Source of the DNA: Hymenobacter piscis
GTDB taxonomy: Bacteria; Bacteroidota; Bacteroidia; Cytophagales; Hymenobacteraceae
Direction: 5' to 3'
Length of the DNA stretch: 64,000 bases
NCBI RefSeq assembly: GCF_018760735.1
Contig: NZ_JAHHZN010000004.1
Location: forward strand, 124,001 to 188,000
Shown: positions 1 to 64,000 of the stretch, one piece after another
How positions within the stretch are numbered: the stretch's first letter is position 1
How the letters are laid out: each line of letters starts with the position of its first letter
Program-made: the position numbers and the translations under genes
The notes under the pieces: generated by a model
The model's database searches: none
The model's input: only the letters and a program-made list of their open reading frames with translations
Told to the model about the DNA's origin: nothing

Positions 1-468
1 CTTGAACTGCTCGCGGGAGTTGTAGAGCTCAATGAAATCGAAGTGCTTGCCCACGGTTTTGAGGGCTTCCGAGAACTTGGCGTCGAAGAGGTTTTCCAGG
101 GCGGCCGGGTCGGAGGCGCGGTGCGCCCCGATGCTCTGGGCCACGTTGAGCACGTCGTCGTGGGTTTTGTTGACGCGCACGAAGAAGTTCACCTTCACGT
201 CGGCCCGCAGGTTGTCTTTGCACACCAGCCCCTCGGAGCCGGCCCGCTGGATGATGATGGTTTTGAGCTTGATGTCCATCACCTCCAGCTTGTGCAGCAC
301 CGGCACGATGAAGATGCCGCTGAACGAGACCTTGGTTTCGCCCATGCCCGTGCGTACCAAGGCCTCGCCCTGCACGGCCTTTTTGTACATGCGGGCCACA
401 ATGGCAATAAAGCCCAGCAGCAGCACCGCCACGATGACCAGCACCGCGAGAGAAAGTTGTTCGATCAT
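1..468 (-). CDS. Flotillin/SPFH-domain membrane protein, N-terminal part
   Basis: The reading frame begins at ATG 468 and runs off the window edge in frame after 156 residues, so the C-terminal part is missing. A single hydrophobic segment (about residues 7-27) is followed by a basic MYKK stretch and a region that reads like the start of a flotillin SPFH domain (ALVRTGMGETKVSFSG, then the hydrophobic FIVPVLHKLEVMDI). Flotillins such as E. coli YqiK and B. subtilis FloT are membrane scaffold proteins of functional microdomains. The upstream genes on the same strand include a YqiJ-like protein, the usual partner of YqiK-type flotillins, and PspA, which supports the call. Function in membrane organisation is inferred from the family. 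Confidence 0.88.
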   Translation of the reverse strand, partial: MIEQLSLAVLVIVAVLLLGFIAIVARMYKKAVQGEALVRTGMGETKVSFSGIFIVPVLHKLEVMDIKLKTIIIQRAGSEGLVCKDNLRADVKVNFFVRVNKTHDDVLNVAQSIGAHRASDPAALENLFDAKFSEALKTVGKHFDFIELYNSREQFK

Positions 469-662
469 GAAGGTAAGGAGTAGAGGTTTTTTCAGAAGAG
501 AAGGAGATGGCGCGGCACGAAGCCGGAGCAGGGAAAAAGCGGGAAACGGGACCCCCCACCGGGCAGCGGCCGGGCGCGGCAGACCGGGCGGGCCGGGCGC
601 AGGAGGCCGGGCGCGGCGTTACCGCGGCGGGTACCCGGCCGGAAACAGGAGGGGGGCGGCGC

Positions 663-776
663 TCAGGACAGAAGCCAGTCGGCCAGCCAGTTGAAGAAGT
701 CGGCCAGCAGGCCATCGAGCAGGGCCTCGCCCAGCCAGTGCAGGGCTTTGGCTACCAGTTGCAGGAGCTTATTCAT
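663..776 (-). CDS. Small 37-residue amphipathic protein
   Basis: A short frame MNKLLQLVAKALHWLGEALL... ends in DWLLS and a TGA. Its ATG overlaps the stop of the upstream PH-domain gene in the string ATGAATAA, an arrangement typical of translational coupling. The product is rich in Leu, Trp and Ala with spaced charges, as expected of an amphipathic membrane-associated helix. I recognise no family. It lies between the PH-domain gene and the flotillin gene on the same strand, so a role in the same membrane locus is possible. The overlap and helix-like composition are seen directly; that it is a real protein is inference. Confidence 0.5.
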   Translation of the reverse strand: MNKLLQLVAKALHWLGEALLDGLLADFFNWLADWLLS

Positions 777-1176
777 AGCGGATAGCCGGATTGAGGGCCC
801 GCAGCGCCGCCAGCAGCCCGGCTTTGTCGGCCGGCGAAATCAGCACGGCATCAGAAGTGCCGTAACGCACCCGGAGCCGGTCCAGGGACAGGGCGGGCGA
901 GCTGAGCGGGTTGTGGGTAGTTGTGATAGACGTAATGGTGGTCACCGGCACCTGCCACACCATGGGCCCCGACACAATGCGCAGGTTTTGTTGGTCGGGC
1001 TGCACCTCGTAATAGGTGTAGCGCAGCAGCCAATAGAAGATGCCAAGTACCGTCAGGCTCGTCAGCACCTGCGGCCATACCTGCTTAACTGCCGCGTAAA
1101 TGCCCTGACCCAACAAAAATGCGATAATTGGCCCGAACAGCCACCAGCTGACTTTGGAAGGAAATATCTGGCTCAT
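769..1176 (-). CDS. Membrane protein with bacterial PH domain (bPH_6/DUF1200-like)
   Basis: 135 residues from ATG 1176. Two hydrophobic segments (about 11-29 and 37-53) precede a C-terminal domain with the features of small bacterial PH domains: a hydrophobic beta-rich stretch, then SSPALSLDRLRVRYG and VLISPADKAGLLAAL, which match the SxxLSxxRLxIxYG and ISPxDK...FLxxL pattern of the bPH_6 (DUF1200) family. Such proteins are membrane-anchored and of poorly known function. It lies between the YqiJ-like gene upstream and the 37-residue frame and flotillin gene downstream, all on the minus strand, suggesting a role at the envelope. Confidence 0.8.
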   Translation of the reverse strand: MSQIFPSKVSWWLFGPIIAFLLGQGIYAAVKQVWPQVLTSLTVLGIFYWLLRYTYYEVQPDQQNLRIVSGPMVWQVPVTTITSITTTHNPLSSPALSLDRLRVRYGTSDAVLISPADKAGLLAALRALNPAIRYE

Positions 1177-1237
1177 AAAAGTAGAATAGGCAGCGGGGAA
1201 GGAAAGGTAGGAAGATTTCGGGAAGCCGCAAGACCGG

Positions 1238-1903
1238 TTAACGGTCGAGCTCGAAGGGCTCCACCAGGTAGCAGCGGCGGTGCGCATCGTAGTCGAGGAT
1301 GAGGGCCGTATCGCCCTTGCGCAGCTCGGCGGTGGGGGAGGCGGCGCGCACCGTGAGCACGAGCGGAGAACCGTTGCGGAGCCGCACGCTGGCCTGGCCC
1401 AGGTGGGTGTGGGTGGCGGGCAGCAGCAGGGTACACACCTTACCCAGGGGCGAAGCGCCGGCATCGGCGTCGCGGTCCAGGGCCGCAAATACCCGTACGA
1501 AGGGCGTGGTCAGGACCTTGGCGGCCAGCAGGCTGGCCAGCAGCAGGGGCACCAGCAGCACCGCGCCCAGCAGCAGGGTTTCGTTGCCGAGGTAGTAGTT
1601 GAGCAGGATGCTGCCCACCCACCAGGGCAGGGCCAGCAAACTCACGAACACCATCAGCGGCACCCGGCCCAGGTTGAAAAAGGCCAGGGCGTGGTTGAGA
1701 AACGAAACGCCCGCTTCGCCCGCGTGCAGGCCCGGGTGGCCGTCAACGGCATCGACATCGACCCCCGTGGCCACTTCCAGGTCCAGGGATTTGAAGTCAA
1801 TCAGCCCCAGAATAACCGTCAGCCAGTACAGCAGCACGAACACCAGCAGGCCGGTGGGTAGCAGGTTGGGCGGGGCGACGGCCGCGTGCAGCAACTCATT
1901 CAT
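1238..1903 (-). CDS. YqiJ-like (DUF1449) membrane protein with C-terminal OB fold
   Basis: 221 residues from ATG 1903, chosen because it gives a short N-terminus directly before the first membrane helix; a longer in-frame extension exists but is Arg-rich and coding-unlike. Hydrophobic helices lie near residues 15-36, 78-104 and 107-133. The soluble C-terminal part (GKVCTLLLPATHTHLGQASV, then AELRKGDTALILDYD) looks like the NfeD/OB-type domain of the YqiJ family. YqiJ proteins are encoded beside YqiK-type flotillins and are thought to act with them in membrane microdomains. The flotillin gene lies 0.8 kb downstream on the same strand. Family assignment is from motif reading only. Confidence 0.75.
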   Translation of the reverse strand: MNELLHAAVAPPNLLPTGLLVFVLLYWLTVILGLIDFKSLDLEVATGVDVDAVDGHPGLHAGEAGVSFLNHALAFFNLGRVPLMVFVSLLALPWWVGSILLNYYLGNETLLLGAVLLVPLLLASLLAAKVLTTPFVRVFAALDRDADAGASPLGKVCTLLLPATHTHLGQASVRLRNGSPLVLTVRAASPTAELRKGDTALILDYDAHRRCYLVEPFELDR

Positions 1904-1958
1904 GGGCAAGAAGGCTAGCGGCGGAAAGATAGAGTAGAGTGGGGGCGGGAGCAGGCGC

Positions 1959-2147
1959 CTAAGGGCGGTTGGCAGTCGGGTTCTGACAGCGGTGGTAGCG
2001 TACCAGCGCAATGGTCAGGATGTTGGAACCAAACAGCAGCAGCACCGGCGACCAGCGGGCATCCACCCCGGCGGCGGAGCGCAGCCCCGCGCTGGCCAGC
2101 AGCAGCAGACCACCGAGTAGAAAAGTAACGTAGTCGGAGCGTTTCAT
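1959..2147 (-). CDS. Small two-helix membrane protein
   Basis: 62 residues from ATG 2147 (MKRSDYVTFLLGGLLLLAS...). There are two hydrophobic segments, about residues 7-25 and 32-52, separated by a short charged loop; the polar tail contains HRCQNPTANRP. I recognise no family. It is on the same strand and spaced like an operon member between the YqiJ-like gene and another small membrane protein gene, so it probably belongs to this membrane-stress locus. Confidence 0.6.
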   Translation of the reverse strand: MKRSDYVTFLLGGLLLLASAGLRSAAGVDARWSPVLLLFGSNILTIALVRYHRCQNPTANRP

Positions 2148-2185
2148 AGGGATAGGGTGAAGGGGGAAGAATGATGGGAAAAGGG

Positions 2186-2386
2186 CTAGGGGCGGGCTTC
2201 CAGCGTCTGATTGTGCTGCCGGAGCCGGGTGAGGCAGCGGCGCTGCCCACTGGCCAGCAGCACGGTACCTACAATTAGGGGCAATATCAGCTTATCGGCG
2301 GACTGCAGGTGGAAGCCGTAGGCCAAGATGGCGACGGCGGCCAGCAGCAGGCCCGGGTAAAAGAGGATTTTTTCGGAGGTATTCAC
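2186..2386 (-). CDS. Small membrane protein
   Basis: 66 residues starting at a GTG (2386). Two hydrophobic stretches, roughly residues 8-25 and 33-47, are followed by a basic tail (RRCLTRLRQHNQTLEARP), predicting a cytoplasmic C-terminus. No family is recognised. It lies between the pspA-like gene and another small membrane protein gene on the same strand. Size, charge pattern and position resemble the small Psp accessory membrane proteins (PspB/PspC/PspD), but I see no sequence match to them. Confidence 0.55.
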   Translation of the reverse strand: MNTSEKILFYPGLLLAAVAILAYGFHLQSADKLILPLIVGTVLLASGQRRCLTRLRQHNQTLEARP

Positions 2387-2474
2387 TGGTCGATCGGTAA
2401 CGGTAGAACAAAAGGGCAGTGACGTAAATCGGGGCAGCAGCAGAGCCGCCGGCCAGTAGCCGCCCGGGGGCAGC

Positions 2475-3176
2475 TTACAGGCCCAGCCGGGCCTTGAGCG
2501 CCGTCAGCTCAGCCGAAGCCTGACCGCCACCGTCGGTGCCCAGCACCTTCTCGATTTCCTGATCGATGGACTTGCTTTCCTGCGCAATCTGTCCGTACGA
2601 TTCAGCCAGGGCTTCCTCGGTGGCTACCTTTTCCTTCATGCGCTCCAGCAACGTTACGGTGCCCGAGGAATCGAGCTGGGCCAGCTGCTGGTTGATGGTT
2701 TTGGTGGCCGTGCTCACCGTGACGCGGGCCTTGAGGGTGCGCAGCTCGTTGTCCCACTGCGAGATGGTGGCTTTGAGCTGCTGCACGTTCTGGTCGAGCT
2801 GCTGGGCGGAGGCTTCGAACTTCTGCTGGTCCTGGGTGGCGCGGGCGGCCTGGGCTTCGTGCTGGGCTTTTTTGCGCAGGGCCTCGGTGGCCAGCCGGTC
2901 GGCCTCGGCGGACTCCAGCTCCTGGCGCTGGGCTTTCTGGAGCAGCAGCACGGCCTTGTTCTCGTAGTCGAGGGCGCGGTTGCGGTCCTGCTCGGCGTCG
3001 TTGCGGCTGCGGATGGCCAGGGCTTTCACTTCGGCCAGGGCCTGCAGGGCCTTGTCGAGGTCCTCGCGCAGGTCGCGCAACCCCTGCTCGGTCATCTTGA
3101 TGGGGTCTTCGAGCTGGTGAATGGCGGAATGGGCTTCGGCCTGCCCGATTTTGAAGAGGCGGTTGAGAAAGTTCAT
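2475..3176 (-). CDS. pspA: PspA/IM30 family membrane-stress protein
   Basis: 233 residues from ATG 3176. It opens with an amphipathic helix (MNFLNRLFKIGQAEAHSAI) and then the characteristic PspA stretch EDPIKMTEQGLRDLREDLDKA, followed by long Glu/Gln/Ala-rich coiled coil with few breaks. PspA/Vipp1/IM30 proteins form ESCRT-III-like rods on the inner membrane and protect it when proton leak occurs. The length is normal for the family (220-260). It heads the small-membrane-protein, YqiJ-like and flotillin gene series, an arrangement that suggests one membrane-integrity unit. Confidence 0.93.
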   Translation of the reverse strand: MNFLNRLFKIGQAEAHSAIHQLEDPIKMTEQGLRDLREDLDKALQALAEVKALAIRSRNDAEQDRNRALDYENKAVLLLQKAQRQELESAEADRLATEALRKKAQHEAQAARATQDQQKFEASAQQLDQNVQQLKATISQWDNELRTLKARVTVSTATKTINQQLAQLDSSGTVTLLERMKEKVATEEALAESYGQIAQESKSIDQEIEKVLGTDGGGQASAELTALKARLGL

Positions 3177-3303
3177 AGTGGTTGGGGTTGATGGGGTCTT
3201 GGGGTTGATGGGGTTGATGGGGTCTTGGATGACGTTCTGCTATTGGGAGTTCACGGCAGCACGTCAACCAAGCTCCTAAGCCCCCCCAAGTCCCCAAGAC
3301 CCT
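3177..3303. repeat. Inverted T/G-rich tandem units filling the pspA-ybjN spacer
   Basis: From the start codon of pspA outward, the + strand reads repeated TTGATGGGG and TCTTGG units and then GGATGACGTTCTGC. After a short loop the complement returns as GCAGCACGTCAACCAAGC and AAGCCCCCCCAAGTCCCC with AAGACCC. The right arm overlaps the last 16 codons of the neighbouring YbjN-like gene. The same arm units occur at 40778-40807 and 63466-63609. Confidence 0.7.
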
Positions 3304-3697
3304 CCTTAGAAAACTCAATCAGCTCGTCGCCAAACTCGCTGAGTAACAAAGCCAGGGAATTGAGCACGGCTTCCAGGGCGGCGCGGTCGAGCAGGTCGAG
3401 CTGGAGGGTGTCGCGGTAAATGACCTTCAGGCCGGATTCGTCGAGCACGAAGGCGCCGTGGATGATGTCGCGGTTTTTCTGGAGCAGGCGCTGGTAGATG
3501 TCGCCGTTGGGGGCGGGCAGCTCCAGCAGGTACTGCTCCAGAATCAGCAGGGGCTCACCGCAGCCCAGCACTAGGTGGTCGATGCCCAGCTCCGGGCGGC
3601 TGACGACCAGCAGGTTGCTGGCTTCGTGCTCGTGGTGCAGCACGTAGCCCAGCTCCAGCAGGTAAGTCCGGATACTAGTAAAGTAGGAGTTGGTCAT
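3251..3697 (-). CDS. YbjN/CesT-type (molecular chaperone Tir) protein
   Basis: 148 residues from ATG 3697. The pattern of an N-terminal helix (YFTSIRTYLLELGYVLHHE), a beta strand run (NLLVVSRPELGIDHLVLGC), EPLLILEQYLLELP and a VLDESGLKVIYRDTLQLDLL segment fits the YbjN/type III chaperone-like fold that is often encoded beside PspA. The last 16 residues (GLGDLGGLRSLVDVLP) are translated from the intergenic repeat arm and so are probably not part of the conserved domain, which would end near ELIEFSKE. The gene lies upstream of pspA on the same strand and divergent from an XRE regulator. The family call is moderately certain; the biochemical role is unknown. Confidence 0.65.
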   Translation of the reverse strand: MTNSYFTSIRTYLLELGYVLHHEHEASNLLVVSRPELGIDHLVLGCGEPLLILEQYLLELPAPNGDIYQRLLQKNRDIIHGAFVLDESGLKVIYRDTLQLDLLDRAALEAVLNSLALLLSEFGDELIEFSKEGLGDLGGLRSLVDVLP

Positions 3698-3763
3698 CGG
3701 CAGCGGGGAATAGGTAAAGGAGAGAAGGAATAGGCGGGCAGTGGAAACGGCGGCGGGCTTATG

Positions 3764-3860
3764 CTCAAAAAAAGAGCGTTTTTTTCGGGGCGGCCGGAAC
3801 TAATGTGCTAGCTTTACGATGCAAGTGTACTCAAAGTTTGAGATATGCTCAAGGTTTGAG
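3764..3860. promoter_or_regulatory. Palindromic operator candidates between the divergent ybjN-pspA and XRE genes
   Basis: CTCAAAGTTTGAG (3830-3842) is a perfect 13-bp palindrome around a central G. CTCAAGGTTTGAG (3848-3860) is a near-perfect copy 18 bp away, centre to centre. A weaker CTC-A7-GAG copy lies at 3764-3776. The two main copies end 19 bp before the XRE start codon, where an autoregulator would bind, and the weaker one is nearer the divergent ybjN start. Symmetry and spacing are seen; binding by the XRE protein is inferred. Confidence 0.6.
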
Positions 3861-3879
3861 CGAAAAATATTTTGCCCGT

Positions 3880-4662
3880 ATGTCGCACGTAGGAAAGAAC
3901 ATTCGCAAGATCAGAACCGTCAAGAAGCTGAGTCAGGCCGCTTTTGCCGAGCTTTTTGGCCTCGCCCGGCCCAGCGTGGGGGCCTACGAGGAAGGCCGAT
4001 CGGAACCCAAAATGGAGACACTGATACAGATTGCTCAGCATTTTGGCTTGTCGGTGGACCTGCTACTAACAAAAGAGCTGACCGTAAATGAGCTCTACCA
4101 CTTCGATATTTTCCGCAAGGAAGGCGTGGCCCCGCCGCCCCCGCCGCCCACCGCCCAGGCCGACCGCCAGCCCCATACCACGCCCTTCGTGCCCGCCGAC
4201 CGGCTCCTGGAGTACATCGTGCAGCACCACGACACCGGCTTCGTGGATGCGCTGCCCCCGCTTTCCTTTCCCCACCAGCTGGGGCCCGCCACCCGGGCCT
4301 TCGAAATTGTAGGGGCCGAAATGCAGCACCAGCAGCAGGGGCTGCGCCACCAGGACGTGGTGCTCTGCTGCCGCGTAGACAAGGCCACGGCCACCCTGCG
4401 CCCGGGCCGCATCTACGCCTTTGTCACGCAAAACAGCCTGCTGGTGCGCCGCCTGGCCGAGCGCCTGCCCGCGGGGCTGCTCAAGCTCCGGGCCGATAAC
4501 CCCGACTACGGGGCCCAGGAATTCGCCCTCGACCAAGCCCTGGAAGTCTGGGAAGTGAAAGCCGTGTTCACCACCCACCTGCGCCCGCCCTCCCGCATCG
4601 AAGACCGCGTGACCCGCCTGGAGCGGCAGGTAGAAGAGCTGCTGGCCCGTCTGGATGGGTAG
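3880..4662 (+). CDS. XRE-family helix-turn-helix transcriptional regulator
   Basis: 260 residues from ATG 3880. An upstream in-frame ATG at 3805 would translate through the palindromes and is less likely. Residues 2-65 form a Cro/C1-type HTH domain (VGKNIRKIRTVKKLSQAAFA, RPSVGAYEEGRSEPKMETLI). A linker with seven prolines in a row (about 90-97) leads to a C-terminal domain of about 150 residues that contains VGAEMQHQQQGLRHQDVVLC and may be LexA/peptidase S24-like or ligand sensing; I see no clear Ser-Lys catalytic pair. The end (DRVTRLERQVEELLARLD) is a short coiled coil, probably for dimerisation. It is divergent from ybjN-pspA and probably regulates itself through the palindromes. Confidence 0.85.
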   Translation: MSHVGKNIRKIRTVKKLSQAAFAELFGLARPSVGAYEEGRSEPKMETLIQIAQHFGLSVDLLLTKELTVNELYHFDIFRKEGVAPPPPPPTAQADRQPHTTPFVPADRLLEYIVQHHDTGFVDALPPLSFPHQLGPATRAFEIVGAEMQHQQQGLRHQDVVLCCRVDKATATLRPGRIYAFVTQNSLLVRRLAERLPAGLLKLRADNPDYGAQEFALDQALEVWEVKAVFTTHLRPPSRIEDRVTRLERQVEELLARLDG

Positions 4663-4705
4663 CCGGCCGTAGCGCGAAGCGAATTGGCCGGCCGCCCCGG
4701 GCCAC

Positions 4706-4734
4706 AAAAAAAACGCGGAGCCGAAGCCCCGCGT
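4706..4734 (-). terminator. Intrinsic terminator after the small secreted peptide gene
   Basis: Read on the minus strand: ACGCGGGGC, loop TTCG, GCTCCGCGT, then a run of eight T. The 9-bp stem has one G-T pair and an extra-stable UUCG-type tetraloop. It lies about 30 bp past the stop of the small gene ending at 4767. Confidence 0.85.
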
Positions 4735-4766
4735 CTGGTGTAATGCGCCCGGAAAAATGTCGTCCG

Positions 4767-4916
4767 CTAGCCTTTGGGGATGGTCACGGTCCGGAGCAGG
4801 GCCGAAACGTCATCGGAAAGGGAGGACTGCTGCACGGGCCGGGGCCGGTTGGCGGCACCCAGCACGAGCAGTAACAGCAGAGCAATAAAGCGGAACAGAG
4901 TAGAAAAACGCTGCAT
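4767..4916 (-). CDS. Small secreted or membrane-anchored peptide
   Basis: 49 residues from ATG 4916: MQRFSTLFRFIALLLLLVLG then AANRPRPVQQSSLSDDVSAL. The hydrophobic N-terminus is a signal peptide or anchor with possible cleavage after LGAA; the remaining 28 residues are polar. No family is recognised. Support for a real gene comes from its context: an intrinsic terminator follows directly and a consensus-type box TACCTTTG lies about 60 bp upstream on the same strand. Confidence 0.55.
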   Translation of the reverse strand: MQRFSTLFRFIALLLLLVLGAANRPRPVQQSSLSDDVSALLRTVTIPKG

Positions 4917-4976
4917 AAGAAAGTGAGCCTGGTCAACACATTGCCTACCACCCGGTGGCAACGCCGATACATACGG

Positions 4977-4984
4977 CAAAGGTA
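4977..4984 (-). promoter_or_regulatory. Candidate -7 element TACCTTTG
   Basis: An exact match to the Bacteroidota TAnnTTTG element, about 60 bp upstream of the small secreted peptide start. No clear -33 TTG is visible at the usual distance. Confidence 0.45.
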
Positions 4985-5185
4985 GCCCCGGAGCGGTTGG
5001 CACCAGGTTATTATTAGATGAACAGGCAGTTAAGGGCCACCAACCGCAGAAAAACCGGGTGGTGTTCTGGCCGGCCTGTCCTGGCTGGCGGCCGGCCCCG
5101 AGGGCAGCGGAAAGCCAAAGCCGGCGGTAGGGAACACGGGTAAGGGAGCCGGCCGGGGAGGGCCTAGCGCGCGGGGTAAAATCAA

Positions 5186-5193
5186 TATCTTGC
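5186..5193 (+). promoter_or_regulatory. Candidate -7 element TATCTTGC of hutU
   Basis: TATCTTGC lies 28 bp before the hutU ATG. The same or a one-base-different octamer precedes the genes starting at 7016, 18964 and 58703, which argues for a promoter element close to TAnnTTTG. Confidence 0.4.
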
Positions 5194-5220
5194 CGCTTCC
5201 CACCCCTGCTTTTCTCCACC

Positions 5221-6987
5221 ATGTCCCACTCCGCCCTCGATACGCCCGAACACCACCGCGCAGCCACTGCTACGTCTGCCACCACCGCGCCCCCCACGCG
5301 GCCCATGTACTACGAGTACCAGCCCGCGGAAACCGTGAAAGCCATGCACGGCACTACCCTGCGCTGCAAAACCTGGGAGGCCGAAGCCGCCCTGCGGATG
5401 CTGGAAAACAACCTCGACCCGGCCGTGAGCCTCGTGTACGACGAGCTGATTGTGTACGGCGGGGCCGGCCGCGCCGCCCGCAACTGGAAGGAGTACCAGA
5501 CCATTGTGCGCACCCTCAAAAACCTGGAGCCCGACGAAACCATGCTGGTGCAGAGCGGTAAGGCTGTGGGCGTGCTGCGCACCTGGGCCCACGCCCCGCG
5601 CGTGCTCATCGCCAACTCCAACCTCGTGCCCGCCTGGAGCACCCAGGAATATTTCGATGAGCTGGACCGGCTGGGCCTCATGATGTACGGGCAGATGACG
5701 GCCGGCTCCTGGATTTACATTGCCACCCAGGGCATTTTGCAGGGCACCTACGAAACCTTCGCGGCCGTGGCCGACAAGCACTTTGCGGGCACGCTGGCCG
5801 GCACCGTTACCGTGACGGCCGGGCTGGGTGGCATGAGCGGTGCGCAGCCCCTGGCCGTGACCATGAACGACGGCGTGTGCCTGGTTATCGAGCCCATCGA
5901 CGAGCGGGTGAAGCAGAAGGTGCGCGAAGGCTACCTCGACGAGCAGGCCCGCGACCTGCCGCACGCCCTGGCCCTGTGCGAGCAGCACAAAGCCGCCCGC
6001 ACCGGCTGGAGCATCGGCCTCACCGGCAACGCCGCCTCCGTGCTGCCCCAGCTGCTAACCCAGGGCTACCGGGTGGACATCGTAACGGACCAGACCTCGG
6101 CCCACGACCTGCTCGACTACATTCCCGAAGGCGACATCGACGCCGTACTGCAGCTGCGCAAAGACAACCCCGCCGAGTTCCGGCGGCAGGCCCTGCAGTC
6201 CATCATGAAGCACTGTCAGGCCATTATCGATATGCAGGCGGCCGGGGCCGTGGCCCTCGACTACGGCAATAACCTGCGCGGGCAGGCTGAGAAAGGCGGG
6301 CTGAAAGTGCGCGACGAGCACGGCCAGTTTCTCTATCCTGGCTTCGTGCCCGGCTACATCCGGCCGCTGTTCTGCGAGGGCAAGGGCCCGTTCCGCTGGG
6401 CCGCCCTCAGCGGCGACCCCCAGGACATCCTGCGCCTTGACCGCGCCCTGCTCGAAACCTTCCCCGACAATAAGATGCTGGCCCGCTGGATTGAGAAGGC
6501 CCAGGCCAAGGTGCCGTTCATCGGCTTGCCGGCCCGGGTGTGCTGGCTGGGCTACGGCGAGCGAGAGAAGTTCGGCCTGGTCATCAACGACCTGGTGGCG
6601 CGGGGCGAGGTATCGGCCCCCATCGTCATCGGCCGCGACCATCTCGACTGCGGCTCGGTGGCCTCGCCCAACCGCGAAACCGAAGGCATGAAGGACGGCT
6701 CCGACGCCGTGGCCGACTGGCCCCTGCTCAACGCCCTGGCCAACTGCGCCAGCGGCGCCGACTGGGTTTCGCTGCACAACGGTGGCGGCGTGGGCATCGG
6801 CAACTCCACGCACTCCGGCATGGTGATAGTGGCCACCGGCACCCCCGAAAAGGCCGAACGCCTGCGCCGCGTGCTCACCACCGACCCCGGCATGGGCGTC
6901 TTCCGCCACGCCGATGCCGGCTACGAGCTGGCCCAACAGGTAGCTGAGGAACGCGGGGTGAAGATTCCGGGACGGGAACAGGCGTAG
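5221..6987 (+). CDS. hutU: Urocanate hydratase
   Basis: 588 residues from ATG 5221. Urocanase converts urocanate to 4-imidazolone-5-propionate in histidine degradation, using tightly bound NAD+ in the cytoplasm. Diagnostic stretches are [20 protein letters not shown] near the N-terminus, [11 protein letters not shown], the NAD-domain region [36 protein letters not shown], and the signature GNSTHSG at about 527-533. It is about 30 residues longer than typical urocanases, owing to a low-complexity, Ala/Thr-rich N-terminus (residues 1-28). The next hut enzyme, hutI, is 15 kb away, and hutH is not in the window, so the pathway genes are not in one operon here. Confidence 0.97.
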
Positions 6988-7015
6988 CGTATATCTTGCA
7001 GCATCTTACCTTATC

Positions 7016-7660
7016 ATGTACACTGTGCTAATTTCCGTGAAACCGGTATTTCTACTCGCTGGCCTGCTGGGGCTGGCTGCCTGTCAGAGCACCCCCGATG
7101 CTGGCGCTGCCATTACGGAGCCGGTCCGGCCGGCCCAGACAACCCCGGAGTCGCCCCAACCCGCCCTCACTGCTACCCCGCCCGATAACCCGGAATATAT
7201 TGAGCTGTCCATGCTGACCATCAACGGCAAGCCGCACGAGCAGCTCAGCACTAAGATGCTGATCAGTCAGCTCGGTCGCCCCGACAGCATCGCCAGGGGA
7301 GCGGTAGAGTGCGGCGGGGAGCTGGAGCCCATCGATAACACCAACGGCGACTTCTGGTACTATGGCAAAACATGCTACGAGGTAGCCGGCTCCCAGGCCG
7401 TACTGGCCAGTTTCAACGTGACTACCGGCCAGTTTCAGGGCAAGCTGGGGAAGCTCCGGCTTAATCAGCATACCACCCTGGAGGACGTCCGCCGCTTCTA
7501 TCCGATTTCTGCCAAACAAGCTGACGAGCCTGCATCCGGCCGGCCGGGAGAAGCAATGTATTTGCCTTTCTTCTACAAAGGCGTTCCTACGGATGCTTCG
7601 CTGAATCTGCTGTTCAAAAATGGCCGTCTGCAGGAAGTGGAGTTTTTCAACCCCTGCTAA
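7016..7660 (+). CDS. Predicted lipoprotein of unknown function
   Basis: 214 residues from ATG 7016. The N-terminus VKPVFLLAGLLGLAACQS is a lipoprotein signal with a lipobox (LAAC, Cys at about 23). A Pro/Thr/Ala-rich linker (about 24-60) precedes a compact domain with ISQLGRPDSIARGAVECGGE, a predicted disulfide candidate pair (C near ECGG and TCYEV) and a C-terminal FKNGRLQEVEFFNPC. I recognise no family. It follows hutU by 28 bp but has its own candidate TATCTTGC box at 6992-6999, so it may be transcribed separately. Confidence 0.8.
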   Translation: MYTVLISVKPVFLLAGLLGLAACQSTPDAGAAITEPVRPAQTTPESPQPALTATPPDNPEYIELSMLTINGKPHEQLSTKMLISQLGRPDSIARGAVECGGELEPIDNTNGDFWYYGKTCYEVAGSQAVLASFNVTTGQFQGKLGKLRLNQHTTLEDVRRFYPISAKQADEPASGRPGEAMYLPFFYKGVPTDASLNLLFKNGRLQEVEFFNPC

Positions 7661-7807
7661 TTAATTGCGTGCCGCCCGAGCACCCGCTCCGGCGGCGTTG
7701 CTCGTTCTACACACCCCGCCCAAAAAAGCAAAACCTATACCTCCGCTGTTTAGTAACCTATACCTGCGCCGGTCCATCACCGGCACATCAACCAAAACAA
7801 CGGAACT

Positions 7808-8536
7808 ATGAACATCGGAATCATTGGCGCCGGCCACATCGGCAGCGCCCTGGGCGTGCGGCTCACCAGCCTGGGCCACCAAGTCTACATTGCCAACTCC
7901 CGCGGCCCCGAAACGCTCAAGGACGTGGCCCAGAAAACCGGCGCTACGCCCGTTACAGCCGAGGAAGCCGCCCAGCGCGGTACCGACCTCATCGTGGTAA
8001 CCATTCCGCTCAAAAACATCCCTGACCTGCCCAAGGACCTGTTCGCGGGCGTGCCGGCTGAGGTGCCCGTCATCGACACGAGTAATTACTATCCCCACCT
8101 GCGCGACGGGAAAATGCCCGAACTGGAAACCGGCGACCTGACCGAAAGCCAGTGGGTGCAGCAGCACCTGGGCCGCCCCGTGGTGAAGGTGTTCAACAAC
8201 ATCTACGCCGACCACCTCGAAAACAAAGGCCAGCCCGCCGGCACGCCCGGCCGCATTGCCCTGCCCGTGGCCTCCGACGATGCCGCCGCCAAGCAGAAAG
8301 TAATGGCCGTGGTGGACGAGCTCGGCTTCGACGCCGTGGACGACGGCACCCTGGCCCAGTCGTGGCGCCAGCAGCCCGGCACCCCGTCCTACGGCGCCGA
8401 TATGCCCGCTGACAAGCTGCGTGAGCACCTGGCCAGCCTCGGCACCGAGCGCAGCGAGGAACAGCACAAAGAATATCTGGCCAACCACGCCAAGGCCGAG
8501 AAGGCCATGGAAGACCAGGGCATTAAGCTGAAGTAG
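7808..8536 (+). CDS. NADPH-dependent F420 reductase-like oxidoreductase
   Basis: 242 residues from ATG 7808. An N-terminal Rossmann motif GIIGAGHIGSALG (residues 3-15) with NSRGPETL after the second strand points to NADP binding. The downstream VVKVFNNIYADHLENKGQPA and RIALPVASDDAAAKQKVMAV are characteristic of COG2085, the family that includes archaeal F420:NADP oxidoreductase. Bacteroidota generally lack F420, so the substrate is unknown and the family name should not be read as the activity. It stands alone on the plus strand and ends at a long hairpin that it shares with a convergent gene. Confidence 0.85.
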   Translation: MNIGIIGAGHIGSALGVRLTSLGHQVYIANSRGPETLKDVAQKTGATPVTAEEAAQRGTDLIVVTIPLKNIPDLPKDLFAGVPAEVPVIDTSNYYPHLRDGKMPELETGDLTESQWVQQHLGRPVVKVFNNIYADHLENKGQPAGTPGRIALPVASDDAAAKQKVMAVVDELGFDAVDDGTLAQSWRQQPGTPSYGADMPADKLREHLASLGTERSEEQHKEYLANHAKAEKAMEDQGIKLK

Positions 8537-8576
8537 CCCAGGGCCGCCGCCGGAATCACCCGCGGCTCTGCCTCGT

Positions 8577-8660
8577 ATGCTACCACCCGTCAAAGCCAAA
8601 CGCCGCGCTGCCCCGGACTGTCCGGGGGGCGCGGCGTTTGGCTTTGACGGGTGGTAGCAT
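8577..8660. repeat. 84-bp hairpin between convergent genes, probable two-way terminator
   Basis: ATGCTACCACCCGTCAAAGC starts the left arm; the full arm of about 32 bp is repeated exactly as its inverse complement ending in GGGTGGTAGCAT. The apex (TGCCCCGGA...TCCGGGG) pairs imperfectly with a bulge. No T tract follows, so this is not a classical terminator, but its position between the ends of two converging genes fits transcript-end protection. Confidence 0.8.
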
Positions 8661-8687
8661 CTGGGGCGGTGGGGCCGGGCGCGGAGC

Positions 8688-9239
8688 TTAGGCAGCCGGC
8701 TGCCGGTGGCTGGCCCGGTAGAATAGCAGTGCCGAACCAGCCCAGAGCAGCGCAAAGACGCCGTTGAAGGCCAGCGTCAGCCAGAAACCCCTGTCGATTG
8801 CCGGCTGCCAGATCAGGGCCGCCACCAGGGGCACCAGCAGCTGAACGGCGGCCGCGGCCAGCATCGTGCGGGCCAGACCGGCGGCCCGGAACCGCGCCCG
8901 CAGGGCCCCGGTCAACACCGTGCCCAGCACCCCGAGGTAGAGCAGGTTGGCCGGATTGGCCTCACTGCCGATGATGCCCACGGCCAGGTTCACCCACACC
9001 AGCAGCAGCCCTGCCACCACGCCCAGCGCCACGCCCAGACGGTAAACCGTAGTAGCACCCGCCCGGGCGGCCACCAGCTCGTAGGTCAGGCCCGTGCCGA
9101 ACAGGAGCATGCCCATCACCACGAAATCGAAGAAAGTCCAGCTCACTTCCCGGGTGAACTGCATGGCCACCAGCGGCACTGCAAGGAGCAGCAGGGTGAG
9201 CAGAATGGGTCGGGCGAAGATTTTAAACGACAAAGACAT
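8688..9239 (-). CDS. Integral membrane protein of unknown function
   Basis: 183 residues from ATG 9239 (MSLSFKIFARPILLTLLLLA). About six hydrophobic segments cover almost the whole chain: roughly 10-26, 36-54, 67-88, 98-116, 127-147 and 155-174. The loops are short with positive charges, for example RARFRAAGLARTM. No enzymatic motif is visible and I do not recognise the family. It is convergent with the F420-reductase-like gene and shares the hairpin at 8577-8660. Confidence 0.75.
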   Translation of the reverse strand: MSLSFKIFARPILLTLLLLAVPLVAMQFTREVSWTFFDFVVMGMLLFGTGLTYELVAARAGATTVYRLGVALGVVAGLLLVWVNLAVGIIGSEANPANLLYLGVLGTVLTGALRARFRAAGLARTMLAAAAVQLLVPLVAALIWQPAIDRGFWLTLAFNGVFALLWAGSALLFYRASHRQPAA

Positions 9240-9606
9240 CCGATAGAGGCGAAAAGAGAATGGAACACATGTCAGCCCGCCCAGGCCGCCAGATGGTGGC
9301 CAACCAGCAAGCCTGGCGGGAATGGCTTGTAAATAAAACGAAAGAACTTTGAATTGCAAAGTATAAGTGAATCTGTTTTTGTAACGCAGGGTAGTGATGT
9401 CGGTCGGGGCTGGTAGCCGGCCCGGCCACCGGCCCGCAGCGGCGGGCTCCCAGCGCAGCAGGGGCTCATTCCCCGAAAAGATGCCGGATTGCAAGCGAAT
9501 CCTGTACGGCGCTTCTGCTCGGGCGGCCGTATGTTTGTTGAGTGCTGGCGGCACCTTCGCGGGCGCCGGTCAGCGTTTTACCCACTCTGCTTTTCTTCTG
9601 TTCAGT
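9240..9606. other. Divergent 367-bp spacer with a dyad over a candidate promoter
   Basis: I find no supported gene here. A short AT-rich patch carries the dyad ACTTTG-N5-CAAAGT (9346-9362). On the minus strand its edge reads TACTTTG, close to a -7 element for the membrane-protein gene starting at 9239. The rest is GC-rich and featureless. Confidence 0.4.
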
Positions 9607-9813
9607 ATGGATACGCTCCATTTCAAAACCAACATCAACTGCGGCGGCTGCATCAGGGCCGTGACGCCCACCCTCAACGGCGAAAAAGCCATTGCTAAAT
9701 GGGAGGTGGACACCGCCCACCCTGCCAAAATCCTGACCGTGACCTCCGACCTGACCGCCGCCCAGGTGGTGGAACTGGTGACCGAGGCCGGCTTCGAGGC
9801 TCAGCCGGTGTAG
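9607..9813 (+). CDS. Heavy-metal-associated (HMA) domain protein, copper-chaperone-like
   Basis: 68 residues from ATG 9607. This is a single HMA fold with the metal-binding pair in NCGGCIRAV (Cys12, Cys15), which is the GMxCxxC motif with the usual Met replaced by Asn-Ile-Asn. The rest (KWEVDTAHPAKILTVTSDL, VVELVTEAGFEAQPV) matches the beta-alpha-beta pattern of CopZ/Atx1-type proteins. It probably binds Cu(I) or another soft metal in the cytoplasm. No copper ATPase or CueR-like regulator lies nearby. A longer upstream frame exists but has no coding character. Confidence 0.85.
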   Translation: MDTLHFKTNINCGGCIRAVTPTLNGEKAIAKWEVDTAHPAKILTVTSDLTAAQVVELVTEAGFEAQPV

Positions 9814-9818
9814 CTACT

Positions 9819-9888
9819 GGCCCGCCGGTTACGTCAAAAGCCCGCTCTCCGGCCTCGGAAAGCGGGCTTTTGACGTAACCGGCGGGCC
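9819..9888. repeat. 70-bp perfect hairpin between convergent genes
   Basis: Arms of 28 bp (from GGCCCGCCGGTTACGTCAAA to AGCCCGCT) are perfectly complementary around a 14-nt loop. It starts 6 bp after the HMA stop and ends 4 bp before the stop of the convergent NmrA-like gene. Inside, AAAAGCCCGCT...AGCGGGCTTTT forms a conventional terminator stem in both directions. Confidence 0.85.
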
Positions 9889-9891
9889 GGC

Positions 9892-10842
9892 TTACTTGCC
9901 CCCGGCCAGCACCGCCCGCACGGGCGTCCAGCGGATGTCGGGGTAGCGGGCGTTATCCAGAGGCTCGGCTAATTTGGCCTGGCCACTGAGCATGTTGTGC
10001 AGGTACTGCATGCCCTGCCAGGGCGAGAATACCTCGTCGGGGGCCGGGGCCAGGGTTTTGGTGACTTTGATGAGCGTGCCAAGCAGGCCCAGGCCGCCGG
10101 CCCGGAATAGCTTGAATGTATGGCCCGTGGCGGCCGTGGCCGCTTCGCGCAGCTGCCGGATGCTGGCTACCTCACCCGCAATGCGCAGGAAGCGGGGCGT
10201 AGTGGCATCCAAGGCGGCGGCGGCCGTAAACTCGGCCGTATTGACCATGGTGGTAAAATCCAGGGGCTGGTCGGCGGAGCCCCAGTACAGCACCCGCCGT
10301 GGCCCCTGCAGCACCAACGGCGCCTGGCCGGTAAGCAAATCCGCGAACATGCCGTTGAGCACCGACGTGGCCCGGATGGGCGCTTGGTCGAGGCGGCGCT
10401 GAAACTCCCGGCGCAGGTCGAAGTTGCGGTTGCTGCCCTCGGGCAGGCGGGTGAAATCGGCCGAGAAATCGGAGGGAATGAAGCGCGGCACGCCGGCCGC
10501 CACCGCGGCATCAAGCAGGCGGCTTTGGGTATCCACGATGATGTTGCGCAGGCCGTTGAGGGCCGATACCACGCAGCTGGCGCCCTGGCAGGCCCGGGTG
10601 AGGTCGGCCACGCTCCCGTAATCCACGGCCACCACGTCCGCCCCCTGCAGGCGCAGGGAGTCGGCTTCCGCGCTGGTGCTGCTTTGGGGGCGTACCAGGG
10701 CCCGCACGGCGGCTCCGCGCCGGCGCAGGTGGTGGGCAATGAGCAGGCCCAGGGCCCCGGTTGCGCCGGCCAGCACCACGAGTGGGGTGTCAGGGGCAGC
10801 GGAGTCAGGGGCAGCGGCAGGCAGAGGAGTAGGGGTCGTCAT
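9892..10842 (-). CDS. NmrA-family NAD(P)-binding reductase
   Basis: 316 residues from ATG 10842. The glycine-rich nucleotide motif GATGALGLLIAHHLRRRGA follows a Pro/Ala-rich N-terminal tail of about 20 residues. RALVRPQS after the second strand suggests NADPH preference. DVVAVDYGSVADLTRACQGA, VSALNGL and RFIPSDFSADFTRLPEG are typical of atypical short-chain dehydrogenases of the NmrA/isoflavone reductase-like group, which act as reductases or redox sensors. The substrate cannot be inferred. It is convergent with the HMA gene. Confidence 0.88.
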   Translation of the reverse strand: MTTPTPLPAAAPDSAAPDTPLVVLAGATGALGLLIAHHLRRRGAAVRALVRPQSSTSAEADSLRLQGADVVAVDYGSVADLTRACQGASCVVSALNGLRNIIVDTQSRLLDAAVAAGVPRFIPSDFSADFTRLPEGSNRNFDLRREFQRRLDQAPIRATSVLNGMFADLLTGQAPLVLQGPRRVLYWGSADQPLDFTTMVNTAEFTAAAALDATTPRFLRIAGEVASIRQLREAATAATGHTFKLFRAGGLGLLGTLIKVTKTLAPAPDEVFSPWQGMQYLHNMLSGQAKLAEPLDNARYPDIRWTPVRAVLAGGK

Positions 10843-11193
10843 GGGGGATTGGGAAGTGGAAGGAAGCGGAACCGGCGGGGCCGGGCGGGCCCGCCGGTAG
10901 TACCCGGGAGCGTATCATAAGGTTGTGCCGCGGCCTTCCCGGCCCCGACTCCGCCGCTGCGCTCCGCTCGCTGCGGCCGGTTGGGCCGCCCGAGGCCGGG
11001 ACCGTAGCCGACGCGCGGGGGGGAGGTTTCCGGCCAATCTGCGGGGCAGGGCGCCGGTTGTCGAAATAAAGTATACCTTTACACAGTTAAAAGGCAAATC
11101 GCCAACGAGTCGCTATCATAATTCATTGTGTTGAATTAGTAATAGGGTTCCGCTGCTGCTTGCTTCATCATCCATCACCTCCTTCAAAGCATC
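10843..11193. other. 351-bp divergent spacer holding the cold-shock gene leader
   Basis: The left half is very GC-rich and without supported genes. The right half, from about 11055, turns AT-rich (TATACCTTTACACAG, CATAATTCATTGTGTTGAAT) and leads into the cold-shock gene. If transcription starts after TATACCTTTAC (11072-11082), the 5' leader is about 105 nt, similar to structured leaders of cspA-type mRNAs. The leader length is inferred. Confidence 0.45.
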
Positions 11194-11385
11194 ATGCAGA
11201 CGGGAACCGTAAAATTCTTCAATGAAACCAAAGGGTTTGGTTTCATCAACAACGCCGAAACCGGCGAAGACATCTTCGTACACGTAACCGGCCTCATTGA
11301 CGAAATCCGCGACAATGACAAGGTAGAATTCGAAGTGGAGCAGGGCCGCAAGGGCCTGAACGCTGTTAAAGTGCGTCGCGCTTAG
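11194..11385 (+). CDS. cspA: Cold-shock domain protein (CspA family)
   Basis: 63 residues from ATG 11194. It is a single cold-shock domain with RNP1 KGFGFI and RNP2 DIFVH, flanked by the usual TGTVKFFNETKG start and GLNAVKVRRA end. Family members bind single-stranded RNA and DNA and melt mRNA structure. The AT-rich leader upstream suggests post-transcriptional control. A strong intrinsic terminator follows. Whether it is cold-induced or constitutive cannot be told from sequence. Confidence 0.95.
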   Translation: MQTGTVKFFNETKGFGFINNAETGEDIFVHVTGLIDEIRDNDKVEFEVEQGRKGLNAVKVRRA

Positions 11386-11407
11386 TACAGCCCGCTTTCG
11401 TTAGCTT

Positions 11408-11443
11408 AAAAAGCACGTTCCCTCCCGGGAACGTGCTTTTTTT
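11408..11443 (+). terminator. Intrinsic terminator of the cold-shock gene
   Basis: GCACGTTCCC, loop TCCC, GGGAACGTGC followed by seven T. The 10-bp stem is perfect and is extended by A-T pairs. It lies about 25 bp after the stop codon. Confidence 0.93.
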
Positions 11444-11515
11444 ATGGGCTTTTGACTAATGGCAGAATTCTGGTCGCCGCGCCTTAGTCCGGCCGCTTTG
11501 CTGTAGTTTGGGGCC

Positions 11516-12445
11516 ATGATGCAAACTGCCCGTACCGTATTCGTCGTCCGCCCCGCCCGCTTTGGCTTCAACACCGAAACGGCCGCTTCCAACCACTTCC
11601 AGCACCTACCCGGTGGGCTGAGCGCCGCAGAAACCGCCACCCGGGTCGCCACCGAATTTGCCGCTTTGGTGGAAACCCTGCACGGCCGGGGCCTGCGGGT
11701 ACTCGTGTTCGAGGACACGCCGGAGCCCGCCAAGCCCGATGCCGTGTTTCCCAACAACTGGCTCACCCTGCACGCCGATGGCCGGGTGGCGCTCTACCCC
11801 ATGTGCGCGCCCAACCGTCGCTCTGAGCGCCGGCCCGACATACTGGCGGCCCTGGCCCGGGAGTTTCGGGTGGGGGAGGTGCTGGACTGGTCGGGGGCCG
11901 AGCAGGCGGGACGGTTTCTGGAGGGCACCGGCAGTATCGTCTTCGACCACGTGCACCGCCGCGCCTACGCTGCCCTCTCGCCCCGCACCGAGGCCGGGCT
12001 GCTAACCGAGGTCTGCGCCCGGCTGGGCTACCGGCCGGTGCCGTTCCGGGCCCTGGATGCGCAGGGGCAGGCAATCTACCACACCAACGTGCTGCTCAGC
12101 ATCGGGCCGGGTTTCGCCGTTATCTGCCTGGAAAGCCTGCCCGACCCCGCCGAGCGGGCCGCCGTAGCCGATTCGCTCACCGAAACCGGCCACGAGCTCG
12201 TGCTCATTTCCCGGGCCCAGGTGGGGCGTTTCGCCGGGAACATGCTGGCCCTGCAGCCTGCCGGCGGCCCGGTGCTGCTGGCCCTCTCCCAAACCGCCCA
12301 CGACGCCCTCAGCCCCACCCAGCGGGCCCGGCTGAGCCGCCACGCCGAGCTGCTGCCGCTGGCCATCCCCACCATCGAAACCATCGGGGGCGGCAGCGTC
12401 CGGTGCATGCTGGCGGAAGTATTTCTGCCGGAAGGTGGAGGGTAA
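11516..12445 (+). CDS. ctlX: CtlX-like amidinotransferase/deiminase-superfamily hydrolase
   Basis: 309 residues from ATG 11516. The protein has the guanidino-group-modifying enzyme pattern: KPDAVFPNNWLTLH, MCAPNRRSERR, EGTGSIVFDH, YHTNVLLSIG with the catalytic His, and the catalytic Cys at about 297 in GGGSVRCMLAEVF near the C-terminus. This set matches the CtlX (citrulline utilisation hydrolase) group rather than classical arginine deiminases, which are about 400 residues. It probably hydrolyses a guanidino or ureido compound in the cytoplasm. No arginine pathway genes are adjacent. TAGTTTGG ends only five bases before the ATG, suggesting a very short leader. Confidence 0.85.
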   Translation: MMQTARTVFVVRPARFGFNTETAASNHFQHLPGGLSAAETATRVATEFAALVETLHGRGLRVLVFEDTPEPAKPDAVFPNNWLTLHADGRVALYPMCAPNRRSERRPDILAALAREFRVGEVLDWSGAEQAGRFLEGTGSIVFDHVHRRAYAALSPRTEAGLLTEVCARLGYRPVPFRALDAQGQAIYHTNVLLSIGPGFAVICLESLPDPAERAAVADSLTETGHELVLISRAQVGRFAGNMLALQPAGGPVLLALSQTAHDALSPTQRARLSRHAELLPLAIPTIETIGGGSVRCMLAEVFLPEGGG

Positions 12446-12477
12446 GTGGATTAGTAGCGGTTTGTGGTTAAAGAGAG

Positions 12478-12594
12478 CGTCATTCCGAGCGGAGCCGAGG
12501 AATCTAGCGTGCTGATGTTGCAATGGTGACCTCAACGACAGGCTTACTGTGGCAACCTCAGCACGCGAGATTCCTCGCGCTGCTCGGAATGACG
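12478..12594. repeat. REP-like hairpin, family 1, between ctlX and mqo
   Basis: CGTCATTCCGAGCGGAGCCG at the left returns inverted as GCGCTGCTCGGAATGACG at the right, and GAGGAATCTAGCGTGCTGA pairs with TCAGCACGCGAGATTCCTC. The same core occurs at 42841-42953. It sits between the ends of two converging genes. Confidence 0.85.
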
Positions 12595-12608
12595 GGCTTT
12601 CTGATTCC

Positions 12609-14147
12609 TTAGCGGCCAACTTCTTCCGAAGACGGCTCCACGAGGCCCAGCACGGCGCTGGTACGCTCCCGGATGCGGGTCACGAGGGCGGGCTCCTCGG
12701 CCAGGTGATGGCCGAAGGAAGGAATCATTTCGCGGAACTTGGCCTGCCACTGCTCCGTGGCGGCCTGGCGGGGGAAGCACTTCTGCACCAGCTCCAGCAT
12801 GATGCTCACGGCCGTGGAGGCCCCGGGCGAAGCACCCAGCAGGGCCGCAATGGAGCCATCGGCGGCCGTTACCATCTCGGTGCCGAATTCGAGCACCCCG
12901 CCCTGCTTCTTATCTTTCTTGATGACCTGCACGCGCTGGCCGGCCACGGCCAGCTCCCAGTCCTGGGCCTGGGCCTCGGGCATGTACTCGCGCAGGGCCG
13001 CCACCCGGTCCTGGGGCGACTGGCGCACCTGCTGGATGAGGTACTTGGTGAGCGAGAGGTTCTTGAGGCCGGCCATAATCATGGGCTTCACGTTGCCCAG
13101 CTGAATGGAGGCCGGCAGATCGAAGTAGGAGCCGGTTTTGAGGAACTTGGTGCTGAAGCCGGCGTAGGGCCCAAACAGGAGTTGCCTTTCGCCGTCGATG
13201 ACGCGGGTATCGAGGTGGGGCACCGACATGGGTGGCGAGCCCACGCTGGCCTTGCCGTACACCTTGGCCTCGTGGCGGGCAATAACGGCGGGATTGGTGC
13301 AGCGCAGCCACTGCCCGCTCACCGGGAAGCCCCCGAACCCATCGGCCTCCGGAATGCCCGATTTTTCGAGCAGGGGCAGCGAGCCGCCCCCGGCCCCGAT
13401 GAACACGAATTTGGCCCGCACCTTTATTTCCTGGCCGGTCTGCAGGTTTTCGGCCTTCACGCCCCAGGTGCCGTCGAACTTATGGCGCAGCTTCTGTACT
13501 TCGTGGTGGAAGTGGAACGTGACGCCGGGCTTCTGCTGCAGCAGCGTGAACATGCCCCGGGTCAGGGAGCCGAAGTTCACGTCGGTGCCCAGATCCATGC
13601 GGGTGCCGGCTACGGGCTGGGCCGGGTCGCGGCCGTCCATGACCAGCGGAATCCAGTCCTGCAACTCGGCCCGGTTTTCGGTGAACAGCATGCCCTTAAA
13701 CAGGGCCGACTCGGTGAGGGCCGCGTGGCGCTTGCGCAAAAATTCCACGTTCTCGTGGCCCCACACGAAGCTCATGTGCGGAATGTGGTTGATGAAGCGC
13801 TGAATTTCCTGCACGTGGTACTGCTCCGTGAGGTAGGCCCAGAACTGCTTGCTTTCCTCGAACTGCTCGGCAATTTTGAGGGCCTTGCTGATGTCGATGC
13901 TGCCGTCGGCCTTTTCGGGGGTGTAGTTCAGCTCGCAGAAGGCCGAGTGGCCGGTGCCGGCGTTGTTCCAGGCATCGGAGCTTTCGGCGGCGGCCACGTC
14001 GAGGCGCTCGAAGATGGTGATGCTCAGGGTGGGGTCTAACTCCTTAAGCATGAGGCCCAGGGTGGCACTCATAATGCCGGCCCCGATCAGGATGACATCG
14101 GTGGGGGCGTCGGAGGGAAGCAGGGTAGCTGCGCTGGTAAGGCTCAT
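12609..14147 (-). CDS. mqo: Malate:quinone oxidoreductase
   Basis: 512 residues from ATG 14147. Mqo is a peripheral membrane FAD enzyme that oxidises malate to oxaloacetate and passes electrons to quinone, bypassing NAD-malate dehydrogenase in the TCA cycle. The FAD-binding motif DVILIGAGIMSATLG spans about residues 17-31, followed by the family-specific ESSDAWNNAGTGHSAFCELN, HIPHMSFVWG, GTDVNFGSLTRGMF and a second nucleotide-binding stretch VFIGAGGGSLPLLEKSGIPE. The length is normal. A well-formed promoter (TTG, 21 bp, TACTTTTG) lies upstream. Confidence 0.97.
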   Translation of the reverse strand: MSLTSAATLLPSDAPTDVILIGAGIMSATLGLMLKELDPTLSITIFERLDVAAAESSDAWNNAGTGHSAFCELNYTPEKADGSIDISKALKIAEQFEESKQFWAYLTEQYHVQEIQRFINHIPHMSFVWGHENVEFLRKRHAALTESALFKGMLFTENRAELQDWIPLVMDGRDPAQPVAGTRMDLGTDVNFGSLTRGMFTLLQQKPGVTFHFHHEVQKLRHKFDGTWGVKAENLQTGQEIKVRAKFVFIGAGGGSLPLLEKSGIPEADGFGGFPVSGQWLRCTNPAVIARHEAKVYGKASVGSPPMSVPHLDTRVIDGERQLLFGPYAGFSTKFLKTGSYFDLPASIQLGNVKPMIMAGLKNLSLTKYLIQQVRQSPQDRVAALREYMPEAQAQDWELAVAGQRVQVIKKDKKQGGVLEFGTEMVTAADGSIAALLGASPGASTAVSIMLELVQKCFPRQAATEQWQAKFREMIPSFGHHLAEEPALVTRIRERTSAVLGLVEPSSEEVGR

Positions 14148-14242
14148 AGGGCAAGTCGGGCAAGTCGGAAACGGGACTTAGCAAGTACGGGCGTCCGCTG
14201 AAAAGGTGGGGGCCGGCGGCGGATTTGCCGCGTTTCGGGGCG

Positions 14243-14274
14243 CAAAAGTACCGCGCCCCGGCCCGAAAACGCAA
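14243..14274 (-). promoter_or_regulatory. mqo promoter candidate
   Basis: On the minus strand TTG (14272-14274) is followed after 21 bp by TACTTTTG (14243-14250), matching the Bacteroidota -33/-7 pattern. It predicts a leader of roughly 85-90 nt before the mqo ATG. This is the clearest two-part promoter in the window. Confidence 0.6.
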
Positions 14275-14364
14275 CGCCGCGCCCAACTCTGCCACCCGCT
14301 GCCGAGGCCCGCGCCGCCGCCAACCGGCCCGGGGGCGGGCGGCGGCCCCTACTGCCAAACGGAC

Positions 14365-14928
14365 CTACGCCGCCGGCTCCTGGGGGACGCGGGGCGCCTG
14401 GAGCGCCCGCCACTCGTGGTCGAGCATGCTCATCTCGATGAGGCTCCAGTATTCGTCTTCGTACCTGAGGATGTCGCGGGAACGGCCTTCCTGCTGCATG
14501 CCGGCCTTCTGGTAGCAGCCAATGGCGGCGTGGTTGAAGTCGTACACGCCCAAATCGATGCGGTGCAGGCCCAGGTCTTCGAAGCCGATGCGCAGCAGGG
14601 CCTTCATCATGCCCTGGCAGATGCCCCGGCGGCGGGCCGTGTTGTTGCCCACCAGCACCCGGCTGATGCGGGCGGCGTTGTTTTTGCGGCTGATGCCACC
14701 CAGGGAAATGTGGCCCACCACCTCGCCGGTAGTGGTTTCAATGGCCTTGTACACCAGCGCGTCGGAGGTGAGCGGGTCGTTGGTATCCTCCAGATACCAG
14801 GCCAGCTTGGCCTCGGTGAGCGGAAAGCTGAAGAGCGAACCCGACCAGTTCATGAGCAGGCGGGCGTCGGTAATCCAGGAAATGAGTTGCGGAAAATCGG
14901 CGGGGGTGAAGTATTCGAGGCGAATCAT
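14365..14928 (-). CDS. GNAT-family N-acetyltransferase
   Basis: 187 residues from ATG 14928 (MIRLEYFTPADFPQLISWI). The fold signature is the acetyl-CoA site ISRVLVGNNTARRRGICQGM (Q/RxxGxG/A-like in RRRGIC) followed by MKALLRIGFEDLGLHRIDLG and NHAAIGCYQKAGMQQEGRSR, the latter typical of RimJ/RimL-type acetyltransferases. The substrate is unknown; it could be an N-terminal amine, a small metabolite or an antibiotic. It lies between mqo and an MscS gene, all on the minus strand but with gaps. Confidence 0.88.
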   Translation of the reverse strand: MIRLEYFTPADFPQLISWITDARLLMNWSGSLFSFPLTEAKLAWYLEDTNDPLTSDALVYKAIETTTGEVVGHISLGGISRKNNAARISRVLVGNNTARRRGICQGMMKALLRIGFEDLGLHRIDLGVYDFNHAAIGCYQKAGMQQEGRSRDILRYEDEYWSLIEMSMLDHEWRALQAPRVPQEPAA

Positions 14929-14967
14929 GCGGGGTACGGCAGCCACCGGCGGCACGGCCGGGCCGCG

Positions 14968-14975
14968 CAAAGGTA
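14968..14975 (-). promoter_or_regulatory. Candidate -7 element TACCTTTG of the acetyltransferase gene
   Basis: An exact TAnnTTTG match on the minus strand, 40 bp before the ATG at 14928. No convincing -33 TTG is visible. Confidence 0.45.
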
Positions 14976-15062
14976 GCGCCGCCCCACCCCGTTTGATGCT
15001 GGGAACGGAAGCCGCCGGCCGGAAATTTAGGTGAGCCCGACCCGCCGGCCGCCCGACCCGGC

Positions 15063-16187
15063 TTAGCTGCCGGCCGCTGCCGCCGCCGCCGGCGAGAAGG
15101 GCTGGTCGGTGGGCTCGGTGAGGGTGCGGGTTTTGGGCAGGCTTTCGGGGTGGTGCTGCTGAATGTAGGCCACCAGATGCTCGCGGATGTCGCAGCGCAA
15201 ATCGAAGGCCTGGGCCGAGTTGTGGGCGCTCATCAGGCAGCGCAGTTCCAGGGTGCGCTCCTTGGAATCTGTGACCTGCAGCACGCACACGCGCTGGTCC
15301 CAGAGTGGGTGTTGGGCCACCAGGCGTTTTAGCTCGGTGCGCACAGCCTCCACCGGGATGGCGTAATCGGTGTACAGAAACACGGTGCCCAGCAGGTGGG
15401 CCGTGGTGCGGGTCCAGTTCTGGAAGGGCTTCTCGATAAAGTAATTGAGCGGCAGCACCAGCCGGCGTTCGTCCCAGATGCAGAGCACCACGTAGGTGAA
15501 CGTGATTTCCTCCACCCGGCCCCATTCGCCCTCCACCACCAGCACGTCGTCGAGGCGGATGGGCTGGGTGAAGGCAATCTGAAAGCCGGCCAGCAGGTTG
15601 CCGATGGATTTCTGGGCTGCAAAGCCGATAATGACGCTGGCAATGCCGGCCGAAGTGAGCAGGCCCGTGCCGATTTTGCGCACCGTGGCGAAGCTCATCA
15701 GCACCAGGGCCACGGCCACGAAAATAATGAGCGAGACCACCATTTTCTTCACGAACTGCAGTTGCGTAAAGAGCTTGCGCACCCGCAGGTTGTCGCCGTG
15801 GTCGTTGGCGTGGGCCAGGCGGTAATGCTGCAGCACCAGGTCCTGAATCACGTCCACGGTCTGCACCAGCCCCCAGGCGAAGGTGGTCAGCAGGGCCGTT
15901 TCCACCAGGCGGCGAGCTACTTCCAGGGCGCGGGCGGTGAGGGGCGTGAGCGGCAGCACGAAGGAGAGCACCAGCACCGGAAAAAACCAGGCGCTGGCCC
16001 GGCGCAGGTGGCGCAGCACGGAGGCGGCCAGCAGCGGGGCCGGCTCGCGGCGCACGTAGGCGGCCAGCAGGCCAAAAATAACCAGCTTCAGCACCCAGCC
16101 CATCAGCAGGCTGCCCGCCACAATACCAATAGTGGACAGCACCTGCGCAAACGGGACAGGCAGGAAATCGGGGAAAGAAAAGGTCAT
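15063..16187 (-). CDS. MscS-family mechanosensitive ion channel
   Basis: 374 residues from ATG 16187. About four to five hydrophobic helices (near 12-43, 65-84, 95-110, 142-160 and the pore helix) precede the MscS signature: GTGLLTSAGIASVIIGFAAQ, KSIGNLLAGFQIAFTQPIRL, DDVLVVEGEWGRVEEITFTY and VLPLNYFIEKPFQNWTR. Such channels open under membrane tension and release solutes during osmotic down-shock. The cytoplasmic tail ends in an Ala-rich low-complexity stretch. It stands alone on the minus strand. Confidence 0.93.
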   Translation of the reverse strand: MTFSFPDFLPVPFAQVLSTIGIVAGSLLMGWVLKLVIFGLLAAYVRREPAPLLAASVLRHLRRASAWFFPVLVLSFVLPLTPLTARALEVARRLVETALLTTFAWGLVQTVDVIQDLVLQHYRLAHANDHGDNLRVRKLFTQLQFVKKMVVSLIIFVAVALVLMSFATVRKIGTGLLTSAGIASVIIGFAAQKSIGNLLAGFQIAFTQPIRLDDVLVVEGEWGRVEEITFTYVVLCIWDERRLVLPLNYFIEKPFQNWTRTTAHLLGTVFLYTDYAIPVEAVRTELKRLVAQHPLWDQRVCVLQVTDSKERTLELRCLMSAHNSAQAFDLRCDIREHLVAYIQQHHPESLPKTRTLTEPTDQPFSPAAAAAAGS

Positions 16188-16366
16188 GCGCAGGGGCGTA
16201 ACGGAGGGAAAGGCCCGGAGGCAAACGGCTTTAACTACCCGTTAGGGGCGGCAAAGGTTATCGGCGGCCGGCGGCCGGCGCCGGGTAAATCAGAAATTTT
16301 CCGCAATTTCCGGAACGCGTCGGTGCCCACTGGCGGCCGGGCTGAATCCGGCGGGAAATTTACGTT

Positions 16367-16810
16367 ATGCTGATCCGGATGATGCACCACATTGTGTACC
16401 TGAGCGAGGCCGTGGGGGAGTTGAGCGAAGTCGAGCTCAAGGAGCTGCTGCTCCACTCGCGCCGTAAAAACGAGCAGCGTGCCGTCACGGGTGTGCTGCT
16501 CTACAGCCAGGGGCACATGTTGCAGGTGCTCGAAGGCGAAGAGCCGGAGGTGGCGCAGCTCTACGAGCGGATTGCCCGGGATTGTCGGCACACGAACCTG
16601 GTAAAACTGGCCGACGGGCCCGCCACGCACCGCGAGTTTCCCGACTGGTCGATGGGTTTTGCCGTGGCCAATACCGAAGCCTTTAGCCGGCTGGCCGGCT
16701 ACTGTAACCCGGCTAATCCCGGCTTCCCGGTAGCCCGTGGCCGCCACCTGAGCCCGGCCGTACTGGCCCTGCTGCGCGAATTCGCCCACGCCCACGAAGC
16801 ACCATTTTAA
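16367..16810 (+). CDS. BLUF-domain blue-light photoreceptor, first copy
   Basis: 147 residues from ATG 16367; internal ATGs at codons 5-6 are possible alternatives. This is a short BLUF protein that binds FAD and senses blue light. The photochemical residues Tyr11, Asn35 and Gln53 are all present, with the 24- and 18-residue spacing known from AppA (Tyr21, Asn45, Gln63). The semi-conserved Trp and Met are also at the AppA-equivalent places (Trp94, Met96 in DWSMGF). No output domain is attached. A second BLUF gene lies 1.6 kb downstream. Confidence 0.93.
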   Translation: MLIRMMHHIVYLSEAVGELSEVELKELLLHSRRKNEQRAVTGVLLYSQGHMLQVLEGEEPEVAQLYERIARDCRHTNLVKLADGPATHREFPDWSMGFAVANTEAFSRLAGYCNPANPGFPVARGRHLSPAVLALLREFAHAHEAPF

Positions 16811-16830
16811 GGTTCCTGACAGGCTCGCCC

Positions 16831-17637
16831 ATGCCCGCTTACCCCGCTGACTACGCCGACCTCAACCGCCGGCTCTGGAATGAGAAAACCGCTCATCACG
16901 TGGCCTCGGCCTTCTACAACGTGCCCGCCTTTCTGGCCGGAGCCTCGTCGCTGAATCCCATTGAACTGGCCCTGCTGGGCGAGGTGGCCGGCCAGCGCGT
17001 GCTGCACCTGCAATGTCATTTCGGGCAGGATTCCCTGTCGCTGAGCCGCTTGGGGGCCCGGGTCACGGGCGTGGATTTATCGGACGTGGCCGTAGACCAG
17101 GCCCGGCAGCTGAACGCGCAGCTCGGGCTGGATGCCGAGTTTATCTGCGCCGACGTCTACGATTTGCCCGGACAGCTGCCGCCCCGGTCCTTCGACGTGG
17201 TATTTACCACCTACGGCGTGCTGGGCTGGCTGCCCGACCTTTCCCGCTGGGCCGCCGTGGTGGCGCAGTTTCTGCGGCACGGCGGCCGCCTGGTGCTGGT
17301 GGAGTTTCACCCGGTAGTCTGGATGTTCGATAACGATTTCACGCGCTTCGACTACTCCTATTTCAACCGCGAAACCATCACGGAGCAGGAAACCGGCACC
17401 TACGCCGACCGGAGCGCACCCATCGAGACCACCTCCGTCACCTGGAACCACAGCCTGAGCGAGGTGCTGAGCGCCCTGCTCGGCCAGGGCCTGGAAATCC
17501 GCCACTTCGACGAGTACGACTACTCGCCCTACGACTGCCTGCCCGGCCTGGAGGATATGGGCGAGCGGCACTACCAGTTTCCGCACCTGCGCGGCAAGCT
17601 GCCGATGGTGTATTCGGTGGTCGCCCACAAAAAGTAG
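16831..17637 (+). CDS. Class I SAM-dependent methyltransferase
   Basis: 268 residues from ATG 16831, 20 bp after the first BLUF gene and so probably co-transcribed with it. The SAM-binding motif I region is RVLHLQCHFGQDSLSLSRLG followed by VTGVDLSDVAVDQARQLNA (acidic end of strand 2) and FDVVFTTYGVLGWLPDLSRW (motif IV/V). The C-terminal part contains HHFDEYDYSPYDCLPGLEDM-like aromatic residues (EIRHFDEYDYSPYDCLPGL). The substrate is unknown. The tight spacing suggests that its expression is linked to the light-sensor gene. Confidence 0.88.
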   Translation: MPAYPADYADLNRRLWNEKTAHHVASAFYNVPAFLAGASSLNPIELALLGEVAGQRVLHLQCHFGQDSLSLSRLGARVTGVDLSDVAVDQARQLNAQLGLDAEFICADVYDLPGQLPPRSFDVVFTTYGVLGWLPDLSRWAAVVAQFLRHGGRLVLVEFHPVVWMFDNDFTRFDYSYFNRETITEQETGTYADRSAPIETTSVTWNHSLSEVLSALLGQGLEIRHFDEYDYSPYDCLPGLEDMGERHYQFPHLRGKLPMVYSVVAHKK

Positions 17638-17661
17638 GGGAATGCCCCGGCCGCCGGGCCG

Positions 17662-18270
17662 CTACTCCACGTCGGCCGCCTGCACGAACCGGACCCCGCG
17701 CTCCTGCAGGTCGGCGCGGGCCTGCTCGTAGCCCTCAGGGGAAATGGCGCGGGTGGCGTCTTCCACCACTGCCACTGCAAAGCCTTCTTGCACGGCATCC
17801 AGGGCCGAGAAGTACACGCAGTAGTCGGCCGCCAGGCCGGCCAGCCATACCTGTCTCACGCCCCGGCCGCGCAGGTAATCGGCCAGGCCGGTGCTTTTGC
17901 GGTGGCCGTTGTCGAAAAAGCCGCTGTAGGAGTCGAGGGTGGGGTTGGTGCCCTTGCGGAAGATGGCCTCAATGCGGTGCTGGTCGAGGGCTGGGTGCAG
18001 TTCGGCCCCGGCGGTGCCCTGCACGCAGTGGTCGGGCCAGAGGGTCTGGGGCAGGCCGTGCAGCTCGCCCTGCTCGAAGGGCCGGCGGCCGGGGTGCTGG
18101 CTGGCGAAGCTGCCGTGGTTGGCCGGGTGCCAGTCCTGGGTGGCCACTACCAGCTCAAACTGCGGCTGGAGCTGGTTAACGAGGGGCAGAATGGCGTCGC
18201 CGGCGGGCACGGCCAGAGCCCCGCCGGGCACGAAGTCGTTTTGGATATCAATCAGGAGCAACGCGTTCAT
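17662..18270 (-). CDS. pncA: Nicotinamidase
   Basis: 202 residues from ATG 18270. PncA deamidates nicotinamide to nicotinate for NAD salvage in the cytoplasm. The catalytic triad is visible as Asp8 (LLLIDIQNDF), Lys106 (FRKGTNP) and Cys151 (GLAADYCVYF). Metal ligands Asp46 and His48 lie in TQDWHPANHGSF, and LWPDHCVQGTAG is characteristic. The length is typical. It is convergent with the methyltransferase gene and divergent from the second BLUF gene. Confidence 0.96.
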   Translation of the reverse strand: MNALLLIDIQNDFVPGGALAVPAGDAILPLVNQLQPQFELVVATQDWHPANHGSFASQHPGRRPFEQGELHGLPQTLWPDHCVQGTAGAELHPALDQHRIEAIFRKGTNPTLDSYSGFFDNGHRKSTGLADYLRGRGVRQVWLAGLAADYCVYFSALDAVQEGFAVAVVEDATRAISPEGYEQARADLQERGVRFVQAADVE

Positions 18271-18423
18271 GGAGCAGAGCAGAAAGAAAAGTGCAAATAC
18301 GGGATGAATTCCTCACAATGGGACGTTTTCTGGCCCAAAATAGAGCATAACTGACGTGTTTCCGTCGGCCCGGAATCCGTACATTTTGATACCCTAGTTC
18401 ACCTCATCAACAAAGGCTATGTT

Positions 18424-18855
18424 ATGGAACCGTTACATCATCTTATCTACCAGAGCAAGGCTACAATGGTTTTCTCGGGGCCGCAGGTAAGCCAGCTGCT
18501 CAACTGCGTACAACAGCGCAATCAGGCGGCCGGCATCACGGGCATGCTCTGGTACGACGGCCGCCGGTTTCTGCAGATTATGGAAGGGCCGGCCTCAACG
18601 CTGGAACACGTATTCTCCCGTATCTGCCTCGACTGCCGCCATACCCGGGTGCAGGTGCTGGCCAACGGCCCCATTGGGCACCGGCAGTTTACGACCTGCG
18701 CAACGGCCATCGTGAGCGGTTCGCACCCGGAGGACGGCTCTGCCCCCGGCTCGCCGCATCTGGCCGAGCAGGATGAGGCCCTGTGGCTGCTGCTGGAAGA
18801 TTTCCGGCTGACTGCTCCGCCGACTGCTCTGCTGGTTGCGGCCGGCCATTCGTAG
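18424..18855 (+). CDS. BLUF-domain blue-light photoreceptor, second copy
   Basis: 143 residues from ATG 18424. The core BLUF residues Tyr9, Asn33 and Gln51 are present with the same 24- and 18-residue spacing as in the first copy, and HLIYQSKA, GITGMLWYDG and FLQIMEG are canonical. The positions equivalent to AppA Trp104 and Met106 are Cys92 and Thr94 (QFTTCATAIV), unlike the first copy. These residues tune signalling-state lifetime and coupling in studied BLUF proteins, so the two receptors may differ in kinetics. No output domain is attached. Confidence 0.92.
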   Translation: MEPLHHLIYQSKATMVFSGPQVSQLLNCVQQRNQAAGITGMLWYDGRRFLQIMEGPASTLEHVFSRICLDCRHTRVQVLANGPIGHRQFTTCATAIVSGSHPEDGSAPGSPHLAEQDEALWLLLEDFRLTAPPTALLVAAGHS

Positions 18856-18963
18856 GGGCCGGCCGCCATTTCTTCGGCTACTGACTGTCCTTGGGCTCAA
18901 TTCCTGCCTACCTTGCGGCCCCGCCCAGACGGCGGGACCCCGGCAGATTCAGGTAGCGTAGCA

Positions 18964-19893
18964 ATGAGAAGTCAGATTCTGGCAGTAGCGAGTGTAGTAG
19001 CAGGCAGTTGGTTGCAGCCCGGGCGGAGCCTGGCCCAGGCCCCGGCCGCGCAGGTGGTGGCCGGTACCCAGGTATGGCTGGTGCCCCCCGCCGGGTTCGG
19101 TCCCGCGGCCGGCTTTACCGGACTGCGCCGGGGGCCGGCCGCTCTGCAGGTGCTGGATCTGAAGGGCAGCAATTATTACCGGCAGTCGCCGGGGTTTAGC
19201 GCGGCGCGGTTTGAAGCCAAAGGCGGAAAAGTAGTGGAGTTCCGCCAGCTCACGGCCGGCGACTATCCGGCCCAGTTAGTGCGCGTGCGCCTGACGCCCA
19301 CGCAGGAATCGGCCCAGCTGTTGTTCGGCGACTCCACCTTCGCCGTACTGCTCGACGCCCGCTACCCCGTTGCCGATACGGCTACGGGTGCCGCGTTGCG
19401 CCACAGCCTGCTCTCGGCCACTTACCGCAAACCCGACGATGGAGCTGTGCCCACCCTGGGCAACACGGTGTTCGTGCTGGAGGAGAAGAAGTCGCCCTTC
19501 GCCCTGGCCCAGGTACGGAGCGGGCACTACACCTACTCCCTGGGTGGCCAGCGCAAGCCCGATTACGGCACCGAGCCCCTCGTGACGGTGAGCATCTATC
19601 CTTACAACCCATCCGTTACGGCCGCCGACATCAGCCGGCAGGCCCTGAGCCGTCAGAATGGGCTGACCGGGTACACGGCCCGCAAAATGACCTCGGGCAA
19701 AGTAAACGACCTAGTTACCTACGAAACCGAAGGCTTTGCCCAGTGGCAGGGGCGGCGGGTGCTGGTATACCAGCAGGTGACGGTAATCGGGAATACGGCC
19801 GTGGCCCTGCAGGGCCTGGCCCACCAGGATTTCGACACCGCCCTCGCCCAGTTCAAGAGCCTGACGCACACCATCACGGCCCGGACCCGGTAG
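18964..19893 (+). CDS. Secreted protein of unknown function
   Basis: 309 residues from ATG 18964; an in-frame start 17 codons earlier gives a less signal-like N-terminus. MRSQILAVASVVAGSWLQPG followed by RSLAQAPAAQ looks like a signal peptide with cleavage near AQA. The mature part contains VVAGTQVWLVPPAGFGPAAG, an ALRHSLLSATYRK segment and QVTVIGNTAVALQGLAHQDF near the end, suggestive of a beta-rich domain. I recognise no family. TACCTTGC lies at 18909-18916 upstream. Confidence 0.75.
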   Translation: MRSQILAVASVVAGSWLQPGRSLAQAPAAQVVAGTQVWLVPPAGFGPAAGFTGLRRGPAALQVLDLKGSNYYRQSPGFSAARFEAKGGKVVEFRQLTAGDYPAQLVRVRLTPTQESAQLLFGDSTFAVLLDARYPVADTATGAALRHSLLSATYRKPDDGAVPTLGNTVFVLEEKKSPFALAQVRSGHYTYSLGGQRKPDYGTEPLVTVSIYPYNPSVTAADISRQALSRQNGLTGYTARKMTSGKVNDLVTYETEGFAQWQGRRVLVYQQVTVIGNTAVALQGLAHQDFDTALAQFKSLTHTITARTR

Positions 19894-19906
19894 GCGTTAC
19901 GGGTTT

Positions 19907-20425
19907 TCAGCCTGTAAAAGGGAACTGGCCGAGCGCCTCCCAGGGGCCGCCCCGGTACGCCCACAGTCCCAGTCCCGTCCCGGTAACCGTGCAGGGCACG
20001 AAGTCGGCGGCCAGCTGCTCGTGCAGGGCTTTGGCCACGGGGGGCAGTACTTTATTCTGAACGGTGACGTGGGGGCGGAGCGGCTGGCGGTCCTGGGGCG
20101 TAAGCCAGTCGGCCCACTGGGTTTGCAACTGGCGGTGGAGCTGCCGGAGGACGTCGTTTTCGAGGCTGTAAGCCACGCCCTGCCCCAAAAACCGCAGGCC
20201 GGTTACGCGCACGTTCAGGAGGGGAGTGGCCTGGGCGAGACGGCCGAGCTCCGCCGCCACAGCGGCGTATTCGGGGCCGGGTAAGTGGTGGAACAGCGTG
20301 ACGTGGGCCTGCAGAAAGTTGCGCGCCGGCGGGAAGTGGGCCTGGCGCAGGGCATCGAACTGTTGCTGGGCAGCTTCATCGAGCAGCAGCGTTACAATCA
20401 GCGGGGCATCGGAAGCGGCAGACAC
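19907..20425 (-). CDS. 2'-5' RNA ligase/cyclic phosphodiesterase-like protein
   Basis: 172 residues if translation starts at GTG 20425; the frame also reaches an ATG at 20512 but would then run through an inverted repeat. Two H-x-T motifs, HVTLFHHLPG and HVTVQNKVLP, define the 2H phosphoesterase superfamily (LigT/ThpR-like), which opens cyclic 2',3'-phosphates or acts on RNA ends. The N-terminal PLIVTLLLDEAAQQQFDALR matches the family start. The stop lies 13 bp from the stop of the convergent secreted-protein gene. Confidence 0.85.
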   Translation of the reverse strand: MSAASDAPLIVTLLLDEAAQQQFDALRQAHFPPARNFLQAHVTLFHHLPGPEYAAVAAELGRLAQATPLLNVRVTGLRFLGQGVAYSLENDVLRQLHRQLQTQWADWLTPQDRQPLRPHVTVQNKVLPPVAKALHEQLAADFVPCTVTGTGLGLWAYRGGPWEALGQFPFTG

Positions 20426-20461
20426 GGTAGGGGAGGGAAGAGGGGAAGATAGAAAGCAGAC

Positions 20462-20540
20462 GAAACGGCCCTGCAGCGGCCGGAAGAAGTCGGGATCCGA
20501 CGAGCATTCCAACGGCTGCAGGGCCGGTAGGTTCCGTTTC
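20462..20540. repeat. Imperfect hairpin between two minus-strand genes
   Basis: GAAACGGCCCTGCAGC on the left pairs with GCTGCAGGGCCG and, after a bulge, CGTTTC on the right. The perfect part is 12 bp (20466-20477 with 20515-20526). It separates the stop of the T9SS-sorted protein gene from the start of the 2H phosphoesterase gene. Confidence 0.6.
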
Positions 20541-20548
20541 CGGAGGCG

Positions 20549-22060
20549 TTAGGGCTCCAGCACCAGCAGGCGGGAAGTAGCGGTAGTGCCCGCCTGCTGC
20601 ACGCGCAGCAGGTACACGCCCTGGGGCAGACCGGCCGTACGCAGGCTGGCGTGGGTGGTGCCCGCTCCGGTGACAAGCCGGCGCACCACCTGGCCCTGAG
20701 CCGTGAGCAACTCCACTACGGCTGCCGGCTCACGGCCGGCCAGTTCCACCGTAACCTGCTGCGAAGCCGGATTAGGATAGGCAACCAGGTCTACCGGCCG
20801 GGCCACGGTCTGCACCGGGGAATAAGAGCTGGTCCCATCCTGGTCGTGCATGGCCAGGCGGTAATAGGCCAGGCCGGGCAGGGGCCGGGTGTCGGCGACG
20901 GAGTAGTGCTGGCCCTGGGGCTGGTTGCCGGCTGCCACCCGGGCCACGGGCTGCCAGCTGAGGCCGGTGGCGCTACGCTCCACCTCAAAATACGCCGCCT
21001 GCTGCTCGGTGGCGGTCGTCCAGCGCAGGCGCACGGCCGGGCCGCTGGCCTGGGCCGTGAAGCTGACCAGCGTCACGGGCAGGGGCAGGGCATCGGGAAA
21101 GCTCACCGCGTCGCCCCGGTTGCAGCCCAGGGCTGAGCCAAAGGTCTGGCCCGTGAAATTGCCGGTCAGACGGTCAATCTTGTAGAGGGTGCCGTCCTGG
21201 GCATTCACCGCGTACACGCCCCCAAACCGGTCGGTAAACATGGAGCCGATGTCCTGGGTCGCCGGAATGGGGGTGGTGGGCGTGGTCGTGACGGCCACCG
21301 GGCTGGTGCGGATGCCGCTGATGGCAATAAACTTGTCGTCCTGCCCCGCGTAGCTGATCAGCCGGTCAGTACCAGGGTCGAATACCCAGTCCTGAATGCC
21401 GCCCTCCGGCGCCGGGCCGCTGAAGCCGCTGCTGATATAACTCTGCACCTGCTGGGCGAACTGGGCAATCAGGGCCGCCGTGGCCGGGTCGCTCACATCA
21501 AGCAGGCGCCAGGTAGGGGTGGCGGTACTGAACGGGCTGAGCTGCACCTGCCCCACGTAGAAGCGGAAATTGGAAATCCTACCGGAGAAGATGTTGTAGG
21601 TGAAGGAGACGCCGCCCACAAAGTAGCCGGACGTGTTATCCCCGTCGCCGATAAAGTTCAGCGTCTGGCGGTAGGCAACATTGGGGAAGTTAGCCGACGG
21701 CAGCGGCGGCGGCGTAACGGGGCCCAGGGCCGTAGCCTGGGCCGTGGCCAGGTTGACGCGGTAAAGAGTAGGCGGCGTGCTGAAATTGGCCAGCGTGACG
21801 GGCTGCACCACGTTCATGGCGTACAGATTGGCTGGGTCCTGGGCGTTGTTGCCCAGGGCGTTGAGCACCAGTCGGGTAGTGCCCGTACGGATGGTGTCAA
21901 TCAGGGTCAGCGACCCGTCGGTATTGATAATTTCCAGTACCGATGGGTTGTTGGCAGTACCCGGGCAGGCGGAACGCACGGCGTAGCTGTTGGTGGGGAA
22001 CTGAGCCTGTACCCGCCAGGAAAACGCCACTAAACTGCAGATAAGGAAGAGCTTTTTCAT
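20549..22060 (-). CDS. Secreted protein with C-terminal T9SS sorting domain
   Basis: 503 residues from ATG 22060. A signal peptide (MKKLFLICSLVAFSWRVQAQ) is followed by a region of about 310 residues with NTDGSLTLIDTI, GGVYAVNAQDGTLYKIDRLT and similar blades, resembling DUF6923-type beta-propeller sequences. Next is PLPVTLVSFTAQASGPAVRL, the linker domain that usually precedes sorting signals in Bacteroidota. The final 80 residues (VAYPNPASQQVTVEL, LPQGVYLLRV) form a type A type IX secretion sorting domain. The protein is probably exported and attached to the surface. Confidence 0.87.
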   Translation of the reverse strand: MKKLFLICSLVAFSWRVQAQFPTNSYAVRSACPGTANNPSVLEIINTDGSLTLIDTIRTGTTRLVLNALGNNAQDPANLYAMNVVQPVTLANFSTPPTLYRVNLATAQATALGPVTPPPLPSANFPNVAYRQTLNFIGDGDNTSGYFVGGVSFTYNIFSGRISNFRFYVGQVQLSPFSTATPTWRLLDVSDPATAALIAQFAQQVQSYISSGFSGPAPEGGIQDWVFDPGTDRLISYAGQDDKFIAISGIRTSPVAVTTTPTTPIPATQDIGSMFTDRFGGVYAVNAQDGTLYKIDRLTGNFTGQTFGSALGCNRGDAVSFPDALPLPVTLVSFTAQASGPAVRLRWTTATEQQAAYFEVERSATGLSWQPVARVAAGNQPQGQHYSVADTRPLPGLAYYRLAMHDQDGTSSYSPVQTVARPVDLVAYPNPASQQVTVELAGREPAAVVELLTAQGQVVRRLVTGAGTTHASLRTAGLPQGVYLLRVQQAGTTATSRLLVLEP

Positions 22061-22289
22061 TTTTGGAAAGGAAGGAGTGGGGTGTGGCCGAATGGTAACC
22101 TGCTTCTAAACAATGTTTTGCTGTTTAAATAAGATACGCATTCTCTCGCTTCTAACTCCGTTTTCTCAAATTTGGATGCTTTTTGACCCAGGTATTTTTA
22201 AGTATTTATATAGGAATAATAACATTAAAAGTTGCTTTTCCGGATTTGCGGGCCGTTCTGAGCATCTTTGAGGCTCCTTAGCTCTGCCC

Positions 22290-23561
22290 ATGTCCTACAC
22301 CCTGCTCCTGCGCCACTGCGGCCAGCTCCTGACGCTGGCCGGACCCACTGCCGCCCGTCCCCTGGCCGGTCCCGCCCAGGCCAGCTGGGCGGTGATTCCG
22401 GACGGCTACGTGGCCTGCTCCGGGGCGCGGATTGTGGCCCTGGGGCCCATGGCGGAGCTCGACGAAACCCAGGTGACGCCCGCCACCCGCGTGGTGGATG
22501 CCGCCGGCCGGGTCGTGCTGCCGGGCCTGGTGGAATGCCACACCCACCTGGTGTTCGGGGGCAACCGGGCGGCGGAGTTCCAGCGCAAGTTGCAGGGTGA
22601 AACCTACCTTGATATTCTGGCCAGCGGCGGCGGCATTCTGAGCACCGTGCGCGCCACCCGGGCCGCCCCGGAGGCCGAGCTGCTGGACAATGCCCTGCAC
22701 CACCTGACCGGCTTCCGGCGCTATGGCGTGACCACGCTCGAAGCCAAGAGCGGCTACGGCCTCGAGGCCGAAACCGAGCTGCGCCTGCTACGGGTGGCCC
22801 GGGAGGCCGGCCGCCGCCAGCCGGTGCGGGTGGTGCCCACCTTCCTGGGCGCTCACGTGCCTGGGCCCGAGTACCGCGGCCGCCCCGCCGAGTACCTGCA
22901 GATGCTGGTGCAGGACGTGCTGCCCCAGCTTAACCCCGTCGAGGTGCCGTTCGTGGATATTTTCTGCGAGGAAGGCGCCTTCAGCGTGGCCGAGTCGCGG
23001 GATTTTCTCACGCGGGCGCAGCAACTGGGCTTCGGCCTGAAAATCCATGCCGAGCAGCTCCACGAGCTGGGTGGCTGCGAAATGGCCGCCGCGCTGGGTG
23101 CCGTCAGCCTCGACCACGCCGACTACCTCACCCCCGAGGCCGCCGCCCGCATTGCCGACCAGACTCAGGGGCACACCGTGGCGGTGCTGCTGCCGCTGGT
23201 GCCGCTGTTTCTGCGCCAGGAACGCTACGCCCCCGGCCGGGCCTTCATCGACGCGGGCCTGCCAGTGGCCGTCAGTACCGATTTCAACCCGGGCTCCTGC
23301 CCCAGCAAAAACCTGTGGCTGGCCCTGAGCATGGCCTGCCTGAAAATGGGCCTCACCCCCCGCGAGGCCCTGGCCGCCGTCACCATCAACGCGGCCTGGG
23401 CCATCGGGCAGCAACGGGAGTGCGGCTCCCTGGCGCCCGGCAAGCGCGCCGACCTGCTGGTGCTGGACGTGGCCACGGCCGAGGAAATTCCCTACTGGCT
23501 GGGTGAAAATCCGGTCCGCCACGTCATCATCGGCGGCGAGCTGCTGGAGGATAAGGCCTGA
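22290..23561 (+). CDS. hutI: Imidazolonepropionase
   Basis: 423 residues from ATG 22290. HutI hydrolyses 4-imidazolone-5-propionate to N-formimino-glutamate, the step after urocanase. Metal ligands His84 and His86 are in GLVECHTHLVFGG. Further signatures are GGGILSTVRATRAA, TTLEAKSGYGLEAETELRLL, PTFLGAHVPGPEYRGRP, VDIFCEEGAFSVAESR, IHAEQLHELGG and STDFNPGSCPSKNLWLALSM. Length and motifs are normal for the amidohydrolase family. hutU is 15 kb away, so the pathway genes are dispersed here. Confidence 0.97.
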   Translation: MSYTLLLRHCGQLLTLAGPTAARPLAGPAQASWAVIPDGYVACSGARIVALGPMAELDETQVTPATRVVDAAGRVVLPGLVECHTHLVFGGNRAAEFQRKLQGETYLDILASGGGILSTVRATRAAPEAELLDNALHHLTGFRRYGVTTLEAKSGYGLEAETELRLLRVAREAGRRQPVRVVPTFLGAHVPGPEYRGRPAEYLQMLVQDVLPQLNPVEVPFVDIFCEEGAFSVAESRDFLTRAQQLGFGLKIHAEQLHELGGCEMAAALGAVSLDHADYLTPEAAARIADQTQGHTVAVLLPLVPLFLRQERYAPGRAFIDAGLPVAVSTDFNPGSCPSKNLWLALSMACLKMGLTPREALAAVTINAAWAIGQQRECGSLAPGKRADLLVLDVATAEEIPYWLGENPVRHVIIGGELLEDKA

Positions 23562-23575
23562 GGACCGCCCGTAAA

Positions 23576-23610
23576 AAAGGCCCGGCTCTGCAAACGAGAG
23601 CCGGGCCTTT
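23576..23610. terminator. Bidirectional terminator between hutI and the convergent lipoprotein gene
   Basis: AAAGGCCCGGCTCT, 7-nt loop, AGAGCCGGGCCTTT: a perfect 14-bp stem with A tract on one side and T residues on the other, 15 bp after the hutI stop and 17 bp from the stop of the opposing gene. Confidence 0.9.
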
Positions 23611-23626
23611 CGATAAAGTGTTGCGC

Positions 23627-24592
23627 TCAGAGAGAAGTTAGCTCAGCCACCAGGGCGGCGGCAGTGGTTTCCTGCAGGACCGGCGCAAACGGCGTACCGG
23701 CCTGCACCGTACCGTCTTGCCGGCCGTAGTAAAGCTTGTCGTTTTCGGTGCGGATGACCACAATGCTCACGCGGGCCCCCTGGGGCACGTTGGCGGTCTG
23801 GAACACGTTGGGGGCGGTGAAATTGCAGACGGCGAGCGTGCCGTTCATGTCCCGGAATACGGCAAAAACCATTGTATTCAGGTCGCTGACATTGGTGGCG
23901 GGCACTTGTACCACGAGGGGCAGCGGGTTAGGCGTGCCGTAGAACCGGTCGCAGTTAAACCAGCCGATGCCGTTGTTGTACAACAGGCTGCTAACGGTCA
24001 TTGTGTTGCCTGTGGCCGTGGGCGTGAGAGTAGAGCCCGGATCACTATTCAGGTTCCAGTTGAAGCAGTTGTTGGATCCCGTACCCGCAGAAGCCGGGGC
24101 CACAAACAGACGCATGGAGTCGCGGCTGGCCAGGGTGGGCGGGTTTTGGGTCTGCAGGCGGATAACGGCCCCAGACACCATGCGCACCGTGGAATCCTGG
24201 TCGGCGGCGCGCAGGAACACTTCCCCCGCCGACTCCAGCAGCTGCCCGTTCGATACGGTGGGCATGTTGCTGAGCACCATGTCGGCCCGGCTAAAAATTT
24301 CGCGCAGCGTCAGCTGAATCGGGGCCGAGATGGGCTGGCCATGCCGTACGAAGGCATTGGCGGGAATTGTCACGATGGTGCCCTTCGCGCCGGTAAAGGT
24401 ATTTACCTGGCCCGGCGTGTAGGTAAAGGTCTGGCGGGCGGCCCCGAGTTGGGTTTGCAGGTCGCGGATGGTGGCCGGAACCGGGAGCTGGGGGCCGGGC
24501 GTGGTGCCATCCTCACAGACAACGATACCCGCGTCGAACTGGCAGGCGGACAGCAAAGGCAGCAGCAGAGCAGCGAACAGAAGACGTTTCAT
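23627..24592 (-). CDS. Predicted lipoprotein downstream of a sigma/anti-sigma pair
   Basis: 321 residues from ATG 24592. MKRLLFAALLLPLLSACQFD is a lipoprotein signal with lipobox LSAC (Cys17). The mature protein contains GAKGTIVTIPANAFVRHGQP and QLTLREIFSRADMVLSNMPT, a pattern found in Bacteroidota surface proteins with carboxypeptidase-like or ZU5-like beta domains, but I cannot name the family with confidence. It lies 38 bp after the anti-sigma/beta-barrel gene on the same strand and is probably in its operon. Confidence 0.8.
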   Translation of the reverse strand: MKRLLFAALLLPLLSACQFDAGIVVCEDGTTPGPQLPVPATIRDLQTQLGAARQTFTYTPGQVNTFTGAKGTIVTIPANAFVRHGQPISAPIQLTLREIFSRADMVLSNMPTVSNGQLLESAGEVFLRAADQDSTVRMVSGAVIRLQTQNPPTLASRDSMRLFVAPASAGTGSNNCFNWNLNSDPGSTLTPTATGNTMTVSSLLYNNGIGWFNCDRFYGTPNPLPLVVQVPATNVSDLNTMVFAVFRDMNGTLAVCNFTAPNVFQTANVPQGARVSIVVIRTENDKLYYGRQDGTVQAGTPFAPVLQETTAAALVAELTSL

Positions 24593-24630
24593 AGTACAAG
24601 GGGGATAGGGGAGGATACTGGAATGAAGGA

Positions 24631-26166
24631 TTAATGCTGGCGTGGGTCGAGGTCCCAGCTGTAGCCTACCTGCACGCCCACGCTCCAGGGGCGGCGCGCG
24701 GTGCGATTACCGAGGGTAAGCGAGTTAAGGAACAGCTGGCCCTGGGGCCGAATGGTGAGCCACTGTCCCGGGGCAACCTGGTAATTGGCAAACGCCCCAA
24801 CGGTCAGGGCTAGGTTCAGGCGCTGGAAGGTGGAGTCAGCGGTGCCCGGAATCCAGCGCCGCTGGCCGCAGTTGCAGACCGAGCCTTCAGTGGTGCGTGC
24901 GCCGGTAAGCAGGGCCAGTGTACCGCCGCCCAGCACCCCGTAGCGCCAGCGGTGGTTGCCCTGTAACGTGAACTGGGCTTGTACCGGGATGGTCACGAAG
25001 TTGTACACGTCGCGGAAGTCAATCTGCCGGGTCTGGTCCGTAGCGGTTTTCTTGAGCGTGTAGCGCATCGCGTTGGCATACTGCGCGAAACCCAGCCCCC
25101 CGGCCACCGTGAGTTGGCGCGACCAAGCGTAGGCGCCCATCAGCTGCCCGCTGCCACCTATGGCCGGCCGCTCCAGACCCTCGAGCTGAGTGGGCGACCC
25201 ACCCAGCAACCGGTACGTCAGGCCCGGGCCGCCGGTGAGCTGCACGCTCCAGTTGTGCAGGCGCAGCTCCTGCTGGGTCGGGCGCTTGGCGCGGGGGAGA
25301 CGCTGACGGTTCACCTCGGGTTCTTCGGTCAGGGCTGGGGGCGTGAGAAGCGGGCGCAAAGCCAGCGGCTCATTCGTGAACGAAGCGGCCGATTCGGGTT
25401 GAGCTGCCTGGTCGGTAGCCCGGTCCCGCCGGCTCAGCGGCCGACCTTCTACGCGGCTGCGTAGTCCGGGCCGGTCAGTGGTCCGGGAGTGAGCCTGCGT
25501 CCCGCCCCGGTCAGCTGCCGCCACCAAACCCAATCGGCGGGCAACCGCCGTGCGAGATTCCGCCGCGGTCCGGTTTCGACGGCTGGTGGTGCCTTCGGTG
25601 GCGGCATAGCGGGCCACGTCCGAAGCGTCGGAACCGGTGCGGAGGCGCGTCCGGCGGCGGTTGGGCAGCACGCCGAACCGGCCACTGGGTCGCTTGGCCG
25701 CCAGTGGGGCCAGTCGCCCCAGGCGGATGGTCGTCCGCTCGTTCGGGCCCGCGCCAGCGGCCAACGGGTCATCCCCGGCGCTGGTAGCCGCGGGCGGGTT
25801 GACACCCGTTGAATTAGCTGCGGCGGCCGTAGCCGGCGAGGTATTGGCCAGCTGCTCAGAAGCCGACGAGCCAGTCATCGACCCCGATTCAGAGTTGCGT
25901 TGGGTCGCCACCGAGCCGTCCGTTGGCGCGACCTGCTCCGCTGAAGAGCCGCCGAAAAGTGGCCGCCAATACGGAGTGGTTACCGTGATGCTGACCAGCA
26001 GCAGGGCCAGCAGCAGCACCGGCGCCAGCCGCCGCCAGCGGGGCGGCCGCGGGGGCGGCAGCTGCTGCTGAATGCCCGCCCACGCCGATTCGGGCGGCGG
26101 GCTCCCGTAATTTTCCAGCTTGCGGCGCAGGTCCTGGTAAAATGGATCAGAGTCTTGCTCAGTCAT
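24631..26166 (-). CDS. Anti-sigma-like membrane protein fused to a beta-barrel domain
   Basis: 511 residues from ATG 26166, whose start overlaps the sigma-factor stop by 8 bp (translational coupling). The N-terminus DPFYQDLRRKLENYGSPPPE is cytoplasmic and acidic, followed by one membrane helix (APVLLLALLLVSITVTTPYW, about 48-66). A long Thr/Ala/Ser/Arg-rich low-complexity region of over 200 residues follows. The last 170 residues (TGGPGLTYRLLGG, VAGGLGFAQYANAMRYTLKK, GVQVGYSWDLDP) look like a small outer-membrane beta-barrel or porin-type domain. Role as anti-sigma or scaffold is inferred from gene order. Confidence 0.75.
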   Translation of the reverse strand: MTEQDSDPFYQDLRRKLENYGSPPPESAWAGIQQQLPPPRPPRWRRLAPVLLLALLLVSITVTTPYWRPLFGGSSAEQVAPTDGSVATQRNSESGSMTGSSASEQLANTSPATAAAANSTGVNPPAATSAGDDPLAAGAGPNERTTIRLGRLAPLAAKRPSGRFGVLPNRRRTRLRTGSDASDVARYAATEGTTSRRNRTAAESRTAVARRLGLVAAADRGGTQAHSRTTDRPGLRSRVEGRPLSRRDRATDQAAQPESAASFTNEPLALRPLLTPPALTEEPEVNRQRLPRAKRPTQQELRLHNWSVQLTGGPGLTYRLLGGSPTQLEGLERPAIGGSGQLMGAYAWSRQLTVAGGLGFAQYANAMRYTLKKTATDQTRQIDFRDVYNFVTIPVQAQFTLQGNHRWRYGVLGGGTLALLTGARTTEGSVCNCGQRRWIPGTADSTFQRLNLALTVGAFANYQVAPGQWLTIRPQGQLFLNSLTLGNRTARRPWSVGVQVGYSWDLDPRQH

Positions 26167-26713
26167 GACAATGGGAGATGTGGGCCTGCTGGTGCAGGCG
26201 TTCTTCGAGCAGGCGGCGGGCCCGGGAGAGTTGCGATTTGCTGGTGCCTTCCGAAATGCCCAGCAGCTCCCCGATTTCGGCGTGCGAGTAGCCCTCAATG
26301 GCGTAGAGGTTGAGCACGGTCCGGTAGCCCGGGGGCAGGGCGTTGATCTGGCGAATCAGGTCCTCGGCCGAAAGCTGGTCGAAGGGCGTGCCGCCGGGGG
26401 CGGGTACGTCGTGGGCTTCGTCGGCGTCGAGGTGGGAGCCGCGCTGCTGGTGCTGGTGCCAGAGGTTGAGGGAGGTGGTCACGGCAATGCGCCGGGCCCA
26501 GGCCTCAAACGGCCCCTGGTTGCGGAACTGGTCGAGGCGGGTAAAAATCTTGACGAAGGTGAGCTGCAGGGCATCCTCGGCTTCCTCCCGGGAAGGGCAG
26601 TAGCGCAGGCACACGCCCATTAGGTGGTAGCCCAGCCGCTCGTACAGGCCCCGTTGGGCCGCCGGCCGGCCACGCCGGCAGCCCGCTAGCAGGGTATCAA
26701 GTGATTCGGCCAT
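26159..26713 (-). CDS. ECF RNA polymerase sigma factor
   Basis: 184 residues from ATG 26713. The sigma-2 region spans about residues 20-90 (LGYHLMGVCLRYCPSREEAE, DALQLTFVKIFTRLDQFRNQ, FEAWARRIAVTTSLN) and sigma-4 about residues 115-170 (INALPPGYRTVLNLYAIEGY, SHAEIGELLGISEGTSKSQL). It is typical of Bacteroidota extracytoplasmic-function factors. The following gene overlaps it by 8 bp and is its likely membrane partner; a lipoprotein gene follows. Target promoters are unknown. Confidence 0.93.
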   Translation of the reverse strand: MAESLDTLLAGCRRGRPAAQRGLYERLGYHLMGVCLRYCPSREEAEDALQLTFVKIFTRLDQFRNQGPFEAWARRIAVTTSLNLWHQHQQRGSHLDADEAHDVPAPGGTPFDQLSAEDLIRQINALPPGYRTVLNLYAIEGYSHAEIGELLGISEGTSKSQLSRARRLLEERLHQQAHISHCHD

Positions 26714-26931
26714 AGGCGGGGAAGAATAAGCAAGTAGACATGTCGTACGCTAGCGTTCTGCCCCCATGACCGACCCGGGTAGCGCCGGGGTTGCGTGGAG
26801 GAAAGAAATATTTTCATTGTCCGATAAAGCCCCGCAACATACGACACGCTACCGCCCGAAACCGTAGTTTCGCCTTCTCGTCGTGCGCCGTTGGCCGGCG
26901 GGCTTATCTGCTTCTATTTTCCCGCTCCGCT

Positions 26932-27735
26932 ATGCAGCTGCCCCTCTACCAGATTGATGCCTTTTCCGACCGGCCCTTTGCCGGCAACCCCGCCGCCGTG
27001 TGCCCGCTCCGCGAGTGGCTGCCGGCCGAAATCATGCAGGCCATAGCCGCCGAAAACAACCTCGCCGAAACGGCCTTCTTCGTGCCCAAAGCCGGCAGTG
27101 AGGGCGAGTATGAGCTGCGCTGGTTTACGCCGGCCGTGGAAGTGGAGCTCTGCGGCCACGCTACCCTGGCTTCGGCCCACGTGCTGTACCGCCACCTGGG
27201 GTTCACGGGCCCGGAAATCGTGTTTCACTCGAAAAGCGGCCCGCTGCGCGTCAGCCAGGCCGAAGGCGGCCTGCTCACCCTCGACTTCCCGGCCCGGCCC
27301 CCGCACCCCATTACCGCGCACCCCGACGGCCTGCTCGACGGCCTGCGCGCCACCCCGCTGCAGCTGCTGGCCGGCCCCGACCTGGTGTGCGTCTTCGCCA
27401 CCGAGGCTGAAGTGCGCGCCCTGCAGCCCAACCAGAACCGCCTGGCCGAAATAGCCTACCGGGGCATTATCGCCACCGCCCCCGGCTCCGACGGGGTGGA
27501 CTTCGTGTCGCGCTTTTTCGGGCCCCGGGTGGGCGTGCCCGAAGACCCGGTGACGGGCTCGGCCCACACCACGCTGGTGCCCTACTGGGCCGACCGGCTG
27601 GGCAAGCTGCACCTGCACGCCCGCCAGGTATCGGCCCGCAGCGGCGACCTGTGGTGCGAGCTGCGCGCCGACCGGGTGCTGATGAGCGGCCACGCCGTCA
27701 CATATCTGCGGGGCGAGATAGAAGTGCCGGCGTAG
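26932..27735 (+). CDS. PhzF-family isomerase/epimerase-like protein
   Basis: 267 residues from ATG 26932; an earlier in-frame ATG would add an Arg-rich segment without family features. QIDAFSDRPFAGNPAAVCPL is the canonical PhzF N-terminus, with the catalytic Glu in NNLAETAFFVP and the second half-site in EVELCGHATLASAHVLY. The symmetrical second domain contains GVPEDPVTGSAHTTLVPYWA. Members isomerise small molecules (PhzF in phenazine synthesis), but most are of unknown substrate. No phenazine genes are near. It is divergent from the sigma-factor operon. Confidence 0.93.
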   Translation: MQLPLYQIDAFSDRPFAGNPAAVCPLREWLPAEIMQAIAAENNLAETAFFVPKAGSEGEYELRWFTPAVEVELCGHATLASAHVLYRHLGFTGPEIVFHSKSGPLRVSQAEGGLLTLDFPARPPHPITAHPDGLLDGLRATPLQLLAGPDLVCVFATEAEVRALQPNQNRLAEIAYRGIIATAPGSDGVDFVSRFFGPRVGVPEDPVTGSAHTTLVPYWADRLGKLHLHARQVSARSGDLWCELRADRVLMSGHAVTYLRGEIEVPA

Positions 27736-27914
27736 TGGATGCCGGAATCCGCAAAGTGCTAATGATAAGTGGATTACAGCAGAATGTGGCCACTCAGGGC
27801 GCTTCTCATGATAAGCTAGTGCTGAAGGCCTATTGGAGCGAACACACGCTGCGTGAGGCCGCGGCTTGCTGAACGGCCAGCCATTTATATACCCTCAACG
27901 TATCCGAGCAACCT

Positions 27915-28991
27915 ATGCCTTTCCGCCGATTCTCCGCCTCCGTTCTGAGCCTAATGCTACTGGCAGCAGGCCCCCTGCAAGCCCAGCAAACCGATACTCC
28001 CGCGCAGCTGGTGAAGCAGGGCGTGGCCCTCTACGACCAGGGCAAATACGACGAAGCCGTGCTCCGCTACAAGCAGGCCCTCCGGCAGGATCCGGGTAAC
28101 CACACCGCCCGCTACGAGCTGGCTATGACCTACAACGCCCTGGGCCAGAACGAGGAAGCCGTGGCCCTGTGCCGCAAGCTGGCCAAGGACGACCCCGAGC
28201 CCGGCCCCAGCCTCTACGACACCTGGGGCAACGCTCTCGACGGTCTGCACAAGCCCAAGGACGCCGTGAAGGTGTACCAGCAGGGCCTGCGCTTTTACCC
28301 CAACGAAGGCTCGCTCTACTACAACCTGGGCGTGACGCAGGCCGTGAGTCTGGGGCAACTGGAGGAGTCGATGGCCAGCATGCAGCAGGCCGTGCGCTGC
28401 CGGCCCACCCACGTCAATTCGGTTAATACGCTGATGCAGCTCACCCTCAAGCAGGGCAACCGCGTGCCGGCCCTGCTCGAAATGCTGCGCCAGCTCCAGC
28501 TGGAGCCCACCGGCGAACGGGCCGCCGTCACCCTGAAAGGCTTAGACCAGCTGGTGGGGCGGGGCGTGGAAAAGACCGGCGAGCAGGCCGTCACCATCAA
28601 CGTATCTAGGGAGTCTTTGAAGAACAGCGGCCGGAAGAACCAGCCCGATAATTTCGGTCACGCCGACATGCTGCTGAGCATGAGCGGCGCCCTCGACTAC
28701 AGCGAGGAAAATAAGGATAAAACGCCCACCGAGCAGCTCATCCGCAAGCTCGAATCCCTGATTAGCGTGCTCGAGGAGCAGCACCCGGCCACGCAGCCGG
28801 GCTTTGCCTGGCAGTACTTCGTGCCCTATTTCGTGGAGCTGAAAAAGCAGGGCTACCTGCCCGCGCTGGCTTACTCGGTGCAGGCTTCGCGGGCCGCTGC
28901 CACGCCCGAGGTGCAGCAGTGGCTGGCGGCCCACACGGCCACCCTGGAAGAATACCAGCACTGGTCGGAAGCCTACAGCTGGCCCAAATAG
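27915..28991 (+). CDS. Secreted tetratricopeptide-repeat protein
   Basis: 358 residues from ATG 27915. A signal peptide (LSLMLLAAGPLQAQ, cleavage near residue 24) is followed by TPR units: AQLVKQGVALYDQGKYDEAV, LRQDPGNHTARYELAMTYNA, a third beginning YDTWGNALDGLHKPKDAVKV and a fourth at EGSLYYNLGVTQAVSLGQLE. The C-terminal 180 residues have no repeats and no recognised domain. It is probably periplasmic and mediates protein contacts. A KTSC gene is convergent and only 9 bp away. Confidence 0.87.
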   Translation: MPFRRFSASVLSLMLLAAGPLQAQQTDTPAQLVKQGVALYDQGKYDEAVLRYKQALRQDPGNHTARYELAMTYNALGQNEEAVALCRKLAKDDPEPGPSLYDTWGNALDGLHKPKDAVKVYQQGLRFYPNEGSLYYNLGVTQAVSLGQLEESMASMQQAVRCRPTHVNSVNTLMQLTLKQGNRVPALLEMLRQLQLEPTGERAAVTLKGLDQLVGRGVEKTGEQAVTINVSRESLKNSGRKNQPDNFGHADMLLSMSGALDYSEENKDKTPTEQLIRKLESLISVLEEQHPATQPGFAWQYFVPYFVELKKQGYLPALAYSVQASRAAATPEVQQWLAAHTATLEEYQHWSEAYSWPK

Positions 28992-28999
28992 GGGCCGGG

Positions 29000-29218
29000 C
29001 TACCCCCGCAGCTGCTCGCGCCCGAAGCCGCCGCGCTCCACCACCTGCTCCACGAACAGGGCCTTGCCCGGCACCCGCAGCAGCGCCTGATGCAGCTCCG
29101 CCGGCACGCCAGTGTAGCGCACCAGCCCGCCGTGGCGATACTCAATTTCCAGGGTTTGCGTAGCCGGGTCATAGCCCACGGCTTTCAGGGAAGTGGAACG
29201 GATAGGGCGGCGGAGCAT
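29000..29218 (-). CDS. KTSC-domain protein
   Basis: 72 residues from ATG 29218. STSLKAVGYDPATQTLEIEY and VRYTGVPAELHQALL fit the KTSC domain (named after lysyl-tRNA synthetase C-terminal-like segments), with the usual K(A/F)VEQ-like stretch ALFVEQVV. The domain is thought to bind RNA or support phage and stress functions, but its role is not established. It converges on the TPR gene. Confidence 0.82.
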   Translation of the reverse strand: MLRRPIRSTSLKAVGYDPATQTLEIEYRHGGLVRYTGVPAELHQALLRVPGKALFVEQVVERGGFGREQLRG

Positions 29219-29248
29219 AGTAGAAAAGTGCTGTCGGCAGACAGGTTG

Positions 29249-29692
29249 CTATAATATTTGTTTTACCAAGTATATATCGAACTCATCGTTATAAAGCACA
29301 CGACGTTTCTTTATAATCAAGGTATCGGCATCCAAGCGCGTAGCAGAGTGACGGAATAATTGACCATACGTAAGAGTGTCGGCAAGTGGCCTACGGCGCC
29401 CGTTGACGCGATGCCATCTGTTGCTGGTTTCATGCACTGTACGGATAGAGGAAAGAAGTATGCGTTGTTTACGCATCTCATAATACCCAGAATCATGCAC
29501 CGAATAGCCAGCATGCGTCCATTCATCATAGGTGTAAATATTTGGCCCGAGTAATACGAGTGACGTATAGATTTCTCGTCCTACCCCTCCCTTGTATGAA
29601 ATAGGATAAGCTGCACGAATTACGGGTGTTGGCCATGCACAAAAGGCGATGGTCAGGATGGTGCTAATAATGTTGAGGAAGAAAAACTGCAT
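29249..29692 (-). CDS. AT-rich orphan protein, secreted or membrane-anchored
   Basis: 147 residues from ATG 29692. The first 25 residues (MQFFFLNIISTILTIAFCAW) form a signal peptide or anchor. The rest is rich in Tyr, Arg and Ile (GREIYTSLVLLGPNIYTYDE, RRVLYNDEFDIYLVKQIL). No family is recognised. Codon use is plainly different from its neighbours, with many A/T third positions (ATA, TTA, AGA, CGT), while genes on both sides use G/C-ending codons. This suggests recent acquisition or weak selection. A real gene is likely because the frame is open despite many TA-rich codons. Confidence 0.6.
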   Translation of the reverse strand: MQFFFLNIISTILTIAFCAWPTPVIRAAYPISYKGGVGREIYTSLVLLGPNIYTYDEWTHAGYSVHDSGYYEMRKQRILLSSIRTVHETSNRWHRVNGRRRPLADTLTYGQLFRHSATRLDADTLIIKKRRVLYNDEFDIYLVKQIL

Positions 29693-29723
29693 TTCTCTAA
29701 AAATCCAAGGCTCATAAAATTTC

Positions 29724-30362
29724 CTACGCCGCCGGTTTCTTCCTGGGCGCGGCCACCTTCTTGCCGGCCACGGGGGCGGCGAGCTTGCCGGGGTTGTCGG
29801 CCAGGAACTTGCCCCAGCTTTTGCCGCCGGCTTTCACGTTGTTGCCCTTCTGGTAGTGGTGGCAGAGGGCCACGCCTAGGGCATCAGTAGCATCGAGGAA
29901 CTTGCTGGCCTCCTCGATGGGGGGCAGCGTGAGCGTCTGGCGCAGCATGTGGGCCACCTGCTCCTTGGTGGCGTTGCCCGAGCCGGTAACCGACTGCTTG
30001 ACCTTGGTGGGGGCGTACTCCACGTACGGAATCTGGCGGGAGAGGCAGGCGGCAATGGCCACGCCCTGGGCCCGGCCCAGCTTGAGCATGCTCTGCACGT
30101 TCACCCCGAAAAACGGGGCTTCAATGGCCAGCTCATCGGGCAGGTACTCGTCAATCAGCTCCAGCATCCGCTCGAAAATCCGCTTGAGCTTGAGGGCGTG
30201 GTTGTTGCCGATTTTCTTCATGTCGATGACGTCGTAGCAGAGCACGGTCACCTTCTGGCCCCGCACCTCAATCACGGCGTAGCCCATCACCGACGTGCCG
30301 GGGTCGACGCCCATAATCACTTTGGGCAGCAGTTCGGAAGAGGAGGCGAGGGGAAGAATCAT
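29724..30362 (-). CDS. ruvC: Crossover junction endodeoxyribonuclease RuvC
   Basis: 212 residues from ATG 30362; an internal ATG at codon 17 just before GVDPGTS is an alternative. RuvC resolves Holliday junctions made by RuvAB. The acidic catalytic residues are Asp20 (MGVDPGTSVMGYA), Glu81 (LAIEAPFFGVNVQS), Asp157 and Asp160 (LDATDALGVALCHH). The C-terminus is extended by about 25 residues of Lys/Pro/Ala-rich tail (KKVAAPRKKPAA) not present in E. coli RuvC. ruvA and ruvB are not adjacent. Confidence 0.96.
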   Translation of the reverse strand: MILPLASSSELLPKVIMGVDPGTSVMGYAVIEVRGQKVTVLCYDVIDMKKIGNNHALKLKRIFERMLELIDEYLPDELAIEAPFFGVNVQSMLKLGRAQGVAIAACLSRQIPYVEYAPTKVKQSVTGSGNATKEQVAHMLRQTLTLPPIEEASKFLDATDALGVALCHHYQKGNNVKAGGKSWGKFLADNPGKLAAPVAGKKVAAPRKKPAA

Positions 30363-30476
30363 TTTTTAAAGCTGGTAGCGGGAAGCTAGTAGCTGTTGGC
30401 TTTTGGTGGGCGGCCAGTAGAATATCAGGCGTGCTGAATAAAGAATACGAGTCCGTATCCGGAGCCGGCAGCATTC

Positions 30477-30484
30477 CAAAGCTA
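30477..30484 (-). promoter_or_regulatory. Candidate -7 element TAGCTTTG of ruvC
   Basis: An exact TAnnTTTG match on the minus strand about 115 bp before the ruvC ATG. The spacer also contains GCTAGTAGCTGTTGGCTTTT, a relative of the AGCT-type units at 56315-56438. Confidence 0.4.
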
Positions 30485-30508
30485 GTGTTTTACTTGTTAG
30501 CTTCGCCT

Positions 30509-30530
30509 GAAAAAAGGCGGACAGTCCGCC
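30509..30530 (-). terminator. Terminator-like hairpin in a divergent spacer
   Basis: On the minus strand GGCGG ACTGT CCGCC is followed by six T. It lies upstream of the candidate ruvC promoter and behind the start of the plus-strand membrane protein gene, so it would stop antisense transcripts from that direction. Stem is short; function uncertain. Confidence 0.4.
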
Positions 30531-30552
30531 GCAAATAGCCATCAACGCCCGC

Positions 30553-31617
30553 ATGCTGCCACCCCAAAGCTACGCCCAAACTCCTGAACCTGCCTCAGCT
30601 TCGGCCCGGCGCGGGGGCTGGGTGGTAGCGGGCAAGCTGGCCATCACCCTGCTCACGCTGGGCCTGCTCTGGCACTCGGTGGTGGCCGATGCCGCCACGG
30701 CCGCCGCCTGGCGGGGGCTGCTGGCGCGCAGCCTGGGCGGGCAGGGGCGGGGCCCGGTGCTGGCGGCCCTGCTGCTGATGCCCCTCAACTGGGGGCTGGA
30801 GGCCTGGAAGTGGTGGCGGCTGGCCCGGCACCTGGAGCCCGTCTCGTTCCGGCGCAGCTTCCGGGCGGTGCTGGTGGGCCTCACCCTGGGCTTCGTGACC
30901 CCCAACCGGGTGGGCGACTACGCCGGCCGCATCATGGAGCTTAAAAGTCGGCGGCTCGATGCGCTGGGGGCCGTGTTCCTGGGGCGCTACTGCCAGCTGG
31001 TGGCCACGGTGGCGGCCGGCACGGTGGGGCTGCTCTACTTCCTGGTACGCTTCTACCTGCCCGGCTACCCGGCCGCCCAGCTCGGGCTGCTGGTGCTCAC
31101 GGTGCTCATCAACCTGCTGGTGCTGCTGCCCCTCTACCACTCCGAGCTGCTGGTGGCGGCGGTGCGGGCCGTGAAGCCGCTGCGCCGGTTTACGCCCTAC
31201 CTGGCCGTGATGCCCACCTACCCGGCCCGCCTGCTAACGGATGTGCTGCTGATTTCGGGCCTGCGCTACCTGGTTTTCGGGGCCCAGTTCGGGTTGCTGC
31301 TGCTGGCCTACGGGGTGCGCGCCCCGCTGGGGCCGGCGGCGGCGGCCGTAGCGGGTACCTTCCTGCTCAAGTCGCTGGTGCCTTCGCTCAACGCCCTGGC
31401 CGACGTGGGCGTGCGGGAGTTGTCGGCCACCCACCTGTTCGGGCTGCTGGGCCAGCCGGTGCTGCCGGTGCTCAGCGCCAGCCTGAGCTTGTGGGTGCTC
31501 AATATTGCCGTGCCCAGCGCCCTGGGGCTGGTATTTGTGCTCCGCCTGAAAGTGCTGCGGAAGAAGAAAAGTAGCCGCCCGGCCCCGGCCGAAAATCCGC
31601 AACTCCCGGCCGCATGA
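30553..31617 (+). CDS. Lysylphosphatidylglycerol synthase/flippase-like integral membrane protein
   Basis: 354 residues from ATG 30553. At least seven hydrophobic helices are visible. Family marks of the UPF0104/LPG-flippase group are LLLMPLNWGLEAWKWWRLAR, LTLGFVTPNRVGDYAGRIM (a conserved P-x-RxGE-like motif) and LVPSLNALADVGVRELSATH. Such proteins lack the lysyl-transferase domain here, so lipid flipping or lipid-linked sugar transport is more likely than aminoacylation. Its last 4 bp overlap the start of a GT2 gene (ATGA), which suggests work on the same lipid-linked glycan. Confidence 0.85.
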   Translation: MLPPQSYAQTPEPASASARRGGWVVAGKLAITLLTLGLLWHSVVADAATAAAWRGLLARSLGGQGRGPVLAALLLMPLNWGLEAWKWWRLARHLEPVSFRRSFRAVLVGLTLGFVTPNRVGDYAGRIMELKSRRLDALGAVFLGRYCQLVATVAAGTVGLLYFLVRFYLPGYPAAQLGLLVLTVLINLLVLLPLYHSELLVAAVRAVKPLRRFTPYLAVMPTYPARLLTDVLLISGLRYLVFGAQFGLLLLAYGVRAPLGPAAAAVAGTFLLKSLVPSLNALADVGVRELSATHLFGLLGQPVLPVLSASLSLWVLNIAVPSALGLVFVLRLKVLRKKKSSRPAPAENPQLPAA

Positions 31618-32807
31618 GCAGCGCCTGGGGATTGTTGCTGCTGGCCTTCACGGCCCTCTACGCCGCCCAAATGGGGCGCTACCGCCGCGCCTGGCAGCGG
31701 CTGCCGGCGCCCACGCTACCGGCTGATGTGCCGCCCGCGCCGCCTGCCCGCGCTGCCGTGGCCGCGGAATCCGCCGCCCCGCGCTTCTCGGTGCTGGTGG
31801 CCGCCCGCAACGAGGCCGCCAACCTGCCCCACCTGCTCCGCGACCTGGCCCGGCAGACCCTGCCCGCCGCCGAGTTCGAGGTCCTCATCACCGACGACCA
31901 CTCCACCGACGATACGCTGGCCCTGCTCACCGCCGCCACTAAAAACAGCCCCTTTCCCTTGCGGGTCATCAATCTGGCCGATGGGACGGAAGCCGGCACC
32001 GGCAAGAAAGCGGCGTTGCAGGCAGCCCTGGGCCGGGCCCGGGCGGAGTGGATCATCTGCACTGATGCCGACTGCCGCGTGGGGCCCGACTGGCTCCGCA
32101 GCTACGCCGCCTTGCTAACTCAGGAAGGCCCGGCGGTACGCTTCGTGAGCGGGCCGGTGCTGCTGACGGGGCCGGATACGGTGCTCCAGACCTTGTCGGG
32201 GCTGGAGTTTGCCGGGCTGGTGGGCACGGGCGGGGCGGGCATCGGGGCCGGCACGCCCACCATGTGCAACGGGGCCAACCTGGCCTACCACCGCGCCGCC
32301 TTCGCGGCCGTGGCCGGCTACGCGGGCAACGACCACCTGGCCAGCGGCGACGATGAATTCCTGCTTCACAAGCTCCACGCCGCGTTTCCGGGCAGCATTC
32401 GGTTCCTGAAGCACCCGGCGGCGCTGGTACGTACGGCGGGCCCCGCCACGCTGGCGGCCCTGCTGCGGCAGCGGGTGCGCTGGGCCAGCAAGTGGCGGCA
32501 CTACCGGCACCCGGCCTCCCAGCGGCTGGCCGTGCTGGTGCTGCTGGCCAACGTGGCCCCGGCCGTCGGCCTGCTCGCCGCGCCCTGGCAGTCGGCCCTG
32601 CTGCCCTGGGCGGTAGCCGCCACCGGGCTCAAGCTGGGTGCCGATGCGTGGTTTCTGGCCCCGGTGCTACGGTTTCTGGGCCGCTCCCGCTGGCTGAAGT
32701 GGGTGCCGGTGCTCCAGCTGGCCTACGCGCCCTACGCCCTGCTGGTGGGCCTGGCCGGCCTGCGCGGCGGCTACGAGTGGAAGGGCCGGCGGGTAGGAGG
32801 GAAGTAA
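31614..32807 (+). CDS. Membrane-bound family 2 glycosyltransferase
   Basis: 397 residues from ATG 31614, overlapping the upstream gene by ATGA. One N-terminal helix anchors a GT-A domain: FSVLVAARNEAANLPHLLRD, VLITDDHSTDDTLALL (first Asp motif), EWIICTDADCRVGPDWLRSY (DxD motif) and MCNGANLAYHRAAF. LLRQRVRWASKWRHYRHP is the QxxRW-like motif of processive or membrane GT2 enzymes. Three C-terminal helices end in GGYEWKGRRVGGK. The gene at 42993 has the same architecture and ends in FEWKGRRYR, so the two are paralogues. The nucleotide sugar is unknown. Confidence 0.9.
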   Translation: MSSAWGLLLLAFTALYAAQMGRYRRAWQRLPAPTLPADVPPAPPARAAVAAESAAPRFSVLVAARNEAANLPHLLRDLARQTLPAAEFEVLITDDHSTDDTLALLTAATKNSPFPLRVINLADGTEAGTGKKAALQAALGRARAEWIICTDADCRVGPDWLRSYAALLTQEGPAVRFVSGPVLLTGPDTVLQTLSGLEFAGLVGTGGAGIGAGTPTMCNGANLAYHRAAFAAVAGYAGNDHLASGDDEFLLHKLHAAFPGSIRFLKHPAALVRTAGPATLAALLRQRVRWASKWRHYRHPASQRLAVLVLLANVAPAVGLLAAPWQSALLPWAVAATGLKLGADAWFLAPVLRFLGRSRWLKWVPVLQLAYAPYALLVGLAGLRGGYEWKGRRVGGK

Positions 32808-32817
32808 GTAACGGTGG

Positions 32818-32907
32818 CGGTGGCGGTGGCACGGACTTCAGTCCGTAGCCCGCTGGGCAGTATAGTTTCAATCGGGCTACGGACTGAAGTCCGTGCCACC
32901 GCCACCG
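32818..32907. repeat. Hairpin with 35-bp perfect arms and GGTGGC units
   Basis: The left arm CGGTGGCGGTGGCACGGACT... to TAGCCCG (32818-32852) is repeated exactly inverted at 32873-32907. Each arm contains its own small hairpin, ACGGACT-TC-AGTCCGT. The left side carries one extra GGTGGC unit. It lies 10 bp after the GT2 stop and before a cytochrome c gene on the same strand. Confidence 0.85.
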
Positions 32908-32989
32908 ACGACCATACAAACCCCAAAAACCCCTTGCGTTTACCGCGTTTGGGGGCGTACTTCATAGGATACTTATAAACCCTTATCCA

Positions 32990-33517
32990 ATGAGTAAGAA
33001 TCTGCTGGAAATCGTGATGCCCGCCAGCCTGACGGTGGTGGCCGGGGCCATTGGCTTGTGTTTGGTAATGCTGGGCGGTGAGTTGACCGGTACGCAGGTT
33101 TTTGAGAAAGCGCAGCCTTTGTCACTTGCCGATGATGTAGTAGAAATGGCTCCGTTTGCCGATTCCGTTTCGATGAAGGCTGTAGCTTTGTCGGAAGAAC
33201 AATCCGCTTCGGTAGCCGCCGGGAATGCCCTGTTCAAAGGCAACTGCGCCCAGTGCCACGCCGCGAATGAGGTGATAGTAGGCCCCGCCCTGGCCGGAGT
33301 GCGGAAGCGGCGGCCGGAATCCTGGCTGCGGGCCTGGGTCCGGAACTCCAGCAAACTGGTGGCCAGCGGCGACGAGTACGCCGTCAAAATCTTCAACCAG
33401 TATCAAAAGCAGCAGATGCCCAGCTTCCAGCTCTCGGATGAGGAAATCAGCCAGATCCTCGACTACGTGGAAACCTACGAGACTCGGGCTACGGATGTAG
33501 TTGTAGTGGTTGATTGA
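32990..33517 (+). CDS. Membrane-anchored c-type cytochrome
   Basis: 175 residues from ATG 32990. An N-terminal hydrophobic segment (about 12-32) acts as an uncleaved anchor or signal. The haem-binding motif CAQCH (86-90) follows LFKGN, and Met143 in QQMPSFQLSDEEISQILDYV is the likely distal ligand. VGPALAGVRKRRPESWLRAW is the usual stretch between them in class I cytochromes of Bacteroidota. It probably carries electrons in the periplasm. No oxidase genes are adjacent. Confidence 0.92.
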   Translation: MSKNLLEIVMPASLTVVAGAIGLCLVMLGGELTGTQVFEKAQPLSLADDVVEMAPFADSVSMKAVALSEEQSASVAAGNALFKGNCAQCHAANEVIVGPALAGVRKRRPESWLRAWVRNSSKLVASGDEYAVKIFNQYQKQQMPSFQLSDEEISQILDYVETYETRATDVVVVVD

Positions 33518-33581
33518 ATGTCCGCTGCGTTCCTTGGCGCATCCCTGCGCGAACCACTGCGGGAAACCTCCTCCGAACGGC

Positions 33582-33589
33582 TACCTTTG
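33582..33589 (+). promoter_or_regulatory. Candidate -7 element TACCTTTG
   Basis: An exact TAnnTTTG match 22 bp before the GTG start of the winged-helix gene. No -33 TTG at normal distance. Confidence 0.45.
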
Positions 33590-33611
33590 CCCTGAACCCG
33601 CGCCCCAACCC

Positions 33612-33869
33612 GTGACCGACGCTGAATTTGACATCCTCGACGAACTCTACTTCGTCACCCCCTTCGCCGAGCTGAGCAAAAAAACCGGCCTTTCGGCCCC
33701 CGTGCTCACCGAAAACCTGCGCCGCCTGCTGGAAGTGGGCTACGTGCGCAGCTTCTGGCCCGACCCCGACACCGAGCTGGCTTACGAGGAAAGCTCCTTC
33801 GGGGCCCTAGTGGGTGACTGCCACTTTCTGGCCTCCAAGGAAGGGCTGCTCCAGCACAACACCCGCTGA
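33612..33869 (+). CDS. Small winged-helix-like protein
   Basis: 85 residues from GTG 33612, preferred over an upstream start because TACCTTTG ends 22 bp before it. FDILDELYFVTPFAELSKKT, GLSAPVLTENLRRLLEVGYV and RSFWPDPDTELAYEESS look like a winged-helix fold with a short wing and a conserved-looking tail (FHFLASKEGLLQHN-like: CHFLASKEGLLQHN). I recognise no named family. The stop is immediately followed by the ATG of the OppC-type permease gene, so the two are probably co-translated. Confidence 0.65.
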   Translation: MTDAEFDILDELYFVTPFAELSKKTGLSAPVLTENLRRLLEVGYVRSFWPDPDTELAYEESSFGALVGDCHFLASKEGLLQHNTR

Positions 33870-35045
33870 ATGGCCGTTGCCGCGCCCGCTGCCCCTCCCG
33901 CGCTGCCGCCGGCCCGGCCGCCGGGCTACTACGTGCGCCAGCGCCTGCTGCGCAACATGCCCGCCATGCTCGGGCTGGGCTTTATCGTGCTCTGCACCCT
34001 GGTGGCCGTGCTCGGCTACTGGGTGATGCCCGATAACTCACCCTCGGCCAACAACGGTCTGGTCCAGCTCCAGAAGGAAGCGCCCGGCTTCCGGGCCACC
34101 ATCCTACGCCTGCCCCGACCCGACTCCATCCGCGGGGCCGATAACCCGCTCCTGACCTGGTGGCAGGGCCGGGCTCCGCGCTTCCGCGAGGTGCCCATTG
34201 CCAGCTATGAAATCCGGGGCGACTCGCTCATTACCCGGCCCTACCAGAACCACTCGGCTTTGGCCGACCGGCGCCAGGCCTACGCCCTGAGCGCCGTGGC
34301 CGGCCAGCCCGGTTCGGCCGCCGCGCTGGCCCCGCTGGCTCGCCAGAACATCATTGAGCGCACCTACTGGCTGGGTACCGACAAGGCCGGGCGCGACGAG
34401 CTGAGCCGCCTGCTGCTGGGTACCCGCGTGAGCCTGGGTATCGGGCTGGTGGCGGTGCTGATTTCGGTGCTGCTGGGCATGCTGGTGGGGGCCGTGGCCG
34501 GCTACGTGGGCGGCTGGGTCGATTCGGTGCTGCTGGGGCTGATGACGGTGGTGTGGAGCATTCCGGGCATTATGCTCGTCATTGCCATTTCCCTGGCCCT
34601 CGACAGCAAGGGCGTCTGGACCTCGTTCGTGGCCGTGGGCCTGACCATGTGGGTGGACGTGGCCCGGGTGGTGCGGGGCCAGATGCTGAGTCTGCGCTCG
34701 GCTACCTTCGTGGAAGCCGGCCGGGTGCTGGGCCTGCCCCAGGACCGCCTGATTGCCCGCCACCTGCTGCCCAACATGACCGGCCCGCTGATTGTGCTGG
34801 CCACGAGTAATTTTGCGGCGGCCATTCTGCTGGAAGCCGGTCTGAGTTTCTTAGGTTTGGGGGTGCAGCCCCCGGCGCCCTCCTGGGGCCTGATGGTCAA
34901 CGAGGGATTTCAGCTCCTGGGCACCGCGGCCGGCCTCTGGCTCACGCTGCTGCCCGGCCTGGCCATCAGCCTGCTGGTGCTCAGCTTCAACCTGCTCGGC
35001 AACGGCCTGCGCGACGCCTACGACCCCAAAACGCCGTTGGCGTGA
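33870..35045 (+). CDS. OppC/DppC-type ABC transporter permease
   Basis: 391 residues from ATG 33870. After a Pro/Ala-rich N-terminus and one helix (about 31-52), a long extracytoplasmic loop leads to YWLGTDKAGRDELSRLLLGT and RVSLGIGLVAVLISVLLGML, the family-specific start of the core permease. The EAA-type cytoplasmic loop is EAGRVLGLPQDRLIARHLLP, and GLSFLGLGVQPPAPSWGLMV is diagnostic of DppC/OppC. It should pair with an OppB-type permease, ATPases and a solute-binding protein, none of which is within the window. The peptide substrate is inferred only from family. Confidence 0.92.
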   Translation: MAVAAPAAPPALPPARPPGYYVRQRLLRNMPAMLGLGFIVLCTLVAVLGYWVMPDNSPSANNGLVQLQKEAPGFRATILRLPRPDSIRGADNPLLTWWQGRAPRFREVPIASYEIRGDSLITRPYQNHSALADRRQAYALSAVAGQPGSAAALAPLARQNIIERTYWLGTDKAGRDELSRLLLGTRVSLGIGLVAVLISVLLGMLVGAVAGYVGGWVDSVLLGLMTVVWSIPGIMLVIAISLALDSKGVWTSFVAVGLTMWVDVARVVRGQMLSLRSATFVEAGRVLGLPQDRLIARHLLPNMTGPLIVLATSNFAAAILLEAGLSFLGLGVQPPAPSWGLMVNEGFQLLGTAAGLWLTLLPGLAISLLVLSFNLLGNGLRDAYDPKTPLA

Positions 35046-35217
35046 GGTGAGATGGTGAAATAGTGAGCTGGTGAGTTGATGTTTGGCCGGCGCTGATGGC
35101 AACAGTGTCCTCCTCCAGTCAACCGCTAATTTTCCGTCACCGTTTCTGATTTTACCCTCGCGCCAGCAGCCCATCCGAACATCAAACTCACCATTTCACC
35201 ATCTCACCACTTCACCG
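35042..35217. repeat. Octamer-unit inverted spacer between the permease and GAF-PP2C genes
   Basis: Starting within the permease stop codon, the + strand reads GTGA-containing 8-bp units (GTGAGATG, GTGAAATA, GTGAGCTG, GTGAGTTG) and then ATGTTTGG. The complement returns as CCGAACATCAAACTCACC, ATTTCACC, ATCTCACC and ACTTCACC, ending one base before the next ATG. The middle 90 bp has no clear pairing. Confidence 0.75.
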
Positions 35218-36450
35218 ATGTCGACCATTACTCCCGAGAAACGGTTATTTCTGAAAGAGCGGGAGCTGGGCGCGCTGCTGGAAATCACCCAGGCCATCAA
35301 CCAGGAGCTGCCGGAGGCCGCGCTTTACAAGATTTTTCAGTTTACCCTGCTCGGCCAGCTCAACATCCGGCGGCTGGTGCTTTACGTGAAGGAGGAAGGG
35401 GCATGGGAGTGCACCGTCTCGTTCGGAGCGGGCCTTTCCGACTTCCGCCGCGTGGCGCTGCCCGACAGCATTGCCGACCGCAGCACCGCCGAGCCCTACC
35501 GCCTGCGCGACCTGCCCGGCCTGAGCGCCGCCTGGGACAACCTGGAAATCGTGATTCCGGTGGTGCGCAACGGCGTGGTGCTGGCCCAGGTCATCATCGG
35601 CAACGTGAACGACGACTACGCGGGCGAGGAAGCCACCAAGTTTCTGCAGACGCTGAGCAATATTCTGGTGGGCGCCATCGAGAACCGGCGCCTGGGCCGG
35701 CAGCGGGTGGCTTCGGCGGCCATGCGCAAGGAAATCGAAATTGCCCGCGAGGTGCAGACCATGCTCTTCCCGCGCACCCTGCCCAACGACGCCTGCGTGG
35801 CCGTGCACGCCAGCTACGTGCCCCACACGGCCGTGGGCGGCGACTACTACGACGTGGTGGAGCTCGACGCCGACCGGTTTCTGTTCTGCGTGGCCGACGT
35901 GTCGGGCAAGGGCGTGGCGGCCTCGCTGCTCATGTCCAACTTCCAGGCCGGGCTGCGCACCCTGCTGCGCCAGAAGGTGGACCTGGCCACCGTGGCCCAG
36001 GAGCTCAACAACCTCATCTTCCGCAATGCCGGTGGCGACAAGTTCATCACCGTGTTCTTCGGCCTCTATGACCGCCGCAGCCGGGAACTGAGCTACGTCA
36101 ACGCCGGCCACAACGACCCCATGCTCATCCCCGATGCGGGCCCCGTGCTGCCCCTTAAGGAGGGCACCATCATGCTGGGCGTCATGGACGAGCTGCCCAT
36201 GCTCAAGGTCGGCCGCCTCACGGTGCCCCCGCGCAGCCTGCTGCTGGCCTACACCGACGGCCTGACGGAAGTCTTTGATGCCCAGCAGAACGAGTTCGGG
36301 GAAGAAGGCGTGCTCGAGGTGCTGCGCCACACCCGCTACGCCCCTCTGCGTACCGTGCACAGCGAGCTGCTGCGCGAAATCACGGCCTTCGACCGCTCCG
36401 GCTCCGGCTTCGCCGACGACGTGACCATCCTCAGCTGCCGGTTTAAGTGA
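35218..36450 (+). CDS. GAF-like sensor with PP2C/SpoIIE phosphatase domain
   Basis: 410 residues from ATG 35218; an earlier frame start would read through the repeat. Residues about 10-170 form a GAF-like sensor (LGALLEITQAINQELPEAAL, LEIVIPVVRNGVVLAQVIIG). A linker helix with EIEIAREVQTMLFPRTLP precedes the PP2C domain: VGGDYYDVVELDADRFLFCV (metal-binding Asp pair), ADVSGKGVAASLLMSNF, YVNAGHNDPMLI, LLLAYTDGLTEVFD and GFADDVTILSCRF. Proteins of this build dephosphorylate anti-sigma antagonists in partner-switching pathways. No RsbW/RsbV genes are adjacent. The stop codon lies at the edge of an inverted repeat. Confidence 0.93.
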   Translation: MSTITPEKRLFLKERELGALLEITQAINQELPEAALYKIFQFTLLGQLNIRRLVLYVKEEGAWECTVSFGAGLSDFRRVALPDSIADRSTAEPYRLRDLPGLSAAWDNLEIVIPVVRNGVVLAQVIIGNVNDDYAGEEATKFLQTLSNILVGAIENRRLGRQRVASAAMRKEIEIAREVQTMLFPRTLPNDACVAVHASYVPHTAVGGDYYDVVELDADRFLFCVADVSGKGVAASLLMSNFQAGLRTLLRQKVDLATVAQELNNLIFRNAGGDKFITVFFGLYDRRSRELSYVNAGHNDPMLIPDAGPVLPLKEGTIMLGVMDELPMLKVGRLTVPPRSLLLAYTDGLTEVFDAQQNEFGEEGVLEVLRHTRYAPLRTVHSELLREITAFDRSGSGFADDVTILSCRFK

Positions 36451-36452
36451 GA

Positions 36453-36571
36453 AGTGAAATAGTGAGGTGGTGAAATGGTGAGTTGATGTTCGGTAGGTCC
36501 TGACTGCGCCACTTGCGCCAAACAGGATGCCCGAACATCAACTCACCATTTCACCACCTCACTATTTCACT
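36453..36571. repeat. Inverted repeat with 41-bp perfect arms overlapping a gene end
   Basis: The left arm (36453-36493) is built of 8-bp units starting GTGAAATA, GTGAGGTG, GTGAAATG, GTGAGTTG and then ATGTTCGG. The right arm (36531-36571) is its exact complement over all 41 bp. The right arm supplies the last codons and stop of the O-antigen ligase gene on the minus strand; the left arm begins 2 bp after the PP2C gene stop. Confidence 0.92.
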
Positions 36572-38019
36572 GTATTCTCCTCCCGCACCCAGGTGCCCAC
36601 GCGGATGAGCAGGGCCAGGTTGATGAAAAAGAAGGAGCCGATTTTGTCCACTTCGACCAGCTCATTGAGCAGCAGGTGGAACACGATGATGACGAAGCTC
36701 AGGCCGCTGGCCAGCAACACGTAGCGGGGCGGGGTACCGGGCCGGGTGCGGTGGTAGAGGGTTTCGATGGTGATAAAGGCCGCGCCCACCAGCGCGACAA
36801 ACAGCAGCATGCCCGGAAAGCCCTGCTCGGCCAGCAGCAGCAGGAAGTAGTTGTGGGTAGTAGAGCGTTCGGGGTTGTCACTCACGTAGGTACGGAAGCT
36901 GCGCACCGTGTAGCGCTTGTATTCGGGGTAGAAGGTGCTCGGGCCGCTGCCCACCAGGGGCTTGTCGGCGGCCATGCGGCTGGCGGCCACCCAGCGGTAC
37001 ACCCGCTCCATGCCCGACACGTCTTCCAGCTTGTAGGTGGCCTCCAGGTGCTTTTCGAAGTTCTCGCCGTTGAAAATCGTTTTCTCGAAATCCGGGGCGT
37101 AGAGCATGAAGTTGTTCTGGCTCAGAAAGTAGGTAGCGCCCGCCAGCGCGGCCACCAGCACGCCCGCCAGCAGCAGGCGCGTCTGCCGCAGCCGGATAAC
37201 TCCGTAATACAGCCCGGCTACCGGCACGGAGAGCACCGAGGCCCGGGTGTAGGAGGTGAGCAGGCCCAGCAGCATAAGGCCCAGGGCCAGACCCCAGGCC
37301 AGCTTCGGCAGGCCCCGGGTGCTGCGCAGGCGGTAGAAGGCAAACGGCAGCAGCAACGCCAGCACCGTGGCGTAAATCACGTGGTTGCGGTAGAAGTCGT
37401 GCAAGGCCCACTGCACCTCGTTGAAGGCGAAGCCCCGGCTGGCGTGCCGGGCCACAATCACCACCACCGTCACGCAGGTCCCGGCCGTGTAGAGCGCGGC
37501 CACCCGCCACACGTCGGCCGGGCGGCGTAGCAGCAGCAGCGTGCCCAGCACGAAGGGCATCAGGTACCAGCCCTTGGCCAGCAGAAACTTAACGGATTTG
37601 GTGCTGTCAACCGAAAACAGGCTCGACACTACGGCCCAGAACAGCGTGAGCAGCAGCAGGACAATAAGCGGGTGCTGCAACTCCCGGGCGGCCAAACGGT
37701 GCCGGCCGATGAGCAGGCTGGCCCCCACGCAGCCGGTGAGCACCAGCATCAGGGGCTCGGAGGGTACGTCGAGGCTCAGGCTGCCCACTCCAATTTCGCG
37801 GGCGAAGGGCAGGGTCAGAAAGAACAGGAAGTACACCAGTCGCCAGTCGGTGAGCAGCAGCAGCCCGCCCAGCACCAGTACCACCGGCAGCAGGAGCACC
37901 ACCGAAGACGTAACAGCCAGCAGCGTGCCGCCCAGCAGCAGCAGGCCCATTACGCCTACAAACACGCGCTGCGCCGGTTCCCGGGGCAGCCAGCGGCGCA
38001 GCTGCTCCACTACGCTCAC
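36562..38019 (-). CDS. O-antigen ligase-family membrane protein
   Basis: 485 residues from GTG 38019, which overlaps the stop of the upstream Wzz-like gene by GTGA. Ten or more hydrophobic helices alternate with short loops, and one large periplasmic loop (about residues 290-390) contains GMERVYRWVAASRMAADKPL, VGSGPSTFYPEY and TTHNYFLLLLAEQGFPGMLL, the Wzy_C/WaaL signature (RxxxW...GxGxxxF...HNxxL). It probably joins or polymerises lipid-linked glycan in the outer part of the inner membrane. The C-terminal Val-Lys and the stop are encoded inside an inverted repeat arm. Confidence 0.92.
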   Translation of the reverse strand: MSVVEQLRRWLPREPAQRVFVGVMGLLLLGGTLLAVTSSVVLLLPVVLVLGGLLLLTDWRLVYFLFFLTLPFAREIGVGSLSLDVPSEPLMLVLTGCVGASLLIGRHRLAARELQHPLIVLLLLTLFWAVVSSLFSVDSTKSVKFLLAKGWYLMPFVLGTLLLLRRPADVWRVAALYTAGTCVTVVVIVARHASRGFAFNEVQWALHDFYRNHVIYATVLALLLPFAFYRLRSTRGLPKLAWGLALGLMLLGLLTSYTRASVLSVPVAGLYYGVIRLRQTRLLLAGVLVAALAGATYFLSQNNFMLYAPDFEKTIFNGENFEKHLEATYKLEDVSGMERVYRWVAASRMAADKPLVGSGPSTFYPEYKRYTVRSFRTYVSDNPERSTTHNYFLLLLAEQGFPGMLLFVALVGAAFITIETLYHRTRPGTPPRYVLLASGLSFVIIVFHLLLNELVEVDKIGSFFFINLALLIRVGTWVREENTVK

Positions 38020-39095
38020 GCCCGTGCCCCGCCGAGCGACCGGCGTTGGGTGCGCTGATAGAGCTCCAGCAGGGTGATGAGCACCAGCGCCACGGCCAGC
38101 GTCACTACCATCGAGCCCACCACAATCAGCCAGCGGATAGGCTTGCTTTTGCGGGTGGCCGGGTAGGCCTTCTGCACCAGGTAGAGCGAGGAAATCTTGC
38201 CCTTAAGCGTCAGGTCGGCCGTTTCGTAATCGCCCCGGGCTTTCACCAGGCGCTCCTGCAAATCAGTGAGGCGGGCGGCAAACATGGTCAGCGAGTCGGA
38301 GCCCTGCACGTAGCGCGCCAGGTTGAGCAGGTTTTCCCCTTCCTCGTCGGTCAGGCCGCGCAGGGCCCGGCGCAGGCCGGCGGCCTGGCTGCGGTTGCCG
38401 CTGCCTTCGGCCTGGCGCAGGGCACTTTCGAGGCGCACAATTTCGCGGCTCATGTAGCGCGATTCCTCCTCGAGGCCGTAAATGCCGTAGCGCCGCCGGG
38501 CCTGCACCAGCTGCTGGCGGGAACGCTCAAACTCGGTGCGCAGGAAGTCGTAGCGCTGGCGGTAGAGGCCGAGTACGCTGCGGCGGTTCTCGAGCGTAAG
38601 CTGCTGGTTGATGGAGTCGATGACCTCCACCAGGCGGTTAGCCAGACGGGCCGCCAGCTGCTTATCCGGGTCCTGGAAGGTCAGCTCGATGGCGTCGCGC
38701 TCGTTGTGCACGATGCTCAGGTTGGAGCTGAATTCGTAGAGCACCGCGTTATCGGCCGCATCGTCGCCGGGCTGCCCGGCCTCGTAGTGCCGGTACAGGT
38801 CGAATTCGCGGATGAGCAGCTCGGCTACCGGCTGGGCCTGGCCGATGGTGATGATGCGGTCCAGGTCTTCACTGCGCCCGCCCAGCTCCAGCTTGCCGCC
38901 GTTCACGAGGCGGTCGGGGTCGGTACTTTCGGGGTTGGTGGGGAAGAAAACGGCCGTCGATTTGTAGATGTTGGGCAGCCACAGCGCCACGGCCACGCTG
39001 ATGGCGCCGGCCAGGCCCACGGCCAGCAACACCAGATTTTTCCACCGACGAACAATGGGCCAGAGCCCTAATAAGGAATACGCTTGATCCGACAT
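38016..39095 (-). CDS. Wzz-like polysaccharide chain-length determinant
   Basis: 359 residues from ATG 39095 (MSDQAYSLLGLWPIVRRW). Two membrane helices, one near residues 20-40 and one near 325-348, bracket a large periplasmic domain with coiled coil (LYRQRYDFLRTEFERSRQQL, RLESALRQAEGSGNRSQAAG). SVAVALWLPNIYKSTAVFFP after the first helix is the usual Wzz stretch. No kinase domain is attached. Such proteins set polysaccharide length with Wzy/Wzx partners. The following O-antigen ligase gene overlaps it by GTGA. Confidence 0.88.
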   Translation of the reverse strand: MSDQAYSLLGLWPIVRRWKNLVLLAVGLAGAISVAVALWLPNIYKSTAVFFPTNPESTDPDRLVNGGKLELGGRSEDLDRIITIGQAQPVAELLIREFDLYRHYEAGQPGDDAADNAVLYEFSSNLSIVHNERDAIELTFQDPDKQLAARLANRLVEVIDSINQQLTLENRRSVLGLYRQRYDFLRTEFERSRQQLVQARRRYGIYGLEEESRYMSREIVRLESALRQAEGSGNRSQAAGLRRALRGLTDEEGENLLNLARYVQGSDSLTMFAARLTDLQERLVKARGDYETADLTLKGKISSLYLVQKAYPATRKSKPIRWLIVVGSMVVTLAVALVLITLLELYQRTQRRSLGGARA

Positions 39096-39223
39096 ACGAG
39101 CAACGGGCCGGCCAGTCCGAAGGAAGGAAAGGAAGGAGAGCGGACTGGCGGCGGGCAAAGATAGGGGGAAAATGCGGTCCGGGAGGGGAGCGGAAGCCTG
39201 GTCCGGCCCGACGGGTTTTTGCG

Positions 39224-39231
39224 TAGTTTTG
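39224..39231 (+). promoter_or_regulatory. Candidate -7 element TAGTTTTG of the flippase gene
   Basis: An exact TAnnTTTG match in the divergent spacer between the Wzz-like and flippase genes. It predicts a start of transcription near 39238. Confidence 0.45.
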
Positions 39232-39325
39232 CCCCCAGTAGTCCGGTGGCCCGTACCGGCCGGGCTGCCTTCCGCCCGCTCAACTCCCCGCTGATATCAA
39301 ACGCTTCTTCGGAAATATCGGGTTT

Positions 39326-40729
39326 GTGGTCCTGCTCAACCTGCTCATTAAGCCCGGCTGGGTAGTGCTGGAGAATGTAGTGCAGGACCGCCTGGGCCAC
39401 GAGCTGTTCGGCACCTTCACGGCCGTGCTCACGCTGGCCACCATTGTGGCGGCCGTGTCCGATCTGGGCACTACCCAGCTCAGCACCAAGCGCCTAGCCG
39501 CGTCGGCCAGCTACTTCCCCGATTTCTTCCCGACGCTGCTGCCCCTGCGGGCCGGGCTGGGGGGCGGGTTTCTGGCGCTTACCGTAGGTCTGGGCTGGCT
39601 GCTGGGCTACCGCAACTACTGGCTGCTGGTGCTGGCGGCGGTGGCGGCCGGGCTGCTGTTTACCCACTACACCCAGTTTCTGCGGGGTGTGCTCCAGGCC
39701 CACCAACGCTTTACTACCGACGCCGTGCTTTCGGTGCTGGAGCGGGTGCTGCTGCTGGGCCTGGTGCTGGCGCTGCTGCCGCTGGGCCTCACGCTGGAGC
39801 GGTTCGTGGCCGCGCGGGTAGTGGCGGGACTGTTCACGCTGCTGCTGCTCGGGAGCCTTATCCGGCGCTTCTACGGACGGCTGCGCCTGCGCCCGCGCTG
39901 GCCGCTGGCCCGCCAGGTGCTGCGCGAAAGCCTGCCGCTGGCGCTCATTACGCTGGTTTACGGCCTCAATGAGCGGGTAGACATGTTGATGCTGGAGCGG
40001 CTGGTATCGGCCCGCGAGGCCAGCTACTACGCCGCCGCCTACCGCTGGGTTGATGCCGTGATGATGTACCTCTGGACGGTACTGCCCCTGTTCTTTGCCA
40101 AGTTCGCCCGGGCCACGGGCCAGTCCGGGGAGCAGCAGCAGCTGCTCTGGTTCGGCCAGCGGGTTGTGACGGTGCCGCTGCTGCTGGTGGTGGCCTTCGG
40201 ACTGTTCCGGGGCGAGCTGCTCTTCTTCCAGTTCGGCCACAGCACCCCGGCCGAAATCGGTTACATGACCCGCTGCCTGCAGCTGCTGTTTCTCAACGTG
40301 CTGGTGCACGGCTTCTTCGCTATCTACAGCACCCTGCTTACCAGCACCGACCACGAAAAGCCCGTTTCCTGGCTGGTAACGGGGAGTATCGTCCTCAACG
40401 TGGGGCTCAATTTCTGGCTCATGCCCCGCTACGGCGCCCTGGCCGGGGCGGCCAACACGCTGCTGTGCGCCGTAGTTGTGTCGGGGGGCTACCTGTGGCT
40501 GGTACCGCGCCGCACCGGTGTGACGCTGCCGGTACGCCTGCTGGGCCAACTGGCCCTGACCTTCGCAGGGCTGTGCGCCGGCTGGTACGTTCTGCGTACT
40601 TCCGCCGGGCTGCCCTGGTGGCTGGAAACCGCCCTGGCCGCCGTCTGGCTGCTGGCCTTGGTATTCGCGCTGGGGGTAGTGCGCGTACGTGAGGTCCGGG
40701 CCGTGCTGCGCCGCCGTGCTGCGCACTGA
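39326..40729 (+). CDS. Wzx/MATE-type polysaccharide flippase
   Basis: 467 residues from GTG 39326. The frame is open back to 39242, and the ten codons just upstream read IKRFFGNIGF, which looks like a normal flippase N-terminus, so the true start may be an unusual codon upstream (for example ATC 39296). The protein has 12-14 hydrophobic helices with family marks GTFTAVLTLATIVAAVSDLG, ARQVLRESLPLALITLVYGL, NERVDMLMLERL and ASYYAAAYRWVDAVMMYLWT. It should move lipid-linked glycans across the inner membrane. It is divergent from wzz and the ligase and leads to a GT4 gene. Confidence 0.88.
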   Translation: MVLLNLLIKPGWVVLENVVQDRLGHELFGTFTAVLTLATIVAAVSDLGTTQLSTKRLAASASYFPDFFPTLLPLRAGLGGGFLALTVGLGWLLGYRNYWLLVLAAVAAGLLFTHYTQFLRGVLQAHQRFTTDAVLSVLERVLLLGLVLALLPLGLTLERFVAARVVAGLFTLLLLGSLIRRFYGRLRLRPRWPLARQVLRESLPLALITLVYGLNERVDMLMLERLVSAREASYYAAAYRWVDAVMMYLWTVLPLFFAKFARATGQSGEQQQLLWFGQRVVTVPLLLVVAFGLFRGELLFFQFGHSTPAEIGYMTRCLQLLFLNVLVHGFFAIYSTLLTSTDHEKPVSWLVTGSIVLNVGLNFWLMPRYGALAGAANTLLCAVVVSGGYLWLVPRRTGVTLPVRLLGQLALTFAGLCAGWYVLRTSAGLPWWLETALAAVWLLALVFALGVVRVREVRAVLRRRAAH

Positions 40730-40777
40730 ATCTGCGGCAAAATCAGGTAGGCAGCGCCACGTTTTACATCTTCTCCG

Positions 40778-40807
40778 AGCCCCCAAGCCCCCAAGCCCCC
40801 AAGCCCC
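40778..40807 (+). repeat. Unpaired octamer tract (AAGCCCCC units) before a GT4 gene
   Basis: Four 8-bp units of AAGCCCCC type end directly at the ATG of the next gene. The same units form arms at 3250-3303 and 63571-63609, but here I find no inverted partner in the spacer. Confidence 0.7.
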
Positions 40808-41944
40808 ATGCACATTGCCGTTAACGTCCGCTTTCTGCTGCCCGGCGATAAGCTGGAGGGCATCGGGCGCTTTACCCTCGAAACCGTGCGGGAGCTGGTG
40901 CGCCAGCAGCCGGAGCATACGTTCCACTTCCTTTTTGATCGGGCGTTTGATGAGCGGTACCGGCTGGGTCCCAACGTAGTGCCCCACGTGCTGAGTCCGC
41001 CGGCCCGGCACCCGCTGCTGTGGGTGGCCTGGTTCGAGGGGGCCGTGGCCCGCTGGCTGGCCCGCCACCGTCCGGCCGTTTTTCTAAGCCCCGACGGCTT
41101 CACCACGCTGCGCACCCGGGTCCCCCGCGTGACGGTGCTCCACGACCTGGCCTTCGAGCATTTTCCCCGGGACGTGGACCGGCTGGTGCTGGCCTACTAC
41201 CGCTACTTCACACCCCGTTTCGCCCGGGCCTCGGCGCGGCTGGTGGCCGTGTCGAAAGCCACCAGGCAGGACATCACGGCCCGCTACGGCACCGACCCGG
41301 CCAAAATCAGCGTGGTGTACAATGCCGTGGATGCCCACTTCCGGCCCCGGCCGCCGCAGGTGCAGCAGGCGACCCGGGAGCGGTACGCAGCGGGCCGGGC
41401 GTACTTTCTGTTTGTGGGCGCCCTGCAGCCGCGCAAGAATCTGGTCAACCTGCTCCGGGCCTTCGACGCGTTCAAGACGGCCACCAACGCCCCCACGAAG
41501 CTGCTGGTGGTGGGGCGCACGGCCTGGAAAGCCGGTCCCATCTTCGACGTGTACCAGCAGCTTACCCACCGCCACGACGTGCACCTGACCGGCCGCGTTA
41601 CCGATGTCGAGTTGGTGGAGCTTTACGCCGCGGCCCTGGCCACCTGCTACGTGCCCTATTTTGAGGGTTTCGGCATTCCCATCATTGAGGCCCAGGCCAG
41701 CGGCTCGCCCGTCATCACGGCCAACTGCAGCTCCCTGCCCGAAGTAGCCGGCGGCGCGGCCTGCCTCGTCGACCCGTTTGCGGTGGACTCCATCAGCGCC
41801 GGCCTCACCCGGGTGCATGAGTCGGCCGATTACCGCCGGGAATTAGTGGAACGTGGCCACCGCAACGTGCAGCGCTTCAGCTGGGCCGAAAGCGCCCGGC
41901 AGCTCTGGCAGGAAATCGAGCGGGCGGCTGAAATGCGTGAATGA
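40808..41944 (+). CDS. Family 4 glycosyltransferase (GT-B fold)
   Basis: 378 residues from ATG 40808. HIAVNVRFLLPGDKLEGIGR is typical of mannosyl/rhamnosyl-type GT4 enzymes. RVTVLHDLAFEHFPRDVDRL, LVAVSKATRQDITARYGTDP, YFLFVGALQPRKNLVNLLRA and the nucleotide-sugar motif YFEGFGIPIIEAQASGSPVI (E-x7-E) are all present. It is a cytoplasmic enzyme that adds a sugar to a lipid-linked chain. The final codons (MRE, stop) are translated from an octamer repeat arm. Confidence 0.93.
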   Translation: MHIAVNVRFLLPGDKLEGIGRFTLETVRELVRQQPEHTFHFLFDRAFDERYRLGPNVVPHVLSPPARHPLLWVAWFEGAVARWLARHRPAVFLSPDGFTTLRTRVPRVTVLHDLAFEHFPRDVDRLVLAYYRYFTPRFARASARLVAVSKATRQDITARYGTDPAKISVVYNAVDAHFRPRPPQVQQATRERYAAGRAYFLFVGALQPRKNLVNLLRAFDAFKTATNAPTKLLVVGRTAWKAGPIFDVYQQLTHRHDVHLTGRVTDVELVELYAAALATCYVPYFEGFGIPIIEAQASGSPVITANCSSLPEVAGGAACLVDPFAVDSISAGLTRVHESADYRRELVERGHRNVQRFSWAESARQLWQEIERAAEMRE

Positions 41945-42154
41945 GTGAAGTGGGGAATGAGTGAAGTGGGAAGTGCGTGAATAAGTGAACGTCCTGCTGA
42001 GCGCAGCCGTAGCCGGAGGCGAAACCGACGCAGCTCTACCACCGCCATAGTAATCCTGCCGGCTGCAACAAAAACAGAAGAGCTGCTTCAACTTCGCTCA
42101 GCATGACGTTCGTACTTTTACTCACTACTCACTACTCACTACTCACTACTCAGT
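41937..42154. repeat. Inverted spacer with octamer arm, REP-like core and heptamer arm
   Basis: Left: 8-bp units such as GAGTGAAG, TGGGGAAT and AAGTGAAC from inside the GT4 stop, then CGTCCTGCTGAGCG. Right: CGCTCAGCATGACG, a spacer, then 7-bp ACTCACT units up to the next start. Inner segments GACGCAGCTCT and AGAGCTGCTTC also pair. The core resembles REP family 2 (GTCATCCTGAGCGAAG). Confidence 0.7.
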
Positions 42155-42784
42155 TTGCACTTACACCGCCTGCCGGGGCTGGTGCGGGGGCTGTTTCCGG
42201 ACTGCCTCTGGAGCCTGCCCGCCACCGACCCGCCTACGCTTTACCTGACCTTCGACGACGGCCCGATTCCGGAGGAAACGCCCTTCGTGCTGGAGCAGCT
42301 GGCCCGCCACGGGGCGCGGGGTACGTTTTTCTGCGTGGGCGAGAACCTGGAGCGCCACCCCGACGTGGCCCGGCGGGTGCTGGCCGAAGGGCACCGGCTG
42401 GCCAACCACACCTACCACCACCTCAGCGGCTGGCGCCACGCCCGCCCCACCTACCTGGCCGATGTAGCCCGCTGCCAGACGGTGCTCCAAGAACTGCAGC
42501 CCGAGGCGCGGCCCCTGCTGCGCCCGCCCTACGGCCGCCTCACGCCCGGTCTGGCCCGCGCCCTGCACCCTACTCATCAGGTGGTGATGTGGGACCTGCT
42601 CACCTGCGACTATGACCGGGATTACGCCCCCGCCGAGTGCCTGGCCACCGCCATCCGGCTCACCCGGCCCGGCAGCATCGTTGTGTTCCACGACAGCCTC
42701 AAGGCCAGCCCCAACCTGCGCTACGTGCTGCCCCGCTACCTCGACCACTTCGCCGGTTTAGGCTACCGGTTCGCAGCGCTGTAA
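42155..42784 (+). CDS. NodB-type polysaccharide deacetylase
   Basis: 209 residues from TTG 42155; no ATG or GTG in this frame lies before the catalytic motif, and the preceding bases are repeat units. The NodB domain shows motif 1 TFDDGP (Asp34, Asp35), motif 2 HTYHH (His85, His89), RPPYGRLTPGLARAL and the C-terminal VVFHDSLKASPNL with a catalytic His. Such enzymes remove N- or O-acetyl groups from surface polysaccharide or peptidoglycan. It lies among glycosyltransferase genes, so modification of the exported glycan is likely. There is no signal peptide from this start, though one could have been lost. Confidence 0.85.
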   Translation: MHLHRLPGLVRGLFPDCLWSLPATDPPTLYLTFDDGPIPEETPFVLEQLARHGARGTFFCVGENLERHPDVARRVLAEGHRLANHTYHHLSGWRHARPTYLADVARCQTVLQELQPEARPLLRPPYGRLTPGLARALHPTHQVVMWDLLTCDYDRDYAPAECLATAIRLTRPGSIVVFHDSLKASPNLRYVLPRYLDHFAGLGYRFAAL

Positions 42785-42992
42785 GGCGGGGGAGTTGTTG
42801 GTTGTTAGTTGCCAGTTGCCAGTTGTCAGTTGCCAATTGTCAGAAAGAACGTCATTCCGAGCGGAGCGAGGAATCTCGTGTGCTGACGTTGAACTGCCAT
42901 GACAACATCAGCACGCGAGATTCCTCGCTTCACTGGGACTGACGTACTTTCTGACAACTAACAACTAACAACTAACAACCGACAACCACAAC
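42785..42992. repeat. Heptamer arms around a REP family 1 hairpin
   Basis: From the deacetylase stop to the next ATG the whole spacer is an inverted element. GTTGTTA, GTTGCCA and GTTGTCA 7-bp units are followed by CAGAAAGAACGTCATTCCGA at 42841; the complement returns as GACTGACGTACTTTCTG and then CTAACAA 7-bp units. The core GGAATCTCGTGTGCTGACGT pairs with the GATTCCTC side and matches the one at 12478-12594. Confidence 0.88.
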
Positions 42993-44096
42993 ATGCTCCT
43001 CTTCGCGCTTTACTTCACGGGATGGTTCACGCTGCTGGCGGTGGCAGTGCTGGTGCTGGCCCGGGGAGGAGGGGAGCCGGCGCCGCCGCTGCCGCCCGGG
43101 CCGTTGCCGCGGGTAAGCATCCTGATTGCGGCCCGCAACGAGGCAGCGGCCATCGGCCGCTGTTTGCTCGCCATCCGGGCCCTCAACTACCCCGCTGAAC
43201 TGGTGGAAGTGCTGCTCGGCAACGACGGCTCCGAGGACGCCACGGCGGCCGTGGCGGCGGCGGCTATGCAGGGGTACGGGGGCACGTTCCGGGTGTTGGA
43301 AATTCAGGAGAACCTCGGCGCCGCCCGGGGCAAGGCCAACGTGCTGGCCCACCTCGCCCGGGCCGCTACCACCGACTACTACTGTATTACCGACGCCGAT
43401 ATTGCCGTGCCCGCCACCTGGCTTCAGGGCCTGCTGGCTTACCTGGCTCCGGGCGTGGGCAGCGTCACGGGCCTGACGCTGGTGACGGGCCCGCGCCTGT
43501 TCCACCGCCTCCAGGGCCTCGACTGGCTGCTTTCCCTGGGATTGGTGCAGGTGGTCACGGACCTGGGCCGGCCCGTGACGGCCATGGGCAACAACATGCT
43601 GGTTACCCGGGCGGCCTACGAGGCTACCGGCGGCTACGAGGCCCTGCCGTTTTCCGTGACCGAGGATTTTGAGTTGTTCAAGGTCCTGATGGTCCGAGGT
43701 TTCGGCAGCCGCAACCTGTTCCGGGCTGAGGTGCTGGCCGAGTCGCTGCCCCAGTACCGCTGGCGGGGGCTGCTGCACCAGCGGCGGCGCTGGCTGCGCG
43801 GGGTGGAGCAGCTGCCCGGCTGGCTGCAGGCGTGTCTGGCGCTCTACGGGTCGTTTTACCTGGTGCTGCTGGCGCTGGCCGGGGTGGCGGGCCCCGGGGC
43901 GGCGCTGGCGGTGTGGGCGGCCAAGCTGGTGGTGCAGGGGGCGCTGGCCGGGGTGTGCTTCCGGCGGGTAGGCCGCCGTCCGCCCCTGGCGTTGCTGCCG
44001 CTGTTCGAGCTCTACACCCTGGGGCTTTCCGTCAGCCTGGTGCTGTTTCGGCTGCTACCCCTGCCCTTCGAGTGGAAGGGCCGGCGCTACCGGTAA
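42993..44096 (+). CDS. Membrane-bound family 2 glycosyltransferase, paralogue of the 31614 gene
   Basis: 367 residues from ATG 42993. An N-terminal helix precedes RVSILIAARNEAAAIGRCLL, VLLGNDGSEDATAAV (Asp motif), DYYCITDADIAVPATWLQGL (DxD) and VTEDFELFKVLMVRGFGSRN. HQRRRWLRGVEQLPGWLQ is the QxxRW motif. Three helices close the protein, ending in FEWKGRRYR. Architecture and tail match the GT2 gene at 31614 (EWKGRR), so both probably serve related steps in polysaccharide or glycolipid synthesis. Confidence 0.92.
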   Translation: MLLFALYFTGWFTLLAVAVLVLARGGGEPAPPLPPGPLPRVSILIAARNEAAAIGRCLLAIRALNYPAELVEVLLGNDGSEDATAAVAAAAMQGYGGTFRVLEIQENLGAARGKANVLAHLARAATTDYYCITDADIAVPATWLQGLLAYLAPGVGSVTGLTLVTGPRLFHRLQGLDWLLSLGLVQVVTDLGRPVTAMGNNMLVTRAAYEATGGYEALPFSVTEDFELFKVLMVRGFGSRNLFRAEVLAESLPQYRWRGLLHQRRRWLRGVEQLPGWLQACLALYGSFYLVLLALAGVAGPGAALAVWAAKLVVQGALAGVCFRRVGRRPPLALLPLFELYTLGLSVSLVLFRLLPLPFEWKGRRYR

Positions 44097-44258
44097 ATAA
44101 TCGATTGTTTTTTAAGCGTTCCGGCTTCCGTCTGCGAGGGCCGGAGCGGCCTGCAGGAGCCCGGTTGCGTGTGCCCTAAGCGTATGGGTTGATTCGGGCA
44201 GGCGGAGGATAAAGGCTGTTTGCGTGGTGTGAGGGTGGTTTTTGCTGGCTGCGGAGCT

Positions 44259-44266
44259 TACATTTG
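44259..44266 (+). promoter_or_regulatory. Candidate -7 element TACATTTG of the GH3 gene
   Basis: An exact TAnnTTTG match 42 bp before the chosen ATG of the beta-glucosidase gene. It supports the internal start at 44309, because an upstream start at 44264 would overlap this box. A TTTTTG lies 14 bp before it, a little close for a -33 element. Confidence 0.45.
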
Positions 44267-44308
44267 GATACCCCACCACCTACTTCCCACCGCGTTTCGC
44301 GTTTTTTT

Positions 44309-46585
44309 ATGTTCCCATCTTATTCCCGGGCCGCCCTGCTGGCGGCCGCCCTGTTCTGCGCCTCCTGTCAGGCCTCCTCCTCTTCCTCCGAAACTGCGGC
44401 GGCCGACTCGCCCGCCGCCGCGGACGTCAACCGCCAACAGGCGCTGCTGGCCAATGAGGCCAAGATTGACGCGCTGCTGGCCAAGCTGACGCTGGAGGAG
44501 AAAATTGCCATGATTCACGCCAATTCCTCCTTCACCTCGGGCGGCGTACCCCGCCTCAACATCCCGGAGCTGGTTACCTCCGACGGCCCCCACGGGGTGC
44601 GCGTGGAGCACGGCCGCGACTGGGAGGTGGACAAGGACGTGAACGACGCCGGCACTTACCTGCCCACCGGCAACACCCTGGCTTCCACCTGGAACCCCGA
44701 GCTGGGCTACGCCTTCGGGGCAGTGCTGGGCAGCGAGGCCGCCTTCCGGGGCAAGGACGTAATTCTGGGCCCCGGCATCAACATCATCCGCACGCCCCTC
44801 AACGGCCGCAACTTCGAGTACCTGAGCGAGGACCCCTACCTGGTGTCGAAGATGGTGGTGGGCTACATCCGCGGGGTGCAGGACCAGGGCGTGTCGGCCT
44901 GCGTGAAGCACTTCGCGGCCAACAACCAGGAGGAGCACCGCAACGACATCGACGTGAACATGAGCGAGCGGGCGTTGCGCGAAATCTATCTGCCCGGCTT
45001 CCAGGCGGCCGTGCAGCAAGGCGGCGTGAACACGCTCATGGGCTCCTACAACAAGTTCCGGGGCCAGTACGCCACCCACAACGCCTACCTGATGAACGAC
45101 ATCCTGAAGGGTGAATGGGGGTTCAAAGGGTTGGTTATCAGTGACTGGGGCTCGGTGCACGACACCCAGCAGGGCCTGCGCAACGGCACCGACCTGGAAA
45201 TGGGCACCGACCTGTCGCTGATGTACAATACCGTCGACCAGACGGCCAGTGCCGGCATGCCGGCCCTCACCCCGACCCTCTACGACCGGTTCTTCTTCGG
45301 CACCGCCGCCCTGGAAGCCGTGAAGAAAGACCCCGCCCTGGTGCCGATGCTCGACGACAAGGTGCGCCGCATCCTGCGCGTGATGTACGCCACCAACATG
45401 CTGGACGGGGCCAAGCGCAAGGCCGGTGCCTACAACGCGGCTGAGCACCAGGCCACGGCCCTTAAGGTGGCCGAGGAAGGCATTGTGCTGCTCAAGAACG
45501 AGGGCAACCTGCTGCCCCTGAGCAAATCCACCAAGACCTTCGCCGTTATCGGAGCCAACGCCACCCGGCCCAACTCCATGGGCGGGGGCAGCTCCCAGGT
45601 GAAGGCCAAGTACGAAATTACGCCCCTCATGGGCCTGCAAAAGGCCCTCGGCCCCAGCGCCCGGATCAACTACGTGCCCGGCTACACCATTGCCCGGGGC
45701 CAGCAGGCCGACGCCCAGCAGATTGCCCAGGCCGTAGCTGCCGCCAAGGCCGCCGACGTGACCATCCTGGTGGGCGGCACCACCCACGGCTACGATTACA
45801 AGGTGTGGAGCGACAACGCCTACGATGCCGAGGGCTACGACAAACCCGACATGAAGTTGCCCTTCGGCCAGGATGAGCTGATCAGCGCTGTGTTGGCGGC
45901 TCAGCCCAACACCGTGGTGGTGCTCCTGGGCGGCGGGGCCGTCGATGTATCGGCCTGGGCTGGCAAGGCCCGCGGCATTGTGGAGGCCTGGTACCCGGGC
46001 ATGGAGGGCGGCACCGCCCTGGCCCACGTGCTGCTGGGCGACGTGAACCCCTCGGGCAAGCTGCCCTTCACCTTCCCCGTGAAGCTCGAAGACGCGCCCG
46101 CCCACAAGCTCGGCGAGTACCCCAGCACCCCCGGCAACCCCCTCCAGCAGACGTATAAGGACGATATCTGGGTGGGTTACCGCTACTTCGACACTTACAA
46201 GGTGGCCCCCCAGTTTGCCTTTGGCCACGGCCTGAGCTACACCAGCTTCGAGTACGGCAAGCTGAACGTGAAGCCCGGCTCCCGCAACGCCACCGTCACG
46301 CTCGCGGTGCGCAACACCGGCAAGGTGGCCGGGGCCGAAGTAGTTCAGCTCTACGTCCACGACGACCAGGCCAGCCTCAAGCGCCCCGAGAAGGAGCTCA
46401 AGGCCTTCCAGAAGGTCTTTCTTAAGCCCGGCGAATCCAAAACCGTTACCCTCACCCTCGGTCCCGACGCCTTCCGCTACTACGATGAGGGCCAGAAGCA
46501 GTGGATTCTGGAGCCCGGCCGCTTCACCCTGCTCGCCGGCTCCTCCAGCCGCGACATCCGCCAGCAGGGCACCGTGGAGCTGTAG
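44309..46585 (+). CDS. bglX: Family 3 glycoside hydrolase (beta-glucosidase), lipoprotein
   Basis: 758 residues from ATG 44309. MFPSYSRAALLAAALFCASC gives a lipobox Cys at residue 20 followed by a Ser-rich linker, so it is probably a lipoprotein. The N-terminal GH3 TIM barrel contains PELVTSDGPHGVRVEHGRDW, LGPGINIIRTPLNGRNFEYL, SEDPYLVSKMVVGYIRGVQD, CVKHFAANNQEEHRNDIDV and the nucleophile Asp279 in GLVISDWGSVHDT. The C-terminal GH3 domain (VLLKNEGNLLPLSK, GQDELISAV) and a fibronectin III-like domain (FAFGHGLSYTSFEYGKLNVK) follow. It should release glucose from beta-glucosides in the periplasm or at the surface. Confidence 0.95.
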   Translation: MFPSYSRAALLAAALFCASCQASSSSSETAAADSPAAADVNRQQALLANEAKIDALLAKLTLEEKIAMIHANSSFTSGGVPRLNIPELVTSDGPHGVRVEHGRDWEVDKDVNDAGTYLPTGNTLASTWNPELGYAFGAVLGSEAAFRGKDVILGPGINIIRTPLNGRNFEYLSEDPYLVSKMVVGYIRGVQDQGVSACVKHFAANNQEEHRNDIDVNMSERALREIYLPGFQAAVQQGGVNTLMGSYNKFRGQYATHNAYLMNDILKGEWGFKGLVISDWGSVHDTQQGLRNGTDLEMGTDLSLMYNTVDQTASAGMPALTPTLYDRFFFGTAALEAVKKDPALVPMLDDKVRRILRVMYATNMLDGAKRKAGAYNAAEHQATALKVAEEGIVLLKNEGNLLPLSKSTKTFAVIGANATRPNSMGGGSSQVKAKYEITPLMGLQKALGPSARINYVPGYTIARGQQADAQQIAQAVAAAKAADVTILVGGTTHGYDYKVWSDNAYDAEGYDKPDMKLPFGQDELISAVLAAQPNTVVVLLGGGAVDVSAWAGKARGIVEAWYPGMEGGTALAHVLLGDVNPSGKLPFTFPVKLEDAPAHKLGEYPSTPGNPLQQTYKDDIWVGYRYFDTYKVAPQFAFGHGLSYTSFEYGKLNVKPGSRNATVTLAVRNTGKVAGAEVVQLYVHDDQASLKRPEKELKAFQKVFLKPGESKTVTLTLGPDAFRYYDEGQKQWILEPGRFTLLAGSSSRDIRQQGTVEL

Positions 46586-46599
46586 GGTTTGAGCGACTC

Positions 46600-46780
46600 A
46601 GGAACCGGGCAACCGGGGGACTGAATTGATATGCTGTCATCCTGAGCGAAGCGAAGGACCTTGTCCCGCCAAAACGAGTAGTCTTGACTATTCCGGCGGA
46701 ATAAGGTCCTTCGCTCCGCTCAGGATGACAGTATCTTTGTGGCCCAATCCCCCAGTTCCTAAGTCCCCCAGTCCCTCACA
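46600..46780. repeat. Spacer with octamer arms around a REP family 2 hairpin
   Basis: CTGTCATCCTGAGCGAAGCG (from 46634) pairs with the complement ending GCTCAGGATGACAG at 46731, including AAGGACCTTGTCCCGCC with GGCGGAATAAGGTCCTT. Outside, GACTCAGGAACCGGG-type units on the left face CCCCCAGTTCCTAAGTCCC on the right, which ends at the tatD ATG. TATCTTTG starts right after the hairpin. Confidence 0.85.
46732..46739 (+). promoter_or_regulatory. Candidate -7 element TATCTTTG of tatD
   Basis: An exact TAnnTTTG match that abuts the right foot of the REP hairpin, 41 bp before the tatD ATG. The hairpin occupies the region where a -33 element would be. Confidence 0.45.
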
Positions 46781-47560
46781 ATGACCTTCTCCGATTCCCA
46801 CGCCCACGTGTACTCGCCCCAGTTCAAGCCCGACCAGGACGAGATGCTGCAGCGGGCCTATGAACACGGCATCGAAACCATCTTCATGCCCAACATCGAC
46901 CACGACAGCATCGAGGCCATGCTCGACGTGGAGGCGCGCTACCCCAGCCAATGCTTTGCCATGATGGGCCTGCATCCCTGCCACGTGACGCGCAACCTGC
47001 AACGGGAGCTGTACGAGGTGGAGGAATGGCTCAGCCGCCGGCCCTTCGCGGCGGTGGGGGAGTGCGGCATTGATCTGTACTGGGACAAAACCCTGCTCGC
47101 CGAGCAGCAGGAGGCCCTGCGGGTGCAGGTGGCGCTGGCCAAACAGCACCACCTGCCCCTGGTGCTGCACACCCGCGACGCCTTCCGCGAAACAGCCGAC
47201 ATCATCGCCGAGGCCCAGGACGGCACCCTGCGGGGCGTGTTCCACTGCTTCTCGGGCACGCCCGCCGAGGCCGAGGAGGTCGTGCGCCTGGGCTTCAAGC
47301 TGGGCATCGGGGGCGTGGCCACGTTCAAAAACGGCGGCCTTGATAAGGTGCTGCCCGGCCTGGGGCTGGAGCATGTGCTGCTGGAAACCGACTGCCCCTA
47401 CCTGGCCCCCGTGCCCCACCGCGGCAAGCGCAACGAGCCCGCCTACGTGCCCCTGGTGGCCCGCCGGGTAGCCGAGCTGCTGGATATTTCGGTGGAAGAA
47501 GTAGCCCAGGCCACTACCCGCAACACGCTGGCCCTGTTTGGAGAAGCGGGGGTTAGGTAA
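46781..47560 (+). CDS. tatD: TatD-family metal-dependent DNase
   Basis: 259 residues from ATG 46781. TatD/YcfH proteins are two-metal amidohydrolase-fold nucleases. Ligands are His7 and His9 (SDSHAHVYS), the Glu in AAVGECGIDLYWD, His in LPLVLHTRDAF, His in GVFHCFSGTPAEAEEVVRLG and the final Asp in VLLETDCPYLAPVPHRGKRN. The length is normal. Its final codons (Val-Arg-stop, GTTAGGTAA) lie inside the left arm of the next repeat. Confidence 0.95.
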   Translation: MTFSDSHAHVYSPQFKPDQDEMLQRAYEHGIETIFMPNIDHDSIEAMLDVEARYPSQCFAMMGLHPCHVTRNLQRELYEVEEWLSRRPFAAVGECGIDLYWDKTLLAEQQEALRVQVALAKQHHLPLVLHTRDAFRETADIIAEAQDGTLRGVFHCFSGTPAEAEEVVRLGFKLGIGGVATFKNGGLDKVLPGLGLEHVLLETDCPYLAPVPHRGKRNEPAYVPLVARRVAELLDISVEEVAQATTRNTLALFGEAGVR

Positions 47561-47806
47561 CAGGTGATGGGGTGAGGAGGTGAGGAGGTGAGGAAAGAAC
47601 TGTCATCCTGAGCGGAGCGAAGGATCTTATCACGTTGCAACTAGTCGTTGGTGCGGCCGTTTCGGCGTGATAGGATCCTTCGCCACATGCTCAGGATGAC
47701 AGTTCTTTCCTCACCTCCTCACCCCATCACCTCCTCACCCTATCACCTCCTCACCCCATCACCTCCTCACCCCATCACCTCCTCACCCCATCACCTGTTA
47801 CCTTAG
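47551..47806. repeat. Stop-to-start inverted element with expanded octamers and REP family 2 core
   Basis: The left arm starts inside the tatD stop (TTAGGTAACAGGTGATGG), runs through GTGAGGAG units to AGGAAAGAACTGTCATCCTG (47591 on). The right arm (GCTCAGGATGACAGTTCTTT, from 47689) is an exact complement for 23 bp and continues with TCACCTCC/TCACCCCA units, expanded to about ten copies, ending in CCATCACCTGTTACCTTAG. The two outer ends therefore match each other, while unit number differs. Confidence 0.92.
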
Positions 47807-47833
47807 CAGCTCCACCCCAACCCCTGTCCGACC

Positions 47834-48886
47834 GTGTCTGCTACGCTGCCTGCTGCCCCCGAAACCTCCATTCTCGTGATTTACACCGGCGGCACCGCCG
47901 GCATGGCCTATAACAAGCGCGGTGAGCTGGTGCCGATGAAGTTCGAGCAGATCCGGCGCAAGATGCCCGAGCTGGGCCAGCTCAACATGCAGGTGGACGT
48001 GACCAACCTGGGCGAGCCCATTGACTCGAGCAACGTAACCACTGCCGACTGGCGGCGCATGGCCGCCCTCATTGCCGAAAACTACGCCCGCTACGACGGC
48101 TTCGTGGTGCTCCACGGTACCGATACCATGGCCTACTCGGCGGCGGCCCTGAGCTTTCTGCTCGAAAACCTGGGCAAAACGGTGGTCTTTACCGGGGCCC
48201 AGGTGCCCGTGGGCCGCATCCGCACCGATGCCCGCCGCAACCTGGTAACGGCCCTGGAAATGGCCGCTGCCCGCCACCCCGCCACCGGGGCCGTGCGCGT
48301 GCCCGAAGTCTGCCTGTTCTTCAACGACCTGCTGATCCGGGGCAACCGGGCCAAAAAGGTGGAAAGTCAGCAGTACGCGGCCTTCCGCAGCGAAAACTAC
48401 CCGCCCCTGGCCCGGGCCGGCATCGAGCTTACCTTCCACGACCGGCAGATCCGACCCCTGCCCGCCGCCGCCCTGCGCGTGCACGAGCACCTGGACGAGC
48501 GCGTAACGGTGCTGCGCCTGTTCCCGGGCCTGACCGAGCGCATGGTGCGCGCCCAGCTGGAAGTGGACGACCTGCGCGGCTGCGTGCTCGAAACCTACGG
48601 CTCGGGCAACGCGCCCACCACGCCCTGGTTTCTGCGCTGCCTGCGCGAAGCCGCCGACCGGGGCGTGCTGCTGCTCAACGTGAGCCAGTGCGAGGAGGGC
48701 CGGGTACTGCAGGGTCGCTACGAAACCAGCGCCTATTTGTCGGAAATCGGGATTGTGGGGGGGGAGGATATCACGGTGGAAGCGGCCATCACCAAGCTCA
48801 TGTTCGTGCTGGGAATCAGCGAGAACCCGGCCCAGGCCCGCCACCTGCTCGGCCAGAACCTGCGGGGAGAAATCTCGCCCCTCTGA
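47834..48886 (+). CDS. ansA: Type I L-asparaginase
   Basis: 350 residues from GTG 47834. The first catalytic threonine is in ILVIYTGGTAGMAYN and the second in VVLHGTDTMAYSAAALSFLL, with the Lys/Asp-containing stretches typical of cytoplasmic AnsA. Substrate-loop ESQQYAAFRSENYPPLARAG and YETYGSGNAP-like ETYGSGNAPTTPWF are present. It converts asparagine to aspartate and ammonia. No signal peptide is visible, so it acts in the cytoplasm. The tRNA-Ser gene follows. Confidence 0.95.
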   Translation: MSATLPAAPETSILVIYTGGTAGMAYNKRGELVPMKFEQIRRKMPELGQLNMQVDVTNLGEPIDSSNVTTADWRRMAALIAENYARYDGFVVLHGTDTMAYSAAALSFLLENLGKTVVFTGAQVPVGRIRTDARRNLVTALEMAAARHPATGAVRVPEVCLFFNDLLIRGNRAKKVESQQYAAFRSENYPPLARAGIELTFHDRQIRPLPAAALRVHEHLDERVTVLRLFPGLTERMVRAQLEVDDLRGCVLETYGSGNAPTTPWFLRCLREAADRGVLLLNVSQCEEGRVLQGRYETSAYLSEIGIVGGEDITVEAAITKLMFVLGISENPAQARHLLGQNLRGEISPL

Positions 48887-48967
48887 GGTTTTGGACCGGC
48901 GGGGCTTGCGTATCCCGAAAATCGGGTGTTATTTTGCGCCACCTAACCGCAGCCCGGCTGCGCACCC

Positions 48968-49055
48968 AGAGAGGTGTCCGAGTGGTTGAAGGAGCACGCC
49001 TGGAAAGTGTGTATGGGTCTAAAGCTCATCGTGGGTTCGAATCCCATCCTCTCTG
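48968..49055 (+). tRNA. tRNA-Ser (anticodon GGA)
   Basis: A complete 88-nt tRNA: acceptor AGAGAGG pairs with CCTCTCT plus discriminator G. D arm, a CACGC-CTGGAAA-GTGTG anticodon arm (GGA reads UCC and UCU), a long class II variable arm and a GTGGG-TTCGAAT-CCCAT T arm are all visible. The 3' CCA is not encoded. TATTTTGC lies about 30 bp upstream and a hairpin follows immediately. No integrase or att-like repeat of the 3' end is present nearby. Confidence 0.95.
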
Positions 49056-49057
49056 CA

Positions 49058-49092
49058 AGAAAGCCCGTTTCTGAGTCAGAAACGGGCTTTCT
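49058..49092 (+). terminator. Hairpin terminator after tRNA-Ser
   Basis: AGAAAGCCCGTTTCTG, loop AGT, CAGAAACGGGCTTTCT: a perfect 16-bp stem starting 3 nt after the tRNA, followed by GTTTCTTC. Confidence 0.88.
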
Positions 49093-49282
49093 GTTTCTTC
49101 AGGGTACGCGTAGGGAGCGGGTTGGCTCAGAAAAAGAGCTGTAGAGATGCAGCACTTCGCGTCGCAGCGTTAAATGGCGGGCCCGGCCCCGGTTTGCTTG
49201 CTGCGCGAAGCCTCGGGGAGCGGGAGAGACTTCGCCGGAGTCGGGGGGCGGGCCGGGGGGCGCCAACTGCCCCGACAACCGC
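49093..49282. repeat. Degenerate REP family 3 remnant in a short spacer
   Basis: GTAGAGATGCAGCACTTCGC followed by GTCGCAG (about 49141-49167) resembles the REP family 3 core GAGACGCAA-N4-TTGCGTCTC of 58476-58579 but with several changes, so it is probably an old copy. No other feature is seen. Confidence 0.5.
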
Positions 49283-50962
49283 TTACTCCACCACCAAGCG
49301 GCCAGCGTAGGGCTGGTTCTGGGCGTCGAGGGCGCGCAGGAGGTAGAGGCCCGGAGTAAGGTCCTGAAGGGAGAGGATGGCATCGGGGGGGAGGTGGGGG
49401 GTGCGCACAAGGCGGCCCAGGCCGTCCAGGATTTGTACGGGGTGTCCGGTGGGTAGGCCGCTGAGGTGCACTTGGCCACGGGCCGGGTTGGGGGCGAGGT
49501 GCAGAGCCAGCGGCCGGGCAGAACCGGTGCCGAGCATAGCATTGCCCAGGCGGGCCACGAAGGTTTCAGAAGAACGGGTGGTGGTGAGGGCGAGGGAGCC
49601 GAAAGTGGCCGCCCAAGCGAAACTGCCGGTTACGAACAGGTCGCCGTTGGCGGCGGCCCCGAGGTAGTAGCCGTTGTCGTTGCCGGGGCCACCGGCCTGC
49701 TGAACCCAGCGGAACTGCCCCTGGGGGGAATAAGCGGCTACCAGCACGTCGACCCCGCCAGCGCTGGTAAGGGTTTGGGTACCCATGGTAACGCGTTGCT
49801 CGAAATAGCCCGTTACGTAGGGGGCTCCGGCGGCATCCAGGGTCAGGCCCGAGAGCTTATCGAAGCCGGGGCCGCCCAGGGGCCGGGCCCACTCCACGGT
49901 GCCGGTGGCATCGTACTTAAGCAGCAGCCCGTCGGCGCTGCCGGCGTTGGGCAGGGTAACGCTGCCGGCCGTGACGGACCCAAATGACAGACCGGCCACG
50001 TACAGGTTGCCGGCGGTATCGGTAGCCGTCTGGCTTACTTCGTCGCGGGCGGGGCTCCCGAACTGGCGGGCCCATTGCAGGGTGCCGTCGGGAGCGTAAC
50101 GAAGCACGGCCACGTCGGTATCGCCGGTGCTGGTGAGGGGGGTGGTAGTGGGCAGCAGCAGGCTCTGCTCGAAGCGGTTGAGCACGTACACCTGCCCGGT
50201 GGGGGAGGCTGTTATCAGAGGATTAAAATAAGACAGGCTGCCCGTGGTGGGAACCGGGTAGGTGAAGGCGGTGGTCAGGGCTTCCAGGGCGCCGGTAGCG
50301 GCCGTGAAGCGCGCTACGTAGCCAGCCTGTAGGCTTAGGAGGCCGGTTGGCTCGCCGATGGTGGTAGGGCCGATAGTGAGGGCCCGCGTCAGGAGTCCGG
50401 TGACGTACACGTGGCCGGCGGCATCGAGGGCAATGCCCGTGCCCCTGGCGGATTCGTTATTGTTGGCGCTGGTGCTTTGCTGCACCCATTCAGGCTGGCC
50501 CTGGGACGAGTAGCGGATGCAGTAGAGTTTGCGGCCGGTGGTGGTGCCGCCCTCCAGCTTCAGGTTGTTGCCCAGGTCCACGGAGCCGGTGAAGTAGCCC
50601 GTCAGATAGGCGTTGCCAGCCGCGTCGAGGGCAACGGCGTAGGCGTAGTCGGCCCCGGGGGAGGCCAGTTGCCGCACCCAGAGTACGGTGCCGTCGGAGG
50701 CGTATTTGGCCAGGAAGCCATCGGTGCTGCCCTGGCTGGTGAGGGTGGTACCGCCCACGGTAGTGGAGCCGGAGAACGTACCGGCTTCGTAGAGGTTGCC
50801 CGCGGCATCGACGGCAGCGTTGCCCACGGCACTGCTGCCCGACCCCACAGCCCGGGCGCTGGTCCAGGCAGGGGGGGCGGTTTGGGCAGTAGCGGCGGCG
50901 GCAGTCAGCAGCAGCCCGGAGAGGGCAGCGGTCAGGCGGCGGGGGAGGGTAAGCGTGTTCAC
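49283..50962 (-). CDS. Secreted repeat beta-propeller (SBBP-like) protein with T9SS sorting domain
   Basis: 559 residues from GTG 50962. A signal peptide (LTAALSGLLLTAAAATAQ) is followed by about eight degenerate units of the form AVDAAGNLYEAGTFSGSTTV, ALDAAGNAYLTGYFTGSVDL, TDTAGNLYVAGLSFGSVTAG and LDAAGAPYVTGYFEQRVTMG with DGTVLWVRQLASPGADYAYA-type partners, as in bacterial SBBP beta-propellers. The last 80 residues (ALHLAPNPARGQVHLSGLPT, LQDLTPGLYLLRALDAQ) are a type A T9SS sorting domain. It is probably a surface-exposed or released protein of unknown ligand. Confidence 0.88.
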   Translation of the reverse strand: MNTLTLPRRLTAALSGLLLTAAAATAQTAPPAWTSARAVGSGSSAVGNAAVDAAGNLYEAGTFSGSTTVGGTTLTSQGSTDGFLAKYASDGTVLWVRQLASPGADYAYAVALDAAGNAYLTGYFTGSVDLGNNLKLEGGTTTGRKLYCIRYSSQGQPEWVQQSTSANNNESARGTGIALDAAGHVYVTGLLTRALTIGPTTIGEPTGLLSLQAGYVARFTAATGALEALTTAFTYPVPTTGSLSYFNPLITASPTGQVYVLNRFEQSLLLPTTTPLTSTGDTDVAVLRYAPDGTLQWARQFGSPARDEVSQTATDTAGNLYVAGLSFGSVTAGSVTLPNAGSADGLLLKYDATGTVEWARPLGGPGFDKLSGLTLDAAGAPYVTGYFEQRVTMGTQTLTSAGGVDVLVAAYSPQGQFRWVQQAGGPGNDNGYYLGAAANGDLFVTGSFAWAATFGSLALTTTRSSETFVARLGNAMLGTGSARPLALHLAPNPARGQVHLSGLPTGHPVQILDGLGRLVRTPHLPPDAILSLQDLTPGLYLLRALDAQNQPYAGRLVVE

Positions 50963-51051
50963 GATAGGAAAAAGTAAGAAAAAGGAAAGTATAGGGGGAT
51001 TTCGGGGGAGGGTAGTACTTCGCGTACGCGCCGTCGTGGGTGGGGACGGGG

Positions 51052-51153
51052 TTAGCCCAGCGGGTCGCAGAAGACTAGCAGGAAGAGGCCGTAGTTGGCG
51101 TGCGCCGCGTCGCCGGCTGATTTCCAGCGGGCTTCAAATTCAGGGTAAGTCAA
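51052..51153 (-). CDS. Possible 33-residue small protein
   Basis: From TTG 51153 a frame reads LTYPEFEARWKSAGDAAHAN and then YGLFLLVFCDPLG, stop TAA. The residue pattern looks protein-like, and TATCTTCC lies a few bases upstream in the position of a -7 box. There is no family match that I recognise and the start is non-ATG, so it could be chance or the end of a decayed gene. Confidence 0.3.
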   Translation of the reverse strand: MTYPEFEARWKSAGDAAHANYGLFLLVFCDPLG

Positions 51154-51236
51154 GGAAGATAGAAACCAGGTAGCGGAACGGGCGGGGAAGATAGGGAGCT
51201 TCGGTTGTATTACGATGGTTTAAAAGCTGGTTGCGT

Positions 51237-51264
51237 GCAGAGCCGCAAAATCTTGCGTCTCTGC
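51237..51264. repeat. Single REP family 3 hairpin
   Basis: GCAGAGCCGCAA-AATC-TTGCGTCTCTGC: a 12-bp stem with one mismatch, matching the GAGACGCAA/TTGCGTCTC core of the element at 58476-58579. Confidence 0.7.
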
Positions 51265-51392
51265 CCCAGTACAGTATCTGAAGACTACCGTACGACTCCC
51301 GGCGGAAACGCTGAGAATTTGCTGCTGAAAGCAGCCAAAGGACTTTTCTCGCGTATGGTCGTTACAGAGTGCTACCCTCTTTCCATACCCGC

Positions 51393-51869
51393 ATGACTTT
51401 CTCCTTCCGCATCTACCCGGCCCTGATGCTGGGTCTGCTGGCCACGGCGGCCTGTAATCAAGAAATGAACAAACAACCCGCTGCCGCCGATGCTTCGGCA
51501 ACGCCCGCCGTGGCACCCGCCACCATGCCCCTGCAGGGCCTGCGCTGGGAACTGCGCGAGCTGGCCGGCGAGCCGGCCCCGCAAACGGAAAAAATGCCGT
51601 TTCTGCTGTTGCAGAACGACCGGGCCGAGGGTGAGGCGGCCTGCAACGGTTTCGCCGGGCCGTTCGAGCTGGGCGCTGGCCGTCAGCTGCGGCTGGGGCC
51701 TTTGATGAGCACCCGCATGGCCTGCCCCGACCTGGCCGTGGAAACCCGCTTTATGCAGGCCCTGCGCGATACCCGCCACTACCGCATCAGCGCCAATATG
51801 CTGAGTCTGTTCGGGGCCGATACCCTGGGCACCCCGCTGGCCCGCCTGGCTACCGTGGGCGGGAAGTAA
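51393..51869 (+). CDS. META-domain (HslJ-like) lipoprotein
   Basis: 158 residues from ATG 51393. MTFSFRIYPALMLGLLATAA then Cys21 gives a lipoprotein signal (lipobox TAAC). The mature part shows the META pattern: LRWELRELAGEPAPQTEKMP near the start, ACNGFAGPFELGAGRQLRLG and PLMSTRMACPDLAVETRFMQ, with the C-N-x-x-x-G and T-x-M-A-C-P signatures. META proteins include HslJ of E. coli, linked to heat and drug tolerance, but their action is unclear. It stands alone before the aldehyde oxidoreductase genes. Confidence 0.88.
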   Translation: MTFSFRIYPALMLGLLATAACNQEMNKQPAAADASATPAVAPATMPLQGLRWELRELAGEPAPQTEKMPFLLLQNDRAEGEAACNGFAGPFELGAGRQLRLGPLMSTRMACPDLAVETRFMQALRDTRHYRISANMLSLFGADTLGTPLARLATVGGK

Positions 51870-52016
51870 GCCATCTGCACTGATCATCTGCCTTGGGCGG
51901 GCAACTGCTGTTACGCCCCGTGTTGCCGCCGGCCGCTGGCACTTCCAACGGTGGCCGACAACGCGGGACACGGCGCGAGCGTACGTGTGAAGTACCGTGA
52001 TTCGGCCCCGGCTGTC

Positions 52017-52034
52017 CCGCCCGGTACCGGGCGG
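52017..52034. repeat. 18-bp perfect palindrome upstream of the aldehyde oxidoreductase operon
   Basis: CCGCCCGGTACCGGGCGG is perfectly symmetrical and lies 65 bp before the first gene. It could be an operator, but GC-rich palindromes arise easily in this genome. Confidence 0.35.
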
Positions 52035-52098
52035 AGCCAAACCATCAGTCCGGCACCAGGTTGCTTGCTTTCACCCCCTCATTATTCCTGCCCCTTCC

Positions 52099-52734
52099 AT
52101 GACCGAACCTATCACCCCCGATACTCCCGCCGGCGGCCCGGGCAAGCCTGCCAACGACGGCTCCCGCCGCACTTTCATGAAGCAGGCTGGCGGCATCCTG
52201 GGGCTGGCCCTGGCCCCTCCTTTCCTCAGCCAGGCCGAGCGCCTGACAGCCCTTTCCCGCAAAGTGGAAGGGGTTTCGGCCCTGAGCCTGAAGGTGAATG
52301 GCACCGTCCGTACCATTCAGGCCGAACCCCGCGTCACCCTGCTCGATGCCCTGCGTGAGTACCTCGACCTGACCGGCTCCAAGAAAGGCTGCGACCACGG
52401 CCAGTGCGGGGCCTGCACGGTGCTGGTGGATGGCCGCCGCGTGAACAGCTGCCTGACCCTGGCCGTGATGACTCAGGGCAAGGAAATTACCACCATCGAG
52501 GGCCTGGCCAAGGGCGAGGAGCTGCACCCCATGCAGGCCGCCTTCCTCAAGCACGATGGGTTCCAGTGCGGCTACTGCACCCCCGGCCAGATTATGTCGG
52601 GCGTGGCCTGCGTGCAGGAAGGGCACGCCGGCTCCGAGGCCGAGGTGCGCGAGTGGATGAGCGGCAACCTGTGCCGCTGCAGTGCCTACCCCAACATCAC
52701 GGCCGCCATTCTGGAGGCGGCCAAGAGTAGTTAG
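52099..52734 (+). CDS. paoA: Aldehyde oxidoreductase [2Fe-2S] subunit with Tat signal (PaoA-like)
   Basis: 211 residues from ATG 52099. [20 protein letters not shown] is a twin-arginine signal, so the complex is probably exported folded to the periplasm, as for E. coli PaoABC. The first [2Fe-2S] cluster motif is [20 protein letters not shown] with a further Cys, and the second is [17 protein letters not shown] with [11 protein letters not shown]. It carries electrons from the molybdenum centre. The order small, FAD, large subunit then XdhC-like chaperone is that of paoABCD. Confidence 0.92.
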
Positions 52735-52887
52735 TATGGAGTACTGGGTATTGAGTCGATGACTGGAATGCCGTGGAGGCGAAATCGATTCTTCGACGCG
52801 AAATACCCTACTACTGACGTCAGCCTGCTAGCCGAAGCAGCCCGACGATTCATCAATACGAAGTACTCACTACTCAACACTGCACAG
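52735..52887. repeat. Heptamer-arm inverted spacer between paoA and paoB
   Basis: Directly at the paoA stop (TTAGTATGG) 7-bp units GTATGGA, GTACTGG, GTATTGA, GTCGATG run inward. CATCAAT, ACGAAGT, ACTCACT, ACTCAAC units run outward to the paoB ATG. The middle (GGCGAAATCGATTCTTCGAC) is weakly self-complementary. It splits an operon whose genes are otherwise expected to be tightly linked. Confidence 0.75.
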
Positions 52888-53871
52888 ATGAATAACTTTT
52901 CCTACTACCAGGCCGACAAGGCCAAGGACGCCACCTCCGCCAAGCGGGCCGATAAATCGGCCGCTTTTATTGCCGGCGGCACCACCCTGCTGGATCTGAT
53001 GAAGCTCAACGTGGAAAACCACGACCAGCTCATCGACGTGAACACGCTGCCCTTCCGGGGCGTGGAAATGACCAAGAACGGCCTGCGCATCGGGGCCCTG
53101 GAGCGCATGAGCGACGTGGGCGAGCACCCGCTGGTGGTGAAGAACTTCCCAGCCGTGTCGCAGTCGCTGCTGCTGGCGGCCTCGGCCCAGCTGCGCAACA
53201 TGGCCAGCATCGGGGGCAACATTCTGCAGCGCACCCGCTGCGGCTACTTCCGCGACACGGCGTTTCCCTGCAACAAGCGCGAGCCCGGCACTGGCTGCCC
53301 CGCCCTCGAGGGTGACCACCGCAACCTGGCCATCCTGGGCACGAGCGAGGCCTGCATTGCCACCAGCTACCCCGGCGACCTGTCAGTGGCCCTCACCGCC
53401 CTCGACGCCGTGCTGACCCTGGAAAACGCCAAGGGCAAGCAACGCGAGGTACCCATCACCAGGTTCTACCTGCTGCCCGGCTCCACGCCTCAGAAGGAAA
53501 CGGTGCTCGAAGACGATGAGCTGCTAGTGGCCGTGACCATTCCGCAGACCGTGGCGGCCCAGAAGTCTTTGTACCTGAAAGTGCGCGAGCGGACTTCCTA
53601 CGCCTACGCGCTGGCTTCGGCCGCCGTGGGCCTGGAGGTGCAGGGCGGCATTATCCGGGCGGCCAAAGTGGCCCTGGGGGGCGTGGGCACCCAGCCCTGG
53701 CGCTCCCCCGAGGCCGAAAAGATGCTGGTGGGTAAAGCTCCCTCCGAGGCCGTGTTCCGGGCTGCCGCCGAAGCGGCCCTGCGCGGGGCCAAGCCCCGGG
53801 AGCACAATGCCTTCAAGGTGGAAATGGCCCAAAATACGCTGGTGCGGGCTTTAAGTGAAGTGGCCGCCTAA
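52888..53871 (+). CDS. paoB: Aldehyde oxidoreductase FAD subunit (PaoB-like)
   Basis: 327 residues from ATG 52888. The FAD-binding PCMH-type domain contains AAFIAGGTTLLDLMKLNVEN and NMASIGGNILQRTRCGYFRD. The loop with four cysteines (TRCGYFRD, FPCNKREPG, GTGCPAL and EACIA) matches the extra [4Fe-4S]-binding insertion of E. coli PaoB. The C-terminal CO-dehydrogenase-flavoprotein-like domain (SYAYALASAAVGLEVQGGII, LRGAKPREHNAFKVEMAQNT) is complete. Confidence 0.93.
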   Translation: MNNFSYYQADKAKDATSAKRADKSAAFIAGGTTLLDLMKLNVENHDQLIDVNTLPFRGVEMTKNGLRIGALERMSDVGEHPLVVKNFPAVSQSLLLAASAQLRNMASIGGNILQRTRCGYFRDTAFPCNKREPGTGCPALEGDHRNLAILGTSEACIATSYPGDLSVALTALDAVLTLENAKGKQREVPITRFYLLPGSTPQKETVLEDDELLVAVTIPQTVAAQKSLYLKVRERTSYAYALASAAVGLEVQGGIIRAAKVALGGVGTQPWRSPEAEKMLVGKAPSEAVFRAAAEAALRGAKPREHNAFKVEMAQNTLVRALSEVAA

Positions 53872-53875
53872 CTTA

Positions 53876-53958
53876 TTTCTCGCAGAGGGCCGCAGAAGGA
53901 GGCGCAGCGGTTGACCAGAAAACCTGCTTTTGCCTCCGCGAATCTCTCTGCGAGAAAA
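53876..53958. repeat. Inverted repeat between paoB and paoC
   Basis: TTTCTCGCAGAG (53876-53887) pairs with CTCTGCGAGAAA (53946-53957). Inside, GGAGGCGCAG-type and GCCTCCGCG segments also pair partly. It starts 4 bp after the paoB stop and ends 16 bp before the paoC ATG. It is a further sequence type among the spacer elements. Confidence 0.75.
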
Positions 53959-53973
53959 CAACTACCGAATCAA

Positions 53974-56304
53974 ATGGAAACCAATCAGACAAAGAACGCG
54001 CCCACCAACGTGGTCGGCAAGCCCCTGGACCGCGTCGATGGCCCGGCCAAGGTCACCGGGGCGGCCCGCTACTCGGCCGAGATAAGCGTGCCCGGCACAG
54101 TGTACGGGGTGCTCAAAACCAGCACCATCGCCAAAGGCCGCATTACCAGCATCGATACGTCCCGGGCCGCCAAGGAGCCGGGCATCATCACCATCCTCAC
54201 CCACGAAAACCTGCCCAAGCCGGCCAAAACGCCCCAGCAGGTGGAGAAGTGGCGGGCCGCCCAGAGCTACTTGCCCATGCAGGATGCCCAGGTGCAGTAC
54301 GCCGGCCAGCCGGTGGCCCTGGTGGTGGCCGACACGCTGGAGCGCGCCACCCAGGCGGCCGCCCTTATCAACGTCACGTACCAGGCCGAGGCACCCATCG
54401 ACTCCTTCCACGACCCCAAAGCCGAGCTGTTCGACCCGCAGAAAATCCAGCAGGGCAAGAAGGACAGCCACGTGGTGCGCGGCAACCCCCAGCAGGCCTT
54501 CGACGGGGCGGCCATCAGGCACGAGGCCACCTACGTGCACGCTATCAACCACCACAGCCCCATGGAGCCCGCCGCCACACTGGCCGTGTGGGAGGGCGCC
54601 GATAAGCTGACGGTGTACGAATCTAGCCAGAACGTGACCATGCACCAGGGCGCGCTGGCCGATTTGCTGGGCATGCCCCGGGAGCAGATCCGGGTGGTAA
54701 CCAAGTACATCGGGGGCGGCTTCGGCTGCAAGGGCTCGTTCTGGCCCCACACCATCCTGACGGTGCTGGCCGCCAAGGCCGTGAACCGGCCGGTGAAGCT
54801 GGCCCTCACCCGCCAGCAGATGTTTACCGGCGTCGGCCACCGCGAAGACCAGGAGCAGACCCTGAAAATGGGCACTACCGCCGACGGCAAGCTGGTGTCT
54901 CTGGTACACACCAAGCGCGCCACGACTTCACCCTGGGACAACTACACCGAGTCGAACGGCAAGATTCTGGACATGCTCTACGCCTGCCCCAACTACTCGA
55001 CCACCTACGAGCTGGCCCGGGCCAACGTAATGACGTCGGTGTGGATGCGTGCCCCCGGCGAGGCCCCCGGCTCCTTCGCCCTGGAAAGCTCCCTCGACGA
55101 CGTGGCCAACCAGTTGGGCCTGGATCCGCTCGAAATCCGGTTGCGCAACTACGCCGACTATGACCACAGCAACGGCAAGCCCTGGAGCAGCAAGAGCCTG
55201 AAGCAGTGCTACGCCCGCGGGGCCGAGTTGTTCGGCTGGGATAAGCGCCAGGCCAAGCCCGGCCAGAACCGTCGGGGCCGTCTGTTGGTGGGCCACGGCA
55301 TGGCCACGGCCAGCTACCCGGTGCACAGCTCCCAGGGCACGGCCCGCGTGCGCCTCTTCGCCGACGGCCACGCCGTAGTGGAAGCCGGCGCCACCGACCT
55401 GGGTACCGGTACCTACACCGTCATGACCCAGGTTTCGGCCGATGCCCTGGGCCTGGCACCCGAGAAAATCCGCTTCGAGTTGGGCGACACGCGCCTGCCC
55501 ACGGCCCCCGGCTCGGGCGGCTCGGTGGCGGCCGGCACGGTAGCTTCCTCCATCATGGCCGCCGCCGAGGATGTGTGGGACAAGGTGGTGAAGATGGCAG
55601 TGGCCGACAAGAAGTCGCCCCTCTACAAAGCCAAGCCTGCCGATGTGAAGGTGGAGCTGGGCCGTATGTTCCTGACCAAGGACCCCCAGAAGGGGGAAAC
55701 CCTGGTGGCTGCCTTGGTGCGCAGCGGCCAGCCCGACATTGAGGGCAGCGGCACCGGCAAGTACGGGGCGGGGTACGAGGAAAAGAACTTCGGCCAGAAC
55801 GGAGCCGACCCCAACAACGACAGCAAGGAAAAGAAAACCGGCGGCCACTCCATGCACTCGTTCGGGGCTCACTTCTGCGAGGTGGAAGTAGACCCCGACC
55901 TGGGCACGGTGCGCATCACCCGCTGGGTGGGCGTGCACGGGGCGGGCACGGTGCTCAACCTGAAAACTGCCACCAGCCAGATGATTGGCGGGGCCATCTA
56001 CGGCATTGGGGCGGCCCTGATGGAGGAAACCCACCGCGACGCCAGTTTTGCCCGTTACACCAACGCTGATTTGGCCGGCTACCACATCCCCGTCAACGCC
56101 GACATCCCCGAAATCAAGGTGGAATTCGTGCCCGAGTCCGACCCCTATATCAACTACCTGGGAGTAAAGGGCATTGGCGAGCTGGGCATGGTGGGCGTGG
56201 CCGCGGCCGTGGGCAACGCCATCTTCAACGCCACCGGCCGCCGCCTGCGTCACCTACCCATCACCCCCGACAAGGTGCTGGAAGCCCTGCGCCAGCCAGC
56301 ATAG
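53974..56304 (+). CDS. paoC: Aldehyde oxidoreductase molybdenum-binding subunit (PaoC-like)
   Basis: 776 residues from ATG 53974. It is the large subunit that binds the molybdenum cofactor and oxidises aldehydes. KPLDRVDGPAKVTGAARYSA opens the domain. Cofactor-binding stretches are YIGGGFGCKGSFWPHTILTV, WMRAPGEAPGSFALESSLDD and GATDLGTGTYTVMTQVSADA with GSGGSVAAGTVAS. The catalytic Glu is in KGIGELGMVGVAAAVGNAIF. Length fits the PaoC/YagR and isoquinoline oxidoreductase group rather than xanthine dehydrogenases of the XdhB type. Oxidation of aromatic or aliphatic aldehydes in the periplasm is likely. Confidence 0.94.
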   Translation: METNQTKNAPTNVVGKPLDRVDGPAKVTGAARYSAEISVPGTVYGVLKTSTIAKGRITSIDTSRAAKEPGIITILTHENLPKPAKTPQQVEKWRAAQSYLPMQDAQVQYAGQPVALVVADTLERATQAAALINVTYQAEAPIDSFHDPKAELFDPQKIQQGKKDSHVVRGNPQQAFDGAAIRHEATYVHAINHHSPMEPAATLAVWEGADKLTVYESSQNVTMHQGALADLLGMPREQIRVVTKYIGGGFGCKGSFWPHTILTVLAAKAVNRPVKLALTRQQMFTGVGHREDQEQTLKMGTTADGKLVSLVHTKRATTSPWDNYTESNGKILDMLYACPNYSTTYELARANVMTSVWMRAPGEAPGSFALESSLDDVANQLGLDPLEIRLRNYADYDHSNGKPWSSKSLKQCYARGAELFGWDKRQAKPGQNRRGRLLVGHGMATASYPVHSSQGTARVRLFADGHAVVEAGATDLGTGTYTVMTQVSADALGLAPEKIRFELGDTRLPTAPGSGGSVAAGTVASSIMAAAEDVWDKVVKMAVADKKSPLYKAKPADVKVELGRMFLTKDPQKGETLVAALVRSGQPDIEGSGTGKYGAGYEEKNFGQNGADPNNDSKEKKTGGHSMHSFGAHFCEVEVDPDLGTVRITRWVGVHGAGTVLNLKTATSQMIGGAIYGIGAALMEETHRDASFARYTNADLAGYHIPVNADIPEIKVEFVPESDPYINYLGVKGIGELGMVGVAAAVGNAIFNATGRRLRHLPITPDKVLEALRQPA

Positions 56305-56314
56305 TCTTCACACT

Positions 56315-56438
56315 GTTAGCTGAGAGCCAGTAGCTCAGAGCTTTGGTTCAAGGGGCGTATTTATCAGAATACTCGTCTTCTGCATCTTGGCTGAACGTTA
56401 TCAGAACGAAAGCTAACAGCTACTGGCTCTCAGCTAAC
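56315..56438. repeat. AGCT-type heptamer inverted spacer between paoC and xdhC
   Basis: GTTAGCTGAGAGCCAGTAGC plus T (56315-56335) returns as the exact complement at 56418-56438. The right side reads as 7-bp units AGCTAAC, AGCTACT, GGCTCTC, AGCTAAC, AGCTTCA up to near the next ATG. The inner GAAAGC and GCTTTGG ends also pair loosely. Confidence 0.85.
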
Positions 56439-56450
56439 AGCTTCATAAAT

Positions 56451-57647
56451 ATGACTGAACTCCAACGCCTGCTTATTGCCTACGACGCGCACCGCGCCGA
56501 GGGCCGCGCCTGCGCCCTGGCCTCGGTGGTGGACGTGGCCGGTTCGGCCTACCGTCGTCCCGGGGCCCGCATGCTGGTCACCGACGAAGGCCGCCTGACC
56601 GGGGCCATCAGCGGCGGCTGCCTCGAAGGCGACGCCCGCCAGCGCGCCCGCCGCGTGATTCAGCAGGGCCGCCCCACTGTCGTCACCTACGATTCCACCG
56701 ACCCCGACGACGACTTGCAATTCGGGGCCGCGCTGGGCTGCCAGGGCATCGTGCAGATTCTGCTCGAACCCCTCGACTTCCAAAACCCCGACAACCCCGT
56801 GGAGCTGCTGCGCCGCTGGGCCGAAGGCGTGGAGGCCAACGCCGTGGTGGCCACCGTATTCAGCACGGCCGGTTTGGGGGCTGAGGTAGCCGTGGGCCAG
56901 CGCCTGCTGCTGACTTCGGATAACACCGCTCAGGGCACGCTGCCGGAAGCCGCTGACCTGTACGCCGCTATTCTGGCTGATGCCCGCACTGCTTTGGCGG
57001 CCGGGCAGCCGGCTACCCGGCACTACCCGCCTGATGCCGGTACCGTGCGCGTGAGCCTGGAAATCCTGCGCCCGCCCGTGCGCCTCACCGTGTACGGGGC
57101 CGGCAACGACGTGCAGCCGCTGGTACGCTTGGCCGCCGGCCTCGGCTGGCGCGTGCTGGTAGTAGATGGCCGCCCCGCCCAGGCCCAGCCCGCCCGCTTC
57201 CCCGAGGCTGATGAAGTGCGGGTGCTGCCGCTGGCGCAGGTGAGCCAGCAGCCCCACGACGGCAGCTTCGCGCTGCTGATGACACATAATTACTACTATG
57301 ACCTCGCGGTGCTCCAGCACCTGCTGCCGGCCGCCACGGCGCGCTACATCGGGCTGCTGGGGCCGCGCAAGAAGTACGAGCGGCTACTGGAAGACCTCAC
57401 CAAAGATACGTCTGACGCGGCTGAGCAGCTGCGGGGCCGCATCCATAGCCCCATCGGCCTGAATTTAGGGGCCGAAACCCCCGAGGAAATTGCCCTGTCC
57501 ATTGTGGCCGAAATCCAGGCGGTGCTTACGGGCCGCCCCGCCGGCTTCCTGCGCGACTCCCCGCATCCTATCCACCCACCTCTGCACGCCAACGCCCCGC
57601 TGGTACCCGAGGGCCGGGTAGACGCCATGTGCGCCATCGGCGAGTAA
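56451..57647 (+). CDS. XdhC-family molybdenum enzyme maturation factor (PaoD-like)
   Basis: 398 residues from ATG 56451. ALASVVDVAGSAYRRPGARM and GAISGGCLEGDARQRARRVI are the XdhC/CoxI N-terminal domain; TVYGAGNDVQPLVRLAAGLG and RYIGLLGPRKKYERLLEDL belong to the Rossmann-like C-terminal domain. XdhC and PaoD bind the molybdenum cofactor, help sulfurate it and insert it into the large subunit. The position directly after the large subunit is typical. A His-rich tail (HPIHPPLHANAP) is unusual. Confidence 0.92.
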   Translation: MTELQRLLIAYDAHRAEGRACALASVVDVAGSAYRRPGARMLVTDEGRLTGAISGGCLEGDARQRARRVIQQGRPTVVTYDSTDPDDDLQFGAALGCQGIVQILLEPLDFQNPDNPVELLRRWAEGVEANAVVATVFSTAGLGAEVAVGQRLLLTSDNTAQGTLPEAADLYAAILADARTALAAGQPATRHYPPDAGTVRVSLEILRPPVRLTVYGAGNDVQPLVRLAAGLGWRVLVVDGRPAQAQPARFPEADEVRVLPLAQVSQQPHDGSFALLMTHNYYYDLAVLQHLLPAATARYIGLLGPRKKYERLLEDLTKDTSDAAEQLRGRIHSPIGLNLGAETPEEIALSIVAEIQAVLTGRPAGFLRDSPHPIHPPLHANAPLVPEGRVDAMCAIGE

Positions 57648-57652
57648 ACCCA

Positions 57653-57740
57653 CAGTAGCGTGAACTTTGTAGTTCGTGTCCCCGCGGCGTCAGATTCGTT
57701 CAACGGCCCGGGGGCGCGAACTGCAAAGTTCGCGCTACTG
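57653..57740. repeat. Hairpin with 26-bp arms and three G-T pairs between xdhC and mocA
   Basis: CAGTAGCGTGAACTTTGTAG with TTCGTG (57653-57678) faces the complement of CAGTAGCGCGAACTTTGCAG with TTCGCG (57715-57740). The three differences all place T opposite G, so the plus-strand RNA can still pair over the full 26 bp. It starts 6 bp after the stop of xdhC. Confidence 0.88.
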
Positions 57741-57800
57741 CTTTTTCAGCCCTCCGACTTTATTGCCGGATAGCCATTCATCCGGCTACCTGCCACCCCC

Positions 57801-58394
57801 ATGTCCAACGCCATTCTCCTGCTGGCTGCCGGCTCCTCGTCCCGACTCGGCCAGCCCAAACAGCTGCTCCAGTTTCAGGGCCAAACGTTGCTGCGCCGCG
57901 CCGCCGAAACGGCCGTAGCCGCCGCGTCTGGCGCGCCGGTGGTGGTTGTCACTGGCGCCCTGCATCAGGAGTTGCTGCCGGAGCTGGCGGGCCTGCCGGT
58001 GCAGGTGGTGCGCAACCCCGACTGGGCCGCCGGCATGGGCGCTTCCATCCAGACCGGCCTCACCTTCCTCGAAACCCTGCTGCCAACCCCGGCCGGCGTA
58101 ACCGTCATGCTCTGCGACCAGCCTTTCGTGACGCCCACCTTGCTGGCGGAGCTGCACGCGGCGCACACCTGCACCGGCCGGCCCATCGTGGCCTCGGCTT
58201 ACGCCGAAACCCAGGGCGTGCCGGTGTATTTCGCGACCGAAGCGTTTCCGCTGCTGCGGGCGTTGCCGGCCGGGGCGGGAGCGGGGCAGCTGTTGCGCCA
58301 GCACGCGGCCTTGGTGGCGGCAGTGCCCTTCGCGCTAGGTGCCGTGGACGTGGACACGCCGGAGCAGTACGCAGCGCTGCTGGCTGGGGAGTAG
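57801..58394 (+). CDS. mocA: MocA-like molybdenum cofactor nucleotidyltransferase
   Basis: 197 residues from ATG 57801. AILLLAAGSSSRLGQPKQLL is the nucleotide-binding signature of MobA/MocA, with QTLLRRAAETAVAAASGAPV, NPDWAAGMGASIQTGL and VTVMLCDQPFVTPTLLAEL following. MocA adds CMP to molybdopterin to form the dinucleotide used by XdhC-dependent enzymes including PaoABC. Its place after the operon agrees with this role. A GMP-type activity cannot be excluded from sequence alone. Confidence 0.9.
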   Translation: MSNAILLLAAGSSSRLGQPKQLLQFQGQTLLRRAAETAVAAASGAPVVVVTGALHQELLPELAGLPVQVVRNPDWAAGMGASIQTGLTFLETLLPTPAGVTVMLCDQPFVTPTLLAELHAAHTCTGRPIVASAYAETQGVPVYFATEAFPLLRALPAGAGAGQLLRQHAALVAAVPFALGAVDVDTPEQYAALLAGE

Positions 58395-58475
58395 AAGGGA
58401 ATCGGTTGGGATTACAGGTTGCTGCTTCGCTGATGAGAGGCCTTTTGAGCTGTTTTTTCAGTGAGCTGAGAAGTG

Positions 58476-58579
58476 TGTAGAGACGCAATATTTTGCGTCT
58501 CGTCGTTGAACAACTGGCACCGAGCAGTTCACCAAAACAACTTCAGCAACGACGAGACGCAAAATATTGTGTCTCTACA
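58476..58579. repeat. REP family 3 hairpin with 33-bp arms
   Basis: TGTAGAGACGCAATATTTTG to CGTTG (58476-58508) pairs with 58547-58579 with one mismatch. Each arm contains the small palindrome GAGACGCAA-TATT-TTGCGTCTC, so the element can fold as one long or two short hairpins. Relatives lie at 51237-51264 and about 49141-49167. Confidence 0.85.
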
Positions 58580-58667
58580 TCGTTTTATACCGTTCGGGCA
58601 GCTATTCGTATTGGTTCGAACAGCTTCCAGGGACCCAGGCCCAGCAACGGTGGCGCCAAAATCCCGT

Positions 58668-58675
58668 TATCTTGC
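58668..58675 (+). promoter_or_regulatory. Candidate -7 element TATCTTGC of the MFS gene
   Basis: Identical to the octamer before hutU and the lipoprotein gene at 7016; it lies 27 bp before the MFS ATG. Confidence 0.4.
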
Positions 58676-58702
58676 CCGAATCTACCTAAACTCTCCCCTT
58701 GT

Positions 58703-60109
58703 ATGAGCGACGCTACCGCCGCCCAAGCTACTCCCGGTACGGACCTGTACCATATTCCCAAGGACGATAAGCGCATCACCCGGGGCTGGACGTTCTACGA
58801 CTGGGCCAACTCGGTGTACCCGCTGGTCATCACCTCCAGCATTTTCCCCATCTACTGGGGTGCCATGGTGAAGCAAATCACCAAAACCGACAGCGGCAAA
58901 AGCCCGGTGGATTTCCTGGGGTTCCAGGTGCCCGGCTCCTCGCTGTTGACCTACGCCATTTCGGCGGCCTTCCTGTTCATTGCCCTCATCAGCCCGTTTC
59001 TCACGTCGCTGGCTGATTTCTCGGGGCGCAAGAAGCTGTTTATGCAGATTTTCTGCTACCTCGGGGCCTTTTCCTGCGCCGCGCTGTTCTTCTTCACGCC
59101 CGATACGCTCACGCTCAGCACCTTCGTGTTCGTGCTGGCTACCATTGGGTTTTCGGGGTCCATCGTGTTCTACAATTCCTACCTGCCCCTGATTTCCAGC
59201 GAGGAAAAGTACGATTCGCTGTCGGCCCGCGGGTTTTCCATGGGCTACATCGGCTCGGTGCTGCTGCTGTTGGTTTGCTTGGGGCTGATTATGGGCCACG
59301 AAGCGGTAGGGCTAGAAGAAGGGTTTGCTACCCGGCTGGCTTTCCTGCTCACGGGGCTGTGGTGGGCCGGTTTCGCCCAGATTGCCTTTTTCGCCCTGCC
59401 CGCCGACCCTGGCCGTCCCGCCGGGGCCGCCGACGAGTCGGGCTGGCTGCTCAACGGCTTCCGGGAGCTGGGCAAGGTATGGGACCAGCTCAAGCAGCTC
59501 CCCAATCTGAAACGCTTCCTGCTGGCCTACTTCACTTACAACATGGGCGTGCAGACGGTGATGTACGTGGCCACCATCTTCGGCGATGAAGAGCTAAAGC
59601 TGGAAAGCACGGCCCTGATTCTGACTATTCTGCTGCTCCAGATTGTGGGTATTCTGGGCGCGTACCTGTTCTCGAAACTGTCGGAGCGCATCGGCAATAC
59701 CCGGGCCCTGAGCTGGGCCGTGTTCATCTGGATGCTGATCTGCATCGGGGGCTACTTCGTGCAGGCGGGCTGGTCGTTCTACGCGCTGGCCGCCGTTATC
59801 GGCCTCACGATGGGCGCGGTGCAGAGCCTTTCGCGCTCCACCTACTCCAAGATTATTCCCGAAAACACGCCCAACACGGCGGCTTTCTTCAGCTTCTTCG
59901 ACGTGACCGAGAAGCTCAGCATTGTGATTGGTACGGCCGTTTTCGGCGTTATCGCCCAACTCACGGGATCCATGCGCAACAGCATTCTGTCGCTCATCGT
60001 GTTCTTCGTGCTGGGCCTGATTTTCCTGCTTCGCCTACGCGGCAAGAAGCTGCGCGACGATGTGAGCGGCGCTGATCCGAAGCTGGCGGAAGGCCTCAGC
60101 GGCAACTAG
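58703..60109 (+). CDS. MFS transporter of the UMF1/Atg22-like group
   Basis: 468 residues from ATG 58703; an upstream in-frame start would read through the repeat. About twelve hydrophobic helices are visible. TRGWTFYDWANSVYPLVITS is the characteristic N-terminus of the UMF1 (vacuole effluxer Atg22-like) group, with PFLTSLADFSGRKKLFMQIF as the MFS A-motif and SLSRSTYSKIIPENTPNTAA, FFSFFDVTEKLSIVIGTAVF near the C-terminus. Substrates in bacteria are unknown, possibly amino acids. A strong terminator follows. Confidence 0.92.
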   Translation: MSDATAAQATPGTDLYHIPKDDKRITRGWTFYDWANSVYPLVITSSIFPIYWGAMVKQITKTDSGKSPVDFLGFQVPGSSLLTYAISAAFLFIALISPFLTSLADFSGRKKLFMQIFCYLGAFSCAALFFFTPDTLTLSTFVFVLATIGFSGSIVFYNSYLPLISSEEKYDSLSARGFSMGYIGSVLLLLVCLGLIMGHEAVGLEEGFATRLAFLLTGLWWAGFAQIAFFALPADPGRPAGAADESGWLLNGFRELGKVWDQLKQLPNLKRFLLAYFTYNMGVQTVMYVATIFGDEELKLESTALILTILLLQIVGILGAYLFSKLSERIGNTRALSWAVFIWMLICIGGYFVQAGWSFYALAAVIGLTMGAVQSLSRSTYSKIIPENTPNTAAFFSFFDVTEKLSIVIGTAVFGVIAQLTGSMRNSILSLIVFFVLGLIFLLRLRGKKLRDDVSGADPKLAEGLSGN

Positions 60110-60161
60110 CAGCCGGACGAAACGTAGCCGTTGGCTGATACCCGCAAATTTCAGTACTTGC

Positions 60162-60199
60162 CAACGAGCACCGGCCGCCCCGGTGCTCGTTGCTGTTTT
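60162..60199 (+). terminator. Intrinsic terminator of the MFS gene
   Basis: CAACGAGCACCGG, loop of five bases, CCGGTGCTCGTTG, then CTGTTTTC: a perfect 13-bp stem about 50 bp after the stop. Confidence 0.85.
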
Positions 60200-60223
60200 C
60201 ACGCCCTCAAACCGCAGTTGCTC

Positions 60224-60739
60224 ATGCACACTTCCTCCCTTCAACAGAACATCCTCGCCGAGCTCGACCACGAGCTGGCCACCACCCGCAAGCTGCTGGA
60301 GCGCGTGCCCTACGAGCAGGCCGACTTCACGCCTCACCCCAAAAGCATGAAGCTGTGGCAGCTGGCCTCCCACATCGTGAACCTGCTGGCCTTCAACCAG
60401 CTCTTCGTGCAGCACGCCTCCCGCGACTTCCTCGACCCTAACGGCCCCAAGCCCGGTCCCACGCCTACCAGCTCCGAGGAGCTGCTGCAACGCTTCGACC
60501 AGTACAGCGCCAGCCTGCGCCAGGCCCTCCAAGACTCCGACGATGAGCAGCTGACCAGCAGCTTCCGCCTGCACGCAGGTGAGCAAACTTTCATGGAGCG
60601 GCCCAAAGGCGCGGCCATCCGCATCATGGGCCTCAACCACAGCATCCACCACCGCGGCCAGCTCAGCGTCTACCTGCGCCTGCTCGACATCCCGCTGCCC
60701 GCCATGTACGGCCCCTCCGCCGACGAGCAGGGCTGGTAA
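60224..60739 (+). CDS. DinB-family protein
   Basis: 171 residues from ATG 60224; a longer frame upstream would include the terminator. The four-helix DinB fold has metal-binding histidines His50 (LWQLASHIVNLLAF) and His139 with His142/143 (GLNHSIHHRGQLSVYLRLLD). YEQADFTPHPKSMKLWQLA and PLPAMYGPSADE at the C-terminus are typical. Family members are often thiol-dependent (bacillithiol) transferases. It is convergent with the amidohydrolase gene across an inverted repeat. Confidence 0.9.
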   Translation: MHTSSLQQNILAELDHELATTRKLLERVPYEQADFTPHPKSMKLWQLASHIVNLLAFNQLFVQHASRDFLDPNGPKPGPTPTSSEELLQRFDQYSASLRQALQDSDDEQLTSSFRLHAGEQTFMERPKGAAIRIMGLNHSIHHRGQLSVYLRLLDIPLPAMYGPSADEQGW

Positions 60740-60760
60740 TTTTATAGAGCTGAGAGTATA

Positions 60761-60831
60761 GAAGTGAGAGCAAAGACTTTCGTTGTGGAGCCCAAATAGG
60801 CCAACAGAACGAAAGTCTTTGCTCTCACTTC
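60761..60831. repeat. Heptamer-type inverted repeat overlapping the edge of the amidohydrolase stop
   Basis: GAAGTGAGAGCAAAGACTTT plus CGTT (60761-60784) is exactly complementary to 60808-60831. The right side continues as 7-bp units TCTCACT, TCTCACT, ACTTCAC, which supply the last two codons and stop (GTGAAGTAG on the minus strand) of the gene ending at 60835. Confidence 0.85.
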
Positions 60832-60834
60832 TCA

Positions 60835-62502
60835 CTACTTCACCGAAAACACCCGTTCGCCGGCAATCCAGGTTTGCTGGACCTGGGCGGTGCGGAGCTG
60901 CTCTTTGGGGGCTTCCAGCAAATCGGTTTTCAGGATCACGAAGTCGGCGGCCATGCCGGGGTGGATGCTGCCTTTCTGCTTGTCCTCGAAGGCGGCGTGG
61001 GCGGCCCAGGTGGTCATGCCGCGCAACGCGTCGGGGCGGCTAAGGGCGTTTTCCATCTGGAAGCCGCCGGCCGGGTAGTTCCTGGCATCCTGCCGGGCCA
61101 CGGCCGAGTGGAAGCCGTAGAGCGGGTTGATGTCTTCCACCGGGAAGTCGGAGCCCAGGGCCACCTGGCCATATTGCTTGCGCAGGTCATTGAAGGCGTA
61201 GGCGGTTTTGAGGCGGTCGGCACCCAGCCGCTCGCCGGCCCAGTACATGTCGGAGGTGGCGTGGGTGGGCTGCACCGAGGGCACGATGCCGTACTGCCCG
61301 AACTTGGCTATGTCGGCCCCACTCACCACCTGGGCGTGCTCGATGCGCCAGCGCCGGTCCTGCTGGCCCTTCAGCGCCTCGCCGTAAATGTCCAGCAGCA
61401 GGCGGTTGCTGGAATCCCCAATGGCGTGGGTGTTCATCTGGAATTTGCTGGCCGCCAGCTCTCTTGCCAGGTTACGGAAATCCGCCACCGACGACAGCAG
61501 GAAGCCCGTTTCCTTGGGCCGGTCGGCGTACGGATGGATCAGGCAGGCCCCGCGGGAGCCCAGGGCGCCGTCGGCGTACACCTTGAATGAGCACACCGTG
61601 AGGCGGTCCTTGAATACCGGACCGTTTTTGAGGTAGAACTCTTTGTTTTCCTTGGTGGGGGCCAGCATGGCGTAGAGGCGCACTTTCAGCTTGCCCTGCT
61701 GCTGTAAGGCATCGAGCCGGTCCACGTTGGCTTTTTCCAGGCCGGCGTCGGCCATGCTGGTGAGGCCCACGGCCACGCAGCGTTTCTGGGCTTCCAGCAG
61801 CGCCGTTTCGGCCTCGGCGGCAGTCGGTTCCGGGATTTTGGTGGCCACCAGCTTCACGGCGTTATCCACCAGCAGTCCGGTGAGCTGACCGGCAGCGTTT
61901 TTGGTGATGGTGCCGCCGCTGATGGGCGTGCGGGCCGTGACGCCCGCCAGATCCAGCGCCTTCTGGTTCACGAGGGCCGCGTGCCCATCCACCCGAATGA
62001 TGAAGACGGGCGTGTTCGGAAACAGCGCGTCGAGGGTGTCTTTGGTGGGAAATTCCTTGCGGGCCCAGTCGTTCTGGTCCCAGCCGCGGCCCGTGAGCCA
62101 GGCGGCCTGCGGGTACTGCTGGCGCTGCTGCTGGAGCTTCTGTACCACTTCCTGCCACGAGCCGGTGCCCACTAAGTCGGCATCACGCAACCCCAGGGCG
62201 TAGCGGTAAAAGTGGCAGTGCGCGTCGTAGAAGCCGGGGTAGATGAACTGGCCCTGGGCGTCCACTTCCTGCTTGCCCTGGTACTTGGCCCGGATTTCCT
62301 CGGCCGTGCCCACGCCCACAAACTTGCCATCCTGCACCGCAAACGCCTGCACTTTGCTGAACGCCGAATCGACGGTGTACACCGTGGCGTTGTACACGAT
62401 AAGGTCGGCGGGCTGGCGGTTGCCGGCGGGGTTCGACTGGCAGGCGCTGAAGCCGGCCGCCAGCAGGGGCAGGGCCAGCCAGAAGCGGAAATGTGGGAGC
62501 AT
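60835..62502 (-). CDS. YtcJ-type metal-dependent amidohydrolase, lipoprotein
   Basis: 555 residues from ATG 62502. FWLALPLLAAGFSACQSNPA gives a lipobox (FSAC, Cys21). The amidohydrolase TIM barrel shows the metal motif YPGFYDAHCHFYRYALGLRD, GRGWDQNDWARKEFPTKDTL, HAIGDSSNRLLLDIYGEALK, WRIEHAQVVSGADIAKFGQY and LGSDFPVEDINPLYGFHSAV. The YtcJ group hydrolyses small amides or formamides, with substrates mostly unknown. Its final Val-Lys-stop is encoded in repeat units. It is on the same strand as the AMP nucleosidase gene but separated by a REP hairpin. Confidence 0.93.
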   Translation of the reverse strand: MLPHFRFWLALPLLAAGFSACQSNPAGNRQPADLIVYNATVYTVDSAFSKVQAFAVQDGKFVGVGTAEEIRAKYQGKQEVDAQGQFIYPGFYDAHCHFYRYALGLRDADLVGTGSWQEVVQKLQQQRQQYPQAAWLTGRGWDQNDWARKEFPTKDTLDALFPNTPVFIIRVDGHAALVNQKALDLAGVTARTPISGGTITKNAAGQLTGLLVDNAVKLVATKIPEPTAAEAETALLEAQKRCVAVGLTSMADAGLEKANVDRLDALQQQGKLKVRLYAMLAPTKENKEFYLKNGPVFKDRLTVCSFKVYADGALGSRGACLIHPYADRPKETGFLLSSVADFRNLARELAASKFQMNTHAIGDSSNRLLLDIYGEALKGQQDRRWRIEHAQVVSGADIAKFGQYGIVPSVQPTHATSDMYWAGERLGADRLKTAYAFNDLRKQYGQVALGSDFPVEDINPLYGFHSAVARQDARNYPAGGFQMENALSRPDALRGMTTWAAHAAFEDKQKGSIHPGMAADFVILKTDLLEAPKEQLRTAQVQQTWIAGERVFSVK

Positions 62503-62570
62503 AGAAGAGGGAGTAGGTTTGGAAACGGGAAGGTCGGGGAAAAGCCGGAAAGGTTGTTGGGCCGAAATAA

Positions 62571-62667
62571 GAAAACCGTGTCATCCTGAGCGAAGCGAAG
62601 GCCCTTGTACCACCAAAACGGTGAGTGGTGCAAGGGCCTTCGCTTCGCTCAGGATGACACGGTTTTC
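62571..62667. repeat. REP family 2 hairpin with 37-bp perfect arms
   Basis: GAAAACCGTGTCATCCTGAG to GCCCTTG (62571-62607) is repeated exactly inverted at 62631-62667. The TCATCCTGAGCGAAGCGAAG core equals those at 46634 and 47600. It lies between two minus-strand genes. Confidence 0.93.
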
Positions 62668-62689
62668 GTTCTGTAGCGGTCAGTCGGCT

Positions 62690-63463
62690 CTAGTCGAAGC
62701 GCATGTGCTTGACCGACTCGCCGGAGTTCTTGAGCTCCAGCAGCGACTCAATGCCGATCTGCAGGTGGGTTTTCACGTAGCCGGCGGTTACTTTCTTGTC
62801 GCTCTCCGACGTTTTCACGCCCTCGGGCGTCATCGGGTTGTCGCTCACCAGCAGCAGGGCGCCGTGGGGAATACCATTGACGAAGCCCACGGTGAAGATG
62901 GTGGCCGTTTCCATGTCCACGGCCATGGCCCGGATCTGGCGCAGGTACTCCTTGAACTCCTCGTCGTGCTCCCACACGCGGCGGTTGGTGGTGTACACCG
63001 TGCCGGTCCAGTAGTCCATTTCGTACTTCTTGATCATGCTGCTCACCGCGCGCTGGAGGCGGAAGGAGGGCAGGGCCGGAATTTCGGCCGGCAGGTAGTC
63101 GTCGGACGTACCCTCGCCCCGGATGGCGGCGATGGGCAGGATCAGGTCGCCGAGCTTGGTGTTGGTTTTCAGACCGCCGCACTTGCCCAGGAACAGGGCC
63201 GCCTTGGGCTCAATGGCCGAGAGCAGGTCCATGACGGTGGCCGCCATGGGGGAGCCCATGCCGAAGTTGATGATGGTGATGCCATTGGCCGTGGCCGTTT
63301 GCATGGGTTTGTCGAGGCCGCGGACCTCGGTGCCGAACTGCTCGGCAAACATGGTCACGTAGTTCATGAAGTTGGTCAGCAGAATGTACTGGCCAAATTC
63401 CTCCAGCTCCACGCCGGTGTAGCGGGGCAGCCAGTTCTTTACAATGTCGGCTTTGGTTTTCAT
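62690..63463 (-). CDS. amn: AMP nucleosidase (short form)
   Basis: 257 residues from ATG 63463. It splits AMP to adenine and ribose 5-phosphate. The PNP/UDP-phosphorylase fold shows ITIINFGMGSPMAATVMDLL, ALFLGKCGGLKTNTKLGDLI, LPIAAIRGEGTSDDYLP and AMAVDMETATIFTVGFVNGI with LLLVSDNPMTPEGVKT. This is the form without the N-terminal regulatory domain of E. coli Amn (484 residues), common in Bacteroidota. An octamer repeat element begins a few bases before its start codon. Confidence 0.92.
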   Translation of the reverse strand: MKTKADIVKNWLPRYTGVELEEFGQYILLTNFMNYVTMFAEQFGTEVRGLDKPMQTATANGITIINFGMGSPMAATVMDLLSAIEPKAALFLGKCGGLKTNTKLGDLILPIAAIRGEGTSDDYLPAEIPALPSFRLQRAVSSMIKKYEMDYWTGTVYTTNRRVWEHDEEFKEYLRQIRAMAVDMETATIFTVGFVNGIPHGALLLVSDNPMTPEGVKTSESDKKVTAGYVKTHLQIGIESLLELKNSGESVKHMRFD

Positions 63464-63465
63464 AT

Positions 63466-63609
63466 GTAGGGTCTTGGGGACTTAGGGTCTTGGGAGCTTA
63501 GGGTCTTGGATAACGTTCAGGGGAAATACTTTGGAGCATTGAACAACGGTGCCACACGGGGCGTGCGAACATCATCCAAGTTCCCAAGCCCCTAAGCCCC
63601 CAAGACCCT
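63466..63609. repeat. Octamer-arm inverted element in a divergent spacer
   Basis: Left: 8-bp units AGGGTCTT, GGGGACTT, AGGGTCTT, GGGAGCTT, AGGGTCTT, then GGATAACGTTC. Right: GAACATCATCC, then AAGTTCCC, AAGCCCCT, AAGCCCCC, AAGACCCT. It is the same unit type as at 3177-3303 and 40778-40807. Confidence 0.8.
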
Positions 63610-63685
63610 ATAAAAAAAGCCGTCGAGGCCCTCAGCGGGGGAACGACGGCACGGAATGAAAAGCGGGAGGAAATCCCCGGGGCCG

Positions 63686-63693
63686 TACCTTTG
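63686..63693 (+). promoter_or_regulatory. Candidate -7 element TACCTTTG directly before a start codon
   Basis: An exact TAnnTTTG match whose last base is only 7 bp before the ATG at 63700, so transcription would start at or next to the ATG (leaderless mRNA). Confidence 0.5.
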
Positions 63694-63699
63694 GAGGTG

Positions 63700-64000
63700 A
63701 TGCAAGAGTTGAACCTGCCGCCTTTCGAGGCCAAAGTTACACAAAGCGGCGAAAATTTGCTAATCTGGGACGTGCTGCGCCGCCGCCACGTGGTGCTCAC
63801 GCCCGAGGAATGGGTGCGCCAGCACGTGGTGCACTACCTCATCAACCACCGCGGCTACCCAAAGGGGCTCTTGAGCCTGGAGCGGGGCCACCAGTACAAC
63901 AAGCGCCAGAAACGCACCGACCTACTGGCCCTCGACGCCACCGGCCGGCCCCTGCTGCTGGTGGAGTGCAAGCGCCCCACGGTGCCCATCACGGCCGCCG
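63700..64000 (+). CDS. Type I restriction HSDR_N-domain protein, N-terminal part
   Basis: The frame starts at ATG 63700 (MQELNLPPFEAKVTQSGENL) and is open at the window end after 100 codons. TPEEWVRQHVVHYLINHRGY, PKGLLSLERGHQYNKRQKRT, DLLALDATGRPLLLVECKRP is the HSDR_N pattern with a PD-(D/E)xK nuclease core (Asp in TDLLALD, Glu-x-Lys in VECKRP). In Bacteroidota such short genes often occur alone, without a helicase or methylase, so the product need not be a type I restriction subunit. The rest of the gene is beyond the window. Confidence 0.85.
   Translation, partial: MQELNLPPFEAKVTQSGENLLIWDVLRRRHVVLTPEEWVRQHVVHYLINHRGYPKGLLSLERGHQYNKRQKRTDLLALDATGRPLLLVECKRPTVPITAA

Follow-up and report, generated by a model that had tools for sequence, protein, structure and literature searches.

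Inverted 7- and 8-bp arrays in intergenic spacers

The window (the whole 64-kb stretch of Hymenobacter DNA analysed here) raises the question of how inverted pairs of short tandem units come to lie between genes and what keeps their arms complementary. Ten spacers had been listed in the original prediction, with units of 7 or 8 bp running inward from one gene boundary and their complement running outward to the other; nine score above the maxima of shuffled spacers (25 in 930 shuffles, 29 in a second shuffle set), and the tenth, 52735-52887, does not. The features are given below with their inverted-repeat scores and, as mirror p, the outcome of a permutation test of mirrored unit order; some gene boundaries and contexts are wrong because the gene caller was home-made (e.g., the start of the 42155 ORF).

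3194-3302 (spacer 3177-3303): G-rich octamer palindrome, score 36; right arm coding, inside ORF 3251-3697 (minus strand)
35046-35208 (arms 35046-35100 and 35162-35208): GTGAnnnn octamer palindrome between same-direction genes, period 8, score 47, 42/46 pairs, mirror p 0.042
36453-36571: GTGAnnnn octamer palindrome with GATGTTC...GAACATC core, perfect 41-bp arms, score 82, 41/41 pairs, mirror p 0.003; between convergent genes, stop to stop
40778-40807 (plus strand): one-sided octamer array AGCCCCCA, running up to the ATG at 40808; an inverted partner was sought and none was found (partner score 7)
41942-42152: palindrome with REP-like core, score 45, array partner score 23, mirror p 0.08; the two outer arms differ in their units (left GTGAATGA/GTGAAGTGGG, right TACTCAC)
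42801-42992: AGTTGnn heptamer arms with a CGTCATTCC REP-like pair inside, period 7, score 94, 74/90 pairs, mirror p 0.47
46584-46776: REP-like pair TGTCATCCTGAGCGAAGCGAAGGACC whose outer arms match only weakly, score 64, mirror p 0.56
47549-47817 (spacer 47551-47806): REP-like pair with AGGTGAGG / TCACCTCCTCACCCCA arms, score 110, the right array being the longer one; the start-side TTACCTTAG motif recurs in inverted form at the far left end
52733-52874: weak inverted arms, score 24, below both shuffle maxima
56313-56440: AGCTnnn heptamer palindrome, score 54, 33/37 pairs, mirror p 0.013
63467-63610: TAGGGTCTTGGGGACT octamer-type arms flanking a minus-strand gene on its start side, period 8, score 51, 30/33 pairs, mirror p 0.09; the neighbouring gene is divergent by the home-made gene calls

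Rfam identified only one tRNA over the window. Local inverted-repeat scoring of 864 kb detected strong inverted repeats in 133 of 575 spacers, and at least one outer arm had a period of 7 or 8 in 55 of the 112 testable palindromes; the period of 7 or 8 is genome-wide. The first set contributed 30 of 59 testable palindromes (lag 7/8 in outer arms, p<=0.01; 33 when repeated with fresh shuffles) and fresh sequence 25 of 53, against pooled counts of 1, 2 and 4 at the control lag pairs 5/6 (0 + 1), 9/10 (1 + 1) and 11/12 (1 + 3). The arm units are diverse (AGTTGnn, GTGAnnnn, TTTTTAA, AGCTnnn), and the hairpin core inside is often a facing CGTC-type REP-like pair or else a recurrent GTGAGTTTGATGTTC...GAACATCAAACTCAC.

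The proposed stop-to-start layout was not confirmed as a general one. Arms of periodic elements abut a gene on the left in 42/55 cases and on the right in 31/55 (31/78 and 21/78 for other palindromes), but 36453-36571 joins two stops, the element at 63466-63609 borders a start and has a divergent gene as its neighbour, and at 3177-3303 the right arm falls within an ORF that reads on for about 17 codons after three relatives have ended or diverged. When arrays were searched for without regard to a partner, 94 were found: 34 are matched strongly by an inverted partner and 17 weakly, and the other 43 lack one; 60 of the 94 exceeded their own 95% control. The inverted arrays are real and genome-wide, yet the architecture, claimed to be constant, is not.

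Mirrored unit order and strand composition

Copying of the arms as matched inverted pairs, also part of the prediction, was borne out by the order of the units, which is mirrored beyond permutation (p<=0.05) in 35 of the 55 periodic elements (20/30 in the first set and 15/25 in the second). The remaining 20 failed the test, which has low power on very uniform arrays; within the window 3/8 elements passed (35046, 36451 and 56305) and 5/8 failed. In most cases, the two arms are shown to be copies of each other.

The 5' arm is G-rich in all 55 periodic elements (30/30 and 25/25), a rule kept by only 6/10 one-sided stop-side arrays. Three-frame stops amount to 60% and 56% in the two sets versus 16% and 13% in shuffles, and on the top strand the 3' arm exceeds its shuffles too (20% vs 1%); this excess in the 3' arm and the 6/10 G-rich stop-side arrays mean that survival by three-frame stops is not a clean filter. 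One-sided boundary arrays are found on the start side in 24 cases and on the stop side in 10, and start codons are slightly scarcer in start-side arrays (0.76 vs 1.03 per 100 nt). Copying from the start side to the stop side is hinted at by these one-sided arrays and by base composition, but the ortholog polarity, 8 left-only and 5 right-only out of 154 comparisons, does not clearly favour either direction.

RNA pairing probably does not account for the symmetry

Transcript ends or mRNA stability had been suggested as the role of the elements, and long perfect intergenic hairpins are usually taken as RNA signals. A hairpin selected as RNA, such as an intrinsic terminator, should prefer G-U over A-C mismatches on the transcribed strand. 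No such G-U excess was found in the elements (105 G-U vs 122 A-C on the sense strand), unlike in terminators (46 vs 9; Fisher p 3.6e-7 for the difference). A third genome set (G014-G016; elements 3 vs 6, terminators 3 vs 2) was too small to be pooled, and convergent (29 vs 20) and divergent (16 vs 12) palindromes were kept apart, since in them neither strand is the sole sense strand. RNA pairing is therefore probably not what keeps the arms complementary; the wobble test places the making or keeping of the symmetry in DNA.

Selection of RNA hairpins that act at transcript ends, in RNase III processing or on mRNA stability might be read from the distribution of strong palindromes, which are common in convergent (52/98) and rare in divergent spacers (10/110), terminators being included in these counts. 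The skew is smaller for periodic elements alone (33/367 same-direction, 16/98 convergent and 6/110 divergent spacers), and promoter-like motifs ahead of the start are equally frequent with elements (12/106) and without (20/229), so that both arms need not share one transcript. Together with the wobble counts, this makes an RNA function a very improbable source of the symmetry, though the elements may have some effect on RNA.

The strand-neutral mismatches (105 vs 122) and the presence of elements in every gene context, including convergent and divergent spacers, would fit a palindrome selected as DNA, i.e., a cruciform or the site of a dimeric protein related to the nucleoid, supercoiling or replication. 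We regard this explanation as unlikely: apart from families, no sequence is common to the arms of different elements, the units turn over fast, the partner is missing for 43/94 arrays, and the GTGA form is missing in half of the genus (50/120 genomes without a match).

Turnover of arms between species

Alignment of orthologous spacers (those >500 bp or <30 bp were dropped) revealed that the element is often kept while its arm units are replaced, complementarity being retained within each species. Arm similarity was.72 within one spacer (a value inflated because the elements were picked as palindromes),.27 for the same arm across two species and.16 for unrelated arms; the count left out 15/59 palindromic spacers in which the outer arms did not both reach 18 nt. 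Arms are shown to turn over fast between species at shared sites. At the g45|g46 site, a related core is shared by four species: in two of them it is surrounded by mirrored heptamers that differ from one species to the other, and in the other two it has no arrays; at some orthologous sites the cores differ too. A start-side motif was found as an inverted copy that carries the TatD stop codon, and this TatD|Asn spacer is one suggestive case of reverse-complement copying; no single-step copying event was seen among the genomes compared, the closest of which in the TatD comparison are about 91% identical.

REP-like cores, the GTGA family and transposases

The REP-like core was matched 92 times in forward and 90 times in reverse orientation, mostly as facing pairs among the matches listed. 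The GTGA-arm core pattern gave 90 (overlapping) matches in the host and is present in 70/120 Hymenobacter genomes and absent from 50/120; the reversed control pattern gave 0 in the same 120 genomes. Beyond the genus, the whole-genome search covered the GTGA octamer pattern only (G498 gave 4 control matches), and other arm units were surveyed on fetched loci only. The host genome is assembled only as a draft of 64 contigs, in which inverted chimaeras might arise as artefacts, but GTGA pairs in 70/120 genomes, including 44 matches in the one-contig genome G015, and their absence from the reversed control make this source of the palindromes negligible.

Recurrent cores might also mark small mobile elements of REP or MITE type that insert with their arms ready-made, the differences between species being successive insertions at tolerant sites. 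The recurrence of GTGA arms and core in the host and across 70/120 genomes, the REP-like matches (92 and 90) and the different cores at orthologous sites speak for such insertions; the arms that differ round a shared related core at g45|g46 speak against them. A Y1_Tnp match is absent from 37/120 Hymenobacter genomes, including the element-rich G014, G015, G030, G050 and G051 (33 to 54 GTGA-pattern matches), and the palindromes that flank the two Y1_Tnp genes of the host are other ones, not the cognate elements expected of RAYT-mobilised REPs. Insertion of ready-made arms thus seems rather unlikely to us, though less so than selection of the palindrome as DNA, and the Y1 transposase is rejected as a requirement. 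Loss of SbcCD was likewise rejected as the cause of palindrome tolerance, SbcD being present in 120/120 genomes; for SbcC, the host has an SbcC-like frame of 1158 residues with two matches below the cut-off.

Hairpin-templated copying as a possible origin

Of the single mechanisms originally envisaged, hairpin-templated copying is the one we prefer, and a REP-type transposase is not required (37/120 genomes without Y1_Tnp). We give about an even chance to a combination of slippage and hairpin-templated copying round REP-like cores, with coding ends as bounds and tolerated by-products as the outcome. The composite palindromes have a hairpin core inside and mirrored arrays of 7- or 8-bp units outside. 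Replication slippage may multiply units on one side; through the core, a growing strand may turn back on itself and be extended along the opposite arm (template switching), whereby the array of one flank would reappear in reverse complement on the other flank. Arrays would stop growing where coding sequence would suffer, so that the ends would settle near stop and start codons. With a period of 7 or 8, one stop codon per unit comes round in all three frames downstream of a gene, and for this reason the best survivors would be units poor in C and rich in stops on the strand that reads inward. Three-frame stops would be one simple reason why periods indivisible by three are tolerated at gene ends. 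The elements would then be by-products of DNA copying that are tolerated, rather than regulatory RNAs.

More tentatively, at somewhat below an even chance, such transposase-free inverted copying may be continuing, with boundary arrays rewritten mirror-wise via the hairpin core and renewed genome-wide within coding bounds. If so, Hymenobacter spacers would offer a natural setting for the study of template switching. If the symmetry is indeed made or kept at the DNA level, about 280 sites per genome, a figure projected from 49 in 864 kb, could serve to observe template switching in nature, and complementarity and compensatory change alone would be poor evidence of functional RNA in such genomes.

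Comparison with known systems

Our search of open-licence papers found no description of such elements in Hymenobacter; parts of the architecture are known from other organisms. TAACTGA direct repeats, reported from Beggiatoaceae, Cyanobacteria and some Bacteroidetes, are also heptamer arrays at gene boundaries, with one-sided ones before start codons, and three-frame stops limit their overlap with gene ends, as here; unlike the Hymenobacter arrays, they are mostly direct and of one heptamer, with one inverted case in the main genome, according to the available part of that study (PMC4679880). Cyanobacterial STRRs are likewise tandem heptamers in spacers, and for Nostoc only a few inverted pairs are mentioned in the portion of the source at hand (PMC4692102).

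The CGTCATTCC and TGTCATCC cores resemble CGTC-tagged REPs, which in the sections available start with CGTC/TGTC, have AT at the stem start and form head-to-head pairs (PMC3733652): both carry a CGTC or TGTC tag and AT at the stem opening, and the inner cores are mostly head-to-head dimers among the matches listed. Stem, loop and tail differ: the 8-9 bp stem, 4-5 nt loop and CCA tail were not found in the inner cores, in which we recognise by eye 5 pairs, a tandem G.A mismatch, 2 pairs, a 3-nt loop and a CTC or CTT tail. CGTC-tagged REP dimers sometimes lie inside longer palindromes (Anabaena variabilis, Halothiobacillus), which in those sections are not presented as 7/8-bp arrays (PMC3733652). 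In template-switch mutations, reverse-complement copying can make or repair a stem in one event; as far as the accessible text of that report goes, these are known from RNA genes, in which selection acts on the structure as well (PMC8794818).

The closest counterpart was reported from Xanthomonas in 2015 as inverted pairs of GGGAATC heptamer arrays (PMC4692102), whereas the original prediction knew of no description of such inverted pairs. In the part of that paper available, these arrays are also intergenic, usually near a neighbouring ORF, include 70 and 75 cases of two convergent arrays on opposite strands with the G-rich strands facing, and differ in length and sequence between species like those of Hymenobacter; they have one unit per genome (GGGAnTn) and are read as G-quadruplexes (PMC4692102). 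Convergent array pairs of one heptamer with facing G-rich strands are found in Hymenobacter too, with periods of 7 and 8, but not one unit that is shared genome-wide and has runs of at least three G. Instead, Hymenobacter has many units, mirrored order and REP-like cores, and a G-tract is not needed. The diversity of units, their mirrored order and the symmetry at the DNA level are apparently new here, and the Hymenobacter elements are a richer version of the Xanthomonas paired repeats.

Inverted arrays in the intergenic spacers

The 64-kb window lies on contig C4 of the host genome (4.88 Mb in 64 contigs), which was compared with 119 other Hymenobacter genomes (120 in all). The host belongs to Hymenobacter (Bacteroidota): its TatD shares 92% identity with the Hymenobacter rubripertinctus protein and 90% with the one from H. 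actinosclerus. The best local inverted repeat was scored in each spacer (30-500 bp). Strong repeats (score >=40) were found in 68 of the 310 spacers of the first sample (464 kb, the window and C1:1-400000), where the maximum of 930 shuffled spacers was 25, and in 65 of 265 spacers of a 400-kb replicate, taken from parts of C2 and C3, that had not been used for exploration (shuffle maximum 29). In aggregate over lags 2-15, arm self-similarity was positive at 7, 8 and 14 and negative at all others. A period of 7 or 8 in an outer arm (p<=0.01) was present in 30/59 testable palindromes of the first sample (33 with fresh shuffles) and 25/53 of the replicate (control lags 5/6, 9/10 and 11/12: 0, 1, 1 and 1, 1, 3, respectively). 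The predicted inverted 7/8-bp arrays are thus real and far above chance. By context, the pooled strong palindromes, ordinary terminators included, occupied 71/367 same-direction, 52/98 convergent and 10/110 divergent spacers.

The architecture, which the original prediction had called constant, turned out to be only frequent. When arrays were sought first and an inverted partner scored afterwards (502 spacers, host and relatives), 94 arrays were found, with a strong partner in 34, a weak one in 17 and none in 43; 60 of the 94 exceeded their own 95% control (random-partner average 12.3, mean 95% point 17.6). Exceptions among the ten spacers of the original prediction were:

3177-3303, one arm coding for the C-terminal end of ORF 3251-3697 (minus strand)
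36453-36571, element connecting two stops
52735-52887, inverted repeat not above chance
63466-63609, element located at a start

In ORF 3251-3697 (minus strand) a G-rich octamer array adds about 17 residues at the C-terminus; three relatives lack this extension, which is repeat growth into the gene.

Mirrored arms, gene borders and stop codons

To compare the arms, the order of the left-arm units was permuted and the match to the right arm recomputed. Unit order was mirrored (p<=0.05) in 20/30 periodic elements of the first sample and 15/25 of the replicate, which upholds matched inverted copying in these elements and not in the remaining 10/30 and 10/25; within the window 3/8 elements passed and 5/8 did not. 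In the mirror-positive elements permuting the units lowers the match, and the arms are therefore copies of each other rather than separate arrays sharing a unit.

Read 5' to 3' from outside, the arm was G-rich in all periodic elements (30/30 and 25/25) and in 21/38 non-periodic palindromes of the first sample. The left gene lay no more than 12 bp from the end of the periodic arm in 42/55 cases, compared with 31/78 for other palindromes (Fisher p 4e-5); for the right gene the figures were 31/55 and 21/78 (p 1e-3). All three frames were closed by stops in 60% of the periodic 5' arms of the first sample and 56% of those of the replicate, compared with 16% and 13% of shuffles; the corresponding values were 8% vs 4% for non-periodic arms and, for the 3' arm in top-strand reading, 20% vs 1%. 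With a period indivisible by three a single stop codon runs through all frames, an argument that MacGregor (PMC4679880) made for TAACTGA repeats. The inward strand was G-rich in 64/72 gene-boundary arrays and in only 6/10 one-sided stop-side arrays; in those same-direction spacers of host and relatives that contain no array it was G-rich (sense strand G-poor) before starts (164/207) and neutral after stops (100/207 G-rich). We infer a filter by which arrays growing into gene ends would survive if they end translation at once.

RNA pairing and arm complementarity

A hairpin selected as RNA should show imperfect pairs on the transcribed strand as G-U more often than as A-C. Palindromes between same-direction genes, T-run cases excluded, gave 76 G-U vs 82 A-C in host and relatives (86 vs 87 with T-run palindromes kept in) and 29 vs 40 in the replicate, whereas T-run terminators from the same sets gave 27 vs 2 and 19 vs 7. 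In the pooled counts, which leave out a third, too small set, palindromes had 105 vs 122 and terminators 46 vs 9 (Fisher p 3.6e-7). Since the G-U excess of terminators is missing from palindromes, it is probably not base pairing in RNA that preserves arm complementarity, and the proposed role in transcript ends or mRNA stability is not supported as an explanation of the pairing. The promoter-like motif TAnnTTTG, taken here as a Bacteroidota promoter, preceded 12/106 starts with elements and 20/229 without; as it is equally frequent in both, the two arms need not share one transcript. At 49058-49092, a perfect 17-bp hairpin directly 3' of tRNA-Ser(gga) is probably its terminator.

Turnover in orthologous spacers

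Synteny was well preserved in four relatives across most of the window and, in the neighbourhood of TatD, in two others. Several orthologous spacers held an element in multiple species, with differing cores and arms. For 44 elements with both outer arms, similarity averaged 0.72 between left and inverted right arm, a value that the selection of elements as palindromes pushes upwards; the informative figure is the 0.27 for the same arm in two species (unrelated arms, 0.16). In the spacer g45|g46, host and G001 (another Hymenobacter) share a related CGTCATTC core, flanked by AGTTGnn heptamers in one and GAGATnT in the other, both in mirrored arms. In G065 and G004 a CGTCATTC-type or GAATGACGTTCTT remnant without arrays is left, G058 and a relative's locus L032 have other cores, and the spacer at L034 is 9 bp long.

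In the spacer between TatD and Asn (47549-47817), the five closest relatives preserve TACCTTAG or TACCTTCG as the start-side motif. The left end, GGTTAGGTAACAGGTGATGGGG in the host and in none of these five, contains the TatD stop codon and matches the inverted right end at 20/22 positions, which looks like right-to-left copying. No general copy polarity was established from 154 ortholog comparisons, in which arms were conserved on both sides in 27, left only in 8, right only in 5 and neither in 114. At 46586-46780 and in relatives, a promoter-like TATCTTTG is preserved right after the REP-like core, upstream of TatD, and the repeat may now be its upstream border.

Cores, distribution and mobilisation

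Several hairpin kinds lie inside the arms. The core TGTCATCCTGAGCGnAGCGAAGGA had 92 forward and 90 reverse matches in the host (<=2 mismatches; control pattern 0), and among the matches listed it and its sister core CGTCATTCCGAGCGnAGCGAGGAAT mostly formed facing pairs. Another core, GTGAGTTTGATGTTC...GAACATCAAACTCAC, has arms of GTGA octamers; the two halves of the same stretch agreed at 0.593 vs a re-paired mean of 0.471 and maximum of 0.542 (500 trials; 24 matched stretches, of which two come from G065 and some are loose or overlap). Several spacers in host and relatives share a further palindrome family, GTAGAGACGCAATATTTTGCGTCTCGTCGTTG (58395-58702, g43|g44, g55|g56), and a TAGGGGCGGGGCTTGTCCCCGCCC hairpin family occurs in L032 near 5977-6200 and 10770-11060, two sites where the host has REP-like cores.

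The GTGA paired-octamer pattern was found in 70/120 Hymenobacter genomes (0 to 149 overlapping matches each; reversed control none) and in 3/391 Bacteroidota genomes outside the genus (5/395 matched in that search, two within Hymenobacter; one other genome had 4 control matches). Across the loci surveyed, paired 7/8 arrays of any kind numbered 49 in the 864 kb of the host, a density of 5.7 per 100 kb. The density was 3.2 for four close relatives, 1.0 for G014-G016, 1.2 for Pontibacter/Adhaeribacter and 0.3 for other Bacteroidota, and 62 kb from three additional Hymenobacter held none (control periods 10/11: 1 match in total).

A REP-type transposase, suggested as mobiliser, is not supported as a requirement. 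Y1_Tnp had no match in 37/120 Hymenobacter genomes, and G014, G015, G030, G050 and G051, among the 20 of these 37 that were listed, have 33 to 54 GTGA-pair matches each; such element-rich genomes indicate that the Y1 transposase is not needed for having elements today. Both Y1_Tnp genes of the host are flanked by palindromes other than the element cores. The first (L161; G000:C5, around 236279-236620) lies between GTAGCCCAGGGCTTCAGCCCTGGGAC palindromes and looks like a RAYT with its own GTAG-tagged REP family, unlike the CGTC-type cores; the second (L162; G000:C7, around 124071-124286) is more distant, with CTCGGCTATGCCGAGTGAG-type flanking palindromes. SbcD was present in all 120 genomes.

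Comparison with known systems

In our best reading, to which we give even chances, slippage would make the arrays, template switching at the hairpin core would rewrite them as mirror images, and REP-like cores would act as seeds. There are precedents: Xanthomonas has inverted heptamer arrays in pairs (PMC4692102), which overturn the earlier impression that inverted array pairs were undescribed, Beggiatoaceae have heptamers at gene boundaries (PMC4679880), REP dimers can lie inside a longer palindrome (PMC3733652), and hairpins made by template switching have been described (PMC8794818). The TGTCATCCTGAGCGnAGCGAAGGA/CGTCATTCCGAGCGnAGCGAGGAAT cores share with the CGTC-tagged REPs of PMC3733652 the tag, the AT opening and the head-to-head arrangement, and differ from them in stem, loop and tail. 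Within the open-licence literature searched, the lack of RNA-level constraint, the diversity of units, their mirrored order and the fast matched turnover seem to be new.
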